Shown here: piece after piece, positions 1 to 64,000 of the stretch
Position numbering within the stretch: the stretch's first letter is position 1
How the letters are laid out: each line of letters opens with the position of its first letter
Assembly (NCBI RefSeq): GCF_008087345.1
Contig: NZ_VHIB01000001.1
Location: 248,001-312,000, forward strand
Source: Nocardioides caldifontis
Lineage (GTDB): Bacteria; Actinomycetota; Actinomycetes; Propionibacteriales; Nocardioidaceae
Direction: 5' to 3'
Length of the DNA: 64,000 bases
Program-made: the position numbers and the translations under genes
The notes under the pieces: model-generated
Seen by the model: the letters and a program-made list of their open reading frames with translations, nothing else
Told to the model about the DNA's origin: nothing
Database searches by the model: none

Positions 1-102
1 GACAAGAAGTCTGTGATCCCACCAATCCGACGCCGGGCCCCCTGCGAATCCCAAGGCAGACAAGGGAAAACCCCCGCACCCACCCGAAGGGACTGCATTT
101 CC

Positions 103-774
103 ATGCGCCGTTACAAGAAATTCGCCGCCAGTGTGGCTGCGGTGTCCACCGTGGCCATGCTCGCCGCCTGTGGTGACGACTCCGAGCCCAGCGCCGGCAG
201 CTCGTCCGAGTCGACCGACATGGCCAGCGAGGCACCCAGCGAGTCGCCCAGCGAGGAGATGGAGACGGGCATGGACCCGGCTGCGAACCTGGTGGGCCCC
301 GGCTGCGCGGACTACGCCGAGCAGGTCCCCGAGGGTGCCGGCTCGGTGGAGGGGATGGCGCAGGACCCGGTCGCCGTGGCGGCCTCCAACAACCCGCTCC
401 TCAAGACCCTGACCGCCGCGGTCTCCGGTGCGCTGAACCCCGACGTGAACCTCGTCGACACCCTCAACGGCGACGAGTTCACCGTCTTCGCGCCGGTGGA
501 CGACGCCTTCGCGGCGGTCCCGAAGAAGACCGTGAACCAGCTCTCGAAGGACGCCGACCTGCTCACCACCGTGCTGACCTACCACGTGGTGCCCGGCCAG
601 ATCGCCCCGAGCGACCTCGCCGGCATGCAGGAGACCGTCCAGGGCGAGCCGGTCGAGGTGACCGGCTCCGGGGACGAGCTCATGGTCAACGGCGCCAACG
701 TCATCTGCGGCGGCGTCCAGACCGCCAACGCGACCGTCTACCTCGTCGACGGCGTGCTGATGCCTCCCATGTGA
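103..774 (+). CDS. Fasciclin (FAS1) domain lipoprotein
   Basis: Secreted lipoprotein of 223 residues. The N-terminus has basic residues, a hydrophobic stretch and a lipobox LAAC with Cys23, so it should be exported, lipidated and held on the outer face of the membrane. A Ser/Glu/Pro-rich linker (about residues 25-60) is followed by one FAS1 domain (about 85-222) with the typical [11 protein letters not shown] and LTYHVVPGQ motifs. FAS1 domains usually mediate adhesion or protein contacts, as in mycobacterial MPT70-type proteins; the partner is unknown. The ATG at 103 is preferred over an in-frame ATG at 13 because the signal peptide starts there and a GAAGG ribosome site lies at 86-90. It is convergent with the LysR gene, with a strong hairpin between them. 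Confidence 0.9.
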
Positions 775-781
775 CGGGTGC

Positions 782-1720
782 TCACGCTGCACCCCCGTGG
801 CCCCGGTCGTCGACCGGGGCCACGGCTGCGTCCGGGTACCTCGCCTCGCAGAACGAGTTGAGCCTCCGAGCGACGTCCTCCACCACCCGGACGGCGTGGT
901 GGTCGGCCCGCCACGCCGCGTAGAGCCGGACCACGACGAGCCCGTCGCCGCTCTCGACCGCGACCGGCACGAGCCCGAACCGGGGGTCGTCGGAGACCAG
1001 CGCGACCCCGCGTCCGGCCGCCGCCACCGCCTGCGCCACCTCGGGGGTGCCCACCTCGGTGGTGGCGCCGAGCCGCACCCCGGCCGCCTGGATCGCGGTG
1101 TCCAGAGCCTGCCGGGAGTGCTGCTCGGGGCCGAGGAGCAGCAGCGGCTCCTCCGCGAGCTCCTCCAGCCTCACCGAGGTCCGGTCGGCCCACCGGTGCC
1201 CGGGGCGGACGTAGGCCCACACGGGCAACGACGCCAGCGGGAGCGACGCGAGGTGGTCGGGCGGCGGGACCGTGCCGACCGCGAGGTCCGCACCGGTCTC
1301 CACCGACGGGTAGATCTGCGCCGGGAGCCGCTCCTCCACCGTCGGCATCGGGTCGGTCGGCCCCCAGGTCGCCAGGAACGGCGCGATCACGTCGGTGAGC
1401 GTCGTACCGGGACAGCTGATCGTCATCGTGGTCAACGCGCCGGTGCGCAGGGCCGCGGCCGCGCTGGCGGCGATGTCGGCGCGGGCGACCAGCTCTCGCG
1501 CGATCGGCAGGAAGTGGCGCCCCGCCGAGGTGAGCGCCAGCCGCCCCTCGCCACGGGTGAAGAGGGTCAGCCCGAGCCGCCGCTCGAGCTCGCGCAGCTG
1601 GCGGGAGAGCGACGGCTGCGCGACGTGCACCACGCGGGCGGCAGCGGTCACGCTCCCCGCGTCGACGACGGCGAGGAAGTAGCGGAGCAGCCGCAGCTCG
1701 ATGACATACCTCCGAGGCAT
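782..1720 (-). CDS. LysR-family regulator, probably of gabT-gabD
   Basis: A 312-residue LysR-type regulator. The N-terminal winged helix-turn-helix (about residues 7-65) carries the classic pattern LRYFLAVVDAGSVTAAA followed by QPSLSRQLRELERRLG; a periplasmic-binding-protein-like effector domain fills residues 95-300. It is divergent from the GABA aminotransferase gene with only about 30 bases between starts, so it most likely controls gabT-gabD and itself; the effector would plausibly be GABA or a breakdown product (inference). The ATG at 1720 is used. A GGAGG lies just downstream of that ATG, so a slightly later start is possible. Confidence 0.85.
   Translation of the reverse strand: MPRRYVIELRLLRYFLAVVDAGSVTAAARVVHVAQPSLSRQLRELERRLGLTLFTRGEGRLALTSAGRHFLPIARELVARADIAASAAAALRTGALTTMTISCPGTTLTDVIAPFLATWGPTDPMPTVEERLPAQIYPSVETGADLAVGTVPPPDHLASLPLASLPVWAYVRPGHRWADRTSVRLEELAEEPLLLLGPEQHSRQALDTAIQAAGVRLGATTEVGTPEVAQAVAAAGRGVALVSDDPRFGLVPVAVESGDGLVVVRLYAAWRADHHAVRVVEDVARRLNSFCEARYPDAAVAPVDDRGHGGAA
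795..825. terminator. Bidirectional hairpin between convergent genes
   Basis: A perfect inverted repeat with 15-base arms (795-809 and 811-825, arm CCGTGGCCCCGGTCG) lies just after the fasciclin stop and inside the last codons of the convergent LysR gene. There is no U-tract, as is usual in very G+C-rich genomes. It probably stops transcription from both sides. Confidence 0.7.
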
Positions 1721-1742
1721 GGGAGGGGGAACAAACAGGTAT
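1706..1742. promoter_or_regulatory. Candidate LysR operator between lysR and gabT
   Basis: An inverted repeat ATACCT (1706-1711) and AGGTAT (1737-1742), 25 bases apart, spans the short divergent region. Part of it overlaps the start of the LysR gene. The spacing is longer than a standard T-N11-A box, so this is tentative. Confidence 0.35.
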
Positions 1743-1750
1743 TGGACAGT

Positions 1751-3115
1751 ATGGCTCCTCGGGCGTTCGATGAGCGGGTGAGCATCGACCAGAACCGCCG
1801 CCTCGTCACCTCGCTCCCGGGCCCCCGTTCCCAGGAGCTCCACGCGCGCAAGAACGCCGCCGTCTCCTCCGGGGTCGGCGTCGGGCTCCCGGCGTACATC
1901 GAGAAGGCCGGCGGCGGCATCCTCGTCGACGTCGACGGCAACCACCTCATCGACTTCGGCTCCGGCATCGCCGTGACCACCGTCGGCAACGCCGCCCCCG
2001 CGGTCGTCGCCAACGTGCAGGAGCAGGTCGCCGACCTCACCCACACCTGCTTCATGGTGACGCCCTACGAGGAGTACGTCGCCGTAGCCGAGGCGCTCGC
2101 CGAGCTCACCCCCGGCGACCACGAGAAGCGCAGCGCGCTGTTCAACTCCGGCGCCGAGGCCGTCGAGAACGCGATCAAGATCGCCCGCACCTACACCGGC
2201 CGGGACGCGGTCGTCGCGTTCGACCACGCCTACCACGGCCGGACGAACCTCACGATGGCGTTGACCGCCAAGAGCATGCCGTACAAGCACGGCTTCGGGC
2301 CGTTCTCGCCCGAGGTCTACCGCGCGCCGATGGCCTACCCGCTGCGCTGGCCGACCGGCGCCGACCGCTGCGGCGACGAGGCGTTCCAGGCGTTCGTCGA
2401 CATGGTCCACACCCAGGTCGGCGAGACGAACTGCGCCGCGGTCATCATCGAGCCGATCCAGGGCGAGGGCGGGTTCATCGTGCCGCCGCAGGGGTGGCTG
2501 AGCCGCATCGCCGACTTCTGCCGCGAGCACGGCATCGTCCTCATCGCCGACGAGATCCAGACCGGCTTCTGCCGCACCGGCGACTGGTTCGCCTGCGACC
2601 ACGAGGGCGTCGTCCCCGACCTGATCACCACCGCCAAGGGGATCGCCGGCGGGCTGCCGCTCGCCGCGGTCACCGGCCGCGCCGAGATCATGGACTCCGT
2701 CCACAGCGGCGGGCTCGGCGGCACCTACGGCGGCAACCCGGTCGCCTGCGCCGCCGCCCTCGGCGCCATCGCGACGATGAAGGAGACCGACGCCTGCGCC
2801 CGCGCCAAGCAGATCGAGGCGCTGTTCGTGCCCCGGCTCGAGGCGCTGCGCAGCAAGTACGACGTGGTGGCCGACGTCCGCGGCCGCGGCGCGATGCTCG
2901 CGATCGAGCTCACCGCCGGCGCCGGCGACCTGACGCCGAACCCGAAGGCGACCGCCGCGATCAACGCCTACTGCCACAGCCAGGGGCTGGTCACGCTGAC
3001 CGCCGGCACGTTCGGCAACGTCTTCCGGTTCCTCCCGCCGCTGTCCTCGCCGGACCACCTGCTGACCGAGGGGCTGGACATCATCGACGAGGCGTTCGCC
3101 TCCGTCCTCGGCTGA
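1751..3115 (+). CDS. gabT: 4-aminobutyrate aminotransferase
   Basis: PLP-dependent class III aminotransferase of 454 residues that moves the amino group of GABA to 2-oxoglutarate, giving succinate semialdehyde and glutamate. Visible signatures are NSGAEAVENAIKIAR (about 132-146), the IIEPIQGEGG loop (232-241), the cofactor-binding Asp267 in IADEIQTG and the Schiff-base Lys296 in TTAKGIAGG. Length is normal for GabT. The ATG at 1751 has no clear ribosome site and may be leaderless; a GTG at 1778 is the alternative. The succinate-semialdehyde dehydrogenase follows 85 bases later, so the two make a GABA-to-succinate unit. Confidence 0.92.
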   Translation: MAPRAFDERVSIDQNRRLVTSLPGPRSQELHARKNAAVSSGVGVGLPAYIEKAGGGILVDVDGNHLIDFGSGIAVTTVGNAAPAVVANVQEQVADLTHTCFMVTPYEEYVAVAEALAELTPGDHEKRSALFNSGAEAVENAIKIARTYTGRDAVVAFDHAYHGRTNLTMALTAKSMPYKHGFGPFSPEVYRAPMAYPLRWPTGADRCGDEAFQAFVDMVHTQVGETNCAAVIIEPIQGEGGFIVPPQGWLSRIADFCREHGIVLIADEIQTGFCRTGDWFACDHEGVVPDLITTAKGIAGGLPLAAVTGRAEIMDSVHSGGLGGTYGGNPVACAAALGAIATMKETDACARAKQIEALFVPRLEALRSKYDVVADVRGRGAMLAIELTAGAGDLTPNPKATAAINAYCHSQGLVTLTAGTFGNVFRFLPPLSSPDHLLTEGLDIIDEAFASVLG

Positions 3116-3200
3116 CCAACTCCCCGACGTCGGCATGCCGACCGGGCCCGGTGGGCACGGTCGGCACGACCTCCCCTCCCCACGAGCAAGGCTGGAGCGC

Positions 3201-4655
3201 ATGAACGAGCAGGAACTCCTCGGCAAGATCAACACCGGCCTCTACATCGGCGGTGAGTGGCGCGACTCCTCGGACGGGCGCACCCTCGACGTGGAGGACC
3301 CGGCGACCGGGAAGACGCTGACCAGCGTCGCCGACGCGACCGTCGAGGACGGCGCCGCGGCTCTCGACGCCGCCGTGGCCGCGCAGGCCGAGTGGGCGGC
3401 GACCCCGCCCCGCGAGCGCGGCGAGCTGCTGCGTTCCGCGTTCGACCTGATCAACGAGCGCGCCGACGAGTTCGCGCTGCTGATGACGCTGGAGATGGGC
3501 AAGCCGCTCGCGCAGTCGAAGGGCGAGGTCGCCTACGGCGGCGAGTTCTTCCGCTGGTTCTCCGAGGAGGCCGTGCGCATCGCCGGCCGCTGGTCGACCG
3601 CGCCCGACGGCAAGACCCGGCTGGTCACGATGAAGCAGCCGGTCGGCCCGACGCTGATGATCACCCCGTGGAACTTCCCGCTCGCGATGGGGACCCGCAA
3701 GATCGGCCCGGCGATCGCCGCCGGCTGCACGATGGTGATCAAGCCCGCCGGCCAGACCCCGCTGACGATGCTGGCGCTCGCCCAGCTCCTCGAGGAGGTC
3801 GGCGTCCCGAAGGGCGTCGTCAACGTCGTGACCACGAGCCGCACCGGTGACGTGATGGAGCCGATCATCGGCGACCCGCGGCTCCGGAAGCTCACCTTCA
3901 CCGGCTCCACCCCGGTCGGGAAGAACCTGGTCCGCCAGTCCGCCGACCAGCTGCTCCGGGTGTCGATGGAGCTCGGCGGCAACGCGCCGTTCCTGGTCTT
4001 CGAGGACGCCGACCTCGACGCGGCGGTCGAGGGCGCGATGCTCGCGAAGATGCGCAACATGGGCGAGGCGTGCACCGCGGCCAACCGGTTCCTCGTGCAC
4101 GAGTCGGTCGCCGACGAGTTCGCCCGCCGGTTCGCCGCGAAGATGGACGAGCAGGTCCTCGGCCGCGGCACCGAGGAGGGTGTGACGGTCGGCCCGCTCA
4201 TCGACGACAAGCAGCTCGGGAAGGTCGCCGAGCTCGTCGACGACGCCACCTCCCGCGGCGCCTCCGTGGTGACCGGCGGCTCGAAGACCGGCGACGCCGG
4301 GTACTTCTTCCAGCCGACCGTCCTCAAGGACGTCCCCGCCGAGGCCGACCTGGTCCGCGAGGAGATCTTCGGGCCGGTCGCGCCGATCACCACGTTCTCC
4401 GAGGAGGACAAGGCGGTCCAGATGGCCAACGACACCGAGTACGGCCTCGTCGCCTACGCCTTCACCACCGACCTCGGTCGTGCGGTGCGGGTCAGCGAGT
4501 CGCTGCACTTCGGGATGGTCGGCGTCAACCAGGGGATCGTCTCGAACCCCGCCGCGCCGTTCGGTGGCGTCAAGCAGTCCGGCTTCGGCCGGGAGGGCGG
4601 CATCGAGGGGATCGAGGAGTACCTCGACGTCAAGTACGTCGGGATCGCCCCCTGA
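3201..4655 (+). CDS. gabD: Succinate-semialdehyde dehydrogenase
   Basis: NAD(P)-dependent aldehyde dehydrogenase of 484 residues, converting succinate semialdehyde to succinate for the citric acid cycle. Key residues are Asn158 in PWNFP, general base Glu257 in MELGG and catalytic Cys291 in NMGEACTAANR. The family more often has NxGQxC around the cysteine, so NMGEAC is a mild variant. The ATG at 3201 follows a GGAGC-type ribosome site. It lies directly downstream of gabT, which supports the substrate call; general aldehyde dehydrogenase activity is possible. The intergenic region before DUF4235 carries two copies of an interspersed repeat. Confidence 0.88.
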   Translation: MNEQELLGKINTGLYIGGEWRDSSDGRTLDVEDPATGKTLTSVADATVEDGAAALDAAVAAQAEWAATPPRERGELLRSAFDLINERADEFALLMTLEMGKPLAQSKGEVAYGGEFFRWFSEEAVRIAGRWSTAPDGKTRLVTMKQPVGPTLMITPWNFPLAMGTRKIGPAIAAGCTMVIKPAGQTPLTMLALAQLLEEVGVPKGVVNVVTTSRTGDVMEPIIGDPRLRKLTFTGSTPVGKNLVRQSADQLLRVSMELGGNAPFLVFEDADLDAAVEGAMLAKMRNMGEACTAANRFLVHESVADEFARRFAAKMDEQVLGRGTEEGVTVGPLIDDKQLGKVAELVDDATSRGASVVTGGSKTGDAGYFFQPTVLKDVPAEADLVREEIFGPVAPITTFSEEDKAVQMANDTEYGLVAYAFTTDLGRAVRVSESLHFGMVGVNQGIVSNPAAPFGGVKQSGFGREGGIEGIEEYLDVKYVGIAP

Positions 4656-4679
4656 CCTGACGCGCCGTGAGGGGCTGGC

Positions 4680-4730
4680 GTCGAGCCGCCCCTCGTGGCG
4701 CGCGGGGGGCGTTGAGCCGCCCCTCGTGGC
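4680..4730. repeat. Interspersed repeat, two direct units
   Basis: Two units of GTYGAGCCGCCCCTCGTGG begin at 4680 and 4711, in the 75-base gap between the convergent gabD and DUF4235 genes. The same unit recurs at 9596 and, inverted, three times at about 10099-10183. It is not coding and has no transposase nearby. Confidence 0.75.
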
Positions 4731-5027
4731 TCAGTCGCCCGGCCACTCCCCGGTCCAGCGCTCGAACGCCCGGGCGCCGCCGCGGTTCACGATGGTGCGG
4801 ACGACGGCGAAGATCGCGCCCTGGATCGCGGCGGCCGTCAGGATCTCCTTGAGCGGGTACTCGGTCTCCAGCGGCCCCGGCGGGTCGGAGGCCGGCCCGG
4901 GCGTCGCGCGCTTCCACACCTGGTCGAAGATCTTCCCGGCGATGAGCCCGGCGATGAGGCTGCTCACGAGCCCCACCGGCCGGTAGAGGACCATCGCGGA
5001 CTTGCTCGTCTGCTTCTCCGGCTTCAT
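4731..5027 (-). CDS. DUF4235 membrane protein
   Basis: A 98-residue protein with the DUF4235 pattern: two hydrophobic segments (about 20-38 and 60-78), a KIFDQVWKR motif after the first and VVRTIVNRGGARAFERWTG near the end. The family is common in actinobacteria, is membrane-located and has no known function. It is a single gene, convergent with gabD and followed on the same strand by the TetR gene. Confidence 0.85.
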   Translation of the reverse strand: MKPEKQTSKSAMVLYRPVGLVSSLIAGLIAGKIFDQVWKRATPGPASDPPGPLETEYPLKEILTAAAIQGAIFAVVRTIVNRGGARAFERWTGEWPGD

Positions 5028-5055
5028 GGGGCCACCGTTCCCCCACGTGCAGGGG

Positions 5056-5646
5056 TCAACCGGCTTCGACCAGCGCGGACACCAGCGCCCGCAGGTGCTC
5101 CTCCACGTGCTCGCGACCGAGCCCCTGGTCGTGGCGGAGCGACCCCCAGGTGGTCACCTCGAGCGCGGTGGTCAGCAGGGTCGCGAGCCGCTCCCGTCGT
5201 ACGCCGCGCCGACGGGCGAGCTGCGGAGCGAGCACGGAGGTGACCCACTCCCGGTGAGCGGCCCGACCACCGGAGACCAGCTCGGCGAGCTCCTCGTGGC
5301 GGAGCGCGAGCGCCTGCATCCGCAGGGTCCCGTCGCCACGCTCCTCGTAGTCGGCGACCACCACCGAGACGACCGACGAGACGTCGCCGACCACGGCCCG
5401 GGATCGCACCGCCTCGATCCGGGGCGCCACTCGCTCGGCCACCCCGGTGACGTAGAGCTGCAGCTTGCTGCCGAAGTGGTTCACCACCGTCTGCTGGGAG
5501 ACACCGGCGGCCTTCGCGACGTCGGCGAGCGTGACCTCGTCGTACCACCGCCCCTCGAAGGAGCGCTCGGCCGCGTCGAGGATCGACTCGCGGGTGCGGC
5601 GTACCGACTCGGCGCGAGCCGACATGTCGTAGCTGCGGCGGCCCAT
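5056..5646 (-). CDS. TetR-family repressor of the adjacent glycosyltransferase
   Basis: A 196-residue TetR-family regulator. Residues 15-62 form the DNA-binding domain, with ILDAAERSFEGRWYDEVTLADVAKAAGVS leading into the recognition helix QQTVVNHFGSK. The C-terminal ligand domain is not recognisable as a subfamily. It is divergent from a GT1 glycosyltransferase with 79 bases between starts; a perfect CACAAAT/ATTTGTG palindrome lies over that gene's promoter. It therefore probably represses the glycosyltransferase, and perhaps itself, until a ligand such as a macrolide-like compound is bound (inference). Confidence 0.85.
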   Translation of the reverse strand: MGRRSYDMSARAESVRRTRESILDAAERSFEGRWYDEVTLADVAKAAGVSQQTVVNHFGSKLQLYVTGVAERVAPRIEAVRSRAVVGDVSSVVSVVVADYEERGDGTLRMQALALRHEELAELVSGGRAAHREWVTSVLAPQLARRRGVRRERLATLLTTALEVTTWGSLRHDQGLGREHVEEHLRALVSALVEAG

Positions 5647-5667
5647 GGTCCCTCATTTCGTTGGGAC

Positions 5668-5696
5668 TTGACACAAATGATTTGTGCCTCACACTA
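5668..5696 (+). promoter_or_regulatory. Promoter with TetR palindrome
   Basis: A consensus -35 TTGACA (5668-5673) overlaps a perfect palindrome CACAAATGATTTGTG (5672-5686), with a weak -10 around 5690-5696. The palindrome fills the spacer, which is ideal for TetR repression of the rightward glycosyltransferase gene. Confidence 0.7.
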
Positions 5697-5725
5697 ACAG
5701 AAACGTCAGCGAACCGGAGGCCGCC

Positions 5726-6967
5726 ATGTCGCGCTTTCTCGTCTACACCGCTCCCGCGGTCGGGCACGTGCTCCCGCTCGTCCCCGGGATGCTCGAGCTG
5801 CAGCGCCGCGGCCACGCCGTGCACGTGCGCACGCTCCCCTCGCTCGTCGGGATCCTGCAGGAGCTGGGGCTCGACGCGGCCCCGGTGTCGCCCGGCGTCC
5901 TCGGGGTGACCGTCACCGACTTCGAGGCGACCACCGACGCGGAGCGGCTGGCCAAGGGGTACGTCGACCTGATGGAGCGGGGGCGCCACGACGGTCCCGA
6001 CCTCGAGCGGGCGATCGCCGAGGTCCGCCCGGACGCGCTGGTCGTCGACGTGATCTCCTACGGTGCCCAGGCCCGCGCCGAGGCGTCCGGGCTGCCGTGG
6101 GCGCTGAGCATGCCGTCGCTCGCGCCGTTCCCCGGCCGTGGGATCCCGCCGTACGGGCTGGGGATGCGGCCGGCGCGCACGCCGCTCGGCCGGGTGCGCG
6201 ACGCCGTGCTGTGGCCGCTGGTCGAGCGGCACTTCGGCAAGGCCATGCTGCCCGGGTGCAACGCCCTGCGGGCCGAGGCCGGGCTCGCCCCGCTCGCCTC
6301 GCCGCTGGAGCTGTACCGCGCACCGTCGCGGGTGCTGGTGATGACCGGCCCGCCGTTGGAGTACCCGCGGGACGCGGTGCCGGCGAACGTCTGCTTCGTC
6401 GGGTTCCAGCCCTGGGACGCGCCGGGGTCGGCGCCGGAGTACCTCGCCGAGCCGGGCGACCCCTGGGTGCTGGTGACCTGCTCCAGCGACTACCAGGGCG
6501 ACGAGGAGCTCGCCCGGGTGGCGGTCGAGGCGCTGGCCGACGAGCCGGTGCGCGTGCTGGTGACGCTGGGCCACGCCGAAGGCGTCCCGGAGCTGCCAAC
6601 GGCGCGCAACGTCCGCGTCGAGCAGTTCGTCTCCCACGGCCACGTGCTGCCGCGCGCCGCGGCGGTCGTCTGCCACGGAGGCATGGGGATCGTCGCGAAG
6701 TCGGTGGCGGCCGGAGTGCCCCTCGTGTGCGTGCCGTTCGGCCGCGACCAACCGGAGATCGCGCGGCGGGTGGCGGAGTCGGGTGCCGGCGTGGTGGTGA
6801 AGCAGAATCAGCTCCGCGCCGACCGGCTCCGCACCGCCGTACGGCGGGCGCGGGGGCTGTCGTCCGAGGCGGACCGTGCCGCGCGGGTGATGGCCGAGCA
6901 CAGCGGCCCCGGGCCGCTGGCGACCGCCGTCGAGGAGCTGGTCCCGAACGGTCACCCGGTGGGGTGA
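5726..6967 (+). CDS. GT1-family glycosyltransferase, macrolide-glycosyltransferase type
   Basis: A 413-residue glycosyltransferase of the UGT/MGT family. The N-terminal half starts with the acceptor-domain signature FLVYTAPAVGHVLPLVPGM; the C-terminal half carries the nucleotide-sugar signature HGGMGIVAKSVAAGVPLVCV (about residues 315-334) followed by PFGRDQPEIA. Such enzymes move a sugar from a nucleotide donor to a small hydrophobic molecule, for example to inactivate macrolides. The ATG at 5726 follows a perfect CCGGAGG ribosome site. The TetR gene and operator suggest induction by its acceptor. It overlaps the convergent methyltransferase gene by 16 bases. Confidence 0.85.
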   Translation: MSRFLVYTAPAVGHVLPLVPGMLELQRRGHAVHVRTLPSLVGILQELGLDAAPVSPGVLGVTVTDFEATTDAERLAKGYVDLMERGRHDGPDLERAIAEVRPDALVVDVISYGAQARAEASGLPWALSMPSLAPFPGRGIPPYGLGMRPARTPLGRVRDAVLWPLVERHFGKAMLPGCNALRAEAGLAPLASPLELYRAPSRVLVMTGPPLEYPRDAVPANVCFVGFQPWDAPGSAPEYLAEPGDPWVLVTCSSDYQGDEELARVAVEALADEPVRVLVTLGHAEGVPELPTARNVRVEQFVSHGHVLPRAAAVVCHGGMGIVAKSVAAGVPLVCVPFGRDQPEIARRVAESGAGVVVKQNQLRADRLRTAVRRARGLSSEADRAARVMAEHSGPGPLATAVEELVPNGHPVG

Positions 6968-7425
6968 GCGACCAGCGCGAGGAGCCTTCCGTCCTGGACC
7001 CGGTTCCACGTGAAACCGGCCGCCCTGAGGTGCTCCCCCACCGGACCGTCCACCCGCGGGTCGCCCGGGGTCATCAGCTCGTACCCGACGACGAACCGGC
7101 CGCCCGGGGCGAGGAGCCGTCGCACCACGGCGAGCTCCGCAGTGGCCGGCCCGGTCCAGAAGACGTTGACGTCGATCGCCAGCACCCGGTCGAACCGCTC
7201 CTCGAGCTCGAGCGTGGCGAGGGTGCTCCGGACGAAGGTGGCGGCCGGGTTCCGTGCGGCGGCCCGCCGTACGGCGGTGGCCGAGCGGTCGACGCCGACA
7301 TACCGCCCGGTCGTCAGCCGCGCGCCGAGCAGCTCCGCGGCGAATCCGACCCCGCAGCCGACCTCGAGCACCGTCGAGCCCGGCTCGACGTCGAGCAACC
7401 CGACCGCCCAGGCGTGCCGGTTCAC
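6952..7425 (-). CDS. Small class I SAM-dependent methyltransferase
   Basis: A 157-residue methyltransferase made of little more than the Rossmann core: motif I VLEVGCGVGFAAELLGA (about 19-35), the acidic VGVDRS after strand 2, and an IDVNVFW segment near motif IV. It starts with GTG at 7425, inside the stop of the upstream YwaF-like gene (GTGA overlap), so the two are translationally coupled. The acceptor is unknown; it is shorter than most small-molecule methyltransferases but the SAM-binding residues look intact. Confidence 0.75.
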   Translation of the reverse strand: MNRHAWAVGLLDVEPGSTVLEVGCGVGFAAELLGARLTTGRYVGVDRSATAVRRAAARNPAATFVRSTLATLELEERFDRVLAIDVNVFWTGPATAELAVVRRLLAPGGRFVVGYELMTPGDPRVDGPVGEHLRAAGFTWNRVQDGRLLALVAHPTG

Positions 7426-8150
7426 GTGCGCACGACCTCCCGGCCGCGCTGGCGGGCGGCCACCGTCCACGGCAGCGTGAGGAGGAGCGCCCACGCCACC
7501 GTGATGATCGCGATCTCGGCGACGACGTACCACGGCCACGGCCCGAGGAGATCCAGCAGCGAGGCCGACCGCGGCTTGGCGTTGAGGTAGCCGTAGTTGG
7601 TGTCGACGACGACGTTGAAGAGGAAGACGACGACCGCCCAGGCCAGCGTCGCGCCGACGGTGAACCGGTAGAGCCGCCAGGTCGGACGGACGCCGAGCCC
7701 CCAGGTCAGGTATGCCGCGGACCAGACGACCAGGAAGTGCAGCGCCCAGAAGCCGAAGTACCTCGGGTGCGGGAACCCCTCGGCCAACGACGGCGTCAGC
7801 ACGCCCTGCGAGGTCAGCGTCAGCCCGACGTAGTAGGTGAACGCCGACGCCCGCGGCGACCTGGTCCAGAGCGCGACCACGGTCATCAGCGTCGCGAGGT
7901 CGCAGAGCGCGAGCGGGAGCGACGTGTCGACGTCGAAGTCCCCGGGAGTCAGCTGGTAGCCCTGCATCGCCAGCGCGACGACGGCGAGCACCACCGCCGC
8001 CGTCCGGCGCGCGGGGAGCTCGAGGGGCGTGTCCCGGTGTGCCCGCCCCCAGGCAGCCGCGACCACCAGCCCGGCGACGAAGATCCCCAGCAGCACCAGG
8101 TGCTCGCCCGAGAAGGCCTCGAAGCGGGTGGTGGCGGCGAGCGGGGTCAC
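7422..8150 (-). CDS. YwaF/TIGR02206-family membrane protein
   Basis: A 242-residue integral membrane protein with about six hydrophobic segments, matching the TIGR02206/YwaF family by patterns such as SGEHLVLLGIF near the start, the LPLALCDLA helix and VVVDTNYGYLNAKP. Function is unknown. It starts with GTG at 8150 and its stop overlaps the methyltransferase start. No clear promoter was found. Confidence 0.8.
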   Translation of the reverse strand: MTPLAATTRFEAFSGEHLVLLGIFVAGLVVAAAWGRAHRDTPLELPARRTAAVVLAVVALAMQGYQLTPGDFDVDTSLPLALCDLATLMTVVALWTRSPRASAFTYYVGLTLTSQGVLTPSLAEGFPHPRYFGFWALHFLVVWSAAYLTWGLGVRPTWRLYRFTVGATLAWAVVVFLFNVVVDTNYGYLNAKPRSASLLDLLGPWPWYVVAEIAIITVAWALLLTLPWTVAARQRGREVVRT

Positions 8151-8197
8151 CCGTCCATGGTGCCCGTCCCCTCACCTGCGCGCCTGAGCACGATTGC

Positions 8198-8746
8198 TCA
8201 ACCCAGCGACTTCGCCCACTCCGCGACCCGCGCTGCCGATTCCTCGTCGGAGAGGTCCTCGACCCGGGTCATCACCGACCAGCGGACGCCGAAGGGGTCG
8301 CGGATGCTGGCGTAGCGGTCACCGGAGACGAAGTTCGTCACCGGCTCGCGCACCGTGGCGCCGTGCTCGACGGCCCGCGCGACGACCGCGTCGACGTCGG
8401 GTCGGTACAGCCCCATCGAGTAGCAGTCGTCCTCCCCCTCCGGCTTCGGGACGAGGTGGAACGCCGGGTTCGGGTCGCCGAGCTGGAGCTGGCCCTGCCC
8501 GAGGTCGAGGACGGCGTGCGCGACGATCGTGCGGCCGTCGGGGCCGGGCATGTCCGTACGATCGACGAGCCGGGCGCCGAACACCTCGGTGTAGAAGGTG
8601 ATCGCGGCCTCGGCAGGCTCGACGACGAGGAACGGTGTCAGCGAGGTCGCGGACCTCGGGGTCCCGTCGACGGTGTGCTCGCCGTTCGCCGGGGCGCGCA
8701 GCTCGGTGGCGGGCTGGGTCGTGGTCTCGGTGGTGGTCTCGGTCAT
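8198..8746 (-). CDS. VOC-superfamily (glyoxalase/PhnB-like) protein
   Basis: A 182-residue protein with a Thr-rich N-terminal tail of about 40 residues and then a vicinal-oxygen-chelate fold (about 45-165): SLTPFLVVEPAEAAITFYTEV, AVLDLGQGQLQLGD and RDPFGVRWSVMTR. PhnB/YdhR-like members have varied or unknown roles. The ATG at 8746 is chosen over upstream starts because those would run into the divergent AraC gene. The AraC-type regulator starts only 34 bases away and may control it. Confidence 0.8.
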   Translation of the reverse strand: MTETTTETTTQPATELRAPANGEHTVDGTPRSATSLTPFLVVEPAEAAITFYTEVFGARLVDRTDMPGPDGRTIVAHAVLDLGQGQLQLGDPNPAFHLVPKPEGEDDCYSMGLYRPDVDAVVARAVEHGATVREPVTNFVSGDRYASIRDPFGVRWSVMTRVEDLSDEESAARVAEWAKSLG

Positions 8747-8780
8747 GGCACGACGGTAGGAGTGGTCGGCAGGTGGGCGC

Positions 8781-9593
8781 TTGAACGGACGCGACAGCTC
8801 CGGCGGCTCGTCGACGCCGCGCTCCAAGGGACACCTCAACCCCGGGGAGTCGGCGCCGATCAGCCGCTACCCGGTCGAGCCCGACCTCGCGTCATACGTC
8901 CGGCACTTCTGGATCCCCGAGTGGGAGCTGCCGGAGGGTGCGTCGGTGACCGCCCGCGTGCTCGGCTACCCGACGCTCAACCTCGTCGTCGACCCCACCG
9001 GCGTCCTGGTCACCGGCCCGACCCGACGGGAGAGCCAGCGCGTGCTCTCGGGACGCGGGTGGGCGGTCGGCGTGCTGCTCCAGCCGGCGGCGACGCCGGC
9101 GCTGGGGTACGACGCGGAGCAGCTCGTCGACTCCGGGCGGCCGCTGGACGAGCCGGAGCTGCAGGGCTCCGTCGTCGCGGCGATGGACCGGCCGGGCGAG
9201 CGCGAGGGACGCCACGCCGCAGCGGTCGCGGTGATGACCGCGTGGTTGCGGGACCGGCTCGGACCGGTCACCGACCAAGGGCTGCTCGCGAACCGCGCCG
9301 TCGAGCTGGTCGAGGGCGACCCGACCTTGACGCGGGTCTCGGAGCTCACCGAGCGGCTGCACGTCTCCGGCCGGACGCTGCAGCGGGCGGTGCGGCGGTG
9401 CACCGGGTTCACGCCGGCCGAGGTGGTCCGGCGACGCAGGCTCCAGGAAGCGGCCGACCGGCTCCGCCGCGGCGAGTCGGACGACCTGTCGACGGTGGCG
9501 CAGGAGGTCGGGTACGCCGACCACGCACACATGACCCGGGACTTCCGGACCGCTCTGGAGGAGCCACCGAGCCAGTTCCGCCGCCACCGCTGA
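8781..9593 (+). CDS. AraC-family regulator
   Basis: A 270-residue regulator. Residues 30-150 resemble the N-terminal domain common before AraC domains (ISRYPVEPDLASYVRHFWIPEW). The C-terminal AraC domain (about 165-268) has two helix-turn-helix motifs: VSELTERLHVSGRTLQRAVRR and STVAQEVGYADHAHMTRDF. The TTG at 8781 is the likely start. It is divergent from the VOC protein and probably regulates it. An interspersed repeat unit lies directly after its stop. Confidence 0.8.
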   Translation: MNGRDSSGGSSTPRSKGHLNPGESAPISRYPVEPDLASYVRHFWIPEWELPEGASVTARVLGYPTLNLVVDPTGVLVTGPTRRESQRVLSGRGWAVGVLLQPAATPALGYDAEQLVDSGRPLDEPELQGSVVAAMDRPGEREGRHAAAVAVMTAWLRDRLGPVTDQGLLANRAVELVEGDPTLTRVSELTERLHVSGRTLQRAVRRCTGFTPAEVVRRRRLQEAADRLRRGESDDLSTVAQEVGYADHAHMTRDFRTALEEPPSQFRRHR

Positions 9594-9595
9594 CG

Positions 9596-9618
9596 GTCGA
9601 GCCGCCCGTCGTGGCGCG
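9596..9618 (+). repeat. Interspersed repeat unit
   Basis: A single copy of the GTCGAGCCGCCCGTCGTGG repeat, one base different from the 4680 copies, starts two bases after the AraC stop codon and ends just before the likely promoter of the YjbR-like gene. Confidence 0.7.
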
Positions 9619-9627
9619 TGCCCGACC

Positions 9628-9633
9628 TACGAT
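9628..9633 (+). promoter_or_regulatory. Probable -10 box of a leaderless transcript
   Basis: TACGAT lies six bases upstream of the ATG at 9640 and no ribosome site is present, the usual layout of leaderless actinobacterial genes. Confidence 0.45.
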
Positions 9634-9639
9634 GCGGCC

Positions 9640-10092
9640 ATGGCGCGCCCCCGGAACCGGAAGGCGAGGGTCGACGACGTCCACGAGACGGCGCTCGCGA
9701 TGCCGCACGTGACGGTGGACGGTACGTCGGGGCGGCCGGTGTACCAGGTCGGCGGCAAGTCGTTCGTGTTCTTCCGGACCCGCCGTCCCGACGCGTTCGA
9801 CCCGGAGACCGGCGAGCGGTACGACGACGTGATCGTGATCTGGGTGGCCGACGAGGGCGAGAAGGCGGCGCTGGTCGAGGACCCGTCGACGCCGTTCTTC
9901 ACCACCCCGCACTTCGACGGCCACCCCTCCGTGCTCCTGCGCGGGTCCCGGATCGGTGAGGTCACCCGCAACGAGGTCGTCGAGCTCGTCCAGGACGCGT
10001 GGCTCTCCCGCGCCTCCGCGCGTCGCGCCCGCCAGTGGCTGGAGTCGCTCGACCCGGAGGACCCTCGGTTCGTGCCGCCCGTACGACGCTGA
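9640..10092 (+). CDS. MmcQ/YjbR-family protein
   Basis: A 150-residue protein of the MmcQ/YjbR fold (CyaY-like DNA-binding), recognised by YQVGGKSFVFFRTRRPDA, VIVIWVADEGEKAAL, FFTTPHFDGHPSVLL and the closing VELVQDAWLSRASARRARQW. Members are often annotated as putative DNA-binding proteins but the role is not established. Probably leaderless from ATG 9640. It is convergent with the large sensor kinase, with a run of inverted repeat units between. Confidence 0.8.
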   Translation: MARPRNRKARVDDVHETALAMPHVTVDGTSGRPVYQVGGKSFVFFRTRRPDAFDPETGERYDDVIVIWVADEGEKAALVEDPSTPFFTTPHFDGHPSVLLRGSRIGEVTRNEVVELVQDAWLSRASARRARQWLESLDPEDPRFVPPVRR

Positions 10093-10098
10093 GCCGCA

Positions 10099-10183
10099 CC
10101 ACGAGGGGCGGCTCAACAGTCCCGACGCGCGCCACGAAGGGCGGCTCAACACACCCCAGCGCGCGCCACGAAGGGCGGCTCAA
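10099..10183. repeat. Interspersed repeat, three inverted units
   Basis: Three tandem units of GCGCGCCACGAAGGGCGG followed by CTCAAC (first unit variant at about 10099, then 10127 and about 10160), separated by ACAC/CCCAGC-type spacers. They are the reverse complement of the 4680 and 9596 units, and sit between the convergent YjbR-like and sensor-kinase genes. Confidence 0.8.
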
Positions 10184-10211
10184 CACACCCCAGCGCGCGC
10201 CACCAGGGACG

Positions 10212-13200
10212 TCAGGTGTCGGCGAGGGACTTCGAGAACCACACCGACTTGCCGCTCCCGGTCGCCCGGGAGCCCCACCGGTCGGCGAGGACGGAGACGA
10301 TGTGCAGCCCGCGGCCGTGCTCGTCGTCGTCGGCGGCCCTGCGCCGGCGGGGCCGGTAGACGGCGCGGTCCTGCACCTCGAAGACGATCTCGCTGCCGGT
10401 CCGCCGCAGCCGCAGGTCGATCGGGGCGCGGCCGTGCATGAGGGCGTTGGTGACCAGCTCGCTCGCCATCAGGACCACCTCGTCACAGATCTCCTCGGCC
10501 ACCCTCCACGCCTGGAGGTGGGTGAGGACCATCCGGCGCGCCTCGGCCACCGCCCGCTCGCCGCCGGCCAGCCGGTGGCTGACCGCGGCCTCGAACGGCT
10601 CCGCGTCGACCCGGGCGATGAGGATCGCGATGTCGTCCTCGTGCCCCTCGGGGAGCAGCGAGGCGACCAGCTGCTCGGGCAGCCCGTCGAGCGTCGAGGA
10701 CGAGTGCCGCTGCAGCTGGGTGGCGAGGGCGTCGATGCCGACGTCGATGTCGCGGGTGCGGCGCTCGACCAGCCCGTCGGTGTAGAGCGCGACCGTCGAG
10801 CCGCGGTGGAGCCGGACGCTCTCGGTGCGCATCCCGAAGTACCCCGCCCCCAGCGGCGGTCCGGCGGCCGCGAGCCGGACGGGCGGCTCGTCGGGGTTGA
10901 CCAGCAGCGCCGGAAGGTGGCCGGCGTTGGCGTAGCGGAGCGTCTGGTCGGTCGAGTCGAAGACCGCGTAGAAGCAGGTGACGATCTGGTCGCCGCCCAT
11001 GTCCTGGACGATGCCGTCGAGGTACTCGAGCATCTCGGCCGGCGGCAGGTCGAGCTTGGAGAAGGCCCGGATCGCCGACCGGAGCTGCCCCATCCCGGCG
11101 GCGGCGCTGACCCCGCGCCCCATCACGTCGCCGACGACGAGCGCGGTGCGGCCGGCGCCGAGCTCGATGATGTCGTACCAGTCGCCGCCGACCTGGGTGC
11201 CCTGGACGCCGGCGCGGTAGTACGTCGCCACCTCGAGGTGCTCGACGTCGAACGACCGCTCCGGCAGCAGGCTGCGCTGGAGGGCGTCGGCGATCAGGTG
11301 CTCGCGCTCGGCCGCCTGCTGACGGGCGGACGCCTCGGCGAGCGCCTGCTCGGTGCGCCGCTGCTCGGTGATGTCCTGGACCGACCCGCGGAGCACCACC
11401 GGCCGGCCGCCCACCACCTCGGTCACCTCGCCGCGGACGGTGAGCAACCGTTGCCACCCGGAGGGCGTGACGAGGCGGGCCTCGTACTCGATCAGGGTGT
11501 CGGGGCCGGCGCCCACGAGCGAGTGGCGGACCAGCTCCTGGTCCTCCTCGTGCACCAGCCGGCCGACGACGGCCTCCCAGTCCAGCGGCCCGTCCTGCTC
11601 GACCTCGAGCAGCCGCGCGAGCTCGTCGGAGACCACCATCTCGCCGGTGCGCAGGTCGATCTCCCAGCTCCCGACCCGGGCGAGCCGCTGGGCCTGGTCC
11701 AGCAGCTCCTGGCTGCGCTCGAGCGTCGACCGCACCCGGCGCACCTTGTCGAGCTCGAGGTTGACCCGCACCCGGGCGAGCAGCTCGCGGGCCGAGAACG
11801 GCTTGACCAGGTAGTCGTCGGCGCCGGCCTCGAGCCCCTCGACCGTGCCCTCCTCGCCGGCCCGGGCGGACAGCATGATCACCGGCACCCCCGTCGTCGC
11901 CGGGTCGGCGTGCAGCCGCTCGAGCAGCCCGAACCCGTCGAGCCGCGGCATCATCACGTCGGTCAGCACCAGGTCGGGGCGGACGACGGCGACCTTCTCG
12001 AGAGCGTCGACCCCGTCCTCGGCGGTCGCCACGTCGTAGTCGTCGGCGAGCAACGAGGCGACGTACTCCCGCATGTCGGGGTTGTCGTCGACGACCAGCA
12101 CCGTCGGGCGGTCGCCGTGCTCGACCGGGCCGAGGACGTCCGCGTCGTCGCTCTCCTCGAGCCACCGCATCGCCTCGGAGACGAAGCCCCGCGCCTGCTG
12201 GGCCGCTTCGGTGCCCTCCACGCCCGCCTGTGCGGGCGCCTCGGCCACCAGCTCCGCGGGCAGGTGGGTGCTGCCGAGCGGCAGCCGGACCGTGAACGTG
12301 GTGCCCTCGCCCTGGGTGCTCTCCGCGCCGACCGTGCCGCCGTGCAGCGCGACGAGCTCGGCGACCAGCGCGAGCCCGATGCCGGACCCCTCGTGGGTCC
12401 GCGAGCGCGCGCCCGGGACCCGGTGGAACCGCTCGAAGAGGTGCGGCAGCTCGGCCTCGGGGATCCCGACGCCGGTGTCGGCGACGGTCAGCTCCGCCTC
12501 GCCGTCGACGTCGCGGAGCCGGACGGTGATCGAGCCGTCGAAGGTGAACTTCAGCGCGTTCGAGACGAGGTTGAGCACGATCTTGGCCCAGTGCTCGGCG
12601 TCGACGTACGGCCGGCTCGGCAGCGGCGGGCAGTCGATCTCCAGGCGGATCCCGGCCCGGGCCGCCGCGGAGTCGAACATCGTGGCCAGCTCGGTGGTGT
12701 ACTTCGCGAGGTCGAGCTGCTCGAAGCGGCCGGTGACCTTCCCGGACTCGAGCCGGGAGAAGTCGAGCAGGCTGTTGACGAGGCGGAGCAGCCGCTGGCC
12801 GTTGCGGTGGATCACCTCGACCCGCTCGCGCTGCCGCGGCGGGAGCGGCTCGGCGTCGTCGGCGAGCGCGTCCTCGGCGGGGCCGAGCAGCAGCGTCAGC
12901 GGGGTGCGGAACTCGTGGCTGACGTTGGTGAAGAAGTCGGTCTTCGCCCGGTCGAGCTGGGCGAGGGTCTCCGCCCGTTGCCGCTCGAACTCGAAGGCCC
13001 GCGCGTCGGTCAGCGCGGCCGCGAGGTGGCCGGCGATCAGCTCGACGAACCCCTCGTAGCCGTCGTCGAGCGCGCGGTAGGGGTTGAGCCCCACGACCAG
13101 GAAGCCGTACGGCGACGCCTGCGCGGCCTGGGCCAGCGGCACGACGATCGCCTGGGTCGGCGGTTCGCTCCACGCGCCGGTCGGCAACGACCCGAACCGG

Positions 13201-13979
13201 GAGCGGAGCTCGTCGACCACCACGCTCTGCGACCCGGCCGCCGGCGTCACCGGCCAGGCACCGTCGGAGTCGAGGCTCAGCGTCGTCGGCGCCGCCTCGT
13301 GGTGGCTGTCGGTGAAGCCCGTCGTCCCGACCCGCACCGCGGTCCGCCCGTCGGGCTCGAAGCGGTAGATCAGCGTGAACGGCAGCGACTCAGGGTTGTG
13401 CGCCAACGTGTCGCAGACCGAGGCGATCGTCTCGGCCTCGGTGAGCCCGCTGCGGCGGGTGCCGAGGTCACGGAGCGTCGTCATCCGGCGCGCGGAGATG
13501 ACCTGCTCGGTGTCCTCCTTGACCACGCAGAGCATCCCGGCGATCGAGCCGTCGTCCGCGGCCAGGGGGCTGTAGGAGAAGGTGTGGTAGGTCTCCTCGA
13601 GGTAGCCGCTGCGCTCCAGGAACAGCTGGAGGTTCTCGTCCCAGGTGGCCTCACCGGTGGTCATCACCCGGTCGATGCGCGGGCCGATGTCGGGCCAGAT
13701 CTCCGACCAGACCTCGGAGGCGGGGCGGCCGAGCGCCCACGGGTACTTCGAGCCGAGCGTGTCGCGGCGGTAGGCGTCGTTGCAGAAGAACGTCAGCTCG
13801 GGGCCCCACGCCATCCACATCGAGAACTTCGACGTGAGCAGGATCCGCACCGAGTTCTGCAGCGCCTGGGGCCACTTCTCGGGAGGCCCCATGGGGGTGG
13901 CGTCCCAGTCGACGGCCAGGTGGTCAGCTCCGATGCGGCCACGGCCCTCGAGGAATCTGCGCATCTCCGTCCCGTCCAC
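10212..13979 (-). CDS. Hybrid PAS-GAF histidine kinase / receiver / SpoIIE phosphatase / RsbW-type kinase
   Basis: A 1255-residue cytoplasmic signalling protein joining two systems. Domains in order: PAS-like (about 20-160), GAF (165-330), HisKA with phospho-acceptor His355 in NVSHEFRTP, HATPase (460-570) with N box VSNALKFT and DTGVGIP, receiver (625-745) with Asp674 in DVMMPRLDG, a second PAS (765-870), a SpoIIE/PP2C phosphatase (905-1105) with GGDWYD (931-936) and GDVMGRG (950-956), and a terminal RsbW-type HATPase (from about 1115) with SELVTNALMHG. The second half should dephosphorylate an anti-anti-sigma factor and phosphorylate it or bind sigma, controlling a general stress response. 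No membrane segment or signal peptide is seen. It starts with GTG at 13979; an ATG at 13964 is also possible. No partner sigma factor is nearby. Confidence 0.88.
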   Translation of the reverse strand: MDGTEMRRFLEGRGRIGADHLAVDWDATPMGPPEKWPQALQNSVRILLTSKFSMWMAWGPELTFFCNDAYRRDTLGSKYPWALGRPASEVWSEIWPDIGPRIDRVMTTGEATWDENLQLFLERSGYLEETYHTFSYSPLAADDGSIAGMLCVVKEDTEQVISARRMTTLRDLGTRRSGLTEAETIASVCDTLAHNPESLPFTLIYRFEPDGRTAVRVGTTGFTDSHHEAAPTTLSLDSDGAWPVTPAAGSQSVVVDELRSRFGSLPTGAWSEPPTQAIVVPLAQAAQASPYGFLVVGLNPYRALDDGYEGFVELIAGHLAAALTDARAFEFERQRAETLAQLDRAKTDFFTNVSHEFRTPLTLLLGPAEDALADDAEPLPPRQRERVEVIHRNGQRLLRLVNSLLDFSRLESGKVTGRFEQLDLAKYTTELATMFDSAAARAGIRLEIDCPPLPSRPYVDAEHWAKIVLNLVSNALKFTFDGSITVRLRDVDGEAELTVADTGVGIPEAELPHLFERFHRVPGARSRTHEGSGIGLALVAELVALHGGTVGAESTQGEGTTFTVRLPLGSTHLPAELVAEAPAQAGVEGTEAAQQARGFVSEAMRWLEESDDADVLGPVEHGDRPTVLVVDDNPDMREYVASLLADDYDVATAEDGVDALEKVAVVRPDLVLTDVMMPRLDGFGLLERLHADPATTGVPVIMLSARAGEEGTVEGLEAGADDYLVKPFSARELLARVRVNLELDKVRRVRSTLERSQELLDQAQRLARVGSWEIDLRTGEMVVSDELARLLEVEQDGPLDWEAVVGRLVHEEDQELVRHSLVGAGPDTLIEYEARLVTPSGWQRLLTVRGEVTEVVGGRPVVLRGSVQDITEQRRTEQALAEASARQQAAEREHLIADALQRSLLPERSFDVEHLEVATYYRAGVQGTQVGGDWYDIIELGAGRTALVVGDVMGRGVSAAAGMGQLRSAIRAFSKLDLPPAEMLEYLDGIVQDMGGDQIVTCFYAVFDSTDQTLRYANAGHLPALLVNPDEPPVRLAAAGPPLGAGYFGMRTESVRLHRGSTVALYTDGLVERRTRDIDVGIDALATQLQRHSSSTLDGLPEQLVASLLPEGHEDDIAILIARVDAEPFEAAVSHRLAGGERAVAEARRMVLTHLQAWRVAEEICDEVVLMASELVTNALMHGRAPIDLRLRRTGSEIVFEVQDRAVYRPRRRRAADDDEHGRGLHIVSVLADRWGSRATGSGKSVWFSKSLADT

Positions 13980-14067
13980 GTCGCGGTGCCACGGGCCGCC
14001 TCGTGACCGGCCTCGGGGCGAGGATATCCGGGCTCACCACTCGACGATCCCGCAAGTCGGCGGGTGT

Positions 14068-14706
14068 TCACGGGGTGGGCGGCACCCTGCGGACGACGGT
14101 TCCGTCCCCGGCGAACGACACGTATCCCGACTGCCCGACGTCGGCGGTCGCGTAGCCCCACAGGAAGGCGCCCTCCTCGTCGGGTGCGCGCACGATGACG
14201 TACGCCGTCGTGGGGTCCTCGACCAGGGCCAGCGCCTCGCCGAGCGCCCTCGTCACCAGCTCCGGGTCGAGGGCGGCGAGGTCGATCACGGGGCCCTGCA
14301 CGAGCTGCTCGTACTCCTGGGCGCCGAGGCTGCCGTTCCAGTAGTACGACCGCGACCGGTCGGGTGCTCCGGGGACGGGCAGGTCGAGCACGGCGTACTC
14401 CGGGTAGAGCACCACGCGGTGCGCCTCCGTCGATCCCGTCTCCTCGGCGACCACCTCGACCAGCTCGGCCAGCCCGCGCGCGGACTGGACGTCGGGAGGT
14501 ACGACGGGCTCCTCTCCGCCGAAGGCCAGCCCGCCCGGGTCCCGGGGCCGGTCGGCGTCGCCGTCGCGGCCGGCGAGCACGCCGCCGACGATCGACCCGA
14601 TGGTGACCAGCACGACCGCCGCGGGCAGCACCAGCCACTGCCAGGGTCCTCGCAGCGGACGGCCCACCGGACCGGCCTCGCGGTCCCGCACCCCCGGATC
14701 GTCCAC
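14068..14706 (-). CDS. Hypothetical membrane-anchored protein
   Basis: A 212-residue protein of unknown function. One transmembrane helix (about residues 20-40, QWLVLPAAVVLVTIGSIVGG) is followed by an extracytoplasmic region of about 170 residues with no recognised domain; the middle (YPEYAVLDLPVPG, then SRSYYWNGSLG) looks beta-rich and is reminiscent of lipoprotein-like folds. GTG at 14706 is chosen because a perfect AGGAGGC ribosome site (14711-14717) precedes it. It lies between the sensor kinase and a divergent ArsR gene. Confidence 0.7.
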   Translation of the reverse strand: MDDPGVRDREAGPVGRPLRGPWQWLVLPAAVVLVTIGSIVGGVLAGRDGDADRPRDPGGLAFGGEEPVVPPDVQSARGLAELVEVVAEETGSTEAHRVVLYPEYAVLDLPVPGAPDRSRSYYWNGSLGAQEYEQLVQGPVIDLAALDPELVTRALGEALALVEDPTTAYVIVRAPDEEGAFLWGYATADVGQSGYVSFAGDGTVVRRVPPTP

Positions 14707-14786
14707 GGCGGCCTCCTGTCGGCCGTCATCCTGGCAGCGCCGGCCCGGGTTGACCCGGGCCTTTCGGACCACGCGGCACGCATGCC

Positions 14787-14815
14787 TTGACAGGCATATG
14801 TCGTGACCGACATAT
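14787..14815 (+). promoter_or_regulatory. ArsR promoter-operator
   Basis: A consensus -35 TTGACA (14787-14792), and a -10 ACATAT (14810-14815) at 17-base spacing. A perfect inverted repeat ATATGTCG (14796-14803) / CGACATAT (14808-14815) fills the spacer and the -10 box. The GTG start follows seven bases after the -10 box. Confidence 0.75.
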
Positions 14816-14822
14816 TGGCGGG

Positions 14823-15134
14823 GTGGAGCAGCTCTGGAACGCCCTCGCCGACCGCAACCGGCGCGCGGTCCTCGACGCGCTCGCCGAGGGGGAGCTCTCG
14901 GTGGGCGAGCTCGTCGAGCGGCTGGGGATGAGCCAGCCGCGCACGTCGAAGCACCTCCGGGTGCTCCGCGAGGCGGGGCTGGTGCGGGTGCAGACCCAGG
15001 GGCCGCGCCGGCTCTACCGGGTCGAGCCGAGACCGATGGCCGAGCTCGACGCCTGGCTGGCGCCGTACCGCCGGATGTGGAACCGCAGCCTCGACCGGCT
15101 GGGCGAGCAGCTGGACCGTGAGGAGGAGGACTGA
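14823..15134 (+). CDS. ArsR-family repressor paired with SRPBCC protein
   Basis: A 103-residue winged-helix repressor: WNALADRNRRAVLDALAEGE, LVERLGMSQPRTSKHLRVLR (recognition helix, about 32-50) and a beta wing VRVQTQGPRRLYRVEP. No CxC metal motif, so it is not a metal sensor; it belongs to the group fused in operons with AHSA1/SRPBCC proteins. GTG at 14823 is probably leaderless. Its stop overlaps the start of the SRPBCC gene (TGATG), so both are made together and should be autorepressed through the operator in the promoter. Confidence 0.87.
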   Translation: MEQLWNALADRNRRAVLDALAEGELSVGELVERLGMSQPRTSKHLRVLREAGLVRVQTQGPRRLYRVEPRPMAELDAWLAPYRRMWNRSLDRLGEQLDREEED

Positions 15135-15658
15135 TGCAGGTCACCGACGAGGGCACGTACGTCGAGGTGGACGGCCGGCCGGCCGTGCGGTTCGAGCGGA
15201 TCTACCCGCACCCCGTCGAGCGGGTGTGGCGCGCGGTCACCGACCCCGACGAGCTCCGCGGATGGTTCCCCTCGCCGGAGGTGACGATCGAGCCGCGCGA
15301 GGGCGGGACGATCACGATGGCCGGCGACCCCTACGCACCCGAGGCGAGCACGTCGCGCGTCCTGGTGTGGGACCCGCCGTCGCGGTTCTCCTTCGAGTGG
15401 GACGGTGACGAGCTGCACCTGACGTTGGCCCCTCACGAGGACGGCTGCCGGCTCACCTTCGTCAACGTGCTGGCGACCGAAGGGTCGGCCGCCCGCAACG
15501 CCGCCGGCTGGGAGGTCTGCCTGCGCTCGCTCGGCGAGGTGCTCGCGGGACGGCCGGGCGGCGACCAGCACGGGTCGATGGAGGAGTTCCGACCGATGCT
15601 GGAGAGGTACAAGGCGGCCGGGATGCCCGACGACGGGTGGCTCCCCGAGGAGCCGTAG
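15134..15658 (+). CDS. SRPBCC/AHSA1-family protein
   Basis: A 174-residue START-like protein with the AHSA1 pattern: FERIYPHPVERVWRAVTDPDELRGWFP (about 21-47), a central EGGTITMAGDPYA and AGWEVCLRSLGEVLAG near the end. The fold has a deep hydrophobic cavity for a lipid, aromatic or other small ligand. The ligand is unknown. Translationally coupled to the ArsR gene; it ends one base before the stop of the convergent DHFR-like gene. Confidence 0.85.
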   Translation: MQVTDEGTYVEVDGRPAVRFERIYPHPVERVWRAVTDPDELRGWFPSPEVTIEPREGGTITMAGDPYAPEASTSRVLVWDPPSRFSFEWDGDELHLTLAPHEDGCRLTFVNVLATEGSAARNAAGWEVCLRSLGEVLAGRPGGDQHGSMEEFRPMLERYKAAGMPDDGWLPEEP

Positions 15659-15659
15659 G

Positions 15660-16199
15660 TCAACGAGGGCCGACGACCTCGTACCTCGCACAGAGGAAGG
15701 CGCCGTTCCGGTCGAACTCCTTCAGCCGTAGGTCGAACGGCGCGGTGAACAGCGGGCGGCCCGCTCCGAGGAACACCGGTGCGATCGACACGACCACCTC
15801 GTCGAGCAGCCCCTCGGCGGCGAAGTCCGCGGCGAGCCCGCCCCCGCCGACCATCCACAGGTCCTTGCCCGCGGCCGCGGCGACCATCTCGTCGTACACC
15901 TCCTTGACGGGGGCGGAGGTGAACCGGATCCCGTCGCCGATCGGCGTGAGCTCGCGGTGGGTGAAGACCCAGGCCGGCTGCGTGTAGGACCACGCCTCGC
16001 CGGTGCGGGTGAGGTGGTCGACGATCCACTCGTACGTCGTCGCGCCCATCGCGATCGCCCCGATGCCGGCCATGAACTCCTCGAAGCCGAACGGCCCGGA
16101 GTCGTCGTGCTCCTGGACGAACAGCCACTCGAGCGAGTCGTGCTCGTCGGCGAGGAAGCCGTCCAGCGTGGTGGCGGTGTTGAAGGTCATCCGGGTCAT
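15660..16199 (-). CDS. Dihydrofolate-reductase-family (RibD C-terminal) protein
   Basis: A 179-residue protein of the RibD/DHFR-like fold: TFNTATTLDGFLAD at the start, GATTYEWIVDHL, then KDLWMVGGGGLAADFAAEGLLDEV (about 110-133) with the NADPH-binding GGGG, and PVFLGAGRPLF. It probably reduces a substrate with NADPH; true folate activity is unlikely, as these YyaP/YwjB-type proteins form a separate group. ATG 16199 overlaps the stop of the upstream AraC-DinB gene by four bases. Confidence 0.85.
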   Translation of the reverse strand: MTRMTFNTATTLDGFLADEHDSLEWLFVQEHDDSGPFGFEEFMAGIGAIAMGATTYEWIVDHLTRTGEAWSYTQPAWVFTHRELTPIGDGIRFTSAPVKEVYDEMVAAAAGKDLWMVGGGGLAADFAAEGLLDEVVVSIAPVFLGAGRPLFTAPFDLRLKEFDRNGAFLCARYEVVGPR

Positions 16200-17092
16200 G
16201 ACTCCTCCTCGAGTCGTCGGCGCAGCCATAGGATCGGGTCGCCCTCGCCGGGCGGGCGGCCGAGCAGCTGCCGGGCCAGCTCGCGGCGGTGGGCGGAGTA
16301 GGTGATCACGTGGGCGAGGACGCTGCCGAGCACGAAGCTCTCGGGCGGGTCGCAGAGCGCGTCGACGAGCCGGTCCTGCCAGGCACCGCGCCGCTCGACG
16401 TCGCGGACCATCGCCAGCCAGCGCGGCGCGACGGCGTCGTGGCGGTCGAGCAGCGAGACGACGTCGCGCGGCCGGGACGGGGGGACGTCCTCGCCCTCGA
16501 TCGAGGCGAGCCAGACCTCCTTGGAGAACACGAGGTGCTCGAGGAGCTGGCCGAGCGTCTCGTCCGGGCCGTCCCAGGTGAGGATCGTGTGCTCGGGGAG
16601 GCGGACCCGTTCGAGCTCCTCGTCCGGCACCCCCTTGGCCGCCTCGAGGAGCGCCCGGGTGTCGTCGAGGTCGTGGTGGACCATCAACGCGGTGACGTCG
16701 CCGCCGGCCGGGCGGGAGCCGCTCTCCACCCACAGCGACATCGGCGGGTGGAAGTGGATGCCGTTGGGCGCCGGCAACCAGTGGCCGGCCGGGCGCTGGC
16801 TCGGCGGCTGCCCGAACGCCTTCGCGAACGCCCGGGTGAACCCCTCCACCGAGTCGTAGCCCGCCTCGAACGCCGCGTCGGTCACCGACGCGCCCCGGCG
16901 CAGCCGCCACGCCGCCCGCTCGAGCATCACACGGCGGCGCATCGCCACCGGCGGCTCGCCCGCGTGGCGGCTCAGCTCGCGGCTGAAGTGGTACGGCGAG
17001 GCGTAGGCACCCCCGGCCATCTCGGCCAGCGAGCCGTGCTCCTCGTCGAGCACGGCGTCGAGCAGCTCACGGAGCCGGTCGCGTCCTGTCAT
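16196..17092 (-). CDS. AraC DNA-binding domain fused to a DinB-like domain
   Basis: A 298-residue fusion. The AraC-type domain is at the N-terminus (about 5-110), with SPYHFSRELSRHAGEPP and the second helix-turn-helix ASVTDAAFEAGYDSVEGFTRAF; the C-terminal half (about 150-295) is a DinB-like four-helix bundle with ETLGQLLEHLVFSKEVWLAS and HVITYSAHRRELARQLLG. Conserved histidines suggest a metal site. DinB-like proteins include thiol-dependent transferases. Start at ATG 17092; coupled to the DHFR-like gene downstream. Confidence 0.82.
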   Translation of the reverse strand: MTGRDRLRELLDAVLDEEHGSLAEMAGGAYASPYHFSRELSRHAGEPPVAMRRRVMLERAAWRLRRGASVTDAAFEAGYDSVEGFTRAFAKAFGQPPSQRPAGHWLPAPNGIHFHPPMSLWVESGSRPAGGDVTALMVHHDLDDTRALLEAAKGVPDEELERVRLPEHTILTWDGPDETLGQLLEHLVFSKEVWLASIEGEDVPPSRPRDVVSLLDRHDAVAPRWLAMVRDVERRGAWQDRLVDALCDPPESFVLGSVLAHVITYSAHRRELARQLLGRPPGEGDPILWLRRRLEEES

Positions 17093-17147
17093 GACGCCAG
17101 TCTCGACCCGCCCGGCCTCCCTGCGCCCGACCGTTCTTGCTGTTCGA

Positions 17148-17167
17148 TGGTTGAGCCTGTCGAGACC
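17148..17167. repeat. Interspersed hairpin-repeat half unit
   Basis: TGGTTGAGCCTGTCGAGACC matches one arm of the larger hairpin repeat at 18202-18263. It lies between the aldo/keto reductase stop and the AraC-DinB start. Confidence 0.6.
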
Positions 17168-17169
17168 GC

Positions 17170-18156
17170 TCACCACCTGCCGTGCACGTGCTCCCGGACC
17201 TCCTCGTCGTAGACCGCCCGCAGCGCCTCCTGCTGCTCACCCGTCAACGGCGGCAGCGAGGCGGCGCCGGCGTTGCCCCGGGCCTGCTCGGGGTTGCGGG
17301 CGCCCGGGATCACGGTGCTCACGCCCGGCTGGTCGACGACCCACCGCAGGGCCAGCTGGGCGGTGGTCGCGCCCTCCGGGGTCAGCCCGGCGACCCGTCG
17401 CGCCGCCCGGACGCCGACCTCGAACGGCACCCCGGCGAACGTCTCGCCGACGTCGAACGCCTCCCCGCGCCGGTTGAAGGTGCGGTGGTCGTCGGCGGCG
17501 AACGTCGTGCTCTCGTCGTACTTCCCGGAGAGCAGGCCGCTGGCGAGCGGCACCCGCGCGATGATCCCGACGCCGGCCTCCCGGGCGGCCGGGAGCACCT
17601 GCTCGAGCGGCTTGCGGCGGAAGACGTTGAGGATGATCTGGACGGTGGCGACGCCGGGGCGCCGGATCGCGCGGAGCGCCTGGTCGGCGGTCTCGACGGA
17701 GACGCCGTACGCCGCGACCGCACCCTCGTCGACGAGCGTGTCGAGGGCGTCGTAGAACCGGTCGTCGTCGTACACCGCGTCGGGCGGACAGTGGAGCTGG
17801 ACGAGGTCGAGCCGGTCGGTGCCGAGGTTGCGTCGGGACCGGTCGGTCCACTCCCGGAACGCGTCGAGGGTGTACCCCTCGGCCACGAACGGGTCGGCCC
17901 GGCGCCCCATCTTCGTGGCGACGGTGAGCCCCTCGGTCCCGCGCTCCCGGAGGAACCGGCTGATCAGCTGCTCGCTGCGCCCGTCGCCGTACACGTCAGC
18001 GGTGTCGAGGAAGGTCACCCCGCTGTCGACCGCCGCCTGCAGCACGGCGAGCGCGTCGTCCTCCGACACCTCGCCCCAGTCCGCGCCCAGCTGCCAGCAG
18101 CCCAGCCCGATCACCGACACCTCGCGGCCCGTCCGGCCGAGCGTCCTCGTCTCCAT
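17170..18156 (-). CDS. Aldo/keto reductase
   Basis: A 328-residue NADPH-dependent aldo/keto reductase of the YdhF/Gfo-like group. It has the TIM-barrel signature VIGLGCWQLG, Asp/Tyr of the catalytic tetrad in FLDTADVYGDG (about 45-55), Lys in VATKMGRR, and the C-terminal cofactor segment STVIPGARNPEQARGN. The substrate is unknown. The ATG at 18156 follows a GTGAGGA ribosome site. A hairpin repeat separates it from the ROK regulator, so it is probably a separate transcript. Confidence 0.88.
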   Translation of the reverse strand: METRTLGRTGREVSVIGLGCWQLGADWGEVSEDDALAVLQAAVDSGVTFLDTADVYGDGRSEQLISRFLRERGTEGLTVATKMGRRADPFVAEGYTLDAFREWTDRSRRNLGTDRLDLVQLHCPPDAVYDDDRFYDALDTLVDEGAVAAYGVSVETADQALRAIRRPGVATVQIILNVFRRKPLEQVLPAAREAGVGIIARVPLASGLLSGKYDESTTFAADDHRTFNRRGEAFDVGETFAGVPFEVGVRAARRVAGLTPEGATTAQLALRWVVDQPGVSTVIPGARNPEQARGNAGAASLPPLTGEQQEALRAVYDEEVREHVHGRW

Positions 18157-18201
18157 CACGTCCTCACCCTCTCCGTCACGACCGACCCGAATCCCTTCCA
18201 A

Positions 18202-18282
18202 GGTGGTTGAGCCTGTCGGAACCACTCCTCGGTGCCCGGGTGGTTCCGACAAGCTCGACCACCCATGCGAGCTCGACCACCC
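18202..18282. repeat. Hairpin-forming interspersed repeat, likely terminator
   Basis: Left arm GGTGGTTGAGCCTGTCGG continuing to 18224, right arm TGGTTCCGACAAGCTCGACC continuing to 18263. The 23-base arms pair with two mismatches around a 16-base loop; a further partial copy (GAGCTCGACCACCC) follows up to the ROK stop codon. It should end transcription of the ROK gene. One arm recurs at 17148. Confidence 0.75.
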
Positions 18283-19452
18283 TCATCCCGCCCGCGCCTC
18301 GTCCAGCGCGAGCAGCACCGCTCCCCGGACCGCCGCGTCGGCGCCGAGCGCGCCGGCCTCGATCCGGGTCCGGTGGCCGCCGATCTCGCGGCTCCGCACC
18401 GCCTCCTCCAGCGACGTCCGGAGCGCAGCCGGTCCCGGCACCAGCGAGCCCGACAGGACGAGCAGCCGCGGCGAGGTCAGCGCGACCAGCCAGGACGCGG
18501 CGGTGCCGAGCACCTGGCCCGCCTCGCCGGCCGCCGCCGCGACCGCCGGGTCGTCCACGTCGGCGAGCGCCACGAAGGTCGGCTCCCCCGTGCGGCGGCG
18601 CACCCGGTGGCCGGTCGCCCGCTCCACCGCCCGTCGTACGGCGGGGCCGGAGGCGAGCGTCTCCACGCATCCCCGGCGACCGCAGCCGCACCGCTCGGTC
18701 GCCCCGGGCCAGGCGCAGTGGCCGAGCTCCCCGGCCGTCCCGTCCGCCCCGTCGAGCAGCCGACCGCGCTCCACGACCGCGGCGCCGACCCCCTCGTCCT
18801 CGAAGAGCAGCACCACGTCGTCCTCGCCGACCGCCACTCCCTCGCGGTGCTCGGCGACCATCGAGCACTGGGCGGCGCCGCGCACCACCACCGGCACCGA
18901 GCGGAGCCGCCGCCCGACGAGCTCGGCGACCGGCACGTCGCGCCAGCCGAGGTTCGGCGCGAGCACGCAGGTCCCGGTCGCCGGCTGCACCAGCCCGGTC
19001 ACGCTGATCCCGACCGCCCGGAGCCGGCGCAGCCCACCGCGCCGCCGGAGGAGCTCCTGGAGCGCCGTGCACACCCGGTCGACGACCACCTCGGGCGTCC
19101 GCCCGGAGCGGCGTACCTCGAGGTCGACCGGCTCCACCGTGCTGCCCAGGGCGTCGGCGAGCACCACCCTCGTCCGCCCGACACCGAGCTCGACACCGGC
19201 CACGAAGGCCCGGTCCGCGGCGTACTCCAACCGCGTCGCCGGTCGGCCTCCCCCGGGCTCGGGGTCGCCCCGGCCGAGCTCGCGCACGACGCCGTCGGCG
19301 AGCAGGGACGCCACGATCGTCGAGACCGTCTGCTTCGACAGCCCGGTCCGGCGGGCGAGCTCGGCGCGCGAGGTCGGCCCCGCGACGCGCAGCTGCTGCA
19401 CGACGAGCGTCGTGTTCGCCTCCCGGAGGGAGCTCGAGCCTTGACCGGCCAC
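18283..19452 (-). CDS. xylR: ROK-family repressor of the xylose operon
   Basis: A 389-residue ROK regulator. N-terminal winged helix (about 8-65) has [21 protein letters not shown]; the ROK sugar-kinase-like domain follows with [22 protein letters not shown] and the zinc site [19 protein letters not shown] (about 245-263, Cys-x-Cys-xxxx-Cys type). It is divergent from xylA with a perfect palindrome between, so it should repress xylAB until xylose binds. The GTG at 19452 has no ribosome site and is probably leaderless. Confidence 0.88.
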
Positions 19453-19481
19453 GAGGCGCGAGCGTACGTTGACCGGGCTAG

Positions 19482-19502
19482 TTAGTCCAACCCTTGGACT
19501 AA
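19482..19502. promoter_or_regulatory. XylR (ROK) operator
   Basis: A perfect palindrome with arms TTAGTCCAA (19482-19490) and TTGGACTAA (19494-19502) around CCC, between the divergent ROK gene and xylA, 24 bases upstream of the xylA start. TTGACC at 19469-19474 could be the xylA -35 box. Confidence 0.8.
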
Positions 19503-19525
19503 CGTGGACTTCCCCGGAGGAACCC

Positions 19526-20701
19526 GTGTCCGACACCCTGACGCCCACGCCCGAGGACAAGTTCACCTTCGGGCTCTGGACCGTGGGCTGGACCGCCCGC
19601 GACCCGTTCGGCGAGGCCACCCGCGCCCCGCTCGACGCCGTCGAGGCGGTCCACAAGCTGGCCGGGCTGGGCGCCTACGGGATCACCTTCCACGACGACG
19701 ACCTGGTGCCGTTCGGTGCCGACGACGCCGACCGCGACAAGCGGATCGCGGCGTTCAAGAAGGCGCTCGACGAGACCGGGATGGTCGTCCCGATGGCCAC
19801 GACGAACCTCTTCACCCACCCGGTGTTCAAGGAGGGCGGTCTCACCGCCAACGACCGCTCCGTGCGCCGCTACGCGATGCGCAAGGTGATGCGGAACCTC
19901 GACCTGGCGGCCGAGCTCGGCGCGAAGACCTACGTCTTCTGGGGCGGCCGCGAGGGTTCCGAGACCGAGGCGAGCAAGGACGTCCGCGCGGCGCTCGACC
20001 GGTTCCGCGAGGGGCTGGACACCCTGGCGGAGTACTGCATCGACAACGGCTACGACATCCGCTTCGCCCTCGAGCCGAAGCCCAACGAGCCGCGCGGCGA
20101 CATCCTGCTCCCGACCGTCGGCCACGCGCTGGCGTTCATCTCCTCGCTCGAGCACAGCGACCGCGTCGGGCTCAACCCCGAGGTCGGCCACGAGCAGATG
20201 GCGGGGCTCAACTTCGTCCACGGCATCGCCCAGGCGCTCTGGCACGGCAAGCTCTTCCACATCGACCTCAACGGCCAGCGCGGCATCAAGTACGACCAGG
20301 ACCTCGTCTTCGGCCACGGCGACGTGCTCAACGCGTTCTTCCTCGTGGACCTTCTGGAGACCGGCGGCTACGACGGCCCGCGCCACTTCGACTACAAGCC
20401 GCTGCGGACCGAGAGCTACGAGGGGGTCTGGGAGAGCGCGGCCGCCAACATGCGGACCTACCTGCTCCTCAAGCAGCGCGCCGCAGCGTTCCGCGCGGAC
20501 CCGGAGGTGCAGGAGGCCCTCGAGGCCGCCGGCGTCCCCGAGCTGTCCACCCCGACCCTCGGCGAGGGCGAGAGCTGGCGGGAGCTCCGCGAGGACCGCA
20601 GCGCGTTCGAGGAGTTCGACGCCGACGCCGCCGGGGCCCGCCCGGTCGGGGCGATCCGGCTCGAGCAGCTCGCCGTCGAGCACCTGCTCGGCGCCCGCTG
20701 A
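19526..20701 (+). CDS. xylA: Xylose isomerase
   Basis: A 391-residue actinobacterial-type xylose isomerase interconverting D-xylose and D-xylulose. Signatures: [17 protein letters not shown] at the start, catalytic His in [11 protein letters not shown] (about 53-60), [11 protein letters not shown] (about 138-148), metal ligands in [29 protein letters not shown] and [16 protein letters not shown], and [11 protein letters not shown]. Length is normal. GTG 19526 follows a strong CCGGAGGAA ribosome site. It is followed after four bases by xylB. Confidence 0.96.
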
Positions 20702-20705
20702 CGCG

Positions 20706-22121
20706 ATGGGCGGCTCGCGACCCCTCGTCGCCGGCGTCGACTCCTCGACGCAGTCGTGCACCGTCGTGGTCCGGGACGCCGAGACCGGCGCCCCGGTCCG
20801 TCAGGGTCGAGCACCCCACCCTCCCGGCACCGAGGTCGAGCCGCGCGCCTGGGAGGAGGCACTGCGGGCCGCGGTGGCCGAGGCGGGTGGGCTCGACGAC
20901 GTCGAGGCGATCGGGGTCGGTGCCCAGCAGCACGGCATGGTCGCCCTCGACGAGGACGGCGAGGTGGTCCGCCCCTCCCTGCTCTGGAACGACACCCGCT
21001 CCGCCCCGCAGGCCACCGCACTGATCGAGGAGCTCGGCGGCCCGGCGCCCTGGGCCGAGGCGACCGGGTCGGTCCCCGTCGCGTCGTTCACCGTCACCAA
21101 GGTGCGGTGGATGGCGGACCACGAGCCGGAGAACGCCGCCCGCACGGCCGCGGTCTGCCTGCCGCACGACTGGCTGACCTGGAGGCTGTCGGGCTCGACG
21201 GACCTCGCCACGCTGACGACCGACCGGGGGGACGCCAGCGGGACGGGGTACTTCGACCCGGTCGTGAACGAGTACCGCCGCGACCTCCTGGTCCATGGCC
21301 TCGGCCACGACGCGGTCCTGCCGAGGGTGCTCGCTCCGGCGGAGGCCGCCGGCCGGACCCCCCGCGGGGCGCTGCTCTCCGCGGGCACCGGCGACAACGC
21401 GGCCTCCGCGCTCGGGCTGGGCGCGCAGGTCGGCGACGTCATCCTCAGCGTCGGCACCTCTGGCGTCGCGTGCGCGGTCTCGACCACCCCCTCCAAGGAC
21501 GCCTCCGGCACCGTCGCGGGTTTCGCCGACGCGACCGGCGGCTATCTCCCCCTCGTGGCCACGCTCAACGCCGCCCGGGTCCTCGACGCCGCTGCACGGC
21601 TCCTCGGGGTCGACCACGCCCGCCTCTCCGAGCTCGCGCTGGAGGTCCCGCCGGGCTCCGGCGGGCTCGTCGTCGTCCCCTACCTCGAGGGCGAGCGGAC
21701 CCCTGACCTGCCGCTCGCGACGGGCTCCGTCCACGGGCTCACGCTCACCACCTCGACCCCGGCCCACCTCGCCCGCGCCGCCGTCGAGGGGGTCCTGTGC
21801 GGCCTCGCCGACGGGCTCGACGCGCTCCGCGCCCAGGGAGTCGAGGTGCGACGCGTGCTGCTCGTCGGCGGCGGCGCCCGGTCGGAGGCGGTCCGCCGGA
21901 TCGCCCCGCAGGTGCTGGGCACCGAGGTGCTGGTCCCGCCGGACGTGGAGGCGGTGGCCGACGGCGCCGCCCGTCAGGCCGCGTGGGCGCTCAGCGGCGC
22001 GGACGCCCCGCCCACCTGGGAGCTCCCCGGCACCACCGCCTACCAGGACGACCCGGTGCCCGGCGTCCGGGAGCGGTACGCCGAGGCGCGCGAGCGGATC
22101 CTCGAGCGGGTCCCTGCATGA
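20706..22121 (+). CDS. xylB: Xylulokinase
   Basis: A 471-residue FGGY-family kinase phosphorylating D-xylulose to xylulose 5-phosphate for the pentose phosphate pathway. Seen: ATP-phosphate loop [14 protein letters not shown], catalytic-region [16 protein letters not shown] and [21 protein letters not shown], and the C-terminal [17 protein letters not shown] adenosine motif. It follows xylA by four bases and its stop overlaps the mutarotase start (ATGA). Confidence 0.94.
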
Positions 22122-23056
22122 CCCCGTCGATGACGCCGAGCGGCCGGCAGCTCGAGATCCGCGCGGGCCGCTACGCCGCGACGGTCACCGAGGTCGGGGC
22201 GTCGCTGCGCCGGCTCGAGCGCGACGGACGCCCGCTGGTCCGCCCGTACGACGTCGACGAGCACGCGCCGGCGTACAGCGGGGCGGTCCTGGCGCCGTGG
22301 CCCAACCGGATCGCCGACGGCCGCTACACGTTCGGGGACCGCGAGCACCAGCTGCCGGTCAACGAGGTCGAGCGGATGACCGCGCTGCACGGGCTGGTGC
22401 TGTGGGAGCCGTGGGAGGTGCTGGAGCACGAGCCGTCGTCGGTGACGCTGGAGGTGCGGGTGTTCCCGCGGCCCGGCTACCCGTTCCGGCTCGACCTGGT
22501 CATCACCTACTCCCTCGACGAGTCCGGGCTGTCGGTGCTGCTCGGCGCGGTGAACGTCGGGGTCGACCCGGCGCCGTACGGCTGCTCCCTGCACCCCTAC
22601 CTCGTGGCCGGCGACGGCACCGTCGACGACTGGACCCTCGAGCTGCCGGTCACCGAGGTCCTCGACGTCGACGACCGGCTCCTCCCGACCGGGCTGCGGC
22701 CGGCCGCCGAGCTCGACTACGACTTCACGAGGGTGCGGTCCCTGGCCGGCGTCGAGGTCGACCATGCGTTCACCGGCGTCCGCTGGTCGGCGCCGAACCC
22801 GGCGACGGGGCTCGCCGAGGCCGCCGCCTGCGTCCGGGCCGCGGACGGGTCCGGCGTGGAGCTGCGCTGGGACAGCCGGTGCCCCTGGGTGCAGCTGCAC
22901 ACCGCCGACCGGCCGGAGCCACGGCTGCACCGCACCGGGCTCGCTCTCGAGCCGATGACCTGCCCGCCGAACGCGTTCGCGACCGGCCAGGCGGACGTGC
23001 TGCCGCCCGGCGGTCACCACCGGGCCCGCTGGCGGATCGCCGCCCTCCCCGGCTGA
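22118..23056 (+). CDS. Aldose 1-epimerase (mutarotase)
   Basis: A 312-residue galactose-mutarotase-fold protein, likely interconverting alpha- and beta-xylose for XylA. Visible: [40 protein letters not shown] (substrate-site Arg), the His pair in [12 protein letters not shown] and [11 protein letters not shown], and the catalytic Glu region [16 protein letters not shown] near the end. Translationally coupled to xylB, which supports a role in xylose use. Confidence 0.88.
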
Positions 23057-23067
23057 CTGGTCCACTG

Positions 23068-23101
23068 TTGACGACGGTCGACCGTAAGTGACAACTTACG
23101 G
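23068..23101 (+). promoter_or_regulatory. Second ArsR promoter-operator
   Basis: TTGACG (23068-23073) is followed by a perfect inverted repeat CCGTAAGT (23082-23089) / ACTTACGG (23094-23101), which covers the likely -10 region. GTG start follows at 23105. The plan is the same as at 14787 but the palindrome sequence differs. Confidence 0.7.
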
Positions 23102-23104
23102 TTC

Positions 23105-23455
23105 GTGGAGACTTACCGTTCCGACGACGAGTGGGCGGTCCTCGGCGACCGGACGCGCCGCACGATCGTGGAGCAGCTGGCGGCCGGCCCCCTCGCGGTC
23201 GGCGAGCTGGCGTCCCGGCTCCCGATCAGCCGTCCCGCCGTCTCCCAGCACCTGAAGGTCCTCCGCGACGCCGGGCTGGTCGTCGAGCGGGCGGAGGGCA
23301 CCCGGCGGGTGTACCGGCTCGACGAGGCCGGCGTGCTCGCGCTCCGGGACCAGCTCGACACCTTCTGGTCGCGCGCCCTCGGCGGGCTCGAGCGGGCCAC
23401 CGGCACGGACAGCGACACCGAGAACGGCACCGACAGCAACGAGGAGACCCCATGA
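23105..23455 (+). CDS. ArsR-family repressor paired with SRPBCC protein (second)
   Basis: A 116-residue winged-helix protein: WAVLGDRTRRTIVEQLAAGP, ELASRLPISRPAVSQHLKVL (recognition helix, about 35-54), VVERAEGTRRVYRLDEAG wing. No metal-binding cysteines. The C-terminal tail is rich in Asp, Thr and Glu. Probably leaderless from GTG 23105. Its stop overlaps the SRPBCC start by four bases, so it should repress itself and that gene. Confidence 0.86.
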   Translation: METYRSDDEWAVLGDRTRRTIVEQLAAGPLAVGELASRLPISRPAVSQHLKVLRDAGLVVERAEGTRRVYRLDEAGVLALRDQLDTFWSRALGGLERATGTDSDTENGTDSNEETP

Positions 23456-23928
23456 CCGAGAAGACCGTCCCCGAGGTCCGCCGCCACGTCGTGGTGGACG
23501 TCCCGCCGGAGCAGGCGTTCCGCGTCTTCACCGAACGGTTCGACGAGATCAAGCCGAAGGAGCACAACCTGCTCGGCGCACCCCTCACGGAGACCCGCTT
23601 CGAGCCACGGGTCGGCGGGTTCGTCTACGACCGGGCCGAGGACGGCTCGGAGTGCCGGTGGGCCCGCGTGCTGGCCTTCGACCCTCCGCACCGCGTGGTG
23701 TTCAGCTGGGACATCAGCCCGACCTGGCAGCTCGAGACCGACCTGGCGAACACCAGCGAGGTCGAGGTCTCGTTCGTCGCCGAGGACGAGGGTCGGACCC
23801 GCGTCGAGCTGGTCCACCGCCACCTCGACCGGCACGGCCCCGGGTGGGAGTCGCTGGCCGGCGGCGTGGCCGACGAGGACGGCTGGCCGCTCTACCTCGA
23901 CCGGTTCGCCACGGCGACCGCACGGTAG
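23452..23928 (+). CDS. SRPBCC/AHSA1-family protein (second)
   Basis: A 158-residue START-like protein with HVVVDVPPEQAFRVFTERFDE, a middle GGFVYDRAEDGSECRWARVL and VELVHRHLDRHGPGWESL. It resembles the AHSA1 subgroup with a WARVLAFDPPHRVVFSWD segment. The ligand is unknown. It differs from the first SRPBCC protein (15134-15658) enough to be an old paralogue or an unrelated gain. Confidence 0.85.
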   Translation: MTEKTVPEVRRHVVVDVPPEQAFRVFTERFDEIKPKEHNLLGAPLTETRFEPRVGGFVYDRAEDGSECRWARVLAFDPPHRVVFSWDISPTWQLETDLANTSEVEVSFVAEDEGRTRVELVHRHLDRHGPGWESLAGGVADEDGWPLYLDRFATATAR

Positions 23929-23937
23929 GGCCACTCC

Positions 23938-23997
23938 GACGGGCAGCTCTCCGCCGGACCGGCCTCCCAGGCCCCCGTCCGACCCGAGCTGCCCGTC
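23938..23997. terminator. Bidirectional hairpin
   Basis: Perfect 12-base arms GACGGGCAGCTC (23938-23949) and GAGCTGCCCGTC (23986-23997) with a 36-base loop, in the gap between the convergent SRPBCC and amidohydrolase genes. Confidence 0.6.
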
Positions 23998-24007
23998 CGG
24001 GTGACCG

Positions 24008-25891
24008 TCAGCAGTGGCGGCACATGCCTCCGGGGTCGGGCTTCGAGGCCCAGCTGACGCCGGCGGCCGCGGTGGCCTCCCTCCGCTGGGCGGCGTCCTC
24101 GGCGGTGTAGGCGACCTCGCCGCCCACGACCGTCATCGCCACCCCCAAGCCGGAGATCTCGCCGGCCGGGAGGGCGAGCCGCCCCTTGCGGTCGACGAGC
24201 CGCCCGTCGAGCACGCAGACGTCGCCGACCTTGCCGCGCTCGAGGCTGCCCTTCCACCCCTCGGCGTGGTCCTGCCAGGCCCCGACGGTGGTGTAGCTCT
24301 CCAGCGCCGGCCGGAGCCCGATCCGCTGCCCCGGCCCGGACACCTCGCCGGAGAGTCCCTGTCGCAGCAGGATCGTCTCCAGCCCCTGCCGCCAGTCGGG
24401 GACGACGTTCGGCGAGTCCGAGGAGCTGGCGACCCGGACCCCGGCGCGGAGGGCGGCGGCGTAGGGCGACTGGTAGGCCGCCCGCTCGGGGCCGACCACG
24501 CCGGGCTGGCTGTCGGCGATGAGCTGCTTGATGTTCGGGTTGAAGTTGATCCCGGCACCCGACCGCGCCAGCAGCCGCAGCGTCTCCGGCCAGGCGAAGT
24601 CGCCGTGGATCACGTAGTGCCGGTGCTTGCGACCACGGCCATGACCCCGACCGCGACCGCGGGCCGCACGCGCGTACCCCTCGGCGACCACGTCGATCGC
24701 CGCGTCCCCGGTGGCGTGGGTGCCGACCTGCAGCCCGGCGGCCTCGACCAGCGCGATCATCTCGAGCAGCTCGGCGACCTTCTCGGTGTCGGTCGACCCG
24801 TCGGTGACGAGGCTCCCCCGGCCGCCGCCGACGTACGGCTCCCGCATCCACGCGGTGCGGCTGGCGATCGGGACCCCGTCGGCGCGGAGCTTCACACCGT
24901 TGACCCGGAACCGGCCCGACCCGCGGCCGCCACGACCGGCGAGGATCTCCCGGACCTGGTCGGCGTTGACCGGGTAGGTGTCGTCGTCCCGGCTGAGCAG
25001 CGCGGTCACCCGCATCCGCAGCTCCCCGGCCGCGGCGAGCCGCTCGTAGATCTGCCGCTGCACCGCGCCGACCCCCGGCTCGGTGTAGCTGGTGATCCCC
25101 TGGCTGAGCAGCAGCGAGATGTTGTTCTGCAGCGCGCCGGTCTGCTCCTCCTCGGTAAACGGCGGGATGTGCTGGTTGACCAGCCCCATCGCGGTCTCGA
25201 AGAGCAGCCCGGTCGGCTGGCCCGAGCCGTCCTTGACGATCACGCCACCCGCGGGCGGCTGGGTGGACGCGGTGATCCCGGCGACCTCGAGGGCCCGGGA
25301 GTTCACCCAGAGCTGGTGGTTCGACCAGTCGAGCAGCGCGACGGGGTTGTCGGGCGACACCGCGTCGAGGTCCTGCCGCGTCGGCGCGCGCCCCTCGGCG
25401 AAGTCGTCCTGGTTCCACCCCTTGCCGCGGATCCAGGCGCCCGGCTCGGCAGCCGCCGCGGCCTCGCCGACCGCGGCCGCCACGTCGGCGATCGAGGAGA
25501 GCCCCACGTCGATGTTGTACGGCGGGAGGGCGAGCCCGGTCCGGATGCCGTGCACGTGCGAGTCGTTGATACCGGGGAGCGCCGTCCGGCCGTGCAGGTT
25601 CACCACCTCGGTGCGGCGGCCGATCCAGCGGCGCAGCTCCCGCGAGGCGCCGGTGGCGACGACGACGCCGCCGCGGATCGCGACCGCCTCGGCGACGGTG
25701 AAGCGACGGTCGAGCAGCAGCACTGAGCCGCCGTGGAGCACCAGGTCGGCCTGGCCCCGCCGGTGACCAGGGCCGTGCCCGTGGCCAGGGCCACGGCCGG
25801 GCTTCGCGTGGGCGGAGGTGGCGCCGGCGGCCACCGCGGCGGCGGAGCCGGCTGCGGCTCCGAGGAGCCCGCGTCGGGAGAGGGACGTCAT
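24008..25891 (-). CDS. Tat-exported YtcJ-type amidohydrolase (distal)
   Basis: A 627-residue metal-dependent amidohydrolase (amidohydrolase 3/YtcJ group). A Tat signal, SRRGLLGAAAGSAAAVAAGA, then a His/Gly-rich linker (KPGRGPGHGHGPGHRRG) lead to the TIM barrel. Metal site candidates: GINDSHVHGIR, QVGTHATGDAA, HYVIHGDFAW and the Asp in VASSSDSPN. The C-terminus ends CRHC. The substrate is unknown; such enzymes hydrolyse amide or ester bonds. ATG 25891 overlaps the stop of the paralogue upstream. Confidence 0.85.
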   Translation of the reverse strand: MTSLSRRGLLGAAAGSAAAVAAGATSAHAKPGRGPGHGHGPGHRRGQADLVLHGGSVLLLDRRFTVAEAVAIRGGVVVATGASRELRRWIGRRTEVVNLHGRTALPGINDSHVHGIRTGLALPPYNIDVGLSSIADVAAAVGEAAAAAEPGAWIRGKGWNQDDFAEGRAPTRQDLDAVSPDNPVALLDWSNHQLWVNSRALEVAGITASTQPPAGGVIVKDGSGQPTGLLFETAMGLVNQHIPPFTEEEQTGALQNNISLLLSQGITSYTEPGVGAVQRQIYERLAAAGELRMRVTALLSRDDDTYPVNADQVREILAGRGGRGSGRFRVNGVKLRADGVPIASRTAWMREPYVGGGRGSLVTDGSTDTEKVAELLEMIALVEAAGLQVGTHATGDAAIDVVAEGYARAARGRGRGHGRGRKHRHYVIHGDFAWPETLRLLARSGAGINFNPNIKQLIADSQPGVVGPERAAYQSPYAAALRAGVRVASSSDSPNVVPDWRQGLETILLRQGLSGEVSGPGQRIGLRPALESYTTVGAWQDHAEGWKGSLERGKVGDVCVLDGRLVDRKGRLALPAGEISGLGVAMTVVGGEVAYTAEDAAQRREATAAAGVSWASKPDPGGMCRHC

Positions 25892-27759
25892 GCCTGCAAC
25901 CTTTCCGAGAGCCCGCAGCAGCACAGCCCCTGCTCGAGGCAGGCTCCCGCGGAATGGGTGCTGATCCCGGCCGCGACGTTCGACGCGCGGGTGCGCGAGG
26001 ACGACGACGTGCCGTCGTGGACGACCTTGCCAGCGACGAGGGTGGCCGCGACCTGGAGGTCGACGAGCTCGTGCGGGTCGACGCCGAGGACATCGCCGTC
26101 GACGATGCAGAGGTCGGCGACCCGGCCGGGCCGCAGCGTGCCCTTGTACCCGGCCGCGTGGTCCTGCCAGGCCGGGGTGCGGGTGTAGGTCGCGAGCGCC
26201 TGGCGGACCGAGATCCGCTCGGCCCGGCCGGCGACGCCGCCGAACATCCCCTCGCGGAGCCGCATCGCCATCACGCCCTGCAGCCAGGACGGCTGGGTCA
26301 CCGGGGCGTCGGAGGAGCTGGAGACCCGGACCCCCGCCTGCAGCGCCGAGCGGTAGGGCCACTGGTAGTCGGTGCGCTCCGGCCCGAGCACCGGGTCGAG
26401 GGTGCGGCCGAGGAGGAACTTGATCGTGCCGTTCATGTTCACGCCGATGTCGTGGCGGGCCATCCGGCGCAGCGTCCTCTTCGGCGTCAGGTCGCCATGG
26501 ATCACGTAGTGGCGCAGGTCAGCTTTCCGCCAGTTGCGCCCCATGGCCTCGATGTAGCCGTCGACCACCGCGTCGATCGTCGCGTCACCGGTGGCGTGGG
26601 TGCCGACCTGGAACCCGTGGCGGACGGCGATCCGGATCATCCGGTGCAGCGTCTCGACCTGCTCCTCGACGGTGGCACCGGCGGTCACGAGCGAGCCGTT
26701 GGTGCCGTCGAGGTACGGGCGGCGCAGCCACGCGGTCTGCGCGGCGGTCGGGATGCCGTCGGCGAAGATCTTCACCCCGGCGACCCGCAGGAACGTCGGG
26801 TCGACCCGGCGCAGCGGCTCGTAGCCGTCGATGACCTGCCGCATCGACCGGACGCTGTTCCCGCCGGAGAGCAGCAGGTTGAGCCGGAGCGGAAGCTCGC
26901 CTCGGCGGTGCTTGCGGGCGTAGCGGACGAGCGCGTCGAGCCCGATGCCCGGGTCGGTGACGCTGGTGATCCCGAGCGCGTGCAGCGCGGCGACGCTGGC
27001 GTCGATCCCCTCCGAGACCTGCGCCTCGGTGAACGGCGGGACGACCGACTGCACCAGCCCCTGCGCGGTCTCCCGCAGGACGCCCGTCGGGTCACCGTTG
27101 CCGTCACGCTCGATGACGCCACCCGTCGGCGGCTCGGTGTCTCGGGTGATCCCGGCGAGCTCGAGCGCCTTGGTGTTCACCGCGATGGCGTGGAACGAGA
27201 AGTCGGTGAGGATCACCGGGTGATCACCGCTGACCGCGTCGAGGTCGTGGCGGTCGGGCGCCTTCGGGAGCCGGTTGTCGTTCCACCCCTGGCCGCGGAT
27301 CCAGGCGGTCGGGGAGCTGCTCGCCTCGACGGCCTGGCGGACCACCTCGACCAGCTCGGGGATGGTCGCGGTGTCGACGTTGTAGGAGAGCGGAGGCACG
27401 GTCAGCGCCAGCGAGCCGAGGTGCAGGTGCGAGTCGTTGATGCCGGGGAGGACGGTGCCGCCACCGGCGTGGATCACCTCGGTGCGCCGCCCCGCGAGCC
27501 GCTTGATCTCGCGCCGCGAGCCGACGGCCATCACCCGGCCGTCGCGGATCGCGATCGCCTCCTCCTGGCGGAACCGCTTGTCCATGAGGAGCACCTTCGC
27601 GCCGACCACGATGGTGTCGGCGACCTTCGGCTTCGCCGCGACCGGGCCCGCGGAGACCAGCCCCGCGGCGGTAACGGCGCCCGTAGCCGCGGCGCCGGCC
27701 AGCACGTGGCGCCGGGTGAGCGGCTGCTGGCTGACTGTCTGGCTGGTGGTCTCCGTCAT
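25888..27759 (-). CDS. Tat-exported YtcJ-type amidohydrolase (proximal)
   Basis: A 623-residue paralogue of the next gene. Tat signal LTRRHVLAGAAATGAVTAAG, metal site GINDSHLHLGS, FQVGTHATGDAT, HYVIHGDLTP and RVSSSSDAP. The C-terminal extension ends with a Cys-rich stretch (GLCCCGLSERLQA). ATG 27759 follows GAGGAGACG. First gene of a two-gene operon divergent from an AraC regulator, so both enzymes are probably induced together and work outside the membrane on related substrates. Confidence 0.86.
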   Translation of the reverse strand: MTETTSQTVSQQPLTRRHVLAGAAATGAVTAAGLVSAGPVAAKPKVADTIVVGAKVLLMDKRFRQEEAIAIRDGRVMAVGSRREIKRLAGRRTEVIHAGGGTVLPGINDSHLHLGSLALTVPPLSYNVDTATIPELVEVVRQAVEASSSPTAWIRGQGWNDNRLPKAPDRHDLDAVSGDHPVILTDFSFHAIAVNTKALELAGITRDTEPPTGGVIERDGNGDPTGVLRETAQGLVQSVVPPFTEAQVSEGIDASVAALHALGITSVTDPGIGLDALVRYARKHRRGELPLRLNLLLSGGNSVRSMRQVIDGYEPLRRVDPTFLRVAGVKIFADGIPTAAQTAWLRRPYLDGTNGSLVTAGATVEEQVETLHRMIRIAVRHGFQVGTHATGDATIDAVVDGYIEAMGRNWRKADLRHYVIHGDLTPKRTLRRMARHDIGVNMNGTIKFLLGRTLDPVLGPERTDYQWPYRSALQAGVRVSSSSDAPVTQPSWLQGVMAMRLREGMFGGVAGRAERISVRQALATYTRTPAWQDHAAGYKGTLRPGRVADLCIVDGDVLGVDPHELVDLQVAATLVAGKVVHDGTSSSSRTRASNVAAGISTHSAGACLEQGLCCCGLSERLQA

Positions 27760-27944
27760 CGACGTCTCCTCGATCGACCAGGGCTGGGACGGGTGGCCCC
27801 GGAGCCGGTCCCGGCATATTGTTCGGGCCCAAAGGATTCGGGGAGAGCCGCCTCCGGGGTTGTGCCGGTCCGGCACAGAACGGTGCCGCGGCGACCAACC
27901 CGGGTCGCTCGGGACGGGACGGGGGAGGCGGAGGTCGAGGCCCT

Positions 27945-28883
27945 GTGGCAGGTACAGCCGAGCCCCGGGAACCGCGCGCCCACCTGTTGGCCGGCTACCT
28001 CGACCGGGTCGACGGCGACCCGGCCGCGACGCCGGACGCGGTCGTCGTACGCGCGCGGACGCTGCCCCGCATCGAGCGGGCCCTCGAGCTCGGCGCCGTC
28101 TCCGCCTGCCTCTTCGCCGGCGACGCGGTCGAGGTGGCGCCGCACCACCGCGAGCCGGCGGACGGGCTGGTCGTCGGGCTGGTCGTCGAGGGGAGCGTGA
28201 CGGTCACCCGCGGGGAGCAGACCGTGCGGCTCGGACCAGGCGACGTGGCGTTCTACGACAACCGGTCACCGTTCCGGATCCGCACCGACGGTCCGCACCG
28301 CTACCTCGTGGTCCGGGTCCCCTTCCGGCGGATGCGCGGTCACGCCGTCGACGAGGGCGCGGTCCTCGCCCGGGACCTCTCCCGCCACCCCTCGTCGTCG
28401 TTCCTCGCCGGGCTGCTCCGCCAGGTGGTCGACCTGCCGGCGGACTGTTCCACCGCGTCGGCGGGGTACCTCGGCGACGCCATCGCCTCCTGCGTCCACG
28501 CCGTCCTGGCCGACTCCGGCGCGACCGACGCCCCCACCAGCCACGTCGCGGCGCTCTTCTCCCAGCTCACCGCCTGGCTCGACGAGCACCTGGCCGACCC
28601 GGACGCCTCGACGGAGGCGTTGGCCGAGGCGCACTTCCTGTCCCCGCGCTACGTGCGGCGGATCTTCGCCGACCACGGCACGACGGTCAGCGACCACCTG
28701 CGCCGACGCCGGCTGGAGATGGTCCGTGGCGAGCTCCTCGACCCGGCCCACGACGGGGAGACGGTCGCCGCCATCGGGCTGCGCTGGGGGTTCCGCGACC
28801 CCAGCGCGCTGAGCCGCGCCTTCGCCCGCGAGTTCGGCACCAGCCCGCAACGGCTCCGCCGCGGCCGTCATCCCGAGGCGTGA
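27945..28883 (+). CDS. AraC-family regulator with cupin domain
   Basis: A 312-residue regulator. Residues 30-165 form the cupin-type sensor (GLVVEGSVTVTRGEQTVRLGPG then DVAFYDNRSPFRI), followed by an AraC domain (about 200-305) with EALAEAHFLSPRYVRRIFAD and AIGLRWGFRDPSALSRAFAREFG. GTG 27945 has a GGAGG-type site. The AraC-binding-like N-terminus is the AraC_binding_2 type. Divergent from the tandem amidohydrolases, which it probably controls. Confidence 0.83.
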   Translation: MAGTAEPREPRAHLLAGYLDRVDGDPAATPDAVVVRARTLPRIERALELGAVSACLFAGDAVEVAPHHREPADGLVVGLVVEGSVTVTRGEQTVRLGPGDVAFYDNRSPFRIRTDGPHRYLVVRVPFRRMRGHAVDEGAVLARDLSRHPSSSFLAGLLRQVVDLPADCSTASAGYLGDAIASCVHAVLADSGATDAPTSHVAALFSQLTAWLDEHLADPDASTEALAEAHFLSPRYVRRIFADHGTTVSDHLRRRRLEMVRGELLDPAHDGETVAAIGLRWGFRDPSALSRAFAREFGTSPQRLRRGRHPEA

Positions 28884-28970
28884 CCCCTCCCCCGCGCGGT
28901 CCTCCCGGCTGCGGTAGATGAGCAGCCCTCAACCGCCTGGAGGAACGTCTCGCAGACGGCCGAGGGGTCG

Positions 28971-29132
28971 GTGAGGCACCCGGCGGCCACCACCCTCGCC
29001 GGCGCCAGCTTCCTGGCGATGGCCTCGGGCCCGGAGCCGTCGACCACGGCTCTCGGTGGGTACGTCACGCTCGGCGGCCTCTTCTTCCTCGTCTCGGCGA
29101 TCCGGCTCCACCTCGCGGCGAGGGCAGCGTGA
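28971..29132 (+). CDS. Short hypothetical membrane peptide (uncertain)
   Basis: A 53-residue frame from GTG 28971 with one hydrophobic segment (YVTLGGLFFLVSAIRLHLA). Its stop overlaps the ATG of the truncated oxidoreductase (TGATG), suggesting it was once an operon partner. The reading frame is open further upstream without a start, so it may be the tail of a lost gene. No family recognised. Confidence 0.35.
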   Translation: MRHPAATTLAGASFLAMASGPEPSTTALGGYVTLGGLFFLVSAIRLHLAARAA

Positions 29133-29400
29133 TGACCGCGTCGACCTCCAGCCCCGGCACCGAGGTGCACGCGACGCACGAGAGCTTCGACGTCGTCGTC
29201 ATCGGCGCGGGCCTGGTCGGCGAGAACGTTGCCGACCGAGCGTTACGAGGTGGGCTGGGCACGGCTGTCGTGGAGCGCGAGCTCGTCGGCGGGGAGTGCT
29301 CGTCCTGGGCGTGCATGCCGACGAGGGCCCTGCTCCGCGATGCGGCGGCGCTGCGCGCAGCACGGGCGCTCCCCGCAGCCGGCCAGGCGGTGACCGGTCC
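29132..29400 (+). pseudogene. Truncated pyridine-nucleotide-disulfide oxidoreductase
   Basis: The first 89 residues of a mercuric-reductase/lipoamide-dehydrogenase-type flavoprotein: FAD motif VVVIGAGLVGENVAD and the redox disulfide GGECSSWACMPTR (Cys56, Cys61). Homology stops after AVTG; the remaining four-fifths, with the NAD and dimer domains, is absent. The frame runs on into noncoding sequence and a terminator. A degraded remnant, about one-fifth of a normal gene. Confidence 0.75.
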
Positions 29401-29414
29401 CCGGCCTGACCCTC

Positions 29415-29468
29415 GTTCCCGACGTACGGACGGTTCTGCGGGCAGGAATCCGTCCGTACGTCGGGAAC
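29415..29468. terminator. Long perfect hairpin
   Basis: Perfect 19-base arms (29415-29433 and 29450-29468, arm GTTCCCGACGTACGGACGG) around a 16-base loop, just after the end of the ten-gene amine operon on the minus strand. Confidence 0.8.
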
Positions 29469-29488
29469 CAGCGCGTCAGTCCGATCCC

Positions 29489-30871
29489 TCAGGGAGAGAG
29501 CCCGGCCAGCTTGCCGGCCGCGCGGGCGATCAGCGACGTGGAGGTCGCGCCCCGCTTCTCCTCCCGGGCGTCGGCGGTCCGGAACAGGCGGTACATCGTC
29601 TGGACGCCGACCCACCTGATCGGCTCGGGCTCCCACCGCGGAGGACGGTGGTCCACCAGGGGTAGTGCGACCCGCTCGGTGTCACGGCCGAGCACCAGGT
29701 CGACAAGGGTGCGGGCGGCGAGGTTCGCCGCCGCGACCCCGTGGCCGGCGTACCCCACGGACGACCCGACGGACGACGCGCGGTCGTAGCGCACGCTCGC
29801 GCACCAGTCACGGGAGACGCCGAGGACCCCGGACCAGGCGTGGTCGGCCCGGAACCGCACACCGGGGAAGTACTGCGTGAGCCGGTCGAGGAGCGCCTGC
29901 TCGACCTGCGGGTGGCACCCCTGGCGCTCGTCGATCCGGGAGCCGAACTCGTAGGGCTTGCCGCGGCCCCCCACGGCGATGCGTCCGTCCGCGGTCCGCT
30001 GGGCGTAGATGAACGTGTGCGAGGTGTCCGAGAGGCACTCGGCCTCCTGCCAGCCGATCCGCTCCCAGTCGGCGTCGCCGAGCTGCTGCGTCGCGATCAT
30101 CGTGCTGCGGATCGGGATCACGTTGCGGCGGCCGAGCAGCGGGCCGCTGAACCCTTCGGTGCAGATCAAGGTGGAACCTGCCTGCACCCGCAGGTGGTGG
30201 CTCCGGGCCACCCCCTCCTCGACGTCCGTGATCCGCGTCCGCTCGAAGATGCGGACGCCGCGGCTCTCGACGAGGTCCGCCAGCTGACGCACCAGCTTGC
30301 CCGGGTGGATCCGTGCGCAGGCCTCGGCGTAGAGGCCACCGACGGCGCCGGCGACGTCCACCCTCTCGGCCACCTCGGCGGCCGTCAGCATCCGCACCTC
30401 GTCGGTCGCCATGCCGGCGCGCAGGTCCGCGGCGTACCGGAGCCGCAACCTCGCCATGCCCGCCTCGTTCGGCGCCACCACGAGGTTGCCGCCCTTGCGC
30501 GCGTCGATGGCGAGGCCGCTGCGGTCAGCGACGTCGAGGACCTCGTCCACGGCGTCCACCATCTGCCGCTGCAGCCGGACCAGCCCTTCGTGCCCGCGCG
30601 GGCCCTTCTCGTAGACCTGCCGGTTGCCGGGCACCAGGTAGGAGAGCCAGCCGCCGTTGCGCCCCGAGGCGCCGTACCCGACCCGCTCGGCCTCGGCCAC
30701 GACGATGTCGAGGTGCGGAGCGAGCTCCGAGAGGTAGTACGCCGTCCAGAGCCCGGTGTACCCCGCCCCCACGACCAGGACGTCGCACGAGATGTCGGAG
30801 CCGAGGGCGGGACGCACCTTGGTCCACTGCTCGACCCCCGTGTCCCAGAGGGAGGGGGTCTGGGCGGTCAT
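29489..30871 (-). CDS. FAD-dependent oxidoreductase, PuuB/DAO type
   Basis: A 460-residue DAO-family flavoprotein: dinucleotide motif DVLVVGAGYTGLWTAYYL (about 30-47), YGASGRNGGWLSYLVPGN (flavin-contact region) and a C-terminal YAGHGVAAANLAARTLVDL. It resembles gamma-glutamylputrescine oxidase and other amine oxidases; the substrate is not fixed by sequence. Last gene of the operon, overlapping the previous stop by four bases, and followed by a strong terminator. It is likely to oxidise an amine from the imported substrate, or to work with the adjacent dehydrogenase. Confidence 0.85.
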   Translation of the reverse strand: MTAQTPSLWDTGVEQWTKVRPALGSDISCDVLVVGAGYTGLWTAYYLSELAPHLDIVVAEAERVGYGASGRNGGWLSYLVPGNRQVYEKGPRGHEGLVRLQRQMVDAVDEVLDVADRSGLAIDARKGGNLVVAPNEAGMARLRLRYAADLRAGMATDEVRMLTAAEVAERVDVAGAVGGLYAEACARIHPGKLVRQLADLVESRGVRIFERTRITDVEEGVARSHHLRVQAGSTLICTEGFSGPLLGRRNVIPIRSTMIATQQLGDADWERIGWQEAECLSDTSHTFIYAQRTADGRIAVGGRGKPYEFGSRIDERQGCHPQVEQALLDRLTQYFPGVRFRADHAWSGVLGVSRDWCASVRYDRASSVGSSVGYAGHGVAAANLAARTLVDLVLGRDTERVALPLVDHRPPRWEPEPIRWVGVQTMYRLFRTADAREEKRGATSTSLIARAAGKLAGLSP

Positions 30872-32214
30872 CGGGCGACACCTGCCGCGCGGGCACCGAC
30901 GGCTTCGCCGACGGCACGGGCCTGCTCGGGGTCGTCCTCGAGCCAGCCGGCGGCCGAGCCGACGACGGCGAGCCCGTCCTCGTCCACCGGTGCACCCGAC
31001 CACCCGCCGGCCACCGACGTCGGCGAGCCGGCGGACACGTAGCGCCACTGCAGCGCCAGGTCGTCGGCCGGCCGCTCGCGGAGCGCCACGCAGAGCAGGT
31101 CGGTGTCGAAGGTCTCGACCCGGCCGCCCACGCGCACGTCGACGGCACGGAGGGTCTTGAGCCCGCGGGCCGCCTCGATCCGGCCGGTGAGGTGGCGGGG
31201 GCCCGGCAACGTGCCGTCGGCGCCGTCCTGGTGCACGACCGCCACCACCTCCACGCCCGCCTCCCGCAGCTGCGCGGCGAGGACGTCGCCCCGCTCGCAG
31301 TCGGTCAGGACGACGGCGCGCCGCCAGGGCACGACCCCGTCGACCCGGAGCATCTTGCTCACCCCGTCGGCGAGCACCACGCCGGGCTTGTCGTTGCCCG
31401 GGAAGAGGCCGGGCACGTCGTACGACCCGGTCGCCACCACCAGCTGCGTCGGCCACATGTCGACCACCCTGTCGCCCCCGACCACGGGCACCACGCCGGT
31501 CTCGAACCAGGAGAGCGCGGTGCCGTCGAGGACGTCGATCGCCTCGTGTGCACGGACCTCGTCCGCGAGCCGGGCGGCGAGCGCGGCGACCGGTGTCGTC
31601 GTGCCCTCCCACGCCGCCGAGCCGGACCGGGCGAGCGCCCGGCCGCCGAGCGGCCCGCGGTGGACCAGCGCCACGGAGGCCCCCGTCGAAGCGGCGCCGA
31701 GGGCCGCGGCGCAGCCGGACAGCCCACCGCCCACGACGAGCACGTCCGGACGGGCCGTCGAGGTGAGCGTCCGGGTGGCGGCGGCGGCCTCCGCGGTGGG
31801 GAATCGGCCGGCGCCGGCGACCCGCGCCATCACCTTCTCCGCCAGATGCGCCAGCCTCGGGTGGGAGCGGAACAGCCGGAACTGGAACCCGGCAGGCAGC
31901 AGCGGCGCCATCAGGTCCGAGACCCGCATGACGTCCCGGTCGGCGCTGGGCCAACCGCGCTCCCGGTCCACCGACTCGCCACCCTGCACAGGGGTGGAGC
32001 ATGCGCTCACCCCAGGCAGCCCGTCGACCGTGACCGGACAGCTGCCGCAGACGTCGTACCCGCAGGTGTAGCCGCGCGGACGGCGGTACTTGAAGCTCCG
32101 CGTGAGGACCGTCGTCCCCGACTGCATGAGCGCGGACGCGACCGACTGGCCGCGCCGCGCGGTCAGCGTCCGGCCCTCGAACGTGAACGTGACCTTCTCA
32201 CCGGCCGACGTCAT
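30868..32214 (-). CDS. 2Fe-2S/FAD fusion subunit of an amine or amino-acid dehydrogenase
   Basis: A 448-residue fusion. Residues 1-90 are a ferredoxin-like 2Fe-2S domain with YTCGYDVCGSCPVTVDG and a later Cys in VSACSTP; the rest is an FAD/NAD-type domain (DVLVVGGGLSGCAAALGAA, about 155-173, and LVVATGSYDVPGLFPGND). This resembles the alpha subunit of sarcosine oxidase (N-terminal part), opine oxidase OoxA and D-hydroxyproline dehydrogenase. It would pass electrons from the DAO-type subunit through the iron-sulfur centre. Four-base overlaps on both sides. A 124-bp decayed copy of its 2Fe-2S region is at 43124. Confidence 0.85.
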   Translation of the reverse strand: MTSAGEKVTFTFEGRTLTARRGQSVASALMQSGTTVLTRSFKYRRPRGYTCGYDVCGSCPVTVDGLPGVSACSTPVQGGESVDRERGWPSADRDVMRVSDLMAPLLPAGFQFRLFRSHPRLAHLAEKVMARVAGAGRFPTAEAAAATRTLTSTARPDVLVVGGGLSGCAAALGAASTGASVALVHRGPLGGRALARSGSAAWEGTTTPVAALAARLADEVRAHEAIDVLDGTALSWFETGVVPVVGGDRVVDMWPTQLVVATGSYDVPGLFPGNDKPGVVLADGVSKMLRVDGVVPWRRAVVLTDCERGDVLAAQLREAGVEVVAVVHQDGADGTLPGPRHLTGRIEAARGLKTLRAVDVRVGGRVETFDTDLLCVALRERPADDLALQWRYVSAGSPTSVAGGWSGAPVDEDGLAVVGSAAGWLEDDPEQARAVGEAVGARAAGVAR

Positions 32215-33401
32215 GAGGCCTCCTCCGAGATGACGACGAGAGTGTTCTCCTCGATGAGGCGGCCGTCGAGCAGCCGCTGTGCCCCGAACGGCGCCATCGT
32301 GTCGGGGACCCGACCCGTCGTGATCGCCTCGGCGAGGAGCTGCGCCGCTCCGGGGGCGCCCATGAACCCGTAGATCCAGCCGACGCTGAGCCAGTAGCCC
32401 GGGACACCGGGCGCCTCGCCGAGGACCGGCGCGAAGTCCGGGGTCTGCGAGACCGTCCCCGCCCAGCTGCGCAGGATCCGCACGCCGGCGAGCGAGGGGA
32501 AGAGCTTGACCCACTTCGTCGCCGTGTCGCGCAGCATGTGGTACGTCGTGTTGAGGCTGTCCGTCTCGTCCGCCCCCGGCCGCTCGGTCCCGCCCACGAA
32601 CTCGCCGCGTGCGGTCTGGTGGCAGTAGCCCAGCATGTGGGGAGAGGCCAGTGCACAGCTGAGGAACGGCTTCACCGGCTCGGTCACGATCATCTCGAGC
32701 CGGGCCTTGATCAGCGGCAGCTCCACGCCGACCGTCTGGTTGAGGTCGTCGGAGGTGGTGCCGGCGGCGTTGACCACCACGTCGGCGGCGATGTCACCTG
32801 CGCTGGTACGGACGCCGGTGACGCGACCGCCGGCCGTGGTCACCCCCAGGACGTCGATCCCGCTGAAGACCGACACACCGGCGCGAGCAGCGGCGCGCAG
32901 GTAGCCCCAGACCACGGCATCGTGGTGGGCGAACCCGCCCTTGCGCTGAAGGATCCCGCCGAGCGCGAGATCGGGGTTGAGGTGCGGCACCAGCTTGCGG
33001 ACCTGCGCCGCGCCCAGCACCTCCGTCTCGACCCCGTACGCCGCCTGGGCGGCGGCGATCGCGTCCTGCCCCGCCACCTCCTCCTCGGTCGAGGCGAGCA
33101 CGAGGTAGCCGGAGGGGCTGAAGAGGATGTTGAAGTCCAGCTCCGCCGAGAGCTCGGCGAACCGCTTGAGGCTCAGCTCGAACAGCTGCGTCCACTCCCG
33201 GCTGGAGAACGCGGAGCGGATCATCTCGCCGTTGCGGCCGCTGGCGCCGCCCCCGGGCCAGGAGCGGTCGACGACCGCCACGTTGGTGACGCCTCGCCGG
33301 GCCAGCTCGTACGCCGTGGCGAGCCCCTGCACCCCAGCACCGACGATGACAACGTCGTAGGAGGAGGCGGGTGGCCCGGCGGTCACTCCAGGGAGCGTCA
33401 T
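32211..33401 (-). CDS. DAO-family FAD subunit, sarcosine oxidase beta-like
   Basis: A 396-residue flavoprotein with YDVVIVGAGVQGLATAYELA (about 15-34), the flavin-proximal GGGASGRNGEMIRSAFSS and the C-terminal GEAPGVPGYWLSVGWIYGFMGAPGAAQ. It matches the catalytic beta subunit of heteromeric sarcosine/opine/hydroxyproline oxidoreductases that oxidise a secondary or primary amine. It is flanked by the BFD subunit upstream and the 2Fe-2S/FAD subunit downstream with overlapping ends, so the three gene products probably form one complex. Confidence 0.87.
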   Translation of the reverse strand: MTLPGVTAGPPASSYDVVIVGAGVQGLATAYELARRGVTNVAVVDRSWPGGGASGRNGEMIRSAFSSREWTQLFELSLKRFAELSAELDFNILFSPSGYLVLASTEEEVAGQDAIAAAQAAYGVETEVLGAAQVRKLVPHLNPDLALGGILQRKGGFAHHDAVVWGYLRAAARAGVSVFSGIDVLGVTTAGGRVTGVRTSAGDIAADVVVNAAGTTSDDLNQTVGVELPLIKARLEMIVTEPVKPFLSCALASPHMLGYCHQTARGEFVGGTERPGADETDSLNTTYHMLRDTATKWVKLFPSLAGVRILRSWAGTVSQTPDFAPVLGEAPGVPGYWLSVGWIYGFMGAPGAAQLLAEAITTGRVPDTMAPFGAQRLLDGRLIEENTLVVISEEAS

Positions 33402-33748
33402 GCCGCTCCCCCGCCGACCTCGTCCTCGTGCACGAGGTCGCCCATCCGCACGGGGAAAAGGGGCGGGCGCACCGAGGGACGCCGCTGCTCAGGCTCCCCA
33501 CCGCCCTGGAGCTCGGCGACGACGTTCCCGACGAGTTTGGCGCACATCTTGCCCTGGCATGGCCCCATGAAGACCGCGGTCGCCCGCTTCAGGGTCTCGG
33601 GGTGCTGGTACCCCTCGTCCCAGCTGTTCCTGAGGTCGAACAGGGTCGCGTCGTGGCACGGGCACACGAGCGTGCGCCGGTCCAGGGCTGCGCTGCGACG
33701 TCGGCCGGGGGTGCGCTCCCTCCACCTGCGGAAGGGTTGCCGGATCAT
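33398..33748 (-). CDS. BFD-like 2Fe-2S protein
   Basis: A 116-residue protein with the bacterioferritin-associated-ferredoxin fold: cysteines in LVCPCHDAT and in FMGPCQGKMCAKLV (four cysteines in a C-x-C ... C-x4-C arrangement). In OoxA- and HcnA-type amine dehydrogenases this is a separate or fused electron-transfer module. ATG 33748 is chosen because GGAGG lies five bases upstream; ATG 33760 is possible but lacks a site. It overlaps the beta-like gene. Confidence 0.8.
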   Translation of the reverse strand: MIRQPFRRWRERTPGRRRSAALDRRTLVCPCHDATLFDLRNSWDEGYQHPETLKRATAVFMGPCQGKMCAKLVGNVVAELQGGGEPEQRRPSVRPPLFPVRMGDLVHEDEVGGGAA

Positions 33749-33812
33749 CTGGTCCTCCATTGTCGAGCGGTCGTCGGGCGTCGACGGCCGCGGGAAGCTG
33801 CTGGTCTGGTGG

Positions 33813-35198
33813 TCAGCGCTGGACGTAGTGGAGCCGCTTGTTGACGAACTCGTCGATGCCGAGCGGTCCGAGCTCGCGACCGAAGCCAGAGCGCTTCACC
33901 CCGCCGAACGGCATGGAGGCGCCCTCACCCGCAGCGGTGTTGACGTTGGTCATGCCGACCTCGAGCGCGTCGGCCACCTTCGCCGCACGCGCGGGGTCGG
34001 TGCTGAACACGGCGCCTCCCAGGCCGTACTGGCTGTCGTTCGCCAGCCGTACGGCGTCGTCGTCCGACTCCACGCGGTAGACGACGGCAACGGGTCCGAA
34101 CAGTTCCTCGCGGTAGGCGCGCATCGCCGGGGTGACCCCGGTGAGCACCGCCGGTCGGAAGTAGGCACCGGGTCCGTCGACGAGCACCCCGCCGACGTGC
34201 AGCGTCGCGCCCTGCTCCACGGCGTCCTGGACCTGTGCGGCCAACGCCTCGGCGGCGGCGCGCGAGCTCATCGGCGCGAAGGTGCCGTCGGCGAGGGCTG
34301 CGGGGTCACCGGGCTCCAGTCCGCGCGCCTCCTCGACCAGCGCCTCGACGAACGCGTCGTAGACGTCCGCCATGACGATCATCCGCTTGTTGGAGTTGCA
34401 GGCCTGGCCGGCGTTGTAGAGCCGGGTCCGCCAGGCGGCCCACGCCGAGGCGCGGACGTCGTCGGTGTCCAGGACGACGTACGGGTCGGAGCCACCGAGC
34501 TCCAGGACCACCTTCTTGAGGTGGCGGCCCGCGATCTCGGCCACCGCGGCACCGGCCCGCTCCGAGCCGGTCAGCGAGACGCCCTGCACCCGGGGGTCGG
34601 CGATGATGCGCGCCACCTGGTCGTGGGTGGCGAAGACGTTGACGTACACGCCGTCCGGCACTCCGGCCTCAAGCATCAGCTCCGCGATGGCGAGCGCCGA
34701 ACGGGGGCAGCTCTCCGCGTGCTTGAGGACGACCGTGTTGCCGGCCACCAGGTTCGGCGCCGCGAAGCGGGCGACCTGGTAGTAGGGGAAGTTCCACGGC
34801 ATGATCCCGAGCACCGGACCGATCGGGAGCCGTTGGATGCGGGCGGTCGCCGCCTGCACGGGCAGCTCCTGGTCCGCCAGCAGGCCCGGCCCCTCGCTCG
34901 CGTAGTAGCCGAAGATGTCGTGGCAGAACTGCACCTCCCCGACCGCATCGTCGATCGGCTTCCCCATCTCGGTCGTGGCGATCGCGCCGAGCCGCTCGGC
35001 GTGCTTGGCGAACAGCTCGCCGACCGCGGCGACGATCGCGGCCCGCTCCGAGATCGGCCGTGAGGCCCACTCCTTCTGGGCCAAGGCCGCCCTTGCGACG
35101 AGGGCGTCCACCTCCGCGTCGGTGAGGTGCGGGAACTCCTCGAGGACCTCCCCCGTCACGGGGCTGGTCACTCGGTAGGGCACGGTCGTTCCGGTCAT
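33813..35198 (-). CDS. Aldehyde dehydrogenase, succinate-semialdehyde type
   Basis: A 461-residue aldehyde dehydrogenase: Asn136 in PWNFP, Glu233 in VLELGGSDP and Cys267 in NAGQACNSNKR. It is closest in pattern to YneI/GabD2-type short succinate-semialdehyde dehydrogenases. It is the second such enzyme in the window, distinct from gabD at 3201. In this operon it probably oxidises the aldehyde formed by deamination of the imported amine. Confidence 0.87.
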   Translation of the reverse strand: MTGTTVPYRVTSPVTGEVLEEFPHLTDAEVDALVARAALAQKEWASRPISERAAIVAAVGELFAKHAERLGAIATTEMGKPIDDAVGEVQFCHDIFGYYASEGPGLLADQELPVQAATARIQRLPIGPVLGIMPWNFPYYQVARFAAPNLVAGNTVVLKHAESCPRSALAIAELMLEAGVPDGVYVNVFATHDQVARIIADPRVQGVSLTGSERAGAAVAEIAGRHLKKVVLELGGSDPYVVLDTDDVRASAWAAWRTRLYNAGQACNSNKRMIVMADVYDAFVEALVEEARGLEPGDPAALADGTFAPMSSRAAAEALAAQVQDAVEQGATLHVGGVLVDGPGAYFRPAVLTGVTPAMRAYREELFGPVAVVYRVESDDDAVRLANDSQYGLGGAVFSTDPARAAKVADALEVGMTNVNTAAGEGASMPFGGVKRSGFGRELGPLGIDEFVNKRLHYVQR

Positions 35199-35250
35199 CT
35201 GCAAGGCCTGTCGTTCGTCGGGTCGGGGATGGGAGGGGTGAGGTGGGGCG

Positions 35251-36375
35251 TCACTCGGCGAGCACGATCCCGGCCTCCGGCTTCCAGGCGGCGACGACGC
35301 TCGCCCCGCGGGCGAACGGCGTCGGGGCCTCCGAGCGCGGCACGTGGGCCTGGACGGTCTCGCCGGCCTCGGTCCGGAGCAGGTACTTCACGTGCGACCC
35401 CAAGTAGAAGACGTCGCTCACGGTGGCCTGCACGGAGCAGCCGCCGACGCCCGTGCCGTCGGCGCGCACCGTCACCGACTCAGGCCGCAGCACGAGGGTC
35501 GCCTTGCCGGGCTCCATGTCACGGGCCGATGCGGCGGTGTGCCACCCCGAGCCGACGACGTCGCCTCCCGGGCGCACCTGGCACGAGAGCATGCTCGAGT
35601 CGCCGATGAAGCCGGCCACGAACGTCGTCGTCGGGCGCTCGTACAGCCCCTCTGCGGTGTCGAGCTGCTCGACGTAGCCGTGGTTGTAGACGGCGATCCG
35701 GTCGCTCATCGTGAGCGCCTCGTCCTGGTCGTGCGTGACGTAGACGACGGTGCTGCCGACCTCGCGGCAGACACGCATGATCTCGACCTGCATCGTCTCG
35801 CGCAGCCGCTTGTCGAGCGCGCCGAGAGGCTCGTCCATCAGGAGCAGCCCCGGCTCGAAGACGAAGGCACGGGCGAGGGCGACTCGCTGCTGCTGGCCGC
35901 CCGAGAGCTGCTTGGGCAGCCGCTTCGCCAGGTGCGACAGCTCGACCATCTCCAGCGCCAGCTCGGCACGACGCCGTGCTGACTTCTTGTCGACGCCACG
36001 CATCTGCAGCGGGAACATGACGTTCTTCAGGGCCGACAGGTGCGGGAACAGGGCGTAGTTCTGGAAGACCATGCCGATGTCGCGCTTGTGCGGCGGGGTG
36101 TGGGTGATGTCCTTGCCCGACAGGGTGACGACGCCGCTGTCCGGCTCGAGGAAGCCGGCGATCATGTTGAGCGTCGTGGTCTTCCCCGACCCGGAGGGGC
36201 CGAGCATGGTGAGGAACTCACCCGGCCGGAGGTCGAGGTCGACCCCGTGCACGGCGACGCTGTCGCCGAAGGACTTGCGGACCCCTTGCAGCCGGAGCTC
36301 GGCGCCCTTGGCGTGCAGCTGCCCCGAGGTGGTGCCGTTGCCGGCGTTCGTCGTGGTGGTCGTCAAGGTTCTCAA
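35251..36375 (-). CDS. Polyamine-type ABC importer, ATP-binding subunit
   Basis: A 374-residue PotA-type ATPase. Walker A GPSGSGKTT (about 59-67), Q-loop VFQNYALFPH, signature LSGGQQQRVALARA, Walker B LLLMDEPLGALD, switch His in YVTHDQDEAL, and a C-terminal TOBE domain (about 285-370). The TTG start at 36375 overlaps the stop of the permease upstream (TTGA), so translation is coupled. It energises import of the substrate bound by the lipoprotein at 37999-39060. Confidence 0.9.
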   Translation of the reverse strand: MRTLTTTTTNAGNGTTSGQLHAKGAELRLQGVRKSFGDSVAVHGVDLDLRPGEFLTMLGPSGSGKTTTLNMIAGFLEPDSGVVTLSGKDITHTPPHKRDIGMVFQNYALFPHLSALKNVMFPLQMRGVDKKSARRRAELALEMVELSHLAKRLPKQLSGGQQQRVALARAFVFEPGLLLMDEPLGALDKRLRETMQVEIMRVCREVGSTVVYVTHDQDEALTMSDRIAVYNHGYVEQLDTAEGLYERPTTTFVAGFIGDSSMLSCQVRPGGDVVGSGWHTAASARDMEPGKATLVLRPESVTVRADGTGVGGCSVQATVSDVFYLGSHVKYLLRTEAGETVQAHVPRSEAPTPFARGASVVAAWKPEAGIVLAE

Positions 36376-37154
36376 CTCTCATCTCTACGAAGAAGCTGCA
36401 TCGCCAGGAGCGCGACCGTGGACAGCGCGAAGAGCGCCGTGCCCAGCGCGGCCAGCGTCGGGGTGACCTGGGTGCGCATCTGGATCCACATCTCGACCGG
36501 CAACGTGCGCGTGCTGGCGTCGGTCAGGAAGATCGCCACGACGATCTCGTCCCACGACGTCACGAAGGCGAAGAGCCCGCCGGCCACGACGCCGGGTGCC
36601 ACGAGCGGCACGACGACCCGCACGAACCGCTGGAAGCCGTTCGCGCCCAGGGACATCGCCGCGCGCTCGTACACCGGGTCGAGCTGGGCGAAGCTGGCCG
36701 ACACCGAGACGATCACGAACGGCAGCGCCAGGACGGTGTGCGCGAGGACGAGCCCGGTCAGGGAGCCGGTCAGCTCCCACCGCAGCAAGACGGTGTACAT
36801 CCCGACCCCGAGGATCACGGGCGGGATCACGACGGGTGCGAGCGAGGCGCCGCGGATCAGCTCACCGAAGCGGGTCCCCTTGCTCAACCCCCAAGCCGCG
36901 AGCGTGCCCAGGAGGAGGGACAGGGCCGTCGTGCCCAGGGCGATCTTGAGGCTGTTCGCCGCCGCTGCCCGCCACCGCGGGTCCCCGAAGAGGTCGGAGT
37001 ACCAGCGGGTCGTCCAGTCCCCGTTGAGGACGCCGAGGGTCGACGACCCGTTGAACGACATCGGGACGACCATCAGCGTCGGCACGATGAGGAAGAGGCC
37101 CACCAGGACCGCGACGGCACGGAGCGCGAGCCAACGCGCGGGAACGGTCCTCAT
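36372..37154 (-). CDS. ABC importer permease, PotC type
   Basis: A 260-residue permease with about six transmembrane helices and the cytoplasmic EAA loop (ERAAMSLGANGFQRFVRVVVPL region). Matches the binding-protein-dependent permease family of spermidine/putrescine importers. Its start overlaps the stop of the other permease by four bases. Confidence 0.88.
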   Translation of the reverse strand: MRTVPARWLALRAVAVLVGLFLIVPTLMVVPMSFNGSSTLGVLNGDWTTRWYSDLFGDPRWRAAAANSLKIALGTTALSLLLGTLAAWGLSKGTRFGELIRGASLAPVVIPPVILGVGMYTVLLRWELTGSLTGLVLAHTVLALPFVIVSVSASFAQLDPVYERAAMSLGANGFQRFVRVVVPLVAPGVVAGGLFAFVTSWDEIVVAIFLTDASTRTLPVEMWIQMRTQVTPTLAALGTALFALSTVALLAMQLLRRDES

Positions 37155-38002
37155 GCGGTCCGCTCCTTCGCCCGGGACAGGGCCGTGACGACGATGCCCA
37201 GCAGGATCATCGTGCCGGCGAGCAGGACCATGCCGAGGGCGCTGGCGGTCGGCAGCGCGAACTGCTGCACCTCGTCGGCGATGACCTCTCCGATCATGGT
37301 CTGCCGAGGACCTCCGAGGAGGGCCGGGGTGATGTAGAACCCGAGGGAGATCGTGAACACCAGCAGCGCACCGGCGAAGATCCCGGCAGCGCTGAGCGGC
37401 GCGAAGACCCGCACGAAACGGCGCCACGGCGAGGCGCCCAGGCTGGTCGCGGCCAGGAGGAGCCGGTCGTCGATGCGGAGCATCGTCGCGAAGAGCGGGA
37501 GCACCATGTACGGCAACATGATGTGGACCATGCCGACGAGCACGCCGAGCTGGGTGCGGATGAGCGGCAGCGGTTCGTCGAGGATCCCCACCCCCGTCAG
37601 CGTCTGGTTGATCAGCCCCGAGTCCTGGAGCAGCGCGATCCAGGCGAAGCTGCGCACCAGGAGGCTGCTCCAGAACGGCAGGAGCACCACCGCGAGGAGC
37701 AGCGTCCGCGTCGTCCGCGAGGACCGGTACATCACGTAGGCGTAGGGGAACCCGATGAGCAGGCAGATCGACGTGACGAGCCCTGCGGTGGCCGCGGTGG
37801 TCCAGAAGACACGGCGGTAGACGGTCGACGACAGCACGTCGGAGTACGTCGAGAACCCGTCGGTCAGGCTCTCCTGCCCCATCTTCAGCAGCGGCCAGAG
37901 GAAGAGCACCGCCAGGAAGACCAGGGCCGGCAGCGCGAGGAGCCACCCGCCGGACACCGCGCGAAGCGGTGCCCGGCGGACGGCCGACGCCGGGGACGTC
38001 AT
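37151..38002 (-). CDS. ABC importer permease, PotB type
   Basis: A 283-residue permease, six predicted helices and an EAA loop in LLAATSLGASPWRRFVRVF. PotB-like features include the early WPLLKMGQESLTDG and the later FYITPALLGGPRQTMIG. It pairs with the PotC-type subunit. The start overlaps the binding-protein stop by four bases. Confidence 0.88.
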   Translation of the reverse strand: MTSPASAVRRAPLRAVSGGWLLALPALVFLAVLFLWPLLKMGQESLTDGFSTYSDVLSSTVYRRVFWTTAATAGLVTSICLLIGFPYAYVMYRSSRTTRTLLLAVVLLPFWSSLLVRSFAWIALLQDSGLINQTLTGVGILDEPLPLIRTQLGVLVGMVHIMLPYMVLPLFATMLRIDDRLLLAATSLGASPWRRFVRVFAPLSAAGIFAGALLVFTISLGFYITPALLGGPRQTMIGEVIADEVQQFALPTASALGMVLLAGTMILLGIVVTALSRAKERTA

Positions 38003-39060
38003 CCCAGCAGCCACTCGTTGAACTGGTCGGACACGTCGTCGATGTTGTCGGCCCACCACTGGTCGTCCATGCGCACCTGCGTGTCGAGGTGGTTGCTGGG
38101 CCGGTTCGGGTCGGCGGCGACGGCCTCCGACTCGGCGGCCTCCACGTTCACCACGCCGTACGGAAGCAGGGTCGCGAGCTCCTCCTGGGGCTCCTTGCTG
38201 GTCGCGAACGCGATGAACTCCATCGCGGCCTCCTCGGCGTCGCTCCCCTTGGGCACGACCCAGTAGGCGTCCTGGCTCGTCCAGGTGTTCCAGTTGATCT
38301 TCACGGGGGCGGTCTTGGCGGCGTCCACCGCGCGGCCGATCCACACGAACCCGAGAGCCGCCTCGCCGGACTCGAGCAGCTGCTGGGACTGGGCCGCCGT
38401 CTCCCACCAGATGATGTCGTCCTTGATCGTGTCCAGCTTGGCCAGCGCACGGTCGACGTCCAGCGGGTACAGCTCCTCCGGCGAGACACCGTCGGCGAGG
38501 AGAGCGGCCTCCAGGATCCCTCCCGCGGCGTACTTGTTCACCGCGCGCTTGCCGGGGAACTTCTCGGTGTCGAAGAAGTCCGCCCACGTCTCGGGTGCGG
38601 CGTCCAGCTTGTCCTCGCGGTAGGCGACGACCGTGCCCTCGATGTCGGCCGCGACGCGGTAGGTGTCGGCGTACCCCTCGACGATCGCGTCCTTGTCGAC
38701 GACCGAGTAGTCGATCGGCGTCAGCCACTCCTTCTGGCTGTCGTTCCCGAAGTCGTTCGCCACCAACGCGACGTCCCACTGCGGGTTGCCGGCTTCCACC
38801 ATCGCCTGGAGCTTCGAGACGTCGGTCGGGCTGTCCTGGACGACCGTGATGTCGTCGTTCGCCTCGTCGAACGGCTCGATGAACGCCTGGGCCTGGGCCT
38901 CCTGGTAGCCGCCGCCGTAGCTCACGACGGTCAGCTCGGAGTCACCGCTGCCCGAGTCCGCGTCGCTGTCGCCTCCGCAGGCGGCGAGGCCGGTGACTGC
39001 CAGGGTGGCGACCGCCAGGGACGCCAACCGACGGGGACGACCACCTCGTGCGCTGGTCAT
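37999..39060 (-). CDS. Polyamine-type ABC substrate-binding lipoprotein
   Basis: A 353-residue extracytoplasmic solute-binding protein with a lipoprotein signal (LAAC, Cys28 by count) followed by GGDSDADSGSGDSELTVVSYGGGYQEA. The PotD/PotF-like pattern continues with DVALVANDF, WADFFDTEKFPGKRAV and WYW-type aromatics. It delivers the operon substrate, perhaps a polyamine or other amino compound (inference). First gene of the operon, with a good promoter upstream and a divergent TetR regulator. Confidence 0.87.
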   Translation of the reverse strand: MTSARGGRPRRLASLAVATLAVTGLAACGGDSDADSGSGDSELTVVSYGGGYQEAQAQAFIEPFDEANDDITVVQDSPTDVSKLQAMVEAGNPQWDVALVANDFGNDSQKEWLTPIDYSVVDKDAIVEGYADTYRVAADIEGTVVAYREDKLDAAPETWADFFDTEKFPGKRAVNKYAAGGILEAALLADGVSPEELYPLDVDRALAKLDTIKDDIIWWETAAQSQQLLESGEAALGFVWIGRAVDAAKTAPVKINWNTWTSQDAYWVVPKGSDAEEAAMEFIAFATSKEPQEELATLLPYGVVNVEAAESEAVAADPNRPSNHLDTQVRMDDQWWADNIDDVSDQFNEWLLG

Positions 39061-39134
39061 GAATGGCTCCTTCCCCGGCCACCGGCCGGCGCTCGGCGGA
39101 CGGTCACACCTGCGACCTTCCTCATAGTGCCGTA

Positions 39135-39164
39135 TTATTAATGTCTGGCCGAAGAAGCTGTCAA
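39135..39164 (-). promoter_or_regulatory. Promoter of the amine-uptake operon
   Basis: On the minus strand a perfect -35 TTGACA (39164-39159) and a -10 TAATAA (39140-39135) at 18-base spacing, 75 bases upstream of the binding-protein start. The A+T-rich -10 region (TATTATTAAT) stands out here. No clear palindrome for TetR was found. Confidence 0.7.
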
Positions 39165-39246
39165 CGGTCGTCCCGGAATCCGGGTCGGCTCCGGGTCAGC
39201 TCAGGATCAGTAGAGTGACGCCGGCCGAGAACGAGTCGGGGGTGCC

Positions 39247-39918
39247 GTGAGCGAGACCAGACGTGTGGGGCGTCCCGCGCTCGACGACGCCCTCCTCCGG
39301 TCCCGGAAGAAGCGGATCCTCGACAAGACGCTCGAGCTCGTCGCCGAGCGCGGTGCCGCCCATGTGCGGTTGCGCGACGTCGCCGCCCGGGCCGACGTCT
39401 CGGTCGGGACGTTGCAGCACTATTTCGAGTCGCGCGACCAGCTGATCCGCGAGGCGTTCACCCAGCACGCGTACGGCGTGGTCGAGAGGCTGCTCCGGGC
39501 GCGGTCCGCCTCCAGCTCACCGTGGCAGACGCTCCAGGAGATGTTCGACAACGTCTTCGAGGCGCCCGACCTGCGAGCCCGTTGCCTCCTCTGGGTCGAG
39601 TTCGTCGGCGCATCGCGTCTCGACGAGCAGATGCGTGAGCTCGCCGCCCAGGTCTGGGCGGCCTGGCGGGGGCCCATCCGGGCAACGGTCGAGCGAGGGA
39701 TCGCGGACGGGTCCTTCGCGCCCGTGGTGGACATCGACTCGGTCGTCACCACGCTGCTCGCGCTCATCGACGGCGGCGAGATCGCGGTGGCGCTGCAGGT
39801 GGAAGAGGTCCGCGACCGCGGCATCGCCACGGAGCTGAAAGCAGCCGCCAGGGCTCTCCTCGGCGTCACCGAGGCCGCGCTCCACCAGGCGGAGGACGGT
39901 CAAACCGCCCGGGCCTGA
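39247..39918 (+). CDS. TetR-family regulator of the amine operon
   Basis: A 223-residue BetI-like TetR protein: ILDKTLELVAERGAAHVRLR, DVAARADVSVGTLQHYFESRDQL (recognition region about 43-65), and a C-terminal tail with LLALIDGGEIAVALQ. GTG start at 39247. It is divergent from the ABC operon with 186 bases between the starts, and should regulate the operon in response to its substrate or a metabolite. It is convergent with the ABC exporter pair. Confidence 0.83.
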   Translation: MSETRRVGRPALDDALLRSRKKRILDKTLELVAERGAAHVRLRDVAARADVSVGTLQHYFESRDQLIREAFTQHAYGVVERLLRARSASSSPWQTLQEMFDNVFEAPDLRARCLLWVEFVGASRLDEQMRELAAQVWAAWRGPIRATVERGIADGSFAPVVDIDSVVTTLLALIDGGEIAVALQVEEVRDRGIATELKAAARALLGVTEAALHQAEDGQTARA

Positions 39919-39969
39919 GCGGACCAGCACGGAACCGCGGGCGCGTGTCCGGCGTCAGCCCGGCTCGGT

Positions 39970-41556
39970 TCAGGTGATGTCGCGGGAGCGCAGCCCGAGG
40001 AAGCCAACGACGGTGAGCACCGCCGCCACCGACGTGACCACCGCGGCCGGTGCCGCAGTGAACGCCTCGCTCGGCACCATCGGCAGGTGCCAGAACGGCG
40101 ACAGGCCGGCGACCACGTCCGGGAGCGACAGCAGCTCGCCGAGGTAGGACTGCAGGAGCGCGAACGCGAACACGCCCCAGCCGACGACCCCGCTCCAGCG
40201 CGGGAGCCAACCGAGGGCCAGGACGGTGCAGCCCGCGAGGGCGAGGATCCCGGGCGCCTGCGCCAACGCGCCGCCGAGCAGGACCCGGACGGCGCTGCCG
40301 TCGTCAGCGACCAACGCGTGCGTGATGCCGAGTCCGAGACCGGCACACAGCAGGATCAGCAGGGAGCCGGCCAGCGTGACCGCCAGGCCACCGAGCGCCC
40401 ACCGGGTCCGCGACAGTCCGGTCGCGAGCACCGCCTCCGCCCGGCCGGCGTCCTCCTCGCCCTTCAGCCGGAGGACGGACGAGACGGCGAAGGCGGCGGA
40501 CACGACGGCGAGGAACGACAGCACGAACGCGAAGTAGCCGTCGAGGACGCTGCCTGCCCCGCCGGCCTCGAAGACGGCCGCGAGGTCGGGGTTGTCCGCC
40601 ACCATGTCGACGACCTCGCGACCGGTCGACCCGAACAGCGCAGCCGTGGCCGTGATCCCGGCGGTCCAGCCCAGCAGGAGGCCGCGCTGGGTGCGGAACG
40701 CCAGCCCCCACCCGGTGGCGAGCGACGGCCGCGCCCGGGGTCGCCCCGCACGGGCCTGGAGCAGCCCCGCGCCGAAGTCGCGGTGGGCGGCGAGCGTCAC
40801 GGCCGCGCCCGCCAGGAGCGCAGCCAGGACGAGGAGCGGGACCAGCAACCACCAGCGGTCGTCGGCGTAGGGCCGCGTCCCCTGCGCCCACCCGAACGGC
40901 GACACCCAGGTGAGTGCCGTGTCCGAGACGTCGCCGAGCCCTCGGACGACGTACGCCGCACCCACGAGTCCGCCGGCGATCCCGAGCGCCCCGCGCGCCG
41001 ACGGCGTCACCTGCGCCGCCACGGCCGCCACGGCGGCTCCCAGGAGCCCGAGGCACGCCAGCGACGCGCCGTGCAGCAACGAACCCTCCGCTGCCGCGCC
41101 GTTCGCCACCAGGACGGCCGCGTCGAGGAGCCCCACCAGGGCGGAGGCGACGGCCGCGACCGAGAACGCCGCGGCGGTCGCGGCGTGGCGGCCGAGGACG
41201 GTCGAGCGGAGCAGCTCGGCCCGCCCCGTCTCCTCCTCGGCACGGGTGTGGCGGACGACCAGGAAGACCGACATCAGGGCGACGGCGAGGACGGCGACCG
41301 TGCTGCTCTCGTACACGGTGATCCCGTCGAGAGAGTCGAGCGCGGCCGGACGCCCGTTCATCAGCCGGGTCGCTGCGCTCGCCTCCACGGTCGCGGCGTA
41401 GCCGGCGATCTCTTCCGGCGTCTCGTAGAGGCTGCGGATCGCGTTGGCCGACGCGGCGGTCACCGCCGTGATCCCGAGGATCCACACCGGCAACCGGATG
41501 CGGTCACGGCGCAGGACGAGCCGGACGAGGTGCACGGTGCCGGTGACTGCGCTCAC
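39970..41556 (-). CDS. ABC-2-type exporter permease, polyketide-antibiotic exporter type
   Basis: A 528-residue membrane protein with about twelve hydrophobic segments in two similar halves, matching the family annotated as exporters of polyketide antibiotics (TnrB3-type). GTG 41556 overlaps the stop of the ATPase gene (GTGA). It would form the channel for a lipophilic compound. Substrate unknown. Confidence 0.82.
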
Positions 41557-42446
41557 GAGGTGATCTCCTCGCCGTACTGCCTCAGGAAGAGCTCCTCCAA
41601 CGTCGGCGGGTGCGCGGTGAGCGCCTTGATGCCGGCGCCGCTCAGCACGCGTACGGCGTCGTCGAGGTGGGTCGAGTCGACGTCGAACGTCACCTTGCCG
41701 TCCTGGAACTCGGGCTGGTGGACACCGGGCACCTCGGCGATCGCCGGCACCGGGCGCGCCGTCTCCGCGGTGACCGTCGTGCGGGTCAGGTGGCGCAGCT
41801 CTGACAGCGTGCCGCTCTGCGCGGTCCGCCCGTTGCGGATGATGCTCACCCGGTCGCACAGCGCCTCGACCTCGGCGAGGATGTGGCTCGAGAGCAGCAC
41901 CGTCGCGCCCTCGGCCTTCGCCTCGAGGACGCACTCCTGGAAGGCTGCCTCCATCAGCGGGTCGAGCCCGGACGTCGGCTCGTCGAGGAGGTAGAGCTCG
42001 ACCTCGGAGGCGAACGCCGCCACGAGCGCGACCTTCTGCCGGTTGCCCTTGGAGTAGGTGCGGGCCTTCTTCCGAGGGTCGAGCTCGAAGCGGTCGAGCA
42101 GCTCCGCCCGGCGGCCCTCGTCCAGCCCGCCGCGCATGCGACCGAGCAGGTCGATGACCTCGCCGCCGGTCAGGTTTGGCCACAGGTTCACGTCGCCCGG
42201 GACGTAGGCGAGGCGGCGGTGGAGCTCGGCGGCCTGGCTCCACGGGTCCCCGTCGAGGAGCCGCACCGTCCCGGCGTCGGCCCGCAGCAGCCCCAGCAGC
42301 ACCCGCATCGCCGTCGACTTGCCGGCGCCGTTCGGGCCGAGGAACCCGTGCACCTCGCCCTCGGCGACCTGCATCCGGAACCCGTCCAGCGCGCGAACCG
42401 TGCCGAACGTCTTCACCACGCCGTCGAGCAGCAGAGCCTCAGCCAT
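41553..42446 (-). CDS. ABC exporter ATP-binding protein
   Basis: A 297-residue DrrA-type ATPase: Walker [10 protein letters not shown] (about 37-45), Walker [14 protein letters not shown], switch His in [11 protein letters not shown]. The signature is the degenerate [14 protein letters not shown] common in this group. ATG 42446. Divergent from a GbsR/MarR regulator that probably represses it. Together with the permease it should expel a drug or lipid. Confidence 0.88.
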
Positions 42447-42465
42447 ACGACAGACGATACAGAAC

Positions 42466-42483
42466 ATTCAGTAGTTTGTGAAT
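42466..42483. promoter_or_regulatory. Candidate operator between exporter and GbsR/MarR gene
   Basis: Inverted repeat ATTCA (42466-42470) and TGAAT (42479-42483), eight bases apart, in the A+T-richer 59-base divergent region. Confidence 0.4.
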
Positions 42484-42505
42484 CCTCTGGAGTTACAGTT
42501 CTCCC

Positions 42506-42994
42506 ATGACGACGCCGGAGAACCTCATGCGGGCGGTCGAGCGGTTCGGGCAGTCGCTCGAGCGGGCCGGGATGCCCCGCATGGCGTCCCGCGTGTTCGC
42601 CTACGTGCTGGCCGAGGACCGGGAGTCGTACACCGCCCGCGAGCTCGCCGAGGGGCTCCAGGTGAGCCCGGCGGCGATCTCCGGCGCGGTGGGGTACCTG
42701 GTCAACACCCGCCTGCTGGTCAAGGAGCGCGCCGTGGGACGCCGCGGTGACCTCTTCCGAACCCCCGAGGGCGACATCTGGGCCACGTTCATCAACGCGG
42801 AGGTGTCGATCATGGAGCACTTCGTCACCGCGGTGGACGAGGCCATCGCGATCCTGGACGACGACGGCCCCGGCGCCCGCCGGCTGCAGGAGACCCGGGA
42901 CTTCTTCGCCTTCGTCAAGCAGGACATGGGCGCCATGGTCGACCGCTGGCAGGCCTACCGGGACCGTCGGGGCGACGGTCGCCCGGTGACGTGA
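42506..42994 (+). CDS. GbsR/MarR-family regulator
   Basis: A 162-residue winged-helix regulator of the GbsR type: RMASRVFAYVLAEDRESYTA, ELAEGLQVSPAAISGAVGYLV (recognition helix about 55-70), then ERAVGRRGDLFRTPEG wing and a helical C-terminus. Such proteins commonly repress adjacent exporters. Divergent from the exporter ATPase with 59 bases between starts. Confidence 0.85.
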   Translation: MTTPENLMRAVERFGQSLERAGMPRMASRVFAYVLAEDRESYTARELAEGLQVSPAAISGAVGYLVNTRLLVKERAVGRRGDLFRTPEGDIWATFINAEVSIMEHFVTAVDEAIAILDDDGPGARRLQETRDFFAFVKQDMGAMVDRWQAYRDRRGDGRPVT

Positions 42995-43123
42995 CATGCG
43001 GTCCGGGCTCCCCTGCCTTAACCACCACGACACCGACGAGGACGACCACCCCGCCGCCGGCTGGACGGCCAGCGGCAGCTGGTGAGGAGCACCCAGGCGA
43101 ACAGCACCGCCATGAGCACCTCG

Positions 43124-43247
43124 TCCCGGTCCACCGACTCGCCACCCTGCACAGGGGTGGAGCATGCACTCCCCCGGGCAGCCCGTCGACCGTGACCGGG
43201 CAGCTGCCGCAGACGTCGTACCCGCAGGTGTAGCCGCGCGGACGGCG
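43124..43247 (-). pseudogene. Duplicated fragment of the 2Fe-2S/FAD dehydrogenase gene
   Basis: These 124 bases match 31961-32085 with only three substitutions and one deleted base by my alignment. The copied part encodes the 2Fe-2S ligand region (GYTCGYDVCGSCPVTVDG). The deletion shifts the frame and both ends stop abruptly, so it is nonfunctional. It is inverted relative to nothing: the orientation is the same as the parent. It lies between the GbsR gene and the first gene of the next cluster. Confidence 0.85.
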
Positions 43248-43271
43248 AAGCGACTCAGTTGCTGAATCTCA

Positions 43272-44708
43272 TCAATCGTAGAGCGTCGTCGTGACGGGGA
43301 CAGAGGAGTCCAAGCCGGCTCGGCGGACGATGTCGGCTGCCCGGGCTCGTGCCTCGCGGCGAAGCTCGGTCTCCTCGATCGTGTTGACACGACCGTCGAC
43401 GTACAGCGGCCGACCGGCAACCCAGGTCTGCGCGATGCTGGCCGGGCTGGCCGACCACACGAGGGCTTGAAGCGGGTCGGCGAAGGGCACCCACTCGTGG
43501 TGGTCGAGGTCGAAGAGGACGAAGTCCGCGCTCTTCCCCACCTCGAGTGAGCCGATCTGGTGGTTCATGTCCAGCGCCGTGGCACCGTCTATCGTCGCCA
43601 TTCGTAGAGCCTTCTTGGCACCGACCAAATCGGGATCGAGTCTCGCGTCCTTGAACATCCCGCCCGCAAGATGGATCTGTCGGTGGAGATTCAGGTTGCC
43701 CGCCGCCGAGACTCCGTCGGTGCCCAGTGCGACCGTCACGCCCGCCTCCAGCATCTCCGGGTACCGCCCGATCGCAGTCGCGCCCTTGGCCAACTTCAAC
43801 GACGTCGAGGGGCAGAAGGCGACCGCGGTGCCATGTTCGGCAAGGAGAGCGACTTCCTCCTCCTTCGTGGCCACCGCGTGGGCAAGGACCAAGTTGGGCC
43901 CGAGCCCGCCGGCCTCTGCGATCCGGGTGATCGGCCACCGACCGTACTTGCGTTCACTGACATGGCTCTCCTCGATGCTCGATGCGATGTGGTACGTCGT
44001 ACCCACACCGAGTTCCGCGGCAAGTTCGCGGGCACCGAGATGCAGCTCCAGGGAACAGGGCTCCTTGCCTTCGATGTTCACCCAGCATCGGATTCGGCCC
44101 TCGGCGTATCCGTCCCAGCGCCGCACGGAGTACTCGAGCGCCTCGAGGGCGACCTCGTGATTCGGAAAGAAGTGATGCTCGAGCATCTCCTGCGACCAGC
44201 CCGGGGGGATCTCGCTCGGCATCTGATCCGCGGCGTGGCGAGCGACCACTCCTCTGATTCCAAGAGTTCCGGCTGTCTGGGCGGTCAGTCCGGCGTCGTT
44301 CTGTGCACCCATGTCGAGAAAGCAGGTGGTCCCGGAGCGCAACATCTCCGCAATGCCGAGTGCGACTCCGACCTTCTCGTCCTCTTCGTTCACATGCGCG
44401 TAGAAGGGCTTGGCCCAGTGGAAGACCCAGGCGCGGGTAGACAAGACATCGGGGAACACGGCTTTGGACAGGGTCTCCGAAAGATGGACGTGAGCGTCGA
44501 TGAGCCCCGGGATCATTCCAAGCCGCCGACCGTCGATCCTGCGGTCGATCGGCCGCTTGCCCACACGCGCGGTCACCTCCTCATGGCGGCCGACCTCTTC
44601 GATGCGGTCCCCGACGACGAGGACCGACGCGTTCCGAAGAACGCGGTCCTGCGCATCAACGGTGGCAACGAAGTCGAGATTCTCGATCAAGGTGACGAGC
44701 GTGTTCAT
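43272..44708 (-). CDS. Deaminase-type amidohydrolase (TRZ/ATZ/SsnA group)
   Basis: A 478-residue metal-dependent hydrolase. Metal ligands: His73 and His75 in IDAHVHLSE, a later His in TTYHIASSIEESH, His in LVLAHAV and Asp in ALGTDGVSAAG. The group includes atrazine chlorohydrolase, guanine deaminase and S-adenosylhomocysteine/methylthioadenosine deaminases, so deamination of a ring or side-chain amine is likely. It overlaps the MFS gene stop by four bases. Substrate unknown; context suggests a nitrogen compound. Confidence 0.85.
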   Translation of the reverse strand: MNTLVTLIENLDFVATVDAQDRVLRNASVLVVGDRIEEVGRHEEVTARVGKRPIDRRIDGRRLGMIPGLIDAHVHLSETLSKAVFPDVLSTRAWVFHWAKPFYAHVNEEDEKVGVALGIAEMLRSGTTCFLDMGAQNDAGLTAQTAGTLGIRGVVARHAADQMPSEIPPGWSQEMLEHHFFPNHEVALEALEYSVRRWDGYAEGRIRCWVNIEGKEPCSLELHLGARELAAELGVGTTYHIASSIEESHVSERKYGRWPITRIAEAGGLGPNLVLAHAVATKEEEVALLAEHGTAVAFCPSTSLKLAKGATAIGRYPEMLEAGVTVALGTDGVSAAGNLNLHRQIHLAGGMFKDARLDPDLVGAKKALRMATIDGATALDMNHQIGSLEVGKSADFVLFDLDHHEWVPFADPLQALVWSASPASIAQTWVAGRPLYVDGRVNTIEETELRREARARAADIVRRAGLDSSVPVTTTLYD

Positions 44709-45925
44709 GGCAGGTCCTCCCGCTGTGCTGGCGAAGGTGAGACGCGTCGACCCGGGCGAGGGTCGCGGCCGGCATAGAACGCAAGACTGGTGGCGAGAAC
44801 GTAGAGAACGACTACCGTTCCCCAGGCCACCGAGTAACTGTCGGTTGCGTCGGCGATGACGCCGAAGGAGGCCGGCCCACAGGCGAATCCGACGAAGAGT
44901 CCCGTGGCGAGCACGCCGGACGCCCGACCGAGCTCATGGACGGGGGCGAAACCCACAACCGCCACCATCACCACCACATTGGCAGCAACACCGGTGAGGC
45001 CGAAGAGTACGACGGCGCACCATAGGAGCCAGGTGTGGTCAAGCCATTCGGTGAGCATGACCAGACAGATGGACACGGCACCCCCGGCGGCCACTGTGCT
45101 CAGCGGAATGCGGATATGCGCGATCGATTGGGTCCAGTGCCCCCACAGAATCCGTGCACACACCCCCGCGGCGCCGACAAGGGACACCGTCAGGCCGGCG
45201 ATACCCACACGCCAGCCCAGCGCGTCGTGCGCGAAAATCGGAAGGTATGCGACCGATGCCTGAAGCCCTGCCCCGGTGAGGACGGCGTACGCCGCAAGTA
45301 GCCACACGGTGGGAGGCACGCCGCCGGAGCGGCGATCGCCTGCAGTCGAGAGCGACGAGCTCGCATGACGCGAAAGGCTGAGAGTGGCGAAAGCCGCACC
45401 GAGGGCGACGATCGGCAACGCGGCGATGAACGAGAACGACCAACCCACCAGAAGCGCCAACGGCGGCGCAGCAACGCCGGCAACGAGCTGGCTCATCTGC
45501 ACGCCGGATTGCTTCAGTCCCATGACGGCGCCACGCGCGCCTGGCGATACACGCATCGCAACGATGCGGTTCGTCACCGGGTTCCCCATCGCTTGCACCA
45601 GCCCGGACAGTGCCAGCCCGATCGTCAGTGCGAGGAGCGACGGCATGATGCCGATGATCAGCAGCGCGGCCGAGCTGAGCGCGTGCAGCACAAGCACCGC
45701 CGTCAGGGGTGACACCCTATCGACCGCGCGCCCAAGGACGGCGGAAGCAAGAGCCGCGGTCAGGAAGGCGGTGCTCGAAAGCCAACCGAACTCCGTCTTG
45801 CTGAGGTCGAACTCGTCCGTGATCAGTGGACCGGTGGCGGAGCAGATGAAGACCACGATGGGACCGGAGGCCATCGCCAGGACGAGTGTGGCAGTAAGCG
45901 CGACCGGCCTCTGCGATTCCGTCAA
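44705..45925 (-). CDS. MFS transporter
   Basis: A 406-residue major-facilitator protein with twelve predicted helices. Loop motif GRAVDRVSPLTA lies between helices 2 and 3, and ARILWGHWTQ between 8 and 9. The TTG start at 45925 is supported by an AGGTGG site. Translationally coupled to the amidohydrolase, so it probably imports that enzyme's substrate. Confidence 0.85.
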   Translation of the reverse strand: MTESQRPVALTATLVLAMASGPIVVFICSATGPLITDEFDLSKTEFGWLSSTAFLTAALASAVLGRAVDRVSPLTAVLVLHALSSAALLIIGIMPSLLALTIGLALSGLVQAMGNPVTNRIVAMRVSPGARGAVMGLKQSGVQMSQLVAGVAAPPLALLVGWSFSFIAALPIVALGAAFATLSLSRHASSSLSTAGDRRSGGVPPTVWLLAAYAVLTGAGLQASVAYLPIFAHDALGWRVGIAGLTVSLVGAAGVCARILWGHWTQSIAHIRIPLSTVAAGGAVSICLVMLTEWLDHTWLLWCAVVLFGLTGVAANVVVMVAVVGFAPVHELGRASGVLATGLFVGFACGPASFGVIADATDSYSVAWGTVVVLYVLATSLAFYAGRDPRPGRRVSPSPAQREDLP

Positions 45926-46123
45926 GGTGCCACCTGGTATCGGCGGAGACCACCGCGGAGCCCCGGTGCATGCTCCGCACTCATGTCCTGTCGACGTCTG
46001 ACGCGGTCCGAACGGCGCAGGGTCCGCAAAGCTCGACGTTGGGACGCTTGGTGACCGAGGTTTGATCGCGCCTCCGGCCAGATAGGCGGCCGGGCGAGAG
46101 ACGCTCGACCGAGTAGGCCCGGA

Positions 46124-47368
46124 TCACGAGATCAGCTCGATCGCGAGCTGGATTGCGCTGTACAGAATCATCAGCAGCGCCACCCCACCGATCAGGTTCT
46201 GCCACCACTTGTTGCGCAGGTCCCCCATCCGGGAACGATCGTTGGCCAGATAGAGCATGGAAATGCCGATCAGCGGAAATGCGAACAAGGTGAGGGCGTT
46301 CGCGACCAGGATCAGCTGGACCGGTGCGCCGCCGAAGATGAGGATCGCGAGAACGCCGATCGCCAGGACGGCGAGGCCGAGGATCTTCACCAGGTTGGCA
46401 TTCAGCGAGTTCGCGCGACCGAGTCCATCGGCGAAGACGGTCCCTCCCGCGGCGAAGTTGCCCACCACCGACGAGAAGCCGGCCGCGAAGATGCCGATGG
46501 CGAAGATGTAGGGCGCCGCGCCCCCTACCGTCGGCGCCAACGCCTCGGCGATGTCGTCGGCAGACTCAAGCGTTCGACCGTCCAGCACGGCTGCACCAGC
46601 AATGATGATCAAGATCGTGATCACGCCCGGCAGGATGACACCGGGGATCGTGTCAACGAGGGTCGACGACCGATAGTCACGCGCCTTCGTGCCCTTCTCG
46701 CGGATGGTGTAGGTGGCGTAGAAGGCGGCGTAGATGGAAAGGTTCGTTCCGAGCAGCGCGAACACGGCGACACTGTCCCCCGGGATCGACGCGGGGACGA
46801 AGCCTCCGGCTACCTCGAGCCAGTCCGGCTTCACCATGACCGCTGTGATGGCGAACACCGCCACCATGAGCGCCATCGCCGCGATCATCAGCTTCTCGAC
46901 GGCACCATAGGCGTCCCGCGCGAGCATCACCACGATCATCAGCACCGCGCAAACCACAGCCCAGACCTTGATGTTGAGGCCGAAGAGAGACACGAGTCCC
47001 AGGCTCGCGCCGACGAGGCTCCCGGTCATGAACAGACACGCGATCACGAAGACAGCGGCCCCCAAGGCAAGCCCCGTCGTTCGCCCGAACATCTCCTTGA
47101 TCGTGGCGACCGACGTACTCCTCGACGCCATCCCGATGCGCACGCCCATGTCCGTGTAGGCCAGCATCAAGAGGGAGGACGCCGCGATGAGCCAGATGAC
47201 CCCGAAGCCCTGCTCGGCTCCCGCGGTAGCGGCCGACACCGTGTTGCCCGGACCGAACTGCAGGGCTCCCACGATGATCGCTGGCCCGAGAACGACCAGC
47301 TTCTTCCAGCCCTTGAGAGCCGGTTCGCGACTGGCGCCATGAGAGGCAGCTTCGGTTGCTTCGCTCAT
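46124..47368 (-). CDS. Nramp-like transporter without canonical metal motifs
   Basis: A 414-residue transporter of the Nramp (SLC11) superfamily with about eleven helices. In true Nramp proteins helix 1 has DPGN and helix 6 a conserved Met-Pro-His motif that bind divalent metal. Here helix 1 reads GPGN (39-42, in LQFGPGNTVSAATAG) and the helix 6 region reads LLGTNLSIYAAFYATY (about 205-220), so both are lost. It therefore probably carries something other than Mn or Fe, perhaps an organic solute, as has been suggested for relatives next to catabolic genes. ATG 47368 follows GGAGG. A site of the shared GntR-type motif lies 75 bases upstream. Confidence 0.8.
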   Translation of the reverse strand: MSEATEAASHGASREPALKGWKKLVVLGPAIIVGALQFGPGNTVSAATAGAEQGFGVIWLIAASSLLMLAYTDMGVRIGMASRSTSVATIKEMFGRTTGLALGAAVFVIACLFMTGSLVGASLGLVSLFGLNIKVWAVVCAVLMIVVMLARDAYGAVEKLMIAAMALMVAVFAITAVMVKPDWLEVAGGFVPASIPGDSVAVFALLGTNLSIYAAFYATYTIREKGTKARDYRSSTLVDTIPGVILPGVITILIIIAGAAVLDGRTLESADDIAEALAPTVGGAAPYIFAIGIFAAGFSSVVGNFAAGGTVFADGLGRANSLNANLVKILGLAVLAIGVLAILIFGGAPVQLILVANALTLFAFPLIGISMLYLANDRSRMGDLRNKWWQNLIGGVALLMILYSAIQLAIELIS

Positions 47369-47781
47369 TTCTGACCTCCGAAGGGAGTCCAGAGCCGGTA
47401 GGCGTCTGGAATGGACCCCGTCGCCGAGCAGGCCCGGCGGCACTGGTCTGACGACTGATATGGTCGTGATCCAGGTTCCATCTGTCAATGCCGCGCTCGT
47501 AGGCCGGCGCCGGCGAGACTCACGAGCGGCAGGCGGGACGAGCCGTTGTGGTGGTCCGTATTTGGGATCCGTGGGCGCGCTCGGTGCGGCTGGCGAGCGG
47601 CGGCTCTCGAGGCTGTGGTTGACCGTTGCGCCTGCCGCGTCATCACCGCGACGACACCAAGCGAGCCAGTCCTGCACGCTGAACATGCGTCCGGTATCGA
47701 GGTTGAGACGTCGCTTGAAAGCGTCCCGCGGCGCGTGTCCGCGCGGACCGAGGAGCGCGGAAACCGTCCGCGCAGCGGAGT
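47369..47781. other. 413-base gap between pntB and the Nramp-like gene
   Basis: Holds site A and the leader of the Nramp-like gene. The part nearest pntB (about 47480-47780) has an open minus-strand frame with a protein-like stretch (RRLNLDTGRMFSVQDWLAW) but no start codon or ribosome site and no family I recognise; it may be a decayed gene. A small hairpin TCCGCGCAGCGGA at 47767-47779 may end pntB transcription. Confidence 0.4.
47443..47464 (+). promoter_or_regulatory. Shared GntR-type motif, site A
   Basis: CTGGTCTGACGACTGATATG followed by GT. It shares 17 of 22 bases with site C (61341-61362) and contains the core CTGGT-n3-ACGACTGA common to sites A, B and C. About 75 bases upstream of the Nramp-like gene start. 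Confidence 0.6.
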
Positions 47782-49224
47782 TCAGCTTCTCACGGGCTCG
47801 AGGGCCTGGGCGATTTCCTCGACCATGTTCTTGGCGTCGCCGAAGAGCATGTGGGTGTTGTCCCGGTAGAAGAGGGGGTTCTGGACGCCGGCGTAGCCGG
47901 TTGCCATGGAGCGTTTGAAGACGATGACGTCGCGTGCGTTCCAGACTTCGAGGACAGGCATGCCGGCGATGGGTGAAGTGGGGTCTTCGGCGGCGGCGGG
48001 ATTGACGGTGTCGTTGGCGCCGATGACGAGGACCACGTCGGTGGTGGGGAAGTCGTGGTTGATCTCGTCCATTTCGAGGACGATGTCGTAGGGGACTTTG
48101 GCTTCGGCGAGGAGGACGTTCATGTGGCCGGGGAGGCGGCCGGCGACGGGGTGGATGCCGAACCGGACATTGATGCCTTTGGCGCGTAGTCTCGCGGTGA
48201 GCTCGGCGACGGGGTATTGGGCTTGGGCGACGGCCATGCCGTAGCCGGGGGTGATGATGACTGTAGAGGCGCCTGCGAGGATCCGGGCTGCTTCCTCGGC
48301 TTGTATCTGGCGGTGCTCGCCTTCGTCTTGGCCGCCGCTGGTGGTGGTGGGAGCTTCCATGCCAAAGCCGCCGGCGATGACGGAGATGAAGGACCGGTTC
48401 ATGCCTTTGCACATGATGTAGGACAGGAACGCTCCGGAGGAGCCGACCAGTGCGCCGACGATGATGAGCAGGTCGTTGCGGAGCAGAAAGCCCAGCGCGG
48501 CTGCGGCCCAGCCTGAGTAGCTGTTGAGCATGGAGACCACCACGGGCATGTCGCCGCCGCCGATGGAGGCGACTAGGTGCCAGCCCAGCACGAGGGCGAG
48601 GGCGGTGATGATGATCAGCATCCACAGCGACGGGGCGAGCACGAACCATGCAGTGAGCGCGGCGAAGGTGAGGAGCGCGCCGATGTTGAGCACGTTCTTG
48701 CCCGGCAGCATCATCGGTGAGGGCTTGATCCGTGCGGACAGCTTGAGGAACGCCACGATCGACCCGCTCAAGGTGACCGCGCCGATGAAAACGCTGATCG
48801 AGACCTCCGCGGCGTGGATGCCGAGCAGCCCGATCGCGTCCAGAGCGCGGGCGGCGGGGCCGTCGGGGTGTGCCTCGACGTGGAGGTAGCGGTTCCAGCC
48901 GACCATGACGGCGGCTGCGCCGATGAAGCTGTGCAGCAGGGCAATCAGCTCAGGCATCCCGGTCATCTCCACCACGCGGGCGCGCCACAGCCCGATCGCG
49001 GCGCCGACGGCGATGGCGGCGGCGAGCAGGACCAGTCCGGAGGCCTGGGCGCCGTCGTCGACGACCACGGCGATCGTGGCAGCCAGCGCCACCCCCATGC
49101 CGAGGATGCCGAAGGTGTTGCCGGCCTTGGCGGTATCGTGCCTGGACAGCCCGGCCAGGGCCAAGATGAACAACAGCGCTGCCACGACGTAGGCAGCGGA
49201 CACGGCGGTCTGGATGGACAACAT
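47782..49224 (-). CDS. pntB: NAD(P) transhydrogenase, beta subunit
   Basis: A 480-residue proton-translocating transhydrogenase beta subunit. Domain II has about nine helices; domain III (from about residue 305) binds NADP with [48 protein letters not shown] and [15 protein letters not shown] 49224 has a strong AGGAGGAG site. It is fifteen bases downstream of pntA. Lower G+C at third positions than in region 1 is visible by eye. Confidence 0.95.
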
Positions 49225-49239
49225 GGACCAGCTCCTCCT

Positions 49240-50778
49240 TCAAGACCGCGAGAACATGGCCAGCATGCGGCGGGTCACTGCGAAGCCGCCGAAGATGTTG
49301 ATGCTGGCGAGCAGGACAGCCATGAACGACATCGTCGAGATCACCGCGTCGTCACTGCCGATCTGGAGCAGGGCGCCGACGATGATGATGCTCGAGATCG
49401 CATTCGTCACCGACATCAACGGCGTGTGCAGCGCGTGATGGACGTTCCCGATCACATAGAACCCGACCACCACGGCCAACGCGAGCACAACCAGGTGTCC
49501 CTGCAGCGCCGCCGGCGAGATCGCGACCAACCCGAACAACACCGCCGCCGAGACCGCCACAGCCAGCACCCGACCCTGCTCGGTCAACCTCCTCGACTCC
49601 TCTTTCGCGGCAGAGCCCGAAGTCGGGATCGGGGTCCGGGGTGCCGCTGAGACTTGCACTGCCGGCGGCGGCCACGTCGACTCACCCTCATGCACCACTG
49701 TGATCCCCCGCTGCACCACGTCGTCGAAGTCCAGCACTACCACCCCGTCCTTGCCTGGGGTGAGCAACTTGAACAGGTTGACGATGTTGGTGCCGTACAG
49801 CTGCGACGTCTGGGCCGCGAGCCGGCCCGCGAGATCGGTATACCCGAGGATGGTCACGCCGTTCTCGGTCACGACCCGCTGGTCGGTCTCGGTCAGCGCC
49901 GCGTTGCCGCCGTTGGCGGCCGCCATGTCTACGATGACCGACCCGTTGCGCATGCCGGCGATCGTCTCGGCACCGATCAGCTTCGGCGCCGGACGCCCGG
50001 GAATCAGCGCGGTGGTGATGACGATGTCAGCCGCCCGCGCCTCCTCGTCGTACATCGCGGCGGTCGCGGCCCGTTGCTCCGTGGTCATCTCCTTGGCGTA
50101 GCCGTCGGAGGACTTCTCAGCGAACAGCGACTCGTCGAGGTGCACGAACTGCGCACCCATCGACTCCACCTGCTCAGCCACCTCCGGCCGCACGTCAAAG
50201 GCGCGCACCACCGCACCCATCGCCGACGCCGCACCAATCGCGGCCAGGCCGGCAACTCCCGCGCCGACCACGAACACTCTTGCCGGCGGGACCTTCCCCG
50301 CAGCGGTCACCTGACCGGTGAACATCCGCCCGAACGCATGCGCCGCCTCGACTACCGCGCGGTAGCCGGCCACATTTGCCATCGAGGACAACACATCCAT
50401 CGACTGCGCGCGCGAGATCCGCGGCACCGCATCCACCGCCAACGCCGTCACACCAGCGGCCTGCAACCGCTTCAGCAACTCCGGGCTACGCGCCGGCGCC
50501 ATCATCGACACGATGATCGCGCCTCGGCACAACCGCCCGACCTCCTCCTCAGTGGGGGCATTGACCTTCACCACCACGTCAGCAGCCCACACCTCCCTCG
50601 CAGCGCCGACCCGGACACCAGCGTCAACGAACGCCGAATCCGGCTGATCAGCCGCCTCACCCGCCCCCGACTCCACGATCACGTCGTAGCCGAGATCGAT
50701 CAGTTGCGTCGCAGTCTTCGCAGTCGCCGCAACCAGCGTCTCGCCCGGTTTCGATTCACGAGGAACACCGATGAGCAA
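49240..50778 (-). CDS. pntA: NAD(P) transhydrogenase, alpha subunit
   Basis: A 512-residue undivided alpha subunit, like that of E. coli. Domain I binds NAD ([28 protein letters not shown], about 165-192) and has [15 protein letters not shown] and [16 protein letters not shown]. The C-terminal part has four helices (about 415-510, [20 protein letters not shown] onward). TTG 50778 is used because GGGAGG lies six bases upstream and the protein begins LIGVPRES. With pntB it interconverts NADH and NADPH using the proton gradient, and may balance cofactors for the adjacent NAD(P)-dependent opine-type enzymes. Confidence 0.94.
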
Positions 50779-50937
50779 GAGGGACCTCCCTATCCGATGA
50801 CCAGTTCTGGACGAGTTCCGCTGCAACCTGGCGCGGTTCGAGCACGATGGCGTCAAAGATGGCCCTGCGGGACTTCCTGTCCAGAGTTCGTCACTGCGCT
50901 TCGGGCACGGGGGCCTGGCCCGCAGAGCAACCTCCAC

Positions 50938-51831
50938 TCAGGCCTCGCGGGCCGCCTCCACTTCGGCGATCCTCCGGCTGATGCCAACCCACTGGCTGCG
51001 GCCGACCGTGACCGGCGCGCGACGACCCATGCCCCTGGCCCAGACGAAACGGTGTCCGTGCTCGGTCGCACCGCGGCCATCGATCCCGCCCGGGGGCGCC
51101 GCGAGATCGATGAGGACGCAGGGGGACGGGAGCGCTCTCAGCACCTCGCCGGCCACAAGCGGAGCCGGCACGGTCGAGAAGACCATCGCGAGTTGTGGTG
51201 CCCGGTCGATCAGCTCATCCAACGGCGCCGCCTCCGCGCCTGCGCTCATGGCGTCGGCTCGCTGTACCGGATTCCTCGCGAAGACCGTGACCCGTGCTCC
51301 TAGAAGGACCAGCGTCCGGGCGAGCAGGCGCCCGATGTTGCCGTGTCCGATCACTCCGATGGCGGCACCGTGCAGTGAGACATCCGAATGGTGAATCGCG
51401 AGCTCGAGCGCACCTTCGACGATCGACGGCCCGCGCAACAGCATCAGTTCCCGGTCGTCTTCGTACCCGATGAGTCGGATTCCCGTAGCGGCTGCCGCCG
51501 CCTCGAGCTTGGAATCGGCCCACCCCAGGATGATGTGTGCGCCGGGGTTCATCTGCGACAGCACTTCTCGGTCGGGGATGATCGGCTGGTCATGCTCTGG
51601 CGCGAAAAGCGCACCTTCCGCAGTGATACCGGGGATCGGGAAGAGGGCGTAGTCGGCAGCCCGAAGCGCCGTCATCGCGCTGTCGGCCCTGTCGACGCCT
51701 TCGATGCCGCCGTCGGGCCACGGGAAGCCGAATCCTTCCACGACCGCGCCGGTCAAGGCCGCCAGACGCGCGATTTCCTGCTCACGCTCGTCACCGCCGA
51801 CGATGGCGATCTTCCGTGTGCTGAGATCCAT
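50938..51831 (-). CDS. DpaA-like (dipicolinate synthase subunit A) Rossmann protein
   Basis: A 297-residue protein resembling DpaA/SpoVFA of endospore formers. N-terminal KIAIVGGDEREQEIARLAAL (about 6-25), then a hydroxyacid-dehydrogenase-like NAD(P) domain with GVIGHGNIGRLLARTLVLLG (about 160-179) and AMVFSTVPAPLV. In Bacillus DpaA and DpaB make dipicolinate from a dihydrodipicolinate-type precursor. There is no DpaB here and no sign of sporulation, so it probably acts on another 2-oxo or imino compound. It lies 21 bases after the opine-dehydrogenase-type gene. Confidence 0.72.
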   Translation of the reverse strand: MDLSTRKIAIVGGDEREQEIARLAALTGAVVEGFGFPWPDGGIEGVDRADSAMTALRAADYALFPIPGITAEGALFAPEHDQPIIPDREVLSQMNPGAHIILGWADSKLEAAAAATGIRLIGYEDDRELMLLRGPSIVEGALELAIHHSDVSLHGAAIGVIGHGNIGRLLARTLVLLGARVTVFARNPVQRADAMSAGAEAAPLDELIDRAPQLAMVFSTVPAPLVAGEVLRALPSPCVLIDLAAPPGGIDGRGATEHGHRFVWARGMGRRAPVTVGRSQWVGISRRIAEVEAAREA

Positions 51832-51852
51832 TATCTGCTCCGGTCCGACTGG

Positions 51853-52935
51853 TCAGCGCGTCTGCACCGACGCCAACAACTGGTTGAGGTTCATCTGCTC
51901 GATACCCAGGGCACGGGCGTCGCGGCCGTGCTCGAGGAGACCAGGACCGATGGACGCGGCCGCGATGCGGAGGAGCGCCTCGGCGACCGGAACTTCGACC
52001 TCCGCGACCCTGGCCAGAGCCACGAACGGCAGCAGCCCGAAGGGGAAGTCCTCACGGTAATAGCGGTGCTCCGTCGAATCGGGTCCTCGGATGGTGCGGT
52101 TCGCTTCACCGCCGCTGATCGCCTCCACGACGTTGTTGGCGCCCTGCGCCCCTTCGACGGTGCCGATAGCCGACATCTCCTCCAGCAGGGAGGGAAGAGC
52201 GAGGTCATACGCCGCGGCCACACTGAGCCGCTCGTCGTCGAGCCGGGTGAGCACCCGTCCCACGCCCGGGGTCATGCCGTCCACGTAGAACCGGAAGTCG
52301 CCTCCGGTGGCCTCTGCCCACGCTAGGCCGAGGACGGCCCCCGGGGGATGCAGAACCATGTTGACGTTGGAAAAACTGGAGGCGAGGACATTGTCGACTG
52401 CGCCGATCCCCGGAAACAATTCGCACGCAATCTCGAGTGCGCTCTCTCCCCCAGGCAGCGGAGCAGCCCTCACAGTCCCGGCCCGGCCGGTCGTGTTGAC
52501 CACGCCGTCCTGCCCCACCCGGGCTACGTACGTCAGGGTCGAGAGCTCGACCAGCGGTGGCATCGGTGAGCCGGCCCGTCGCCACACTTCGCGGGCCTGG
52601 AGCGCTCCGCCCGTGTGGCCGGGGTTCAGCACGATCGGCGGCAGGGGGCCGAGACCAGCCAGATCGTCGAAGAGCTGCGCGTGGGTGAGGCTGGGCAGAC
52701 ACACGACGAGCGCGTCAGCGCCACGGACCGCGTCGCCGAGGTCGACGGTGACGGCATTCAGTTCCACTGCGCCCTCGCCGAGGACCCCGCGGTAGGGAAG
52801 GACTCGGGTCTCCAGCAGCGGGGCGATCGTCTCGGCCCGTCGGTTCCACAAGCGCACGGTGTGGCCTGCGGCGAGGAGCTCCACGGCCGCCGAACGGCCA
52901 CCCGCCCCGCCGCCGAGGACGGCGACTGTCGTCAT
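51853..52935 (-). CDS. Opine/octopine-dehydrogenase-family protein
   Basis: A 360-residue NAD(P)-dependent oxidoreductase. N-terminal VAVLGGGAGGRSAAVELLAAGHTVRLWNRR is the Rossmann part; the C-terminal domain (from about 180) has the family pattern NVNMVLHPPGAVL, with the catalytic His in MVLHPPG, and FYREDFPFGLLPF-type residues. The family reversibly couples an amino acid and a 2-oxo acid into an opine. Here the enzyme may work in the breakdown direction. ATG 52935 overlaps the upstream stop by four bases. Confidence 0.83.
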   Translation of the reverse strand: MTTVAVLGGGAGGRSAAVELLAAGHTVRLWNRRAETIAPLLETRVLPYRGVLGEGAVELNAVTVDLGDAVRGADALVVCLPSLTHAQLFDDLAGLGPLPPIVLNPGHTGGALQAREVWRRAGSPMPPLVELSTLTYVARVGQDGVVNTTGRAGTVRAAPLPGGESALEIACELFPGIGAVDNVLASSFSNVNMVLHPPGAVLGLAWAEATGGDFRFYVDGMTPGVGRVLTRLDDERLSVAAAYDLALPSLLEEMSAIGTVEGAQGANNVVEAISGGEANRTIRGPDSTEHRYYREDFPFGLLPFVALARVAEVEVPVAEALLRIAAASIGPGLLEHGRDARALGIEQMNLNQLLASVQTR

Positions 52936-54086
52936 ACCCGGTACTTGTCGAGCTTCGCGCGGTCCACCTCGATCCCCAGCCCCGCTCCCTCGGGGACCAT
53001 GACCCGACCCCGGACGAACGCGAAAGGCTCCTGCACCAAGTCATCGAGGTAGTACACGCCGGCGATCCGGGGTCCGTCCGAACCCTCCGGCCGTGAGACC
53101 GGGCAGACGCTGGGCAACACGGCGTTGGGTAGAGCTGCGCCGAGGTGGAGGTTGGCCGCGTTGCCGATCCCGGTCTCGATGGATCCGCCGATGTCGCAGA
53201 TCATTCCTAGGTCGTCGGCTACATCGGCCTGGCGCTTGGCACGGTACAGACCACCGGGCTTCGTCACGTAGCAGGAGAAGCTCTGTGCGGCGTCGAGCGC
53301 GTCGAGCTCCAAGATGTCGTGGACGTCCCACGCGGACTCGTCGGCCATCACCGGGCTGGAGATCCGGGCAGCGACCCGCGCCAGTTGCTTGGCGCCCATG
53401 AGCGGCTGCTCGCAGAGCAAGATGTCGTACTCCTCTTGCCGGCGGGTGACGTCGACAGCCTGGGCGACCGAGCTGTACCCCTCGTTGCCGTCGACCCGGA
53501 TCCTGATCTGGTCTCCCAACCGTTCCCGCAAGCCCCGCACCAGGTCGACGTCCCGGTCCGGTTCCAGGCCCGTCTTGCACTTGATCGTCAGTGCACCCTC
53601 CGAAACCGCCTGTTCCGCTTCGGCGAAGCACCGCTCGAGCTCCATGATTCCGAGGGAGTGTGCGACTTCGATGCCGTCGCGGTGCATGCCCCCGAGGAGC
53701 TGGTAGACGGGAACACCGAGAGCCTTGCCGGCGGCGTCGTAGCACGCGATGTCGACCGCGGCCTTGGCGTAGGGGTGGCCCTTGACGACGCGATCCATGC
53801 GCGCGTGGATCAGGCCGATGTCAAGGGGGTCCAAGCCCCGGATGGCCGGCAGCAGATGATCCACCACGATGTGCTGGACAGTCTCGGGCGTTTCTCCGTA
53901 GTTCCGGCCGTAGGCGCCGCCCCACGTGCCCCCAGCGGGAGCCTCTCCCCATCCAACGACGCCCTCGTCGGTGTGAAGCTCGATGATGGCATGGTGCCCG
54001 ATTGGTGTGTCCATCTTGGTCGCCCAGAGGTGCTCCCGTCGCGGGGGAAGGCGAACGAGGTGAACACTGACGTCGGTGATCTTCAT
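52932..54086 (-). CDS. Mandelate racemase/muconate lactonizing enzyme superfamily member
   Basis: A 384-residue enolase-superfamily enzyme of the muconate-cycloisomerase subgroup. Catalytic Lys169/Lys171 in TIKCKTG, metal ligands Asp199 (RVDGNEGY), Glu226 (CEQPL) and Asp249 (MADES), second catalytic Lys276 in YVTKPGG. These enzymes abstract a proton next to a carboxylate, for racemization, dehydration or cycloisomerization. The exact reaction is not fixed by sequence. Overlaps on both sides show it is part of the operon. Confidence 0.87.
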   Translation of the reverse strand: MKITDVSVHLVRLPPRREHLWATKMDTPIGHHAIIELHTDEGVVGWGEAPAGGTWGGAYGRNYGETPETVQHIVVDHLLPAIRGLDPLDIGLIHARMDRVVKGHPYAKAAVDIACYDAAGKALGVPVYQLLGGMHRDGIEVAHSLGIMELERCFAEAEQAVSEGALTIKCKTGLEPDRDVDLVRGLRERLGDQIRIRVDGNEGYSSVAQAVDVTRRQEEYDILLCEQPLMGAKQLARVAARISSPVMADESAWDVHDILELDALDAAQSFSCYVTKPGGLYRAKRQADVADDLGMICDIGGSIETGIGNAANLHLGAALPNAVLPSVCPVSRPEGSDGPRIAGVYYLDDLVQEPFAFVRGRVMVPEGAGLGIEVDRAKLDKYRV

Positions 54087-54490
54087 CGGTGGCTGGCCTC
54101 TTCCGTGTCTGCAGGGTCGTCGAACAGCTCGATCTCGTAGCCGTCTGGATCCCGGATATAGACGGTGTGCCCGTAGGGGCCCGGGCCGGGCCCACGCACG
54201 ATCTCGCAACCCGCTGCGGCGGCATGGGCGGCGATCCCGTCGATACCGCGAGCGGAGAAGCACAGGTGCTGCAGGACACCCTTGCTTCCGGAGCCGCCCT
54301 CGGTGAGACCGAGACCTTGCTCAGTGACGATCAGGCGCCGCCCGTCACGGAACTCCTCCCGCTTTCGGACGGCAAAGCCGAGCACCTGGGTGTAGAAAGC
54401 CTCGGAGGCATCGAGGTCCCGGACCTCGAGGAGCAGGTGGTGGACCCGCACGACCGCGCTCGGCCGGGCGCCGCGCGACGGGGTGCTCAT
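54083..54490 (-). CDS. VOC-family (glyoxalase-like) protein
   Basis: A 135-residue single VOC domain: VRVHHLLLEVRDLDASEAFYTQVLGF at the start (metal His18 by count region), VLQHLCFSARGID in the middle and YIRDPDGYEIELFDD near the end with metal-site Glu. Lyase, isomerase or dioxygenase activities are possible. Four-base overlaps join it to the tautomerase and the enolase-superfamily gene. Confidence 0.85.
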   Translation of the reverse strand: MSTPSRGARPSAVVRVHHLLLEVRDLDASEAFYTQVLGFAVRKREEFRDGRRLIVTEQGLGLTEGGSGSKGVLQHLCFSARGIDGIAAHAAAAGCEIVRGPGPGPYGHTVYIRDPDGYEIELFDDPADTEEASHR

Positions 54491-54681
54491 GCGTCCGTCC
54501 GGTCGACACCCAGCACGCCGTTCCGCGCCCAGTTCTCGCGCGGGTACTCCTGGAGCGCGACATGCAAGGCATCGGGGTTGGCGTCGGCGTGCTCGACCAT
54601 TGCGTCCGTGATGGCACGAGTCAGCGCCCGCTTCTGGTCAACGGTCCGACCTTCCCAGAGATGTACGACTACGAATGGCAT
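54487..54681 (-). CDS. 4-oxalocrotonate tautomerase-like protein
   Basis: A 64-residue tautomerase. After removal of Met the catalytic Pro1 is exposed (PFVVVHLWEGRTVDQK), as in 4-oxalocrotonate tautomerase; an Arg pair for substrate binding is less clear. It catalyses keto-enol rearrangement of 2-oxo acids. First gene of the minus-strand operon, 67 bases downstream of motif site B. Confidence 0.85.
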   Translation of the reverse strand: MPFVVVHLWEGRTVDQKRALTRAITDAMVEHADANPDALHVALQEYPRENWARNGVLGVDRTDA

Positions 54682-54747
54682 GAGCGCCCCCTTCGGTCAC
54701 CAGCGATGGCGCCAAGTTATCACACATCAGGCCAGTTGGCTCAGGTG

Positions 54748-54769
54748 CTGATGTCAGTCGTAGGACCAG
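54748..54769 (-). promoter_or_regulatory. Shared GntR-type motif, site B
   Basis: On the minus strand this reads CTGGTCCTACGACTGACATC followed by AG; 17 of 22 bases match site C. It lies between the tautomerase operon and the divergent gntR gene, 67-73 bases from each start. Confidence 0.65.
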
Positions 54770-54841
54770 GGTCGGTACAGTGACCCGGTCGTCGGCGGAA
54801 CGACACCCACGACCCAGCGGACCGATCGGAGGCGGGCGCTC

Positions 54842-55591
54842 ATGGCCCCACGCAAGGGTGGCGGTAAGCACGACTTCAGGACCATCGCCCGAGTGAGCCC
54901 GCCGGAACAGGTACGCACACAGATCATGCAGGCCATCGCCGATGGCGCCTACCCGATCGGCAGCATGCTCCCGTCCGAGCGCGTGCTGTGCGAGTCGTTC
55001 GGCGTGAGTCGAGTCAGCGTGCGGGAAGCTCTCGCCGGCCTCGAAGCCCTCGGAGTCATCAAGATCCGACACGGCAAGGGGGCGATCGTCCAGGAGCGGC
55101 CAGGCGGCGATTACGCCCTCCCCTTCGCCGACTACCTGAGGCTCTATCGCAGTGACATCGTCGAGTTGCTGAAGGTTCGACGCGCCTTGGACGAACTCGC
55201 GGCCGCAGAGGCTGCCGAGAACGCAGACGCCAAGGCACTCCGCCGACTGCGCGAGGCAGCCAAGGCGTTTAGCACGGCGGCCGAGCAGGATTCCGCGGTG
55301 CTGTCCGACGTGGCCGAGCGGGACGAACAGTTCCATCTCGAGGTTGCGGTCGCCGGCGGCGGCAAGCTGCTGCCTCGGCTCGTCGAGGAGTTGAACGGCG
55401 TCCTCACGCAATCTCGGCAACTCACGCTCGCTCAGGATGGCCAGATCGCGAGGTCGGTCAAGGAGCATCGGATGATCGTCGACGCGATTGTTTCCCGGGA
55501 TGCGGAGGGCGCGCGATCTGCCGCCGGAAACCACATCGAGCACATCGTCGCCTGGCTCGCCGCCGAGGATGAGCGGTCCACAGACGGTTAA
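54842..55591 (+). CDS. GntR-family regulator with FCD domain
   Basis: A 249-residue FadR-type regulator. The winged helix (about 20-85) has EQVRTQIMQAIADGAYPIGSMLPSERVLCESFGVSRVSVREAL; the C-terminal FCD domain (about 105-235) has RRALDELAAAEAAE, RDEQFHLEVAVAGG and EHRMIVDAIVSRD with the usual Asp/His metal ligands. Such regulators sense carboxylates or amino acids. Divergent from the tautomerase operon and the most likely binder of the shared motif. The following (convergent) genes are the molybdenum hydroxylase set. Confidence 0.88.
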   Translation: MAPRKGGGKHDFRTIARVSPPEQVRTQIMQAIADGAYPIGSMLPSERVLCESFGVSRVSVREALAGLEALGVIKIRHGKGAIVQERPGGDYALPFADYLRLYRSDIVELLKVRRALDELAAAEAAENADAKALRRLREAAKAFSTAAEQDSAVLSDVAERDEQFHLEVAVAGGGKLLPRLVEELNGVLTQSRQLTLAQDGQIARSVKEHRMIVDAIVSRDAEGARSAAGNHIEHIVAWLAAEDERSTDG

Positions 55592-55621
55592 GCGCAAGGG
55601 CGTGGACTGGGGACCCGACGG

Positions 55622-56140
55622 TCAGCCCCGGTCATGCGACGAACGCGGAGTTCCGCTCACGCGGCCGATCGCCTCGACGATGCTGTGGTAGCCGGTGCAC
55701 CGGCACAGGTTCGACGACACTGCTTCGCGGATCGCCTCGTGGTCCGGCGTCGGGTCCCGCCGAAGAAGGGCGGTCGCCAACATCAGGAAGCCAGGCGTGC
55801 AGAACCCGCACTGCAAACCACGGCACTGCGAGAACGCCTGTTGCAGATCGCTCGGCCGGTCGACCGTGCCCAGTCCTTCGACGGTCTCCACCGCGGCGCC
55901 TTGGACTTGAACGCTCAACACGATGCACGAGCGCACCGGCTCTCCGTCGACCAGCACGGTGCATGCGCCGCAGACACCGTGTTCGCAACCCGCGTGCGCC
56001 CCCGTGAAGCCACGGGCGCGGAGGTCGTCCAGCAGGCTCTCCGATGGATCGATCTCACGCGCACTCACCTTCCCGTTGATCCCATAGCTCACAGTCAGGC
56101 GAGTGGACCCGTCTCCGTCGTGGCGCTCCTCGTCAGTCAC
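55622..56140 (-). CDS. Molybdenum hydroxylase, 2Fe-2S small subunit
   Basis: A 172-residue iron-sulfur subunit with two clusters: plant-type AGCEHGVCGACTVLVDG and its later Cys, and GLQCGFCTPGFLM plus NLCRCTGYHSI. Standard length for CoxS/XdhC-type subunits. GTG 56140 is used; it overlaps the medium-subunit stop by eight bases. It carries electrons from the molybdenum cofactor to FAD. Confidence 0.9.
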   Translation of the reverse strand: MTDEERHDGDGSTRLTVSYGINGKVSAREIDPSESLLDDLRARGFTGAHAGCEHGVCGACTVLVDGEPVRSCIVLSVQVQGAAVETVEGLGTVDRPSDLQQAFSQCRGLQCGFCTPGFLMLATALLRRDPTPDHEAIREAVSSNLCRCTGYHSIVEAIGRVSGTPRSSHDRG

Positions 56141-57023
56141 CGGCTGTCCTCCAATCCTGCGCCGACCTCGAGAGCGCCTGGCGCACCAACGTCGACGCGA
56201 GCCGTCTGCGGTACTGCGACGAAGCGTGGATGTCGTCACTGACCTGGATCGATGCCGCACACATGTGGGCTGCCTCGGAGACAGCCTCCATCGTGGAGCG
56301 GCGGTCAGTCAGGTCGACGCCGTGGAGGACGTCCTCGGCGCTCGGCATCCGGATGGGCTGGCTGGCGACTCCCCCCATCGCGATGCGAGCCGTGGTGACC
56401 CGCAGTCGTTGGTCCGCGACCAGACGGGTTGCCGCCGCGACGATTGCGAAGTCGCCACGACGTCGCGAGTGCTCTGCCAGCGCGGAGCCCACTGTGGTGA
56501 GCGGCAGTTCGATCGCTGAGAGCAGTTCGTCCTCGGCAAGTGCGGTCGTGAAGAAGCCCTGGAAGAAGTCGTGCGCCGGGATCCGACGTACCCCCCGACC
56601 ACTCTCCGCCTGAATCACGGCATCGAGCACGAGCATCATCAGGCACCATTCCGAACTGCTGTCACCGTGCGCAAGGCTCCCGCCGATGGTGCCCCGAGAC
56701 CTGATCGGGGCATGGCCGATCAGGCGTGCCGCGTCCGACAACGCTCGACAGGCCGCCAGCTCCGGCGCATCGGCTCGTTCGAAGCGCACATGACGCACCG
56801 TGGCACCGCACGCAAGTGTCCCGCCGACTCGCTCCAGCTGTGCCAGTTCCGGGCAGTGTCCGATGTCGATGAGCCTGCTCGGACGCGCCAACCTCAGGTT
56901 CATCATCGGAATGAGGCTCTGCCCACCGGCGAGCACCTTGGCGTCGTCACCGTGCTCCGACAGGAGGGACACAGCCTCTTCCTTGGACTCGGCTCGATGG
57001 TAGGCAAACGATGCCGCTTTCAC
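56133..57023 (-). CDS. Molybdenum hydroxylase, FAD medium subunit
   Basis: A 296-residue CoxM-type FAD subunit: FAD-contact motif VLAGGQSLIPMMNLRLA (about 32-48) and RSRGTIGGSLAHGDSSSEW. GTG 57023 follows GGAGGAACAAG. It links the iron-sulfur subunit to an electron acceptor. Confidence 0.9.
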   Translation of the reverse strand: MKAASFAYHRAESKEEAVSLLSEHGDDAKVLAGGQSLIPMMNLRLARPSRLIDIGHCPELAQLERVGGTLACGATVRHVRFERADAPELAACRALSDAARLIGHAPIRSRGTIGGSLAHGDSSSEWCLMMLVLDAVIQAESGRGVRRIPAHDFFQGFFTTALAEDELLSAIELPLTTVGSALAEHSRRRGDFAIVAAATRLVADQRLRVTTARIAMGGVASQPIRMPSAEDVLHGVDLTDRRSTMEAVSEAAHMCAASIQVSDDIHASSQYRRRLASTLVRQALSRSAQDWRTAGD

Positions 57024-57084
57024 CTTGTTCCTCCGCCGCCTAGATGCCTGGGGACCCCGCAGCGCGACGGCGCCGTCCGAACTC

Positions 57085-59502
57085 TCACGGTCGCCGCCTG
57101 ATCCACCACCAGGCGAGAGCCACCGCTGCACTCGCTCCCACGAGCGCCGCGGGTACGTGGCGCTCCGGCCGGATCAAGAGTGTGCCTCCGCGGGCCTCGG
57201 TTCGCTTGGCGTAGTCCCAACCGCACGACCGGGGGCCGATTCCGTCCTGTCCGGCCAAGGGAGGAACGAACGGGAGCAGGGCATCCGGACCGATCGGGAG
57301 CCGGGTGATCGAGTCAGGTACGCCGAGGGCATCGGCGACCGCATTGGCAAGAGCGCCGCCCGCGCCCATGATCCCTGCTTCTCCCCCTCCCTTCACCCCG
57401 AGCGGGTTGGAGTCGGTGCCGGCGAGCTCCAGCAACACGACCTCCACATCGGGAGCCTCGTAGACGGTAGGGACGAGGTAGTCCATGAACGTGGTGCTCT
57501 GGGGCTGGCCGTGCTCATCGAAAGGAAGGTGCTGGAGGAACGTTCCCCCCACTCCCTGCATCGCGGCACCCACGATCTGGCCGACGAGTGACGGTCGGTC
57601 GATGGCCCGTCCACAGTCATACGCCACGACGAGCCGCTCGACCGTGACCGCAAGGGTGTCGGGATCGATGCGGACCACGGCGCCGTGGACCCCGAAGCCG
57701 AACGTGGGGCTCGACTGGCGGTGGGTGCCGATGACCGACCGTGGACCAAGAATCCGCCACGTGTCCGGATCCGAGGGATCGGCGGCAGGATCTGTGCTGC
57801 GAAGGTCGGCGAGAAGCTGCTGGGCGGCGTCATGGGCGGCGCTTCCGCTGAAGATGGTCGAACGAGCAGAAAATGTGCCGGTTCCGCCGTCGAAGTGCTC
57901 GGTGCTGTTCGTCACTACATCGATCCGTGCCTGCGGAACGCCGAGTACCTCAGCCACGACGATCCGGAGCATGGTCGCAAGTCCTTGGCCGATCTCGGAA
58001 CCGGCCGTAAGCAGCCGAAGCCGCCCTTCAGCCGTCACTTCGAGCTTGATGCTCTCCTCGACGCCCAGACCTGCGTGCGCGAGGAAGAGGCCGACCCCGA
58101 ACCCCACGAGTTCGCCCTCCATACGCCGCCTGTGGATCTCGGCACGGACGAGTTGGACGTCGACAGCTTCGGACAACTCGTCCAGCACCAAGGGAAAGTC
58201 ACCGCTGTCATACACCGAGGGGTGCATCTCACCGCCGAAGTCCTGCTGATAGGGCATCTCCTCTGCGGTGATGAGGTTCCGACGCCGGAACTCGAGCGGA
58301 TCCATCTCCAGCCGGGCGGCCACGATGTCCATCATCCGTTCCCGAACGAACCCGGCGTCGAAGGTACCGGGCCCGCGCATCGTTCCCATCGGGGTCTTGT
58401 TGGTTGCGACGGCGTGACACGTCACGTCGATGACCGGCCACCGGTAAGGCCCGGGAATCGCCTCGACAGGGATCTCGGTCAGTCGGCCGCCGATCGGACG
58501 AGCGTAGGCTCCGAAATCCTGAAGGATCTCGTCCTTGAGCCCACGCAGTCGCCCATCCGCGTCCACTGCCACCGTGATCCGATGCCGCTGACCCCGCGAG
58601 TGGTTGATCGCAAGGAAGTGCTCATTGCGGTCCTCGATCCATTTGACCGGACGTCGCAGCTTCAGGGCTGCCAACGGCACCAGGAAGTCCTCCGGATAGA
58701 GCTCACCGCGCGGGCCGAACATGCCGCCGACGTCGACGTGGTGGCAGACCACCTGGGCTGGCTCCAGATGGAACCACTCGGCAACCGACGCGCGCGTGAA
58801 ACGAACGAACTTGGTCGGTCCCCAGAGATGGAGTTCGGTGGCCGCAGCGTTCCACTCTGCGACCAACCCCCGCGTCTCCAGCGGGAGTCCGGTGTCTCGA
58901 GCGGTGTCGAACACCTGCGTGACGACGAGGTCGGCCTCCTGTGCCGCCTCCTGGAAGTCGGCCGTGCGCGCAACGAAGGAGCACAGACGCCCATCGGGCG
59001 TCGATTCCCAGACGGGATCCTTCTGCACACTTTCCACGTCGACGACGGGAACGAGCTCCTGGATGTCGAGCTCGACGAGGTCGGCCGCATCCTCGACCTC
59101 GCGCTGCGAGCGTCCGACCACGATAGCGACAGGCTCCCCGACATAGCGGACGACCGAGCCGGCGAGGACCGGTTGCAGGTAGCTTCTCAGCTCTGGGCGA
59201 TTGTGGACCCGTAGCGGTATCTCCGGCACGTCGTCCAGATCGGTCGCACACAGCGCCAACTCGACACCATCAGCGGCGCGAGCAGCCTCGAGGCCGACGC
59301 TGACGATCCGGCCGTGTGCGACGGGGCTGCGAACCACCCGCAGGAACAGCTCGCCGTCACGGCTCACATCGCCGACGTACTCCCCTTGACCGGTGACGAG
59401 CGGGACATCCTCGCGGCGTCCCCATTCAGGCCGGTCGTCGTCGATCTGTCGTCGACCCTGACGCGCGGGCCGAACCTTAGTCGCGAGCTGGTCCGGCGTC
59501 AT
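57085..59502 (-). CDS. Molybdenum hydroxylase, large subunit with C-terminal anchor
   Basis: An 805-residue xanthine-dehydrogenase-family large subunit. Visible: KWIEDRNEHFLAINHSRGQRH, GTMRGPGTFDAGFVRERM (373-390) in the place of the active-site loop, LTAGSEIGQGLATMLR, and the base Glu708 in VKGGGEAG. There is no AYRCSFR loop, so it is not a form I CO dehydrogenase. Unusually, residues 783-802 (PAALVGASAAVALAWWWIRRRP) form a hydrophobic tail after a basic stretch, suggesting anchoring to the membrane. Substrate unknown; ring hydroxylation of an N-heterocycle is plausible. Confidence 0.85.
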   Translation of the reverse strand: MTPDQLATKVRPARQGRRQIDDDRPEWGRREDVPLVTGQGEYVGDVSRDGELFLRVVRSPVAHGRIVSVGLEAARAADGVELALCATDLDDVPEIPLRVHNRPELRSYLQPVLAGSVVRYVGEPVAIVVGRSQREVEDAADLVELDIQELVPVVDVESVQKDPVWESTPDGRLCSFVARTADFQEAAQEADLVVTQVFDTARDTGLPLETRGLVAEWNAAATELHLWGPTKFVRFTRASVAEWFHLEPAQVVCHHVDVGGMFGPRGELYPEDFLVPLAALKLRRPVKWIEDRNEHFLAINHSRGQRHRITVAVDADGRLRGLKDEILQDFGAYARPIGGRLTEIPVEAIPGPYRWPVIDVTCHAVATNKTPMGTMRGPGTFDAGFVRERMMDIVAARLEMDPLEFRRRNLITAEEMPYQQDFGGEMHPSVYDSGDFPLVLDELSEAVDVQLVRAEIHRRRMEGELVGFGVGLFLAHAGLGVEESIKLEVTAEGRLRLLTAGSEIGQGLATMLRIVVAEVLGVPQARIDVVTNSTEHFDGGTGTFSARSTIFSGSAAHDAAQQLLADLRSTDPAADPSDPDTWRILGPRSVIGTHRQSSPTFGFGVHGAVVRIDPDTLAVTVERLVVAYDCGRAIDRPSLVGQIVGAAMQGVGGTFLQHLPFDEHGQPQSTTFMDYLVPTVYEAPDVEVVLLELAGTDSNPLGVKGGGEAGIMGAGGALANAVADALGVPDSITRLPIGPDALLPFVPPLAGQDGIGPRSCGWDYAKRTEARGGTLLIRPERHVPAALVGASAAVALAWWWIRRRP

Positions 59503-59505
59503 GCC

Positions 59506-60174
59506 TCACCCCTTCCGCGCTTGGCGACGGTGCCGTGCGGCGCGGCGACATCGCCTGCTCAAGAGCAGAGCGACGGCCACGAAGGCGCCCCCGGCGGCCC
59601 AGGGCCCCAACCGCCGGTACAAGGCCCGCAGCAGCACCGCGCCCACGTCAGCAGAATGGGACGGCGAGAACGAGCCGACGCGGTCGTCGTCTCCATCGGC
59701 GGTATCGCCCCCGGTCACTTGAGCCTCGAGGTTCCTGACGAACTGCGTGAGGAGGCCGTCAGAGACATCGGCGATGACCCCGCGGCCGAACTGTGCAGGC
59801 CGGCCGGTCAGTGACAGTTCCGTTTCGACAGTCACCTTGGTCGCATGTACCCCGTCGTCGGTCAGATGGAGCCTCACATCGGCCTTCGCCCCTCCGGCTC
59901 CGCCGGTCTCCCGGCCCTGTGCCTCGATCAGCGCGACCCCAGAGCCCCGGTCCTGGAGGATGAACCGGGCGACCCCCCGGTACTGCATTGCGACGGGGCC
60001 GATACGGACGCGGACCGTTCCCGAGAAGGAGTCGCCGTCGACGTCGCTCAGCGCGGCACCTGGGAAGCAGACCGCCACTCTCTCGATGTCGACGAGAAGG
60101 TTCCACGCCTCGTCGACATCGAGGGGAACCACGAACTCGTGCTCGAGCTTCAAACTGGACTCCTTCACTTCCAC
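59506..60174 (-). CDS. CoxG-like SRPBCC protein with C-terminal anchor
   Basis: A 222-residue protein. Residues 8-150 are a CoxG/SRPBCC domain (HEFVVPLDVDEAWNLLVDIERVAVCFPGA); a Gly/Asp-rich linker leads to a single C-terminal hydrophobic helix (about 188-207, GPWAAGGAFVAVALLLS) and a basic tail. CoxG of CO dehydrogenase clusters helps link the enzyme to the membrane and quinones. It ends three bases before the large-subunit start, supporting such a role. The start is GTG at 60174; GTG 60168 is possible. Confidence 0.82.
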   Translation of the reverse strand: MEVKESSLKLEHEFVVPLDVDEAWNLLVDIERVAVCFPGAALSDVDGDSFSGTVRVRIGPVAMQYRGVARFILQDRGSGVALIEAQGRETGGAGGAKADVRLHLTDDGVHATKVTVETELSLTGRPAQFGRGVIADVSDGLLTQFVRNLEAQVTGGDTADGDDDRVGSFSPSHSADVGAVLLRALYRRLGPWAAGGAFVAVALLLSRRCRRAARHRRQARKG

Positions 60175-60208
60175 GCCGGACTGGCGATCGGGAGCATGTT
60201 GGGTGAAC

Positions 60209-61330
60209 CTAAGCCTCGATGCGGATCAACTCGTCGGTGCTGGAAACGTCCGAGAGAAGCTCGCACCCGGTGGCGGTGACGTGGACCATGTCCTTGATCT
60301 GCATGCCGAACCCATGTCCACTGCGGTATACGAGGGGTTCGATACCCAGGACCATCCCGTCCTGGAGGCGATCGGTCACTCCTGGTCCCAGGTACGGAGG
60401 TTCGTGAAGGTTCACTCCGATGCTGTGACCGACGAAACCGATTGCTGGCATGTTCAGGGCGTCGAAGTGCTTCCTGTACTTGCGGTAGACGTCGCCAGCC
60501 ACGGCACCCGGCCGTAGGGCGTCCAGGACATGACTCTTGCACTCGGCGAGCCGTCGGTAGACATCTTGAGCCAAGGTGCTCGGTTCGCCCACGACCGCGG
60601 TTCGGCAGACGCCCGCCTGGTAGCCGTCGGCTACGGAGAAGATCTCCACCCGGCACACGTCACCCGGTTGGAGCACCCGGGTGCTCGGTCCGACGTTGGG
60701 CAATTGGCTTCGCTCTCCGGTCGCCACGATCATCAGTTTGAAACTGTGGGCACCCTGCTCGTAGACCCGGCGAGTGAGGGTGGCAGCGATGTCCATCTCC
60801 GTGTCGCCCGCACGGACCGCGCCGAGCGCATCGATGATCGCCGTCTCCGAGATCCGTGACAGTGTGGCTAGGAGGTCGACCTCAGAAGCGGTCTTGGTCT
60901 GGCGCACGACCGCCAGCGCCGCGTCGACCGGCACGAACGCCACTCCACCACACACGCTCTGAAGTTCCTCATAGTGACGCGCCGCCAGGTAGTCCAGTTC
61001 AATCCCGACCCGGCCGCCACTCAGCCCGAGGCTGGCAAGAACCTTCCCCAGAACGTGCATTGCGTTATCGGAGAACTCGGTCCAGGTACGGACGTCCCAC
61101 TCCGGCCGAGCCGCGCGCACCGTTTCGGCCTCCATGTCGACGCAGAAGAACGAGACGTCTCCACGAGCAGTCATGATGAGGGCTGCGTGTCGCCATCGCA
61201 TCAGGACCTGAGACGGCACGACGAAACCGGCGCTGTAGGCGATGTTCTCGGGCGACAGGCAAACAATCGCCTCGAGACCGTGCTCCGACATGACAGCCTT
61301 CAACTTCTCGGCGACGATTGGGTTTTGCAC
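60209..61330 (-). CDS. M24-family hydrolase, creatinase-like
   Basis: A 373-residue pita-bread-fold hydrolase with an N-terminal creatinase-type domain (1-130) and a C-terminal M24 domain. Conserved: GHSIGVNLHEPPYLGPG and VLGIEPLVY. The metal ligands of true aminopeptidases are not kept: the first Asp position is VCRVEIFS, the second Asp position reads GVCRTAVVG. Like creatinase and ectoine hydrolase it may be metal-independent and hydrolyse a C-N bond in a guanidino or cyclic amino compound. GTG 61330 follows GGAGG. It leads the operon with the molybdenum hydroxylase. Confidence 0.75.
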   Translation of the reverse strand: MQNPIVAEKLKAVMSEHGLEAIVCLSPENIAYSAGFVVPSQVLMRWRHAALIMTARGDVSFFCVDMEAETVRAARPEWDVRTWTEFSDNAMHVLGKVLASLGLSGGRVGIELDYLAARHYEELQSVCGGVAFVPVDAALAVVRQTKTASEVDLLATLSRISETAIIDALGAVRAGDTEMDIAATLTRRVYEQGAHSFKLMIVATGERSQLPNVGPSTRVLQPGDVCRVEIFSVADGYQAGVCRTAVVGEPSTLAQDVYRRLAECKSHVLDALRPGAVAGDVYRKYRKHFDALNMPAIGFVGHSIGVNLHEPPYLGPGVTDRLQDGMVLGIEPLVYRSGHGFGMQIKDMVHVTATGCELLSDVSSTDELIRIEA

Positions 61331-61340
61331 CGGGCCTCCA

Positions 61341-61362
61341 CTGGTATGACGACTGATGTCAG
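61341..61362 (+). promoter_or_regulatory. Shared GntR-type motif, site C
   Basis: CTGGTATGACGACTGATGTC followed by AG; contains the perfect ACTGA/TCAGT inverted repeat. It lies 11 bases upstream of the M24 start and overlaps the likely promoter and edges the ribosome site, consistent with repression. Confidence 0.65.
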
Positions 61363-61698
61363 TGTAACACCGGGCAGCCGACGAACCAGCCACGATTCCT
61401 CGGGGAATGCGGCTGGGGTGAAACCCTGAGGTGGCGGCGAGAGGGGGTGCCGCTCGTCCGAACAGCTCAGCAACCAAGATGTCAGGGCGCCTTCGTCGCT
61501 CCGCAATCGGGGAGTGCTGGGGCGTGGGATCCTCGAACGACGAGTTCTTTGGACCGGTCGTCGACCGAGACGCCGCGGTGGTCGGGGCAAATCGTCGTGA
61601 CAGTCGCCGATGCTGGTTGGGCAACGCCCATCCAGCCAGCGCCCGGACGTCGCGAGTCGTCGGGGAAGATCGGCCGGAGCCCGAGGAGGTCAGCCCGC
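61363..61698. other. Intergenic region between sdaA and the M24 operon
   Basis: About 336 bases. Apart from the rest of the promoter region near site C and a short palindrome CGGTCG-T-CGACCG (61555-61567), no gene or family was recognised. The open frames have no ribosome site or protein-like pattern. Confidence 0.5.
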
Positions 61699-63072
61699 TC
61701 AGCACTCGATCACGTTGACGGCTAGGCCACCTCGGGCGGTCTCCTTGTACTTGGTCTTCATGTCCGCCCCGGTCTCTCGCATCGTCTTGATCACCTTGTC
61801 GAGGGAGACGATGTGGGAGCCGTCGCCGCGCAGCGCAGTTCGAGTCGCGGTGATCGCCTTCACCGCGGCGACGGCGTTGCGCTCGATGCACGGGATCTGC
61901 ACGAGCCCGCCTACCGGGTCGCAGGTGAGGCCGAGATTGTGTTCCATGGCGATCTCCGCGGCATTTTCCACCTGCCGGGGCGTGGCACCCAGCACTGCGG
62001 CGAACGCGCCGGCGGCCATCGAGCAAGCGGACCCCACCTCACCCTGGCAGCCCACCTCCGCACCGGAGATCGAGGCAGTCTCCTTGTAGATCACCCCGAT
62101 CGCTCCAGCGGTGAGGAGGAAGCGGCACACCCCGTCCTCGGTCGCTCCCGGCACGAAGCGGGTGTAGTAGTGCAGCACGGCCGGGATGATCCCGGCGGCA
62201 CCGTTGGTGGGCGCGGTGACGACGCGCCCACCGGCAGCGTTCTCCTCATTGACGGCAAGCGCGTAAAGCGTGATCCAGTCCATCCCCCGGAGAGGGTCAG
62301 AGCTGGTGGACTCGATCGCGAGCTGGCGGAACAGCTCCGGCGCGCGGCGTCGCACACGCAGACCGCCGGGAAGGGTTCCCTCGGTCCTCATGCCGTTGGC
62401 GACACACTCCTGCATGACCTCCCAGATGTGCAGCAGTCCAGCTCGGACCTCGTCCTCGCTGCGCCAGGACCGCTCGTTCTCGAGCATGATCCGGGCGATC
62501 GACTTGCCGCTCGCTTCACAGAGGTCGAGCAGCTCCTCGCCGGTGCGGAAGGGGTACGCGACCGGAGTGGCGTCCGCGACGATGCTGGTGTTGCCGGCGG
62601 CGTCCTCGCCCACGATGAAGCCGCCGCCGACGGAGTAGAACGTCCGCTCGCACAGCACCGCCTGGTCCGCGTTGAAGGCGGCAAACGTCATGCCGTTGGG
62701 GTGCCGGGGGAGACTTTTGCGTCTGTGCAACACGAGGTCGATCCCCTGGTCGAAGTCGATCTCGTGCTTGCCGAGGAGCTGCAGGCGGCCCCGCTCGCGG
62801 ACCTGCTCCAGCAAGCCGGTGACGGCGTGCGGGTTGCACACCTCCGGTCGCTCGCCGGAGAGTCCGAGCACCACTGCCTTGTCGGAACCGTGGCCGTGGC
62901 CCGTGGCCCCCAGCGAGCCGAAGAGCTGGACCCGGACCTTCGCGGTTTCCTCGAGCCGTCCCGCATCGCGCAGCCCCTCGGCGAACAGGACCGCCGCTCT
63001 CATCGGCCCGACCGTGTGCGAGCTCGACGGACCGATACCGATCGAGAACAGGTCGAAGACGCTCAGTGCCAT
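61699..63072 (-). CDS. sdaA: L-serine ammonia-lyase, iron-sulfur type
   Basis: A 457-residue single-chain L-serine dehydratase converting L-serine to pyruvate and ammonia. N-terminal beta domain [21 protein letters not shown]-terminal alpha domain with [33 protein letters not shown] and [19 protein letters not shown] supplying 4Fe-4S cysteines. ATG 63072 overlaps the stop of the broken lipA. It lies with glycine/serine metabolism genes, so it feeds serine from SHMT into pyruvate. Confidence 0.95.
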
Positions 63073-63965
63073 GTCAGGCTCCCTGTGCTGTGGCGCCCGG
63101 GCGCGACGCTGCTGCCTTGGCCACCGTCGGGCATGCCTCGCCCGGGGCTCCCTGCTCGTAAGGCCCCGGCGTGGAGCCGGCCCGCGCGGTGTGAGGACCG
63201 CACTAGGGGGCCGCTCATCACGCCCGCGAACCCGAGCTCGCGAGCCGCGTCGGCCGGCTCGTCGAACTGCCCCGGCTCCACCCACCGCGGCACGGGGTGG
63301 TGGCGCACGGAGGGCCTCCGGTACTGGATGGTCATGACGAGGCGGCAGCCGGCGGACCGGAGGTCGGCCAGCGCGCTGACGACCTCCTCCCGCTGTTCGT
63401 CCATCCCAAGGATCAGTTTCGACTCGTCACCGCTCCCCGGGCCGCCGCGTGCCGAAGCACCTCGAGGTTGCGCTCGTAGTGGAATCCGCGCCGGGCCCGC
63501 CGGAAGATCCGATGCACCGTCTCGATGTTGTGAGCGAAGACCTCCGGGGTCGCGCCGAGTACCTGTACGACCAGGTCGAAACGGCCGCTGAAGTGCGGCA
63601 CGAGGGTCTCCACGCCGACGCCCGGCGCCCGCTGGCGCATCTGCCGCACCGTCTCGGCCGCGAGCCGTGCCCCTTCGTCGTCGAGGTCGACCGGCTGCGG
63701 GCGCCCCGGTGGCGACCTGGCAACGGTCGCAACGCCGCGTGCACCGGTCACCCCCAATCAGGAGGGTGCCCTCGCGGTCCTCCCGGCACTCGAAGATGTG
63801 CGGACAGCGGGCCTTTTGGCACACGGTGTACAGCCGCTCCCGGTCGACGACTCCGGCGTAGCCGAGCGGTTGAGGCATCCACGAGGGCTTCCGGCCGACT
63901 GGAATCGCGGCATTGCTGGCCTCGACCCGCAGCAGCGAGCCCCCCTCGGGGGCGACCGCAGTCAC
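63063..63965 (-). pseudogene. lipA: Broken lipoyl synthase gene
   Basis: Lipoyl synthase is recognisable in three pieces. The N-terminal piece has the auxiliary cluster VCQKARCPHIFEC and the radical-SAM triad CTRRCDRC; the middle piece (ARLAAETVRQM through HNIETVHRIFRRARRGFHYERN) is in another frame; the C-terminal piece ([41 protein letters not shown]) returns to the first frame. About 30-40 residues between CDRCQ and LAAETVR are missing, including the usual VTGVARDDL region. Frame changes fall near 63700 and 63420. The GTG 63965 overlaps the upstream stop (GTGA). An intact lipA should be elsewhere. Confidence 0.85.
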
Positions 63966-64000
63966 GACGAGAACTCCGCGACCGCGGGGTAGAGCGGGTG
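63962..64000 (-). CDS. C-terminal end of a gene, probably serine hydroxymethyltransferase
   Basis: Only the last 12 codons (HPLYPAVAEFSS) and stop are inside the window; the gene continues beyond 64000. The ending resembles the FPLYPG-type end of GlyA, and known actinobacterial glyA-sdaA neighbours support it, but this is a weak basis. Confidence 0.4.
   Translation of the reverse strand, partial: HPLYPAVAEFSS

Follow-up and report, generated by a model that had tools for sequence, protein, structure and literature searches.

Probable acquisition of a reduced catabolic gene cluster for a nitrogen compound by Nocardioides caldifontis

Introduction

Creatine and creatinine are degraded by creatininase and creatinase, and by creatinine deaminase, N-methylhydantoinase and N-carbamoylsarcosine amidase. 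For C. glutamicum, one report proposes use of these compounds through a hydantoinase and N-carbamoylsarcosine amidase with an MFS transporter, HyuB belonging there to a two-subunit hydantoinase (PMC8864220). The locus of Nocardioides caldifontis described here, and its relatives in other bacteria, resemble these systems in combining a creatinase-fold route with one of deaminase, hydantoinase and cysteine hydrolase, and in the putative release of a secondary amine. The locus itself also has an MFS transporter; in it, the creatinase-fold hydrolase has lost M24 metal ligands, three of the five places being changed. However, there are differences: (i) the clusters add opine dehydrogenase, DpaA-like, enolase-superfamily, tautomerase and VOC enzymes; (ii) they carry a cyclic amidohydrolase-type hydantoinase, in contrast to the two-subunit enzyme (HyuB) described for C. 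glutamicum (PMC8864220); and (iii) the N. caldifontis genome is without the hydantoinase branch, no close homologue of the hydantoinase and N-carbamoyl amidase route having been found in it.

Other described systems are similar in part. The Rut pyrimidine pathway (RutA-G) also has an isochorismatase-type hydrolase and, like the plasmid-borne clusters, RidA, but the isochorismatase domain of our clusters falls far under the RutB cut-off and enzymes of opine and enolase-superfamily type make up part of their core. Ectoine degradation (doe/eut) uses an M24-fold hydrolase to which ours is near in predicted structure (DoeA/EutD), although it lies far under the model cut-offs and no deacetylase is among the identified window genes. 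The opine dehydrogenase CENDH (PDB 1bg6), presumably from Arthrobacter, belongs to the same family as our ODH over residues 3-349, but is a single enzyme and not a pathway. Finally, dipicolinate synthase subunit A, which we take to be from Bacillus, shares the DpaA_N domain with a protein of the cluster that matches 2rir over nearly its full length; in contrast, this protein is under the DpsA/DpaA cut-offs and sits in a cluster of catabolic type, whose identified genes include no partner subunit for a dipicolinate synthase. A literature search found no described pathway with this enzyme set, in line with what a sequence-only reading of the region had maintained.

Results

The window, the whole stretch of DNA analysed, spans 64,000 nucleotides and contains the following features (coordinates, strand, description):

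43272..44708, -, AH, amidohydrolase of the deaminase/chlorohydrolase group, core (Pfam PF01979)
44705..45925, -, MFS transporter (PF07690)
46124..47368, -, NRAMP-fold transporter (PF01566)
47443..47461, +, operator-like site 1, upstream of NRAMP
47782..49224, -, PntB, transhydrogenase beta subunit, extra copy (NCBIfam 721.8 against 689, above cut-off)
49240..50778, -, PntA, transhydrogenase alpha subunit, extra copy (NCBIfam 778.9 against 383, above cut-off)
50938..51831, -, DpaA-like NAD(P)-binding protein, core (PF16924; PDB 2rir, 3d4o)
51853..52935, -, ODH, octopine/opine-dehydrogenase-family enzyme, core (PF02317)
52932..54086, -, MR, enolase-superfamily (MR/MLE) enzyme of MLE type, core (PF13378/PF02746)
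54083..54490, -, VOC domain protein, glyoxalase/VOC, core (PF00903)
54487..54681, -, 4-oxalocrotonate-type tautomerase, core (PF01361)
54751..54769, -, operator-like site 2, between the divergent tautomerase operon and FadR
54842..55591, +, FadR/GntR-type regulator (PF00392 and PF07729)
55622..56140, -, Mo hydroxylase small [2Fe-2S] subunit (PF01799/PF00111)
56133..57023, -, Mo hydroxylase FAD subunit (PF00941/PF03450)
57085..59502, -, Mo hydroxylase large subunit (PF02738/PF20256/PF01315)
59506..60174, -, CoxG-like protein (PF06240)
60209..61330, -, M24 pita-bread, creatinase-like hydrolase, core; first gene of the cox operon here (PF00557/PF01321)
61341..61359, +, operator-like site 3, upstream of the M24-cox operon

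The observation holds: Pfam located every protein family listed in the sequence-only reading, each at the position given there. The FadR/GntR regulator and the CoxG-like protein are additional to that list. We defined the core as seven enzymes (AH, M24, tautomerase, VOC, MR, ODH and DpaA-like), to which a GntR/FadR regulator is usually added; by coordinates and Pfam, all seven and the FadR regulator cluster in the window.

For AH, all of the 25 best among 44 NCBIfam matches fall short of the model cut-off; its orthologues in other clusters are 59-77% identical. The best PDB match of ODH is 1bg6, N-(1-D-carboxylethyl)-L-norvaline dehydrogenase (E 4.2e-50), and the DpaA-like protein reaches 187.4 against 261 and 160.5 against 319.65 with the DpsA/DpaA models. 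MR conserves K-x-K, D, E, D and a second K across 34 aligned sequences, presumably the MLE-type catalytic motifs, and scores below the NCBIfam cut-offs (208.7 against 334.95 for the muconate/chloromuconate cycloisomerase model TIGR02534).

The core genes also cluster in 37 other loci from Actinomycetota and Pseudomonadota, plasmids included, and 22 of these hold the full set of seven. ODH is present in all 37, DpaA in 36, MR, tautomerase and VOC in 33 each, AH in 25 and M24 in 22; the tautomerase is 58-89% identical to ours in the 33 loci that carry it. A FadR homologue accompanies the core in 14 loci and another GntR/FCD-type regulator in 10. ODH immediately precedes DpaA wherever both occur (36/36), MR lies directly 5' of ODH in 27/33 and VOC before MR in 20/31, so that gene order is not strict for every core gene. 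In two mycobacterial loci the same seven enzymes and FadR adjoin one another. AH was not seen in 12 and M24 in 15 of the 37 loci within the stretches examined, several of which stop at contig ends; at L022 and L033 (Actinomadura), with about 10 kb covered on each side, both are absent. The set is kept together across two phyla as far as its core is concerned, and this core is very probably one conserved pathway. The gene set looks rare yet widely scattered among bacteria, its members apparently travelling together.

The remaining genes behave differently. The sequence-only reading had taken the cluster as one set, to be refuted if the genes did not stay together in other genomes or belonged to separate known pathways, and it held for the seven core enzymes; the Mo hydroxylase (CoxLMSG), NRAMP-like and MFS genes occur in none of the 37 other loci and PntAB in only 4, and these genes are therefore outside the conserved core. 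PntA and PntB reach the cut-offs for a proton-translocating transhydrogenase, and a second pnt set is located at about G000:C1:808129-810931. The NRAMP-fold protein reads GPGN in place of DPGN and has no MPH in TM6 (we take DPGN and MPH to be the usual NRAMP metal-site motifs), but passes the Nramp_1 'divalent metal transporter' model of NCBIfam (82.4 against 50) despite this; in three of the four relatives whose neighbours were read, DapA-family and LacI-type genes adjoin it. The large Mo hydroxylase subunit best matches 6-hydroxypseudooxynicotine dehydrogenase in the PDB (7dqx, E 1.1e-132). Its assignment as aerobic CO dehydrogenase CoxL form I was rejected, with 294.8 against 991.15 bits for TIGR02416 and a loop, TPMGTMRGPG, that disagrees with AYXCSFR, presumably the form I motif.

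Complete clusters additionally hold a hydantoinase and an isochorismatase-type cysteine hydrolase, which come and go together: both are found in 30 of the 37 loci and neither in the two mycobacterial ones. The hydantoinase follows DpaA in 34/34 loci, and the tautomerase precedes the isochorismatase domain in 31/31. VOC stands alone in the window, whereas in the relatives with sequence read the isochorismatase-type domain precedes VOC in one protein. No close hydantoinase was found in the window genome (best 36%) or in the two mycobacterial genomes (best 29% and 26%), nor was an isochorismatase-domain match found in the window genome, where the VOC-fusion relatives matched over the VOC part alone; for this reason the earlier reading could not see these two enzymes. 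The window and mycobacterial loci occupy different parts of the ODH+DpaA tree, and the pair has probably been lost jointly, and separately, in the window genome and in mycobacteria. The isochorismatase-type domain bears no more than a remote likeness to known hydrolases; its best match, RutB, gives 80.8 bits where the cut-off is 378.

In M24, alignment shows Asp->Glu, Asp->Gly and Glu->Lys at metal-ligand places, with His and Glu retained, and 18 of the 24 alignment rows share this pattern. All five ligands are intact in the core-operon M24 of five loci and, in L043, in a second M24. Chemistry by an M24 without its metal ligands is therefore not universal among the clusters.

Three transcription units of the window share a 19-bp operator-like site: M24-coxGLMS; tautomerase-VOC-MR-ODH-DpaA-pntAB, with FadR; and the NRAMP-led genes. 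Elsewhere in the 4.8-Mb genome the site has one further match, an imperfect one, and its backward control has one match in the genome. Shuffling the window 100 times gave no exact match, and with 3 mismatches allowed 6 of 100 shuffled windows reached at least 3 matches, for a pattern built from the same three sites it recovers. Its half-site, TGGTNNNACRA, is present in the divergent AH/M24 promoter of all 6 loci having one, with 28 occurrences in 758 kb overall, and also within coxL and once more elsewhere in the window. Since the same site precedes M24-cox, core/FadR and NRAMP and is otherwise nearly absent, the arrangement suggests that in this genome the core shares its regulation with the NRAMP gene and with the operon of M24 and the Mo hydroxylase, as a putative single regulon.

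Between 42 and 62 kb of the window, GC in 2-kb bins is 0.64-0.69, against 0.69-0.75 in the remaining bins. Third-position GC is 0.70-0.89 in called cluster genes (NRAMP and VOC, uncalled by the gene script, are left out) and mostly 0.90-0.98 elsewhere in the window. Given the GC dip, the lower third-position GC and the recurrence of the core in other phyla, the cluster at 43272-61330 is more than a chance grouping. The region is probably a copy, reduced, rewired and gained by horizontal transfer, of a mobile cluster for the catabolism of one nitrogen compound.

Discussion

The set probably degrades one nitrogen-containing compound, perhaps akin to creatine or an opine. The route put forward in the sequence-only reading, with ring hydroxylation, C-N cleavage, deamination and oxo-acid rearrangement of an N-compound, is a fair if tentative outline. 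The substrate we would name, though this choice is quite doubtful, is a creatine/creatinine-like guanidino or ureido derivative of an opine-like secondary amine. In the window genome the Mo hydroxylase may oxidise it first, and AH would hydrolyse an exocyclic amine or amidine. Where the cluster is complete, the hydantoinase would open a cyclic ureide and the isochorismatase-type enzyme decarbamoylate it; in the window and the two mycobacteria only the M24 route would remain, with M24, short of some metal ligands and ectoine hydrolase/creatinase-like, cutting the amidino C-N bond. The freed secondary amine would be oxidised by ODH and the DpaA-like protein to an imine, whose hydrolysis would give an amino acid and a 2-oxo acid; the enolisable acid would be rearranged by MR, tautomerase and VOC, PntAB would balance NADPH/NADH, and the products would enter 2-oxo-acid and glyoxylate/glycine metabolism. 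We count for this scheme the closeness of ODH to an opine dehydrogenase and the highest-Z folds of M24, DoeA/EutD and creatinase, the score of the latter being tied with prolidases (39.8 and up to 39.1), together with the malate synthase G and D-amino-acid dehydrogenase that Aminobacter plasmids carry inside the cluster and the use of creatine and creatinine proposed for C. glutamicum. Against it stand the loci without AH or M24, the loci whose M24 keeps all its metal ligands, the remoteness of the isochorismatase-type domain from known hydrolases, and a Mo hydroxylase found in no other locus. The scheme gives no sharp prediction for the roles of MR, tautomerase, VOC and DpaA-like. Taken together, acquired, reduced and rewired cluster plus proposed chemistry form a tentative account, rather more probably wrong in some part than right throughout.

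The nearest solved folds of AH, adenosine-deaminase homologues and isocytosine deaminase, are tied at Z about 45, which would also suit a nucleobase-type pathway: AH and the cytosine-deaminase-like AH3 would deaminate an amino-pyrimidine, pterin or modified purine with an amino-acid side chain, the hydantoinase would be a dihydropyrimidinase, the isochorismatase-type enzyme and RidA would act as in Rut, and ODH, DpaA and MR would process the side chain. AH3 of Aminobacter sp. SR38 does pass the NCBIfam cytosine-deaminase model PRK07583 (586.4 against 403), the plasmid clusters carry RidA (presumably the family of RutC) and NMT1/THI5-type uptake genes, and the Mo hydroxylase is near N-heterocycle enzymes; the resemblance to RutB, far below cut-off, points the same way. 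However, AH has lost the Glu of the H-x-x-E motif that is usual in deaminases, and the hydantoinase/isochorismatase pair is dispensable where ODH, DpaA, MR, AH and M24 stay, so the core is not pyrimidine ring opening. We consider this pathway unlikely on balance, if far from negligible.

It is improbable that two separate pathways, a Mo-hydroxylase operon and the conserved core, merely adjoin here. The absence of CoxLMSG from the other loci and the + strand FadR gene between both operons would fit such a division, but the core gene M24 heads the cox operon, whose genes overlap or sit 3 to 61 bp apart, and both operons and NRAMP share the 19-bp site. Slightly less probable is a pathway for a cyclic amidine (ectoine-like) or cyclic amino acid with M24 as the ring-opening hydrolase: DoeA/EutD is its top-Z fold (40.6), but with the two ectoine-hydrolase models M24 reaches 77.7 (cut-off 575) and 56.8 (cut-off 613), and a DoeB-type deacetylase is not among the identified window genes. 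The best M24 sequence matches in the PDB, to proline dipeptidases and aminopeptidases, and a dipeptide epimerase as third PDB match of MR could instead point to dipeptide or diketopiperazine breakdown by hydantoinase-like ring opening, MR as epimerase and M24 as dipeptidase. This is very improbable, as dipeptidase metal ligands are gone in most M24 rows and AH, the isochorismatase-type enzyme and the opine-type dehydrogenase would be left without a role.

The most far-reaching reading, which we hold doubtful, is an undescribed pathway of Actinomycetota, Pseudomonadota and plasmids that would consume a guanidino- or ureido-opine through a fixed core with exchangeable front ends. Most genomes would use a deaminase-hydantoinase-decarbamoylase module, from which hydantoinase and decarbamoylase would have disappeared jointly on two or more occasions; the window would instead have recruited a Mo hydroxylase and an NRAMP-fold transporter of organic solutes under the same putative FadR-type operator.

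The recurrence of the cluster across phyla and plasmids, with no matching pathway found in the literature search, points to a common environmental compound that selects for it. With compact clusters in mycobacteria and annotated plasmids in Aminobacter, the question is open to direct testing. Knowing what this compound is would bring a further metabolite and a further catabolic route, would give functions to enzymes annotated 'dipicolinate synthase' and 'Xaa-Pro peptidase', and would show how a pathway core swaps its entry module.

Layout of the cluster and its protein families

The cluster consists of sixteen genes at about 43.2-61.4 kb of the window (G000:C1:248001-312000, in a genome of 4.8 Mb and 33 contigs), and its GC content is lower than that of the remaining window. 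The genes are arranged as follows:

Minus strand, in transcription order: M24 hydrolase, coxG (CoxG-like protein), coxL, coxM, coxS (Mo hydroxylase subunits)
Plus strand, between coxS and the tautomerase gene: FadR regulator gene
Minus strand, continuing: tautomerase, VOC protein, MR (enolase superfamily), ODH (opine-dehydrogenase family), DpaA-like protein, pntA and pntB (transhydrogenase), NRAMP-like transporter, MFS transporter, AH (amidohydrolase)

Families were assigned with Pfam and NCBIfam. PntA and PntB reached the curated NCBIfam cut-offs and, since a second, separate transhydrogenase set is present elsewhere in the genome, they represent an extra copy; the NRAMP-like protein passed the generic Nramp_1 model. 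Among the NCBIfam matches listed, no cut-off was reached by AH (best 25 of 44), M24, MR, ODH, the DpaA-like protein or the Mo hydroxylase subunits, so these models leave the enzymes unnamed. The closest relative of ODH is an opine dehydrogenase, and the large subunit of the Mo hydroxylase is closest to 6-hydroxypseudooxynicotine dehydrogenase and quinoline 2-oxidoreductase; this subunit falls far under the CO-dehydrogenase model.

A glycine/serine gene group adjoins the cluster (window 61699-63072 and L017, a stretch of the same genome, C1:306001-326000), with sdaA, a lipA-like gene and, identified by eye, glyA, gcvT and gcvP; the closeness of the cluster to gcvP/gcvT/glyA/sdaA may merely reflect the insertion place. 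The lipoyl-synthase-like gene beside sdaA (window 63000-63965, minus strand) matches the NCBIfam lipoyl synthase models in one frame, in two stretches and below the cut-off, and because the frame changes along the gene it is either broken or affected by a sequencing error.

Conservation of the core

In 396 genomes drawn from the phylum and searched for DpaA, orthologues (57-60%) were found in three others, all flanked by tautomerase, VOC, M24, MR, ODH and AH. One more homologue (33%) serves as a negative control, since these genes are absent from its surrounding 20 kb. No cluster was obtained from a Rhodococcus M24. Orthologues of DpaA were also rare in further samples searched with stricter E-value limits (1 other genome of 391 and 0 others of 394). 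A scan of one genome per species with two peptide patterns, and hence not exhaustive, gave 30 named loci, distributed among the Actinomycetota (Actinomadura, Amycolatopsis, Leucobacter, Arthrobacter, Mycobacterium, Cellulomonas, Nakamurella, Thermoleophilaceae, Gaiella and others) and the Pseudomonadota (Pandoraea, Rhizobiales, Woeseiaceae, Bauldia, Albidovulum, Paracoccaceae and an unplaced alphaproteobacterium). A plasmid search added 14 records from Aminobacter, Shinella and Phyllobacterium, five of which were taken up for locus reading. The same plasmid records were recovered with other queries (MR 13/13, M24 13/15, AH 14/17).

We scored gene presence in 37 loci, all of them found via DpaA, not mutually independent and in some cases ending at contig ends; L014 and L015 (taken as the same contigs as L031 and L035) and L066 (which continues L065) were left out. 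ODH is present in 37, DpaA in 36, MR, tautomerase and VOC in 33 each, AH in 25 and M24 in 22, in addition to two parts that the window lacks, a hydantoinase (34) and an isochorismatase-type domain (31). The sequence-only reading had tentatively joined the enzymes and transporters of the cluster in one pathway. This grouping recurs elsewhere for the seven core enzymes, which occur together in 22 of the 37 loci. Of the other genes, the NRAMP-like protein, CoxL, CoxM, CoxS, CoxG and MFS were found in none of the 37, and PntA with PntB in four, all plasmids (Aminobacter, Phyllobacterium, Shinella); a PntA fragment also closes the Pandoraea contig. A plasmid search with the Mo hydroxylase large subunit, aimed at finding the window's variant of the cluster elsewhere, gave no match at E 1e-100. 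The core itself is not a fixed set, since two Actinomadura loci (L022 and L033) have neither AH nor M24 within about 10 kb on either side. Gene order is invariant for ODH-DpaA (36/36), DpaA-hydantoinase (34/34) and tautomerase-isochorismatase-VOC (31/31), and looser for MR-ODH (27/33), VOC-MR (20/31) and M24-AH on one strand (11/22).

On the Aminobacter aminovorans plasmid pAA03 (L054, 8137-29799), two identical copies of TniQ/TniB/Mu-type transposition genes (same protein accessions) flank a cluster in which AH is shortened and neither MR nor M24 was found, suggesting that it has been recently mobile and is decaying. Separately, a 227-residue protein annotated as 'resolvase' (L051, 20231-20914), matched by neither Pfam nor NCBIfam, has homologues in 12 of the 37 loci.

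Complete and reduced clusters

In most clusters a cyclic amidohydrolase gene immediately follows DpaA, and an isochorismatase-type domain precedes the VOC domain, both in one protein wherever sequence was read. For the cyclic amidohydrolase found in Aminobacter sp. SR38 the nearest models are those for L-hydantoinase, hydantoinase and allantoinase, whose curated cut-offs it does not reach. The window has neither the hydantoinase nor the isochorismatase-type domain; its genome contains no close hydantoinase (best 36%), and the isochorismatase-VOC fusion protein matches there only through its VOC part. Both are also missing from two mycobacterial loci, in whose genomes even the best hydantoinase matches are distant (29% and 26%), compared with 64-78% in four other genomes. 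Of the remaining loci, 30 have both, four the hydantoinase alone and one (L049) the isochorismatase domain alone; contig ends cut L049 and three of the four (L020, L025, L034), the other being a 10-kb contig with a different arrangement (L039).

A 36-taxon tree of concatenated ODH and DpaA proteins joins the mycobacteria to a Thermoleophilaceae locus in which both genes are kept (support 0.99) and puts the window in a separate group, its exact position being weakly supported (0.43). Because of this separation, the pair has probably disappeared on two occasions, each time as a unit. The smallest set seen is that of the two mycobacterial loci, a compact series of ABC ATPase, permease, M24, AH, tautomerase, VOC, MR, ODH, DpaA and FadR; in L042, by eye, a gene resembling a solute-binding lipoprotein lies ahead of this compact set, and one reading frame spans tautomerase and VOC. 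A PDB comparison of the solute-binding protein gave a single weak relative, too little to indicate a ligand. A full cluster also occurs in another genome of the window's own genus, whose proteins are about as distant from those of the window as the Amycolatopsis ones, which fits separate acquisition of the two clusters.

A 19-bp site at three promoters

Comparison of 10-mers common to the M24 upstream region and the divergent tautomerase/FadR promoter revealed an operator-like sequence, a third copy of which was spotted by eye upstream of the NRAMP-like gene. The pattern CTGGTNNKACGACTGAYRT matches exactly at three places in the window, which holds by construction because the pattern was derived from these same sites, and at no place in 100 shuffles; when three mismatches were permitted, at least three matches arose in 6 of 100 shuffles. 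What is informative is its near-absence elsewhere in the genome, where up to two mismatches gave the three window sites and one other place (two mismatches), together with its position at three promoters; the backward control pattern had one genome match. Six loci (L065, L021, L026, L032, L037 and L048) have AH and M24 genes that diverge from a shared gap, and in all six this gap contains the half-site TGGTNNNACRA, compared with 28 occurrences in 758 kb over the 37 loci. Its five occurrences in the window are the three promoters, one within coxL and one far off. This predicted common site connects the core operon with the M24-cox operon and with the NRAMP gene, and for this reason we take the Mo hydroxylase and the NRAMP-like transporter to be putative recruited members of a local pathway, though they are not conserved elsewhere. 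The protein that binds the site is inferred to be FadR.

The NRAMP-like protein (window 46124-47368) lacks DPGN and MPH, the usual NRAMP metal motifs. Homologues (32-43%) were found in 7 other genomes of 394, all outside this cluster. Among the neighbourhoods read (L075, L077, L078 and L082, covering one of the eight plasmid records with homologues), relatives of 40-43% adjoin DapA-family and LacI-type genes in L075 and L078 (by eye) and on the Neorhizobium plasmid L082 (annotated), and L077 has no DapA-family gene beside the relative. The adjoining genes suggest that the window transporter may carry an organic solute, not a metal.

Catalytic residues and possible substrates

In an alignment of 18 AH sequences (mean identity 76%), HxH, two more His and one Asp are invariant, residues to which we presumptively assign metal roles. 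Conservation does not extend to the Glu that deaminases usually carry three positions after the His of strand 5. The AH model (pLDDT 83, four segments below 50) matches, at Z about 45, isocytosine deaminase and homologues of adenosine deaminase. MR retains K-x-K, D, E, D and the second K, motifs that we take to be of MLE type. At the alignment places that we take to be the M24 metal ligands, two Asp and one Glu are altered, and His and the other Glu retained, in 18 of 24 rows, including the window (changes to Glu, Gly and Lys) and both mycobacteria; the M24 of five loci keeps all five ligands instead, and L043 carries an M24 of either kind. The predicted M24 structure (pLDDT 93) is closest to ectoine hydrolase (Z 40.6, rmsd 2.6, 363 residues), then creatinase (Z 39.8, rmsd 2.1, 362 residues), with which the prolidases that follow, from Z 39.1, are tied. 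Creatinase and ectoine hydrolase act without metal.

The complete clusters contain relatives of two known creatinine routes: deaminase, hydantoinase and isochorismatase-type hydrolase for one, and a creatinase-fold enzyme for the other. Those routes include a sarcosine oxidation step, whereas this cluster has an opine dehydrogenase at that place. From this analogy we infer that the substrate would be a guanidino or ureido derivative of an opine-like secondary amine; a substrate of nucleobase type is about as likely. Arginine glycation products, pterins, tRNA bases, phytosiderophores and diketopiperazines were weighed and none was favoured. The products may be glyoxylate and 2-oxo acids, consistent with the malate synthase G and D-amino-acid dehydrogenase genes inside Aminobacter clusters and with two components of actinobacterial ones to which names were given by eye, an aldehyde dehydrogenase and subunits of 2-oxo-acid dehydrogenase type. 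One paper (PMC8864220) proposes genes for creatine/creatinine use in Corynebacterium.

Searches of full-text PMC literature by enzyme-name combinations found this gene set in no paper, in agreement with the earlier statement that no described pathway with this set was known; 'undescribed' thus applies to the searchable PMC full texts, most subscription papers and preprints lying outside their scope. A catabolic gene cluster as such is an already known kind of thing; what is new, as far as we have seen, is the way these enzymes are combined and the exchangeable entry module.
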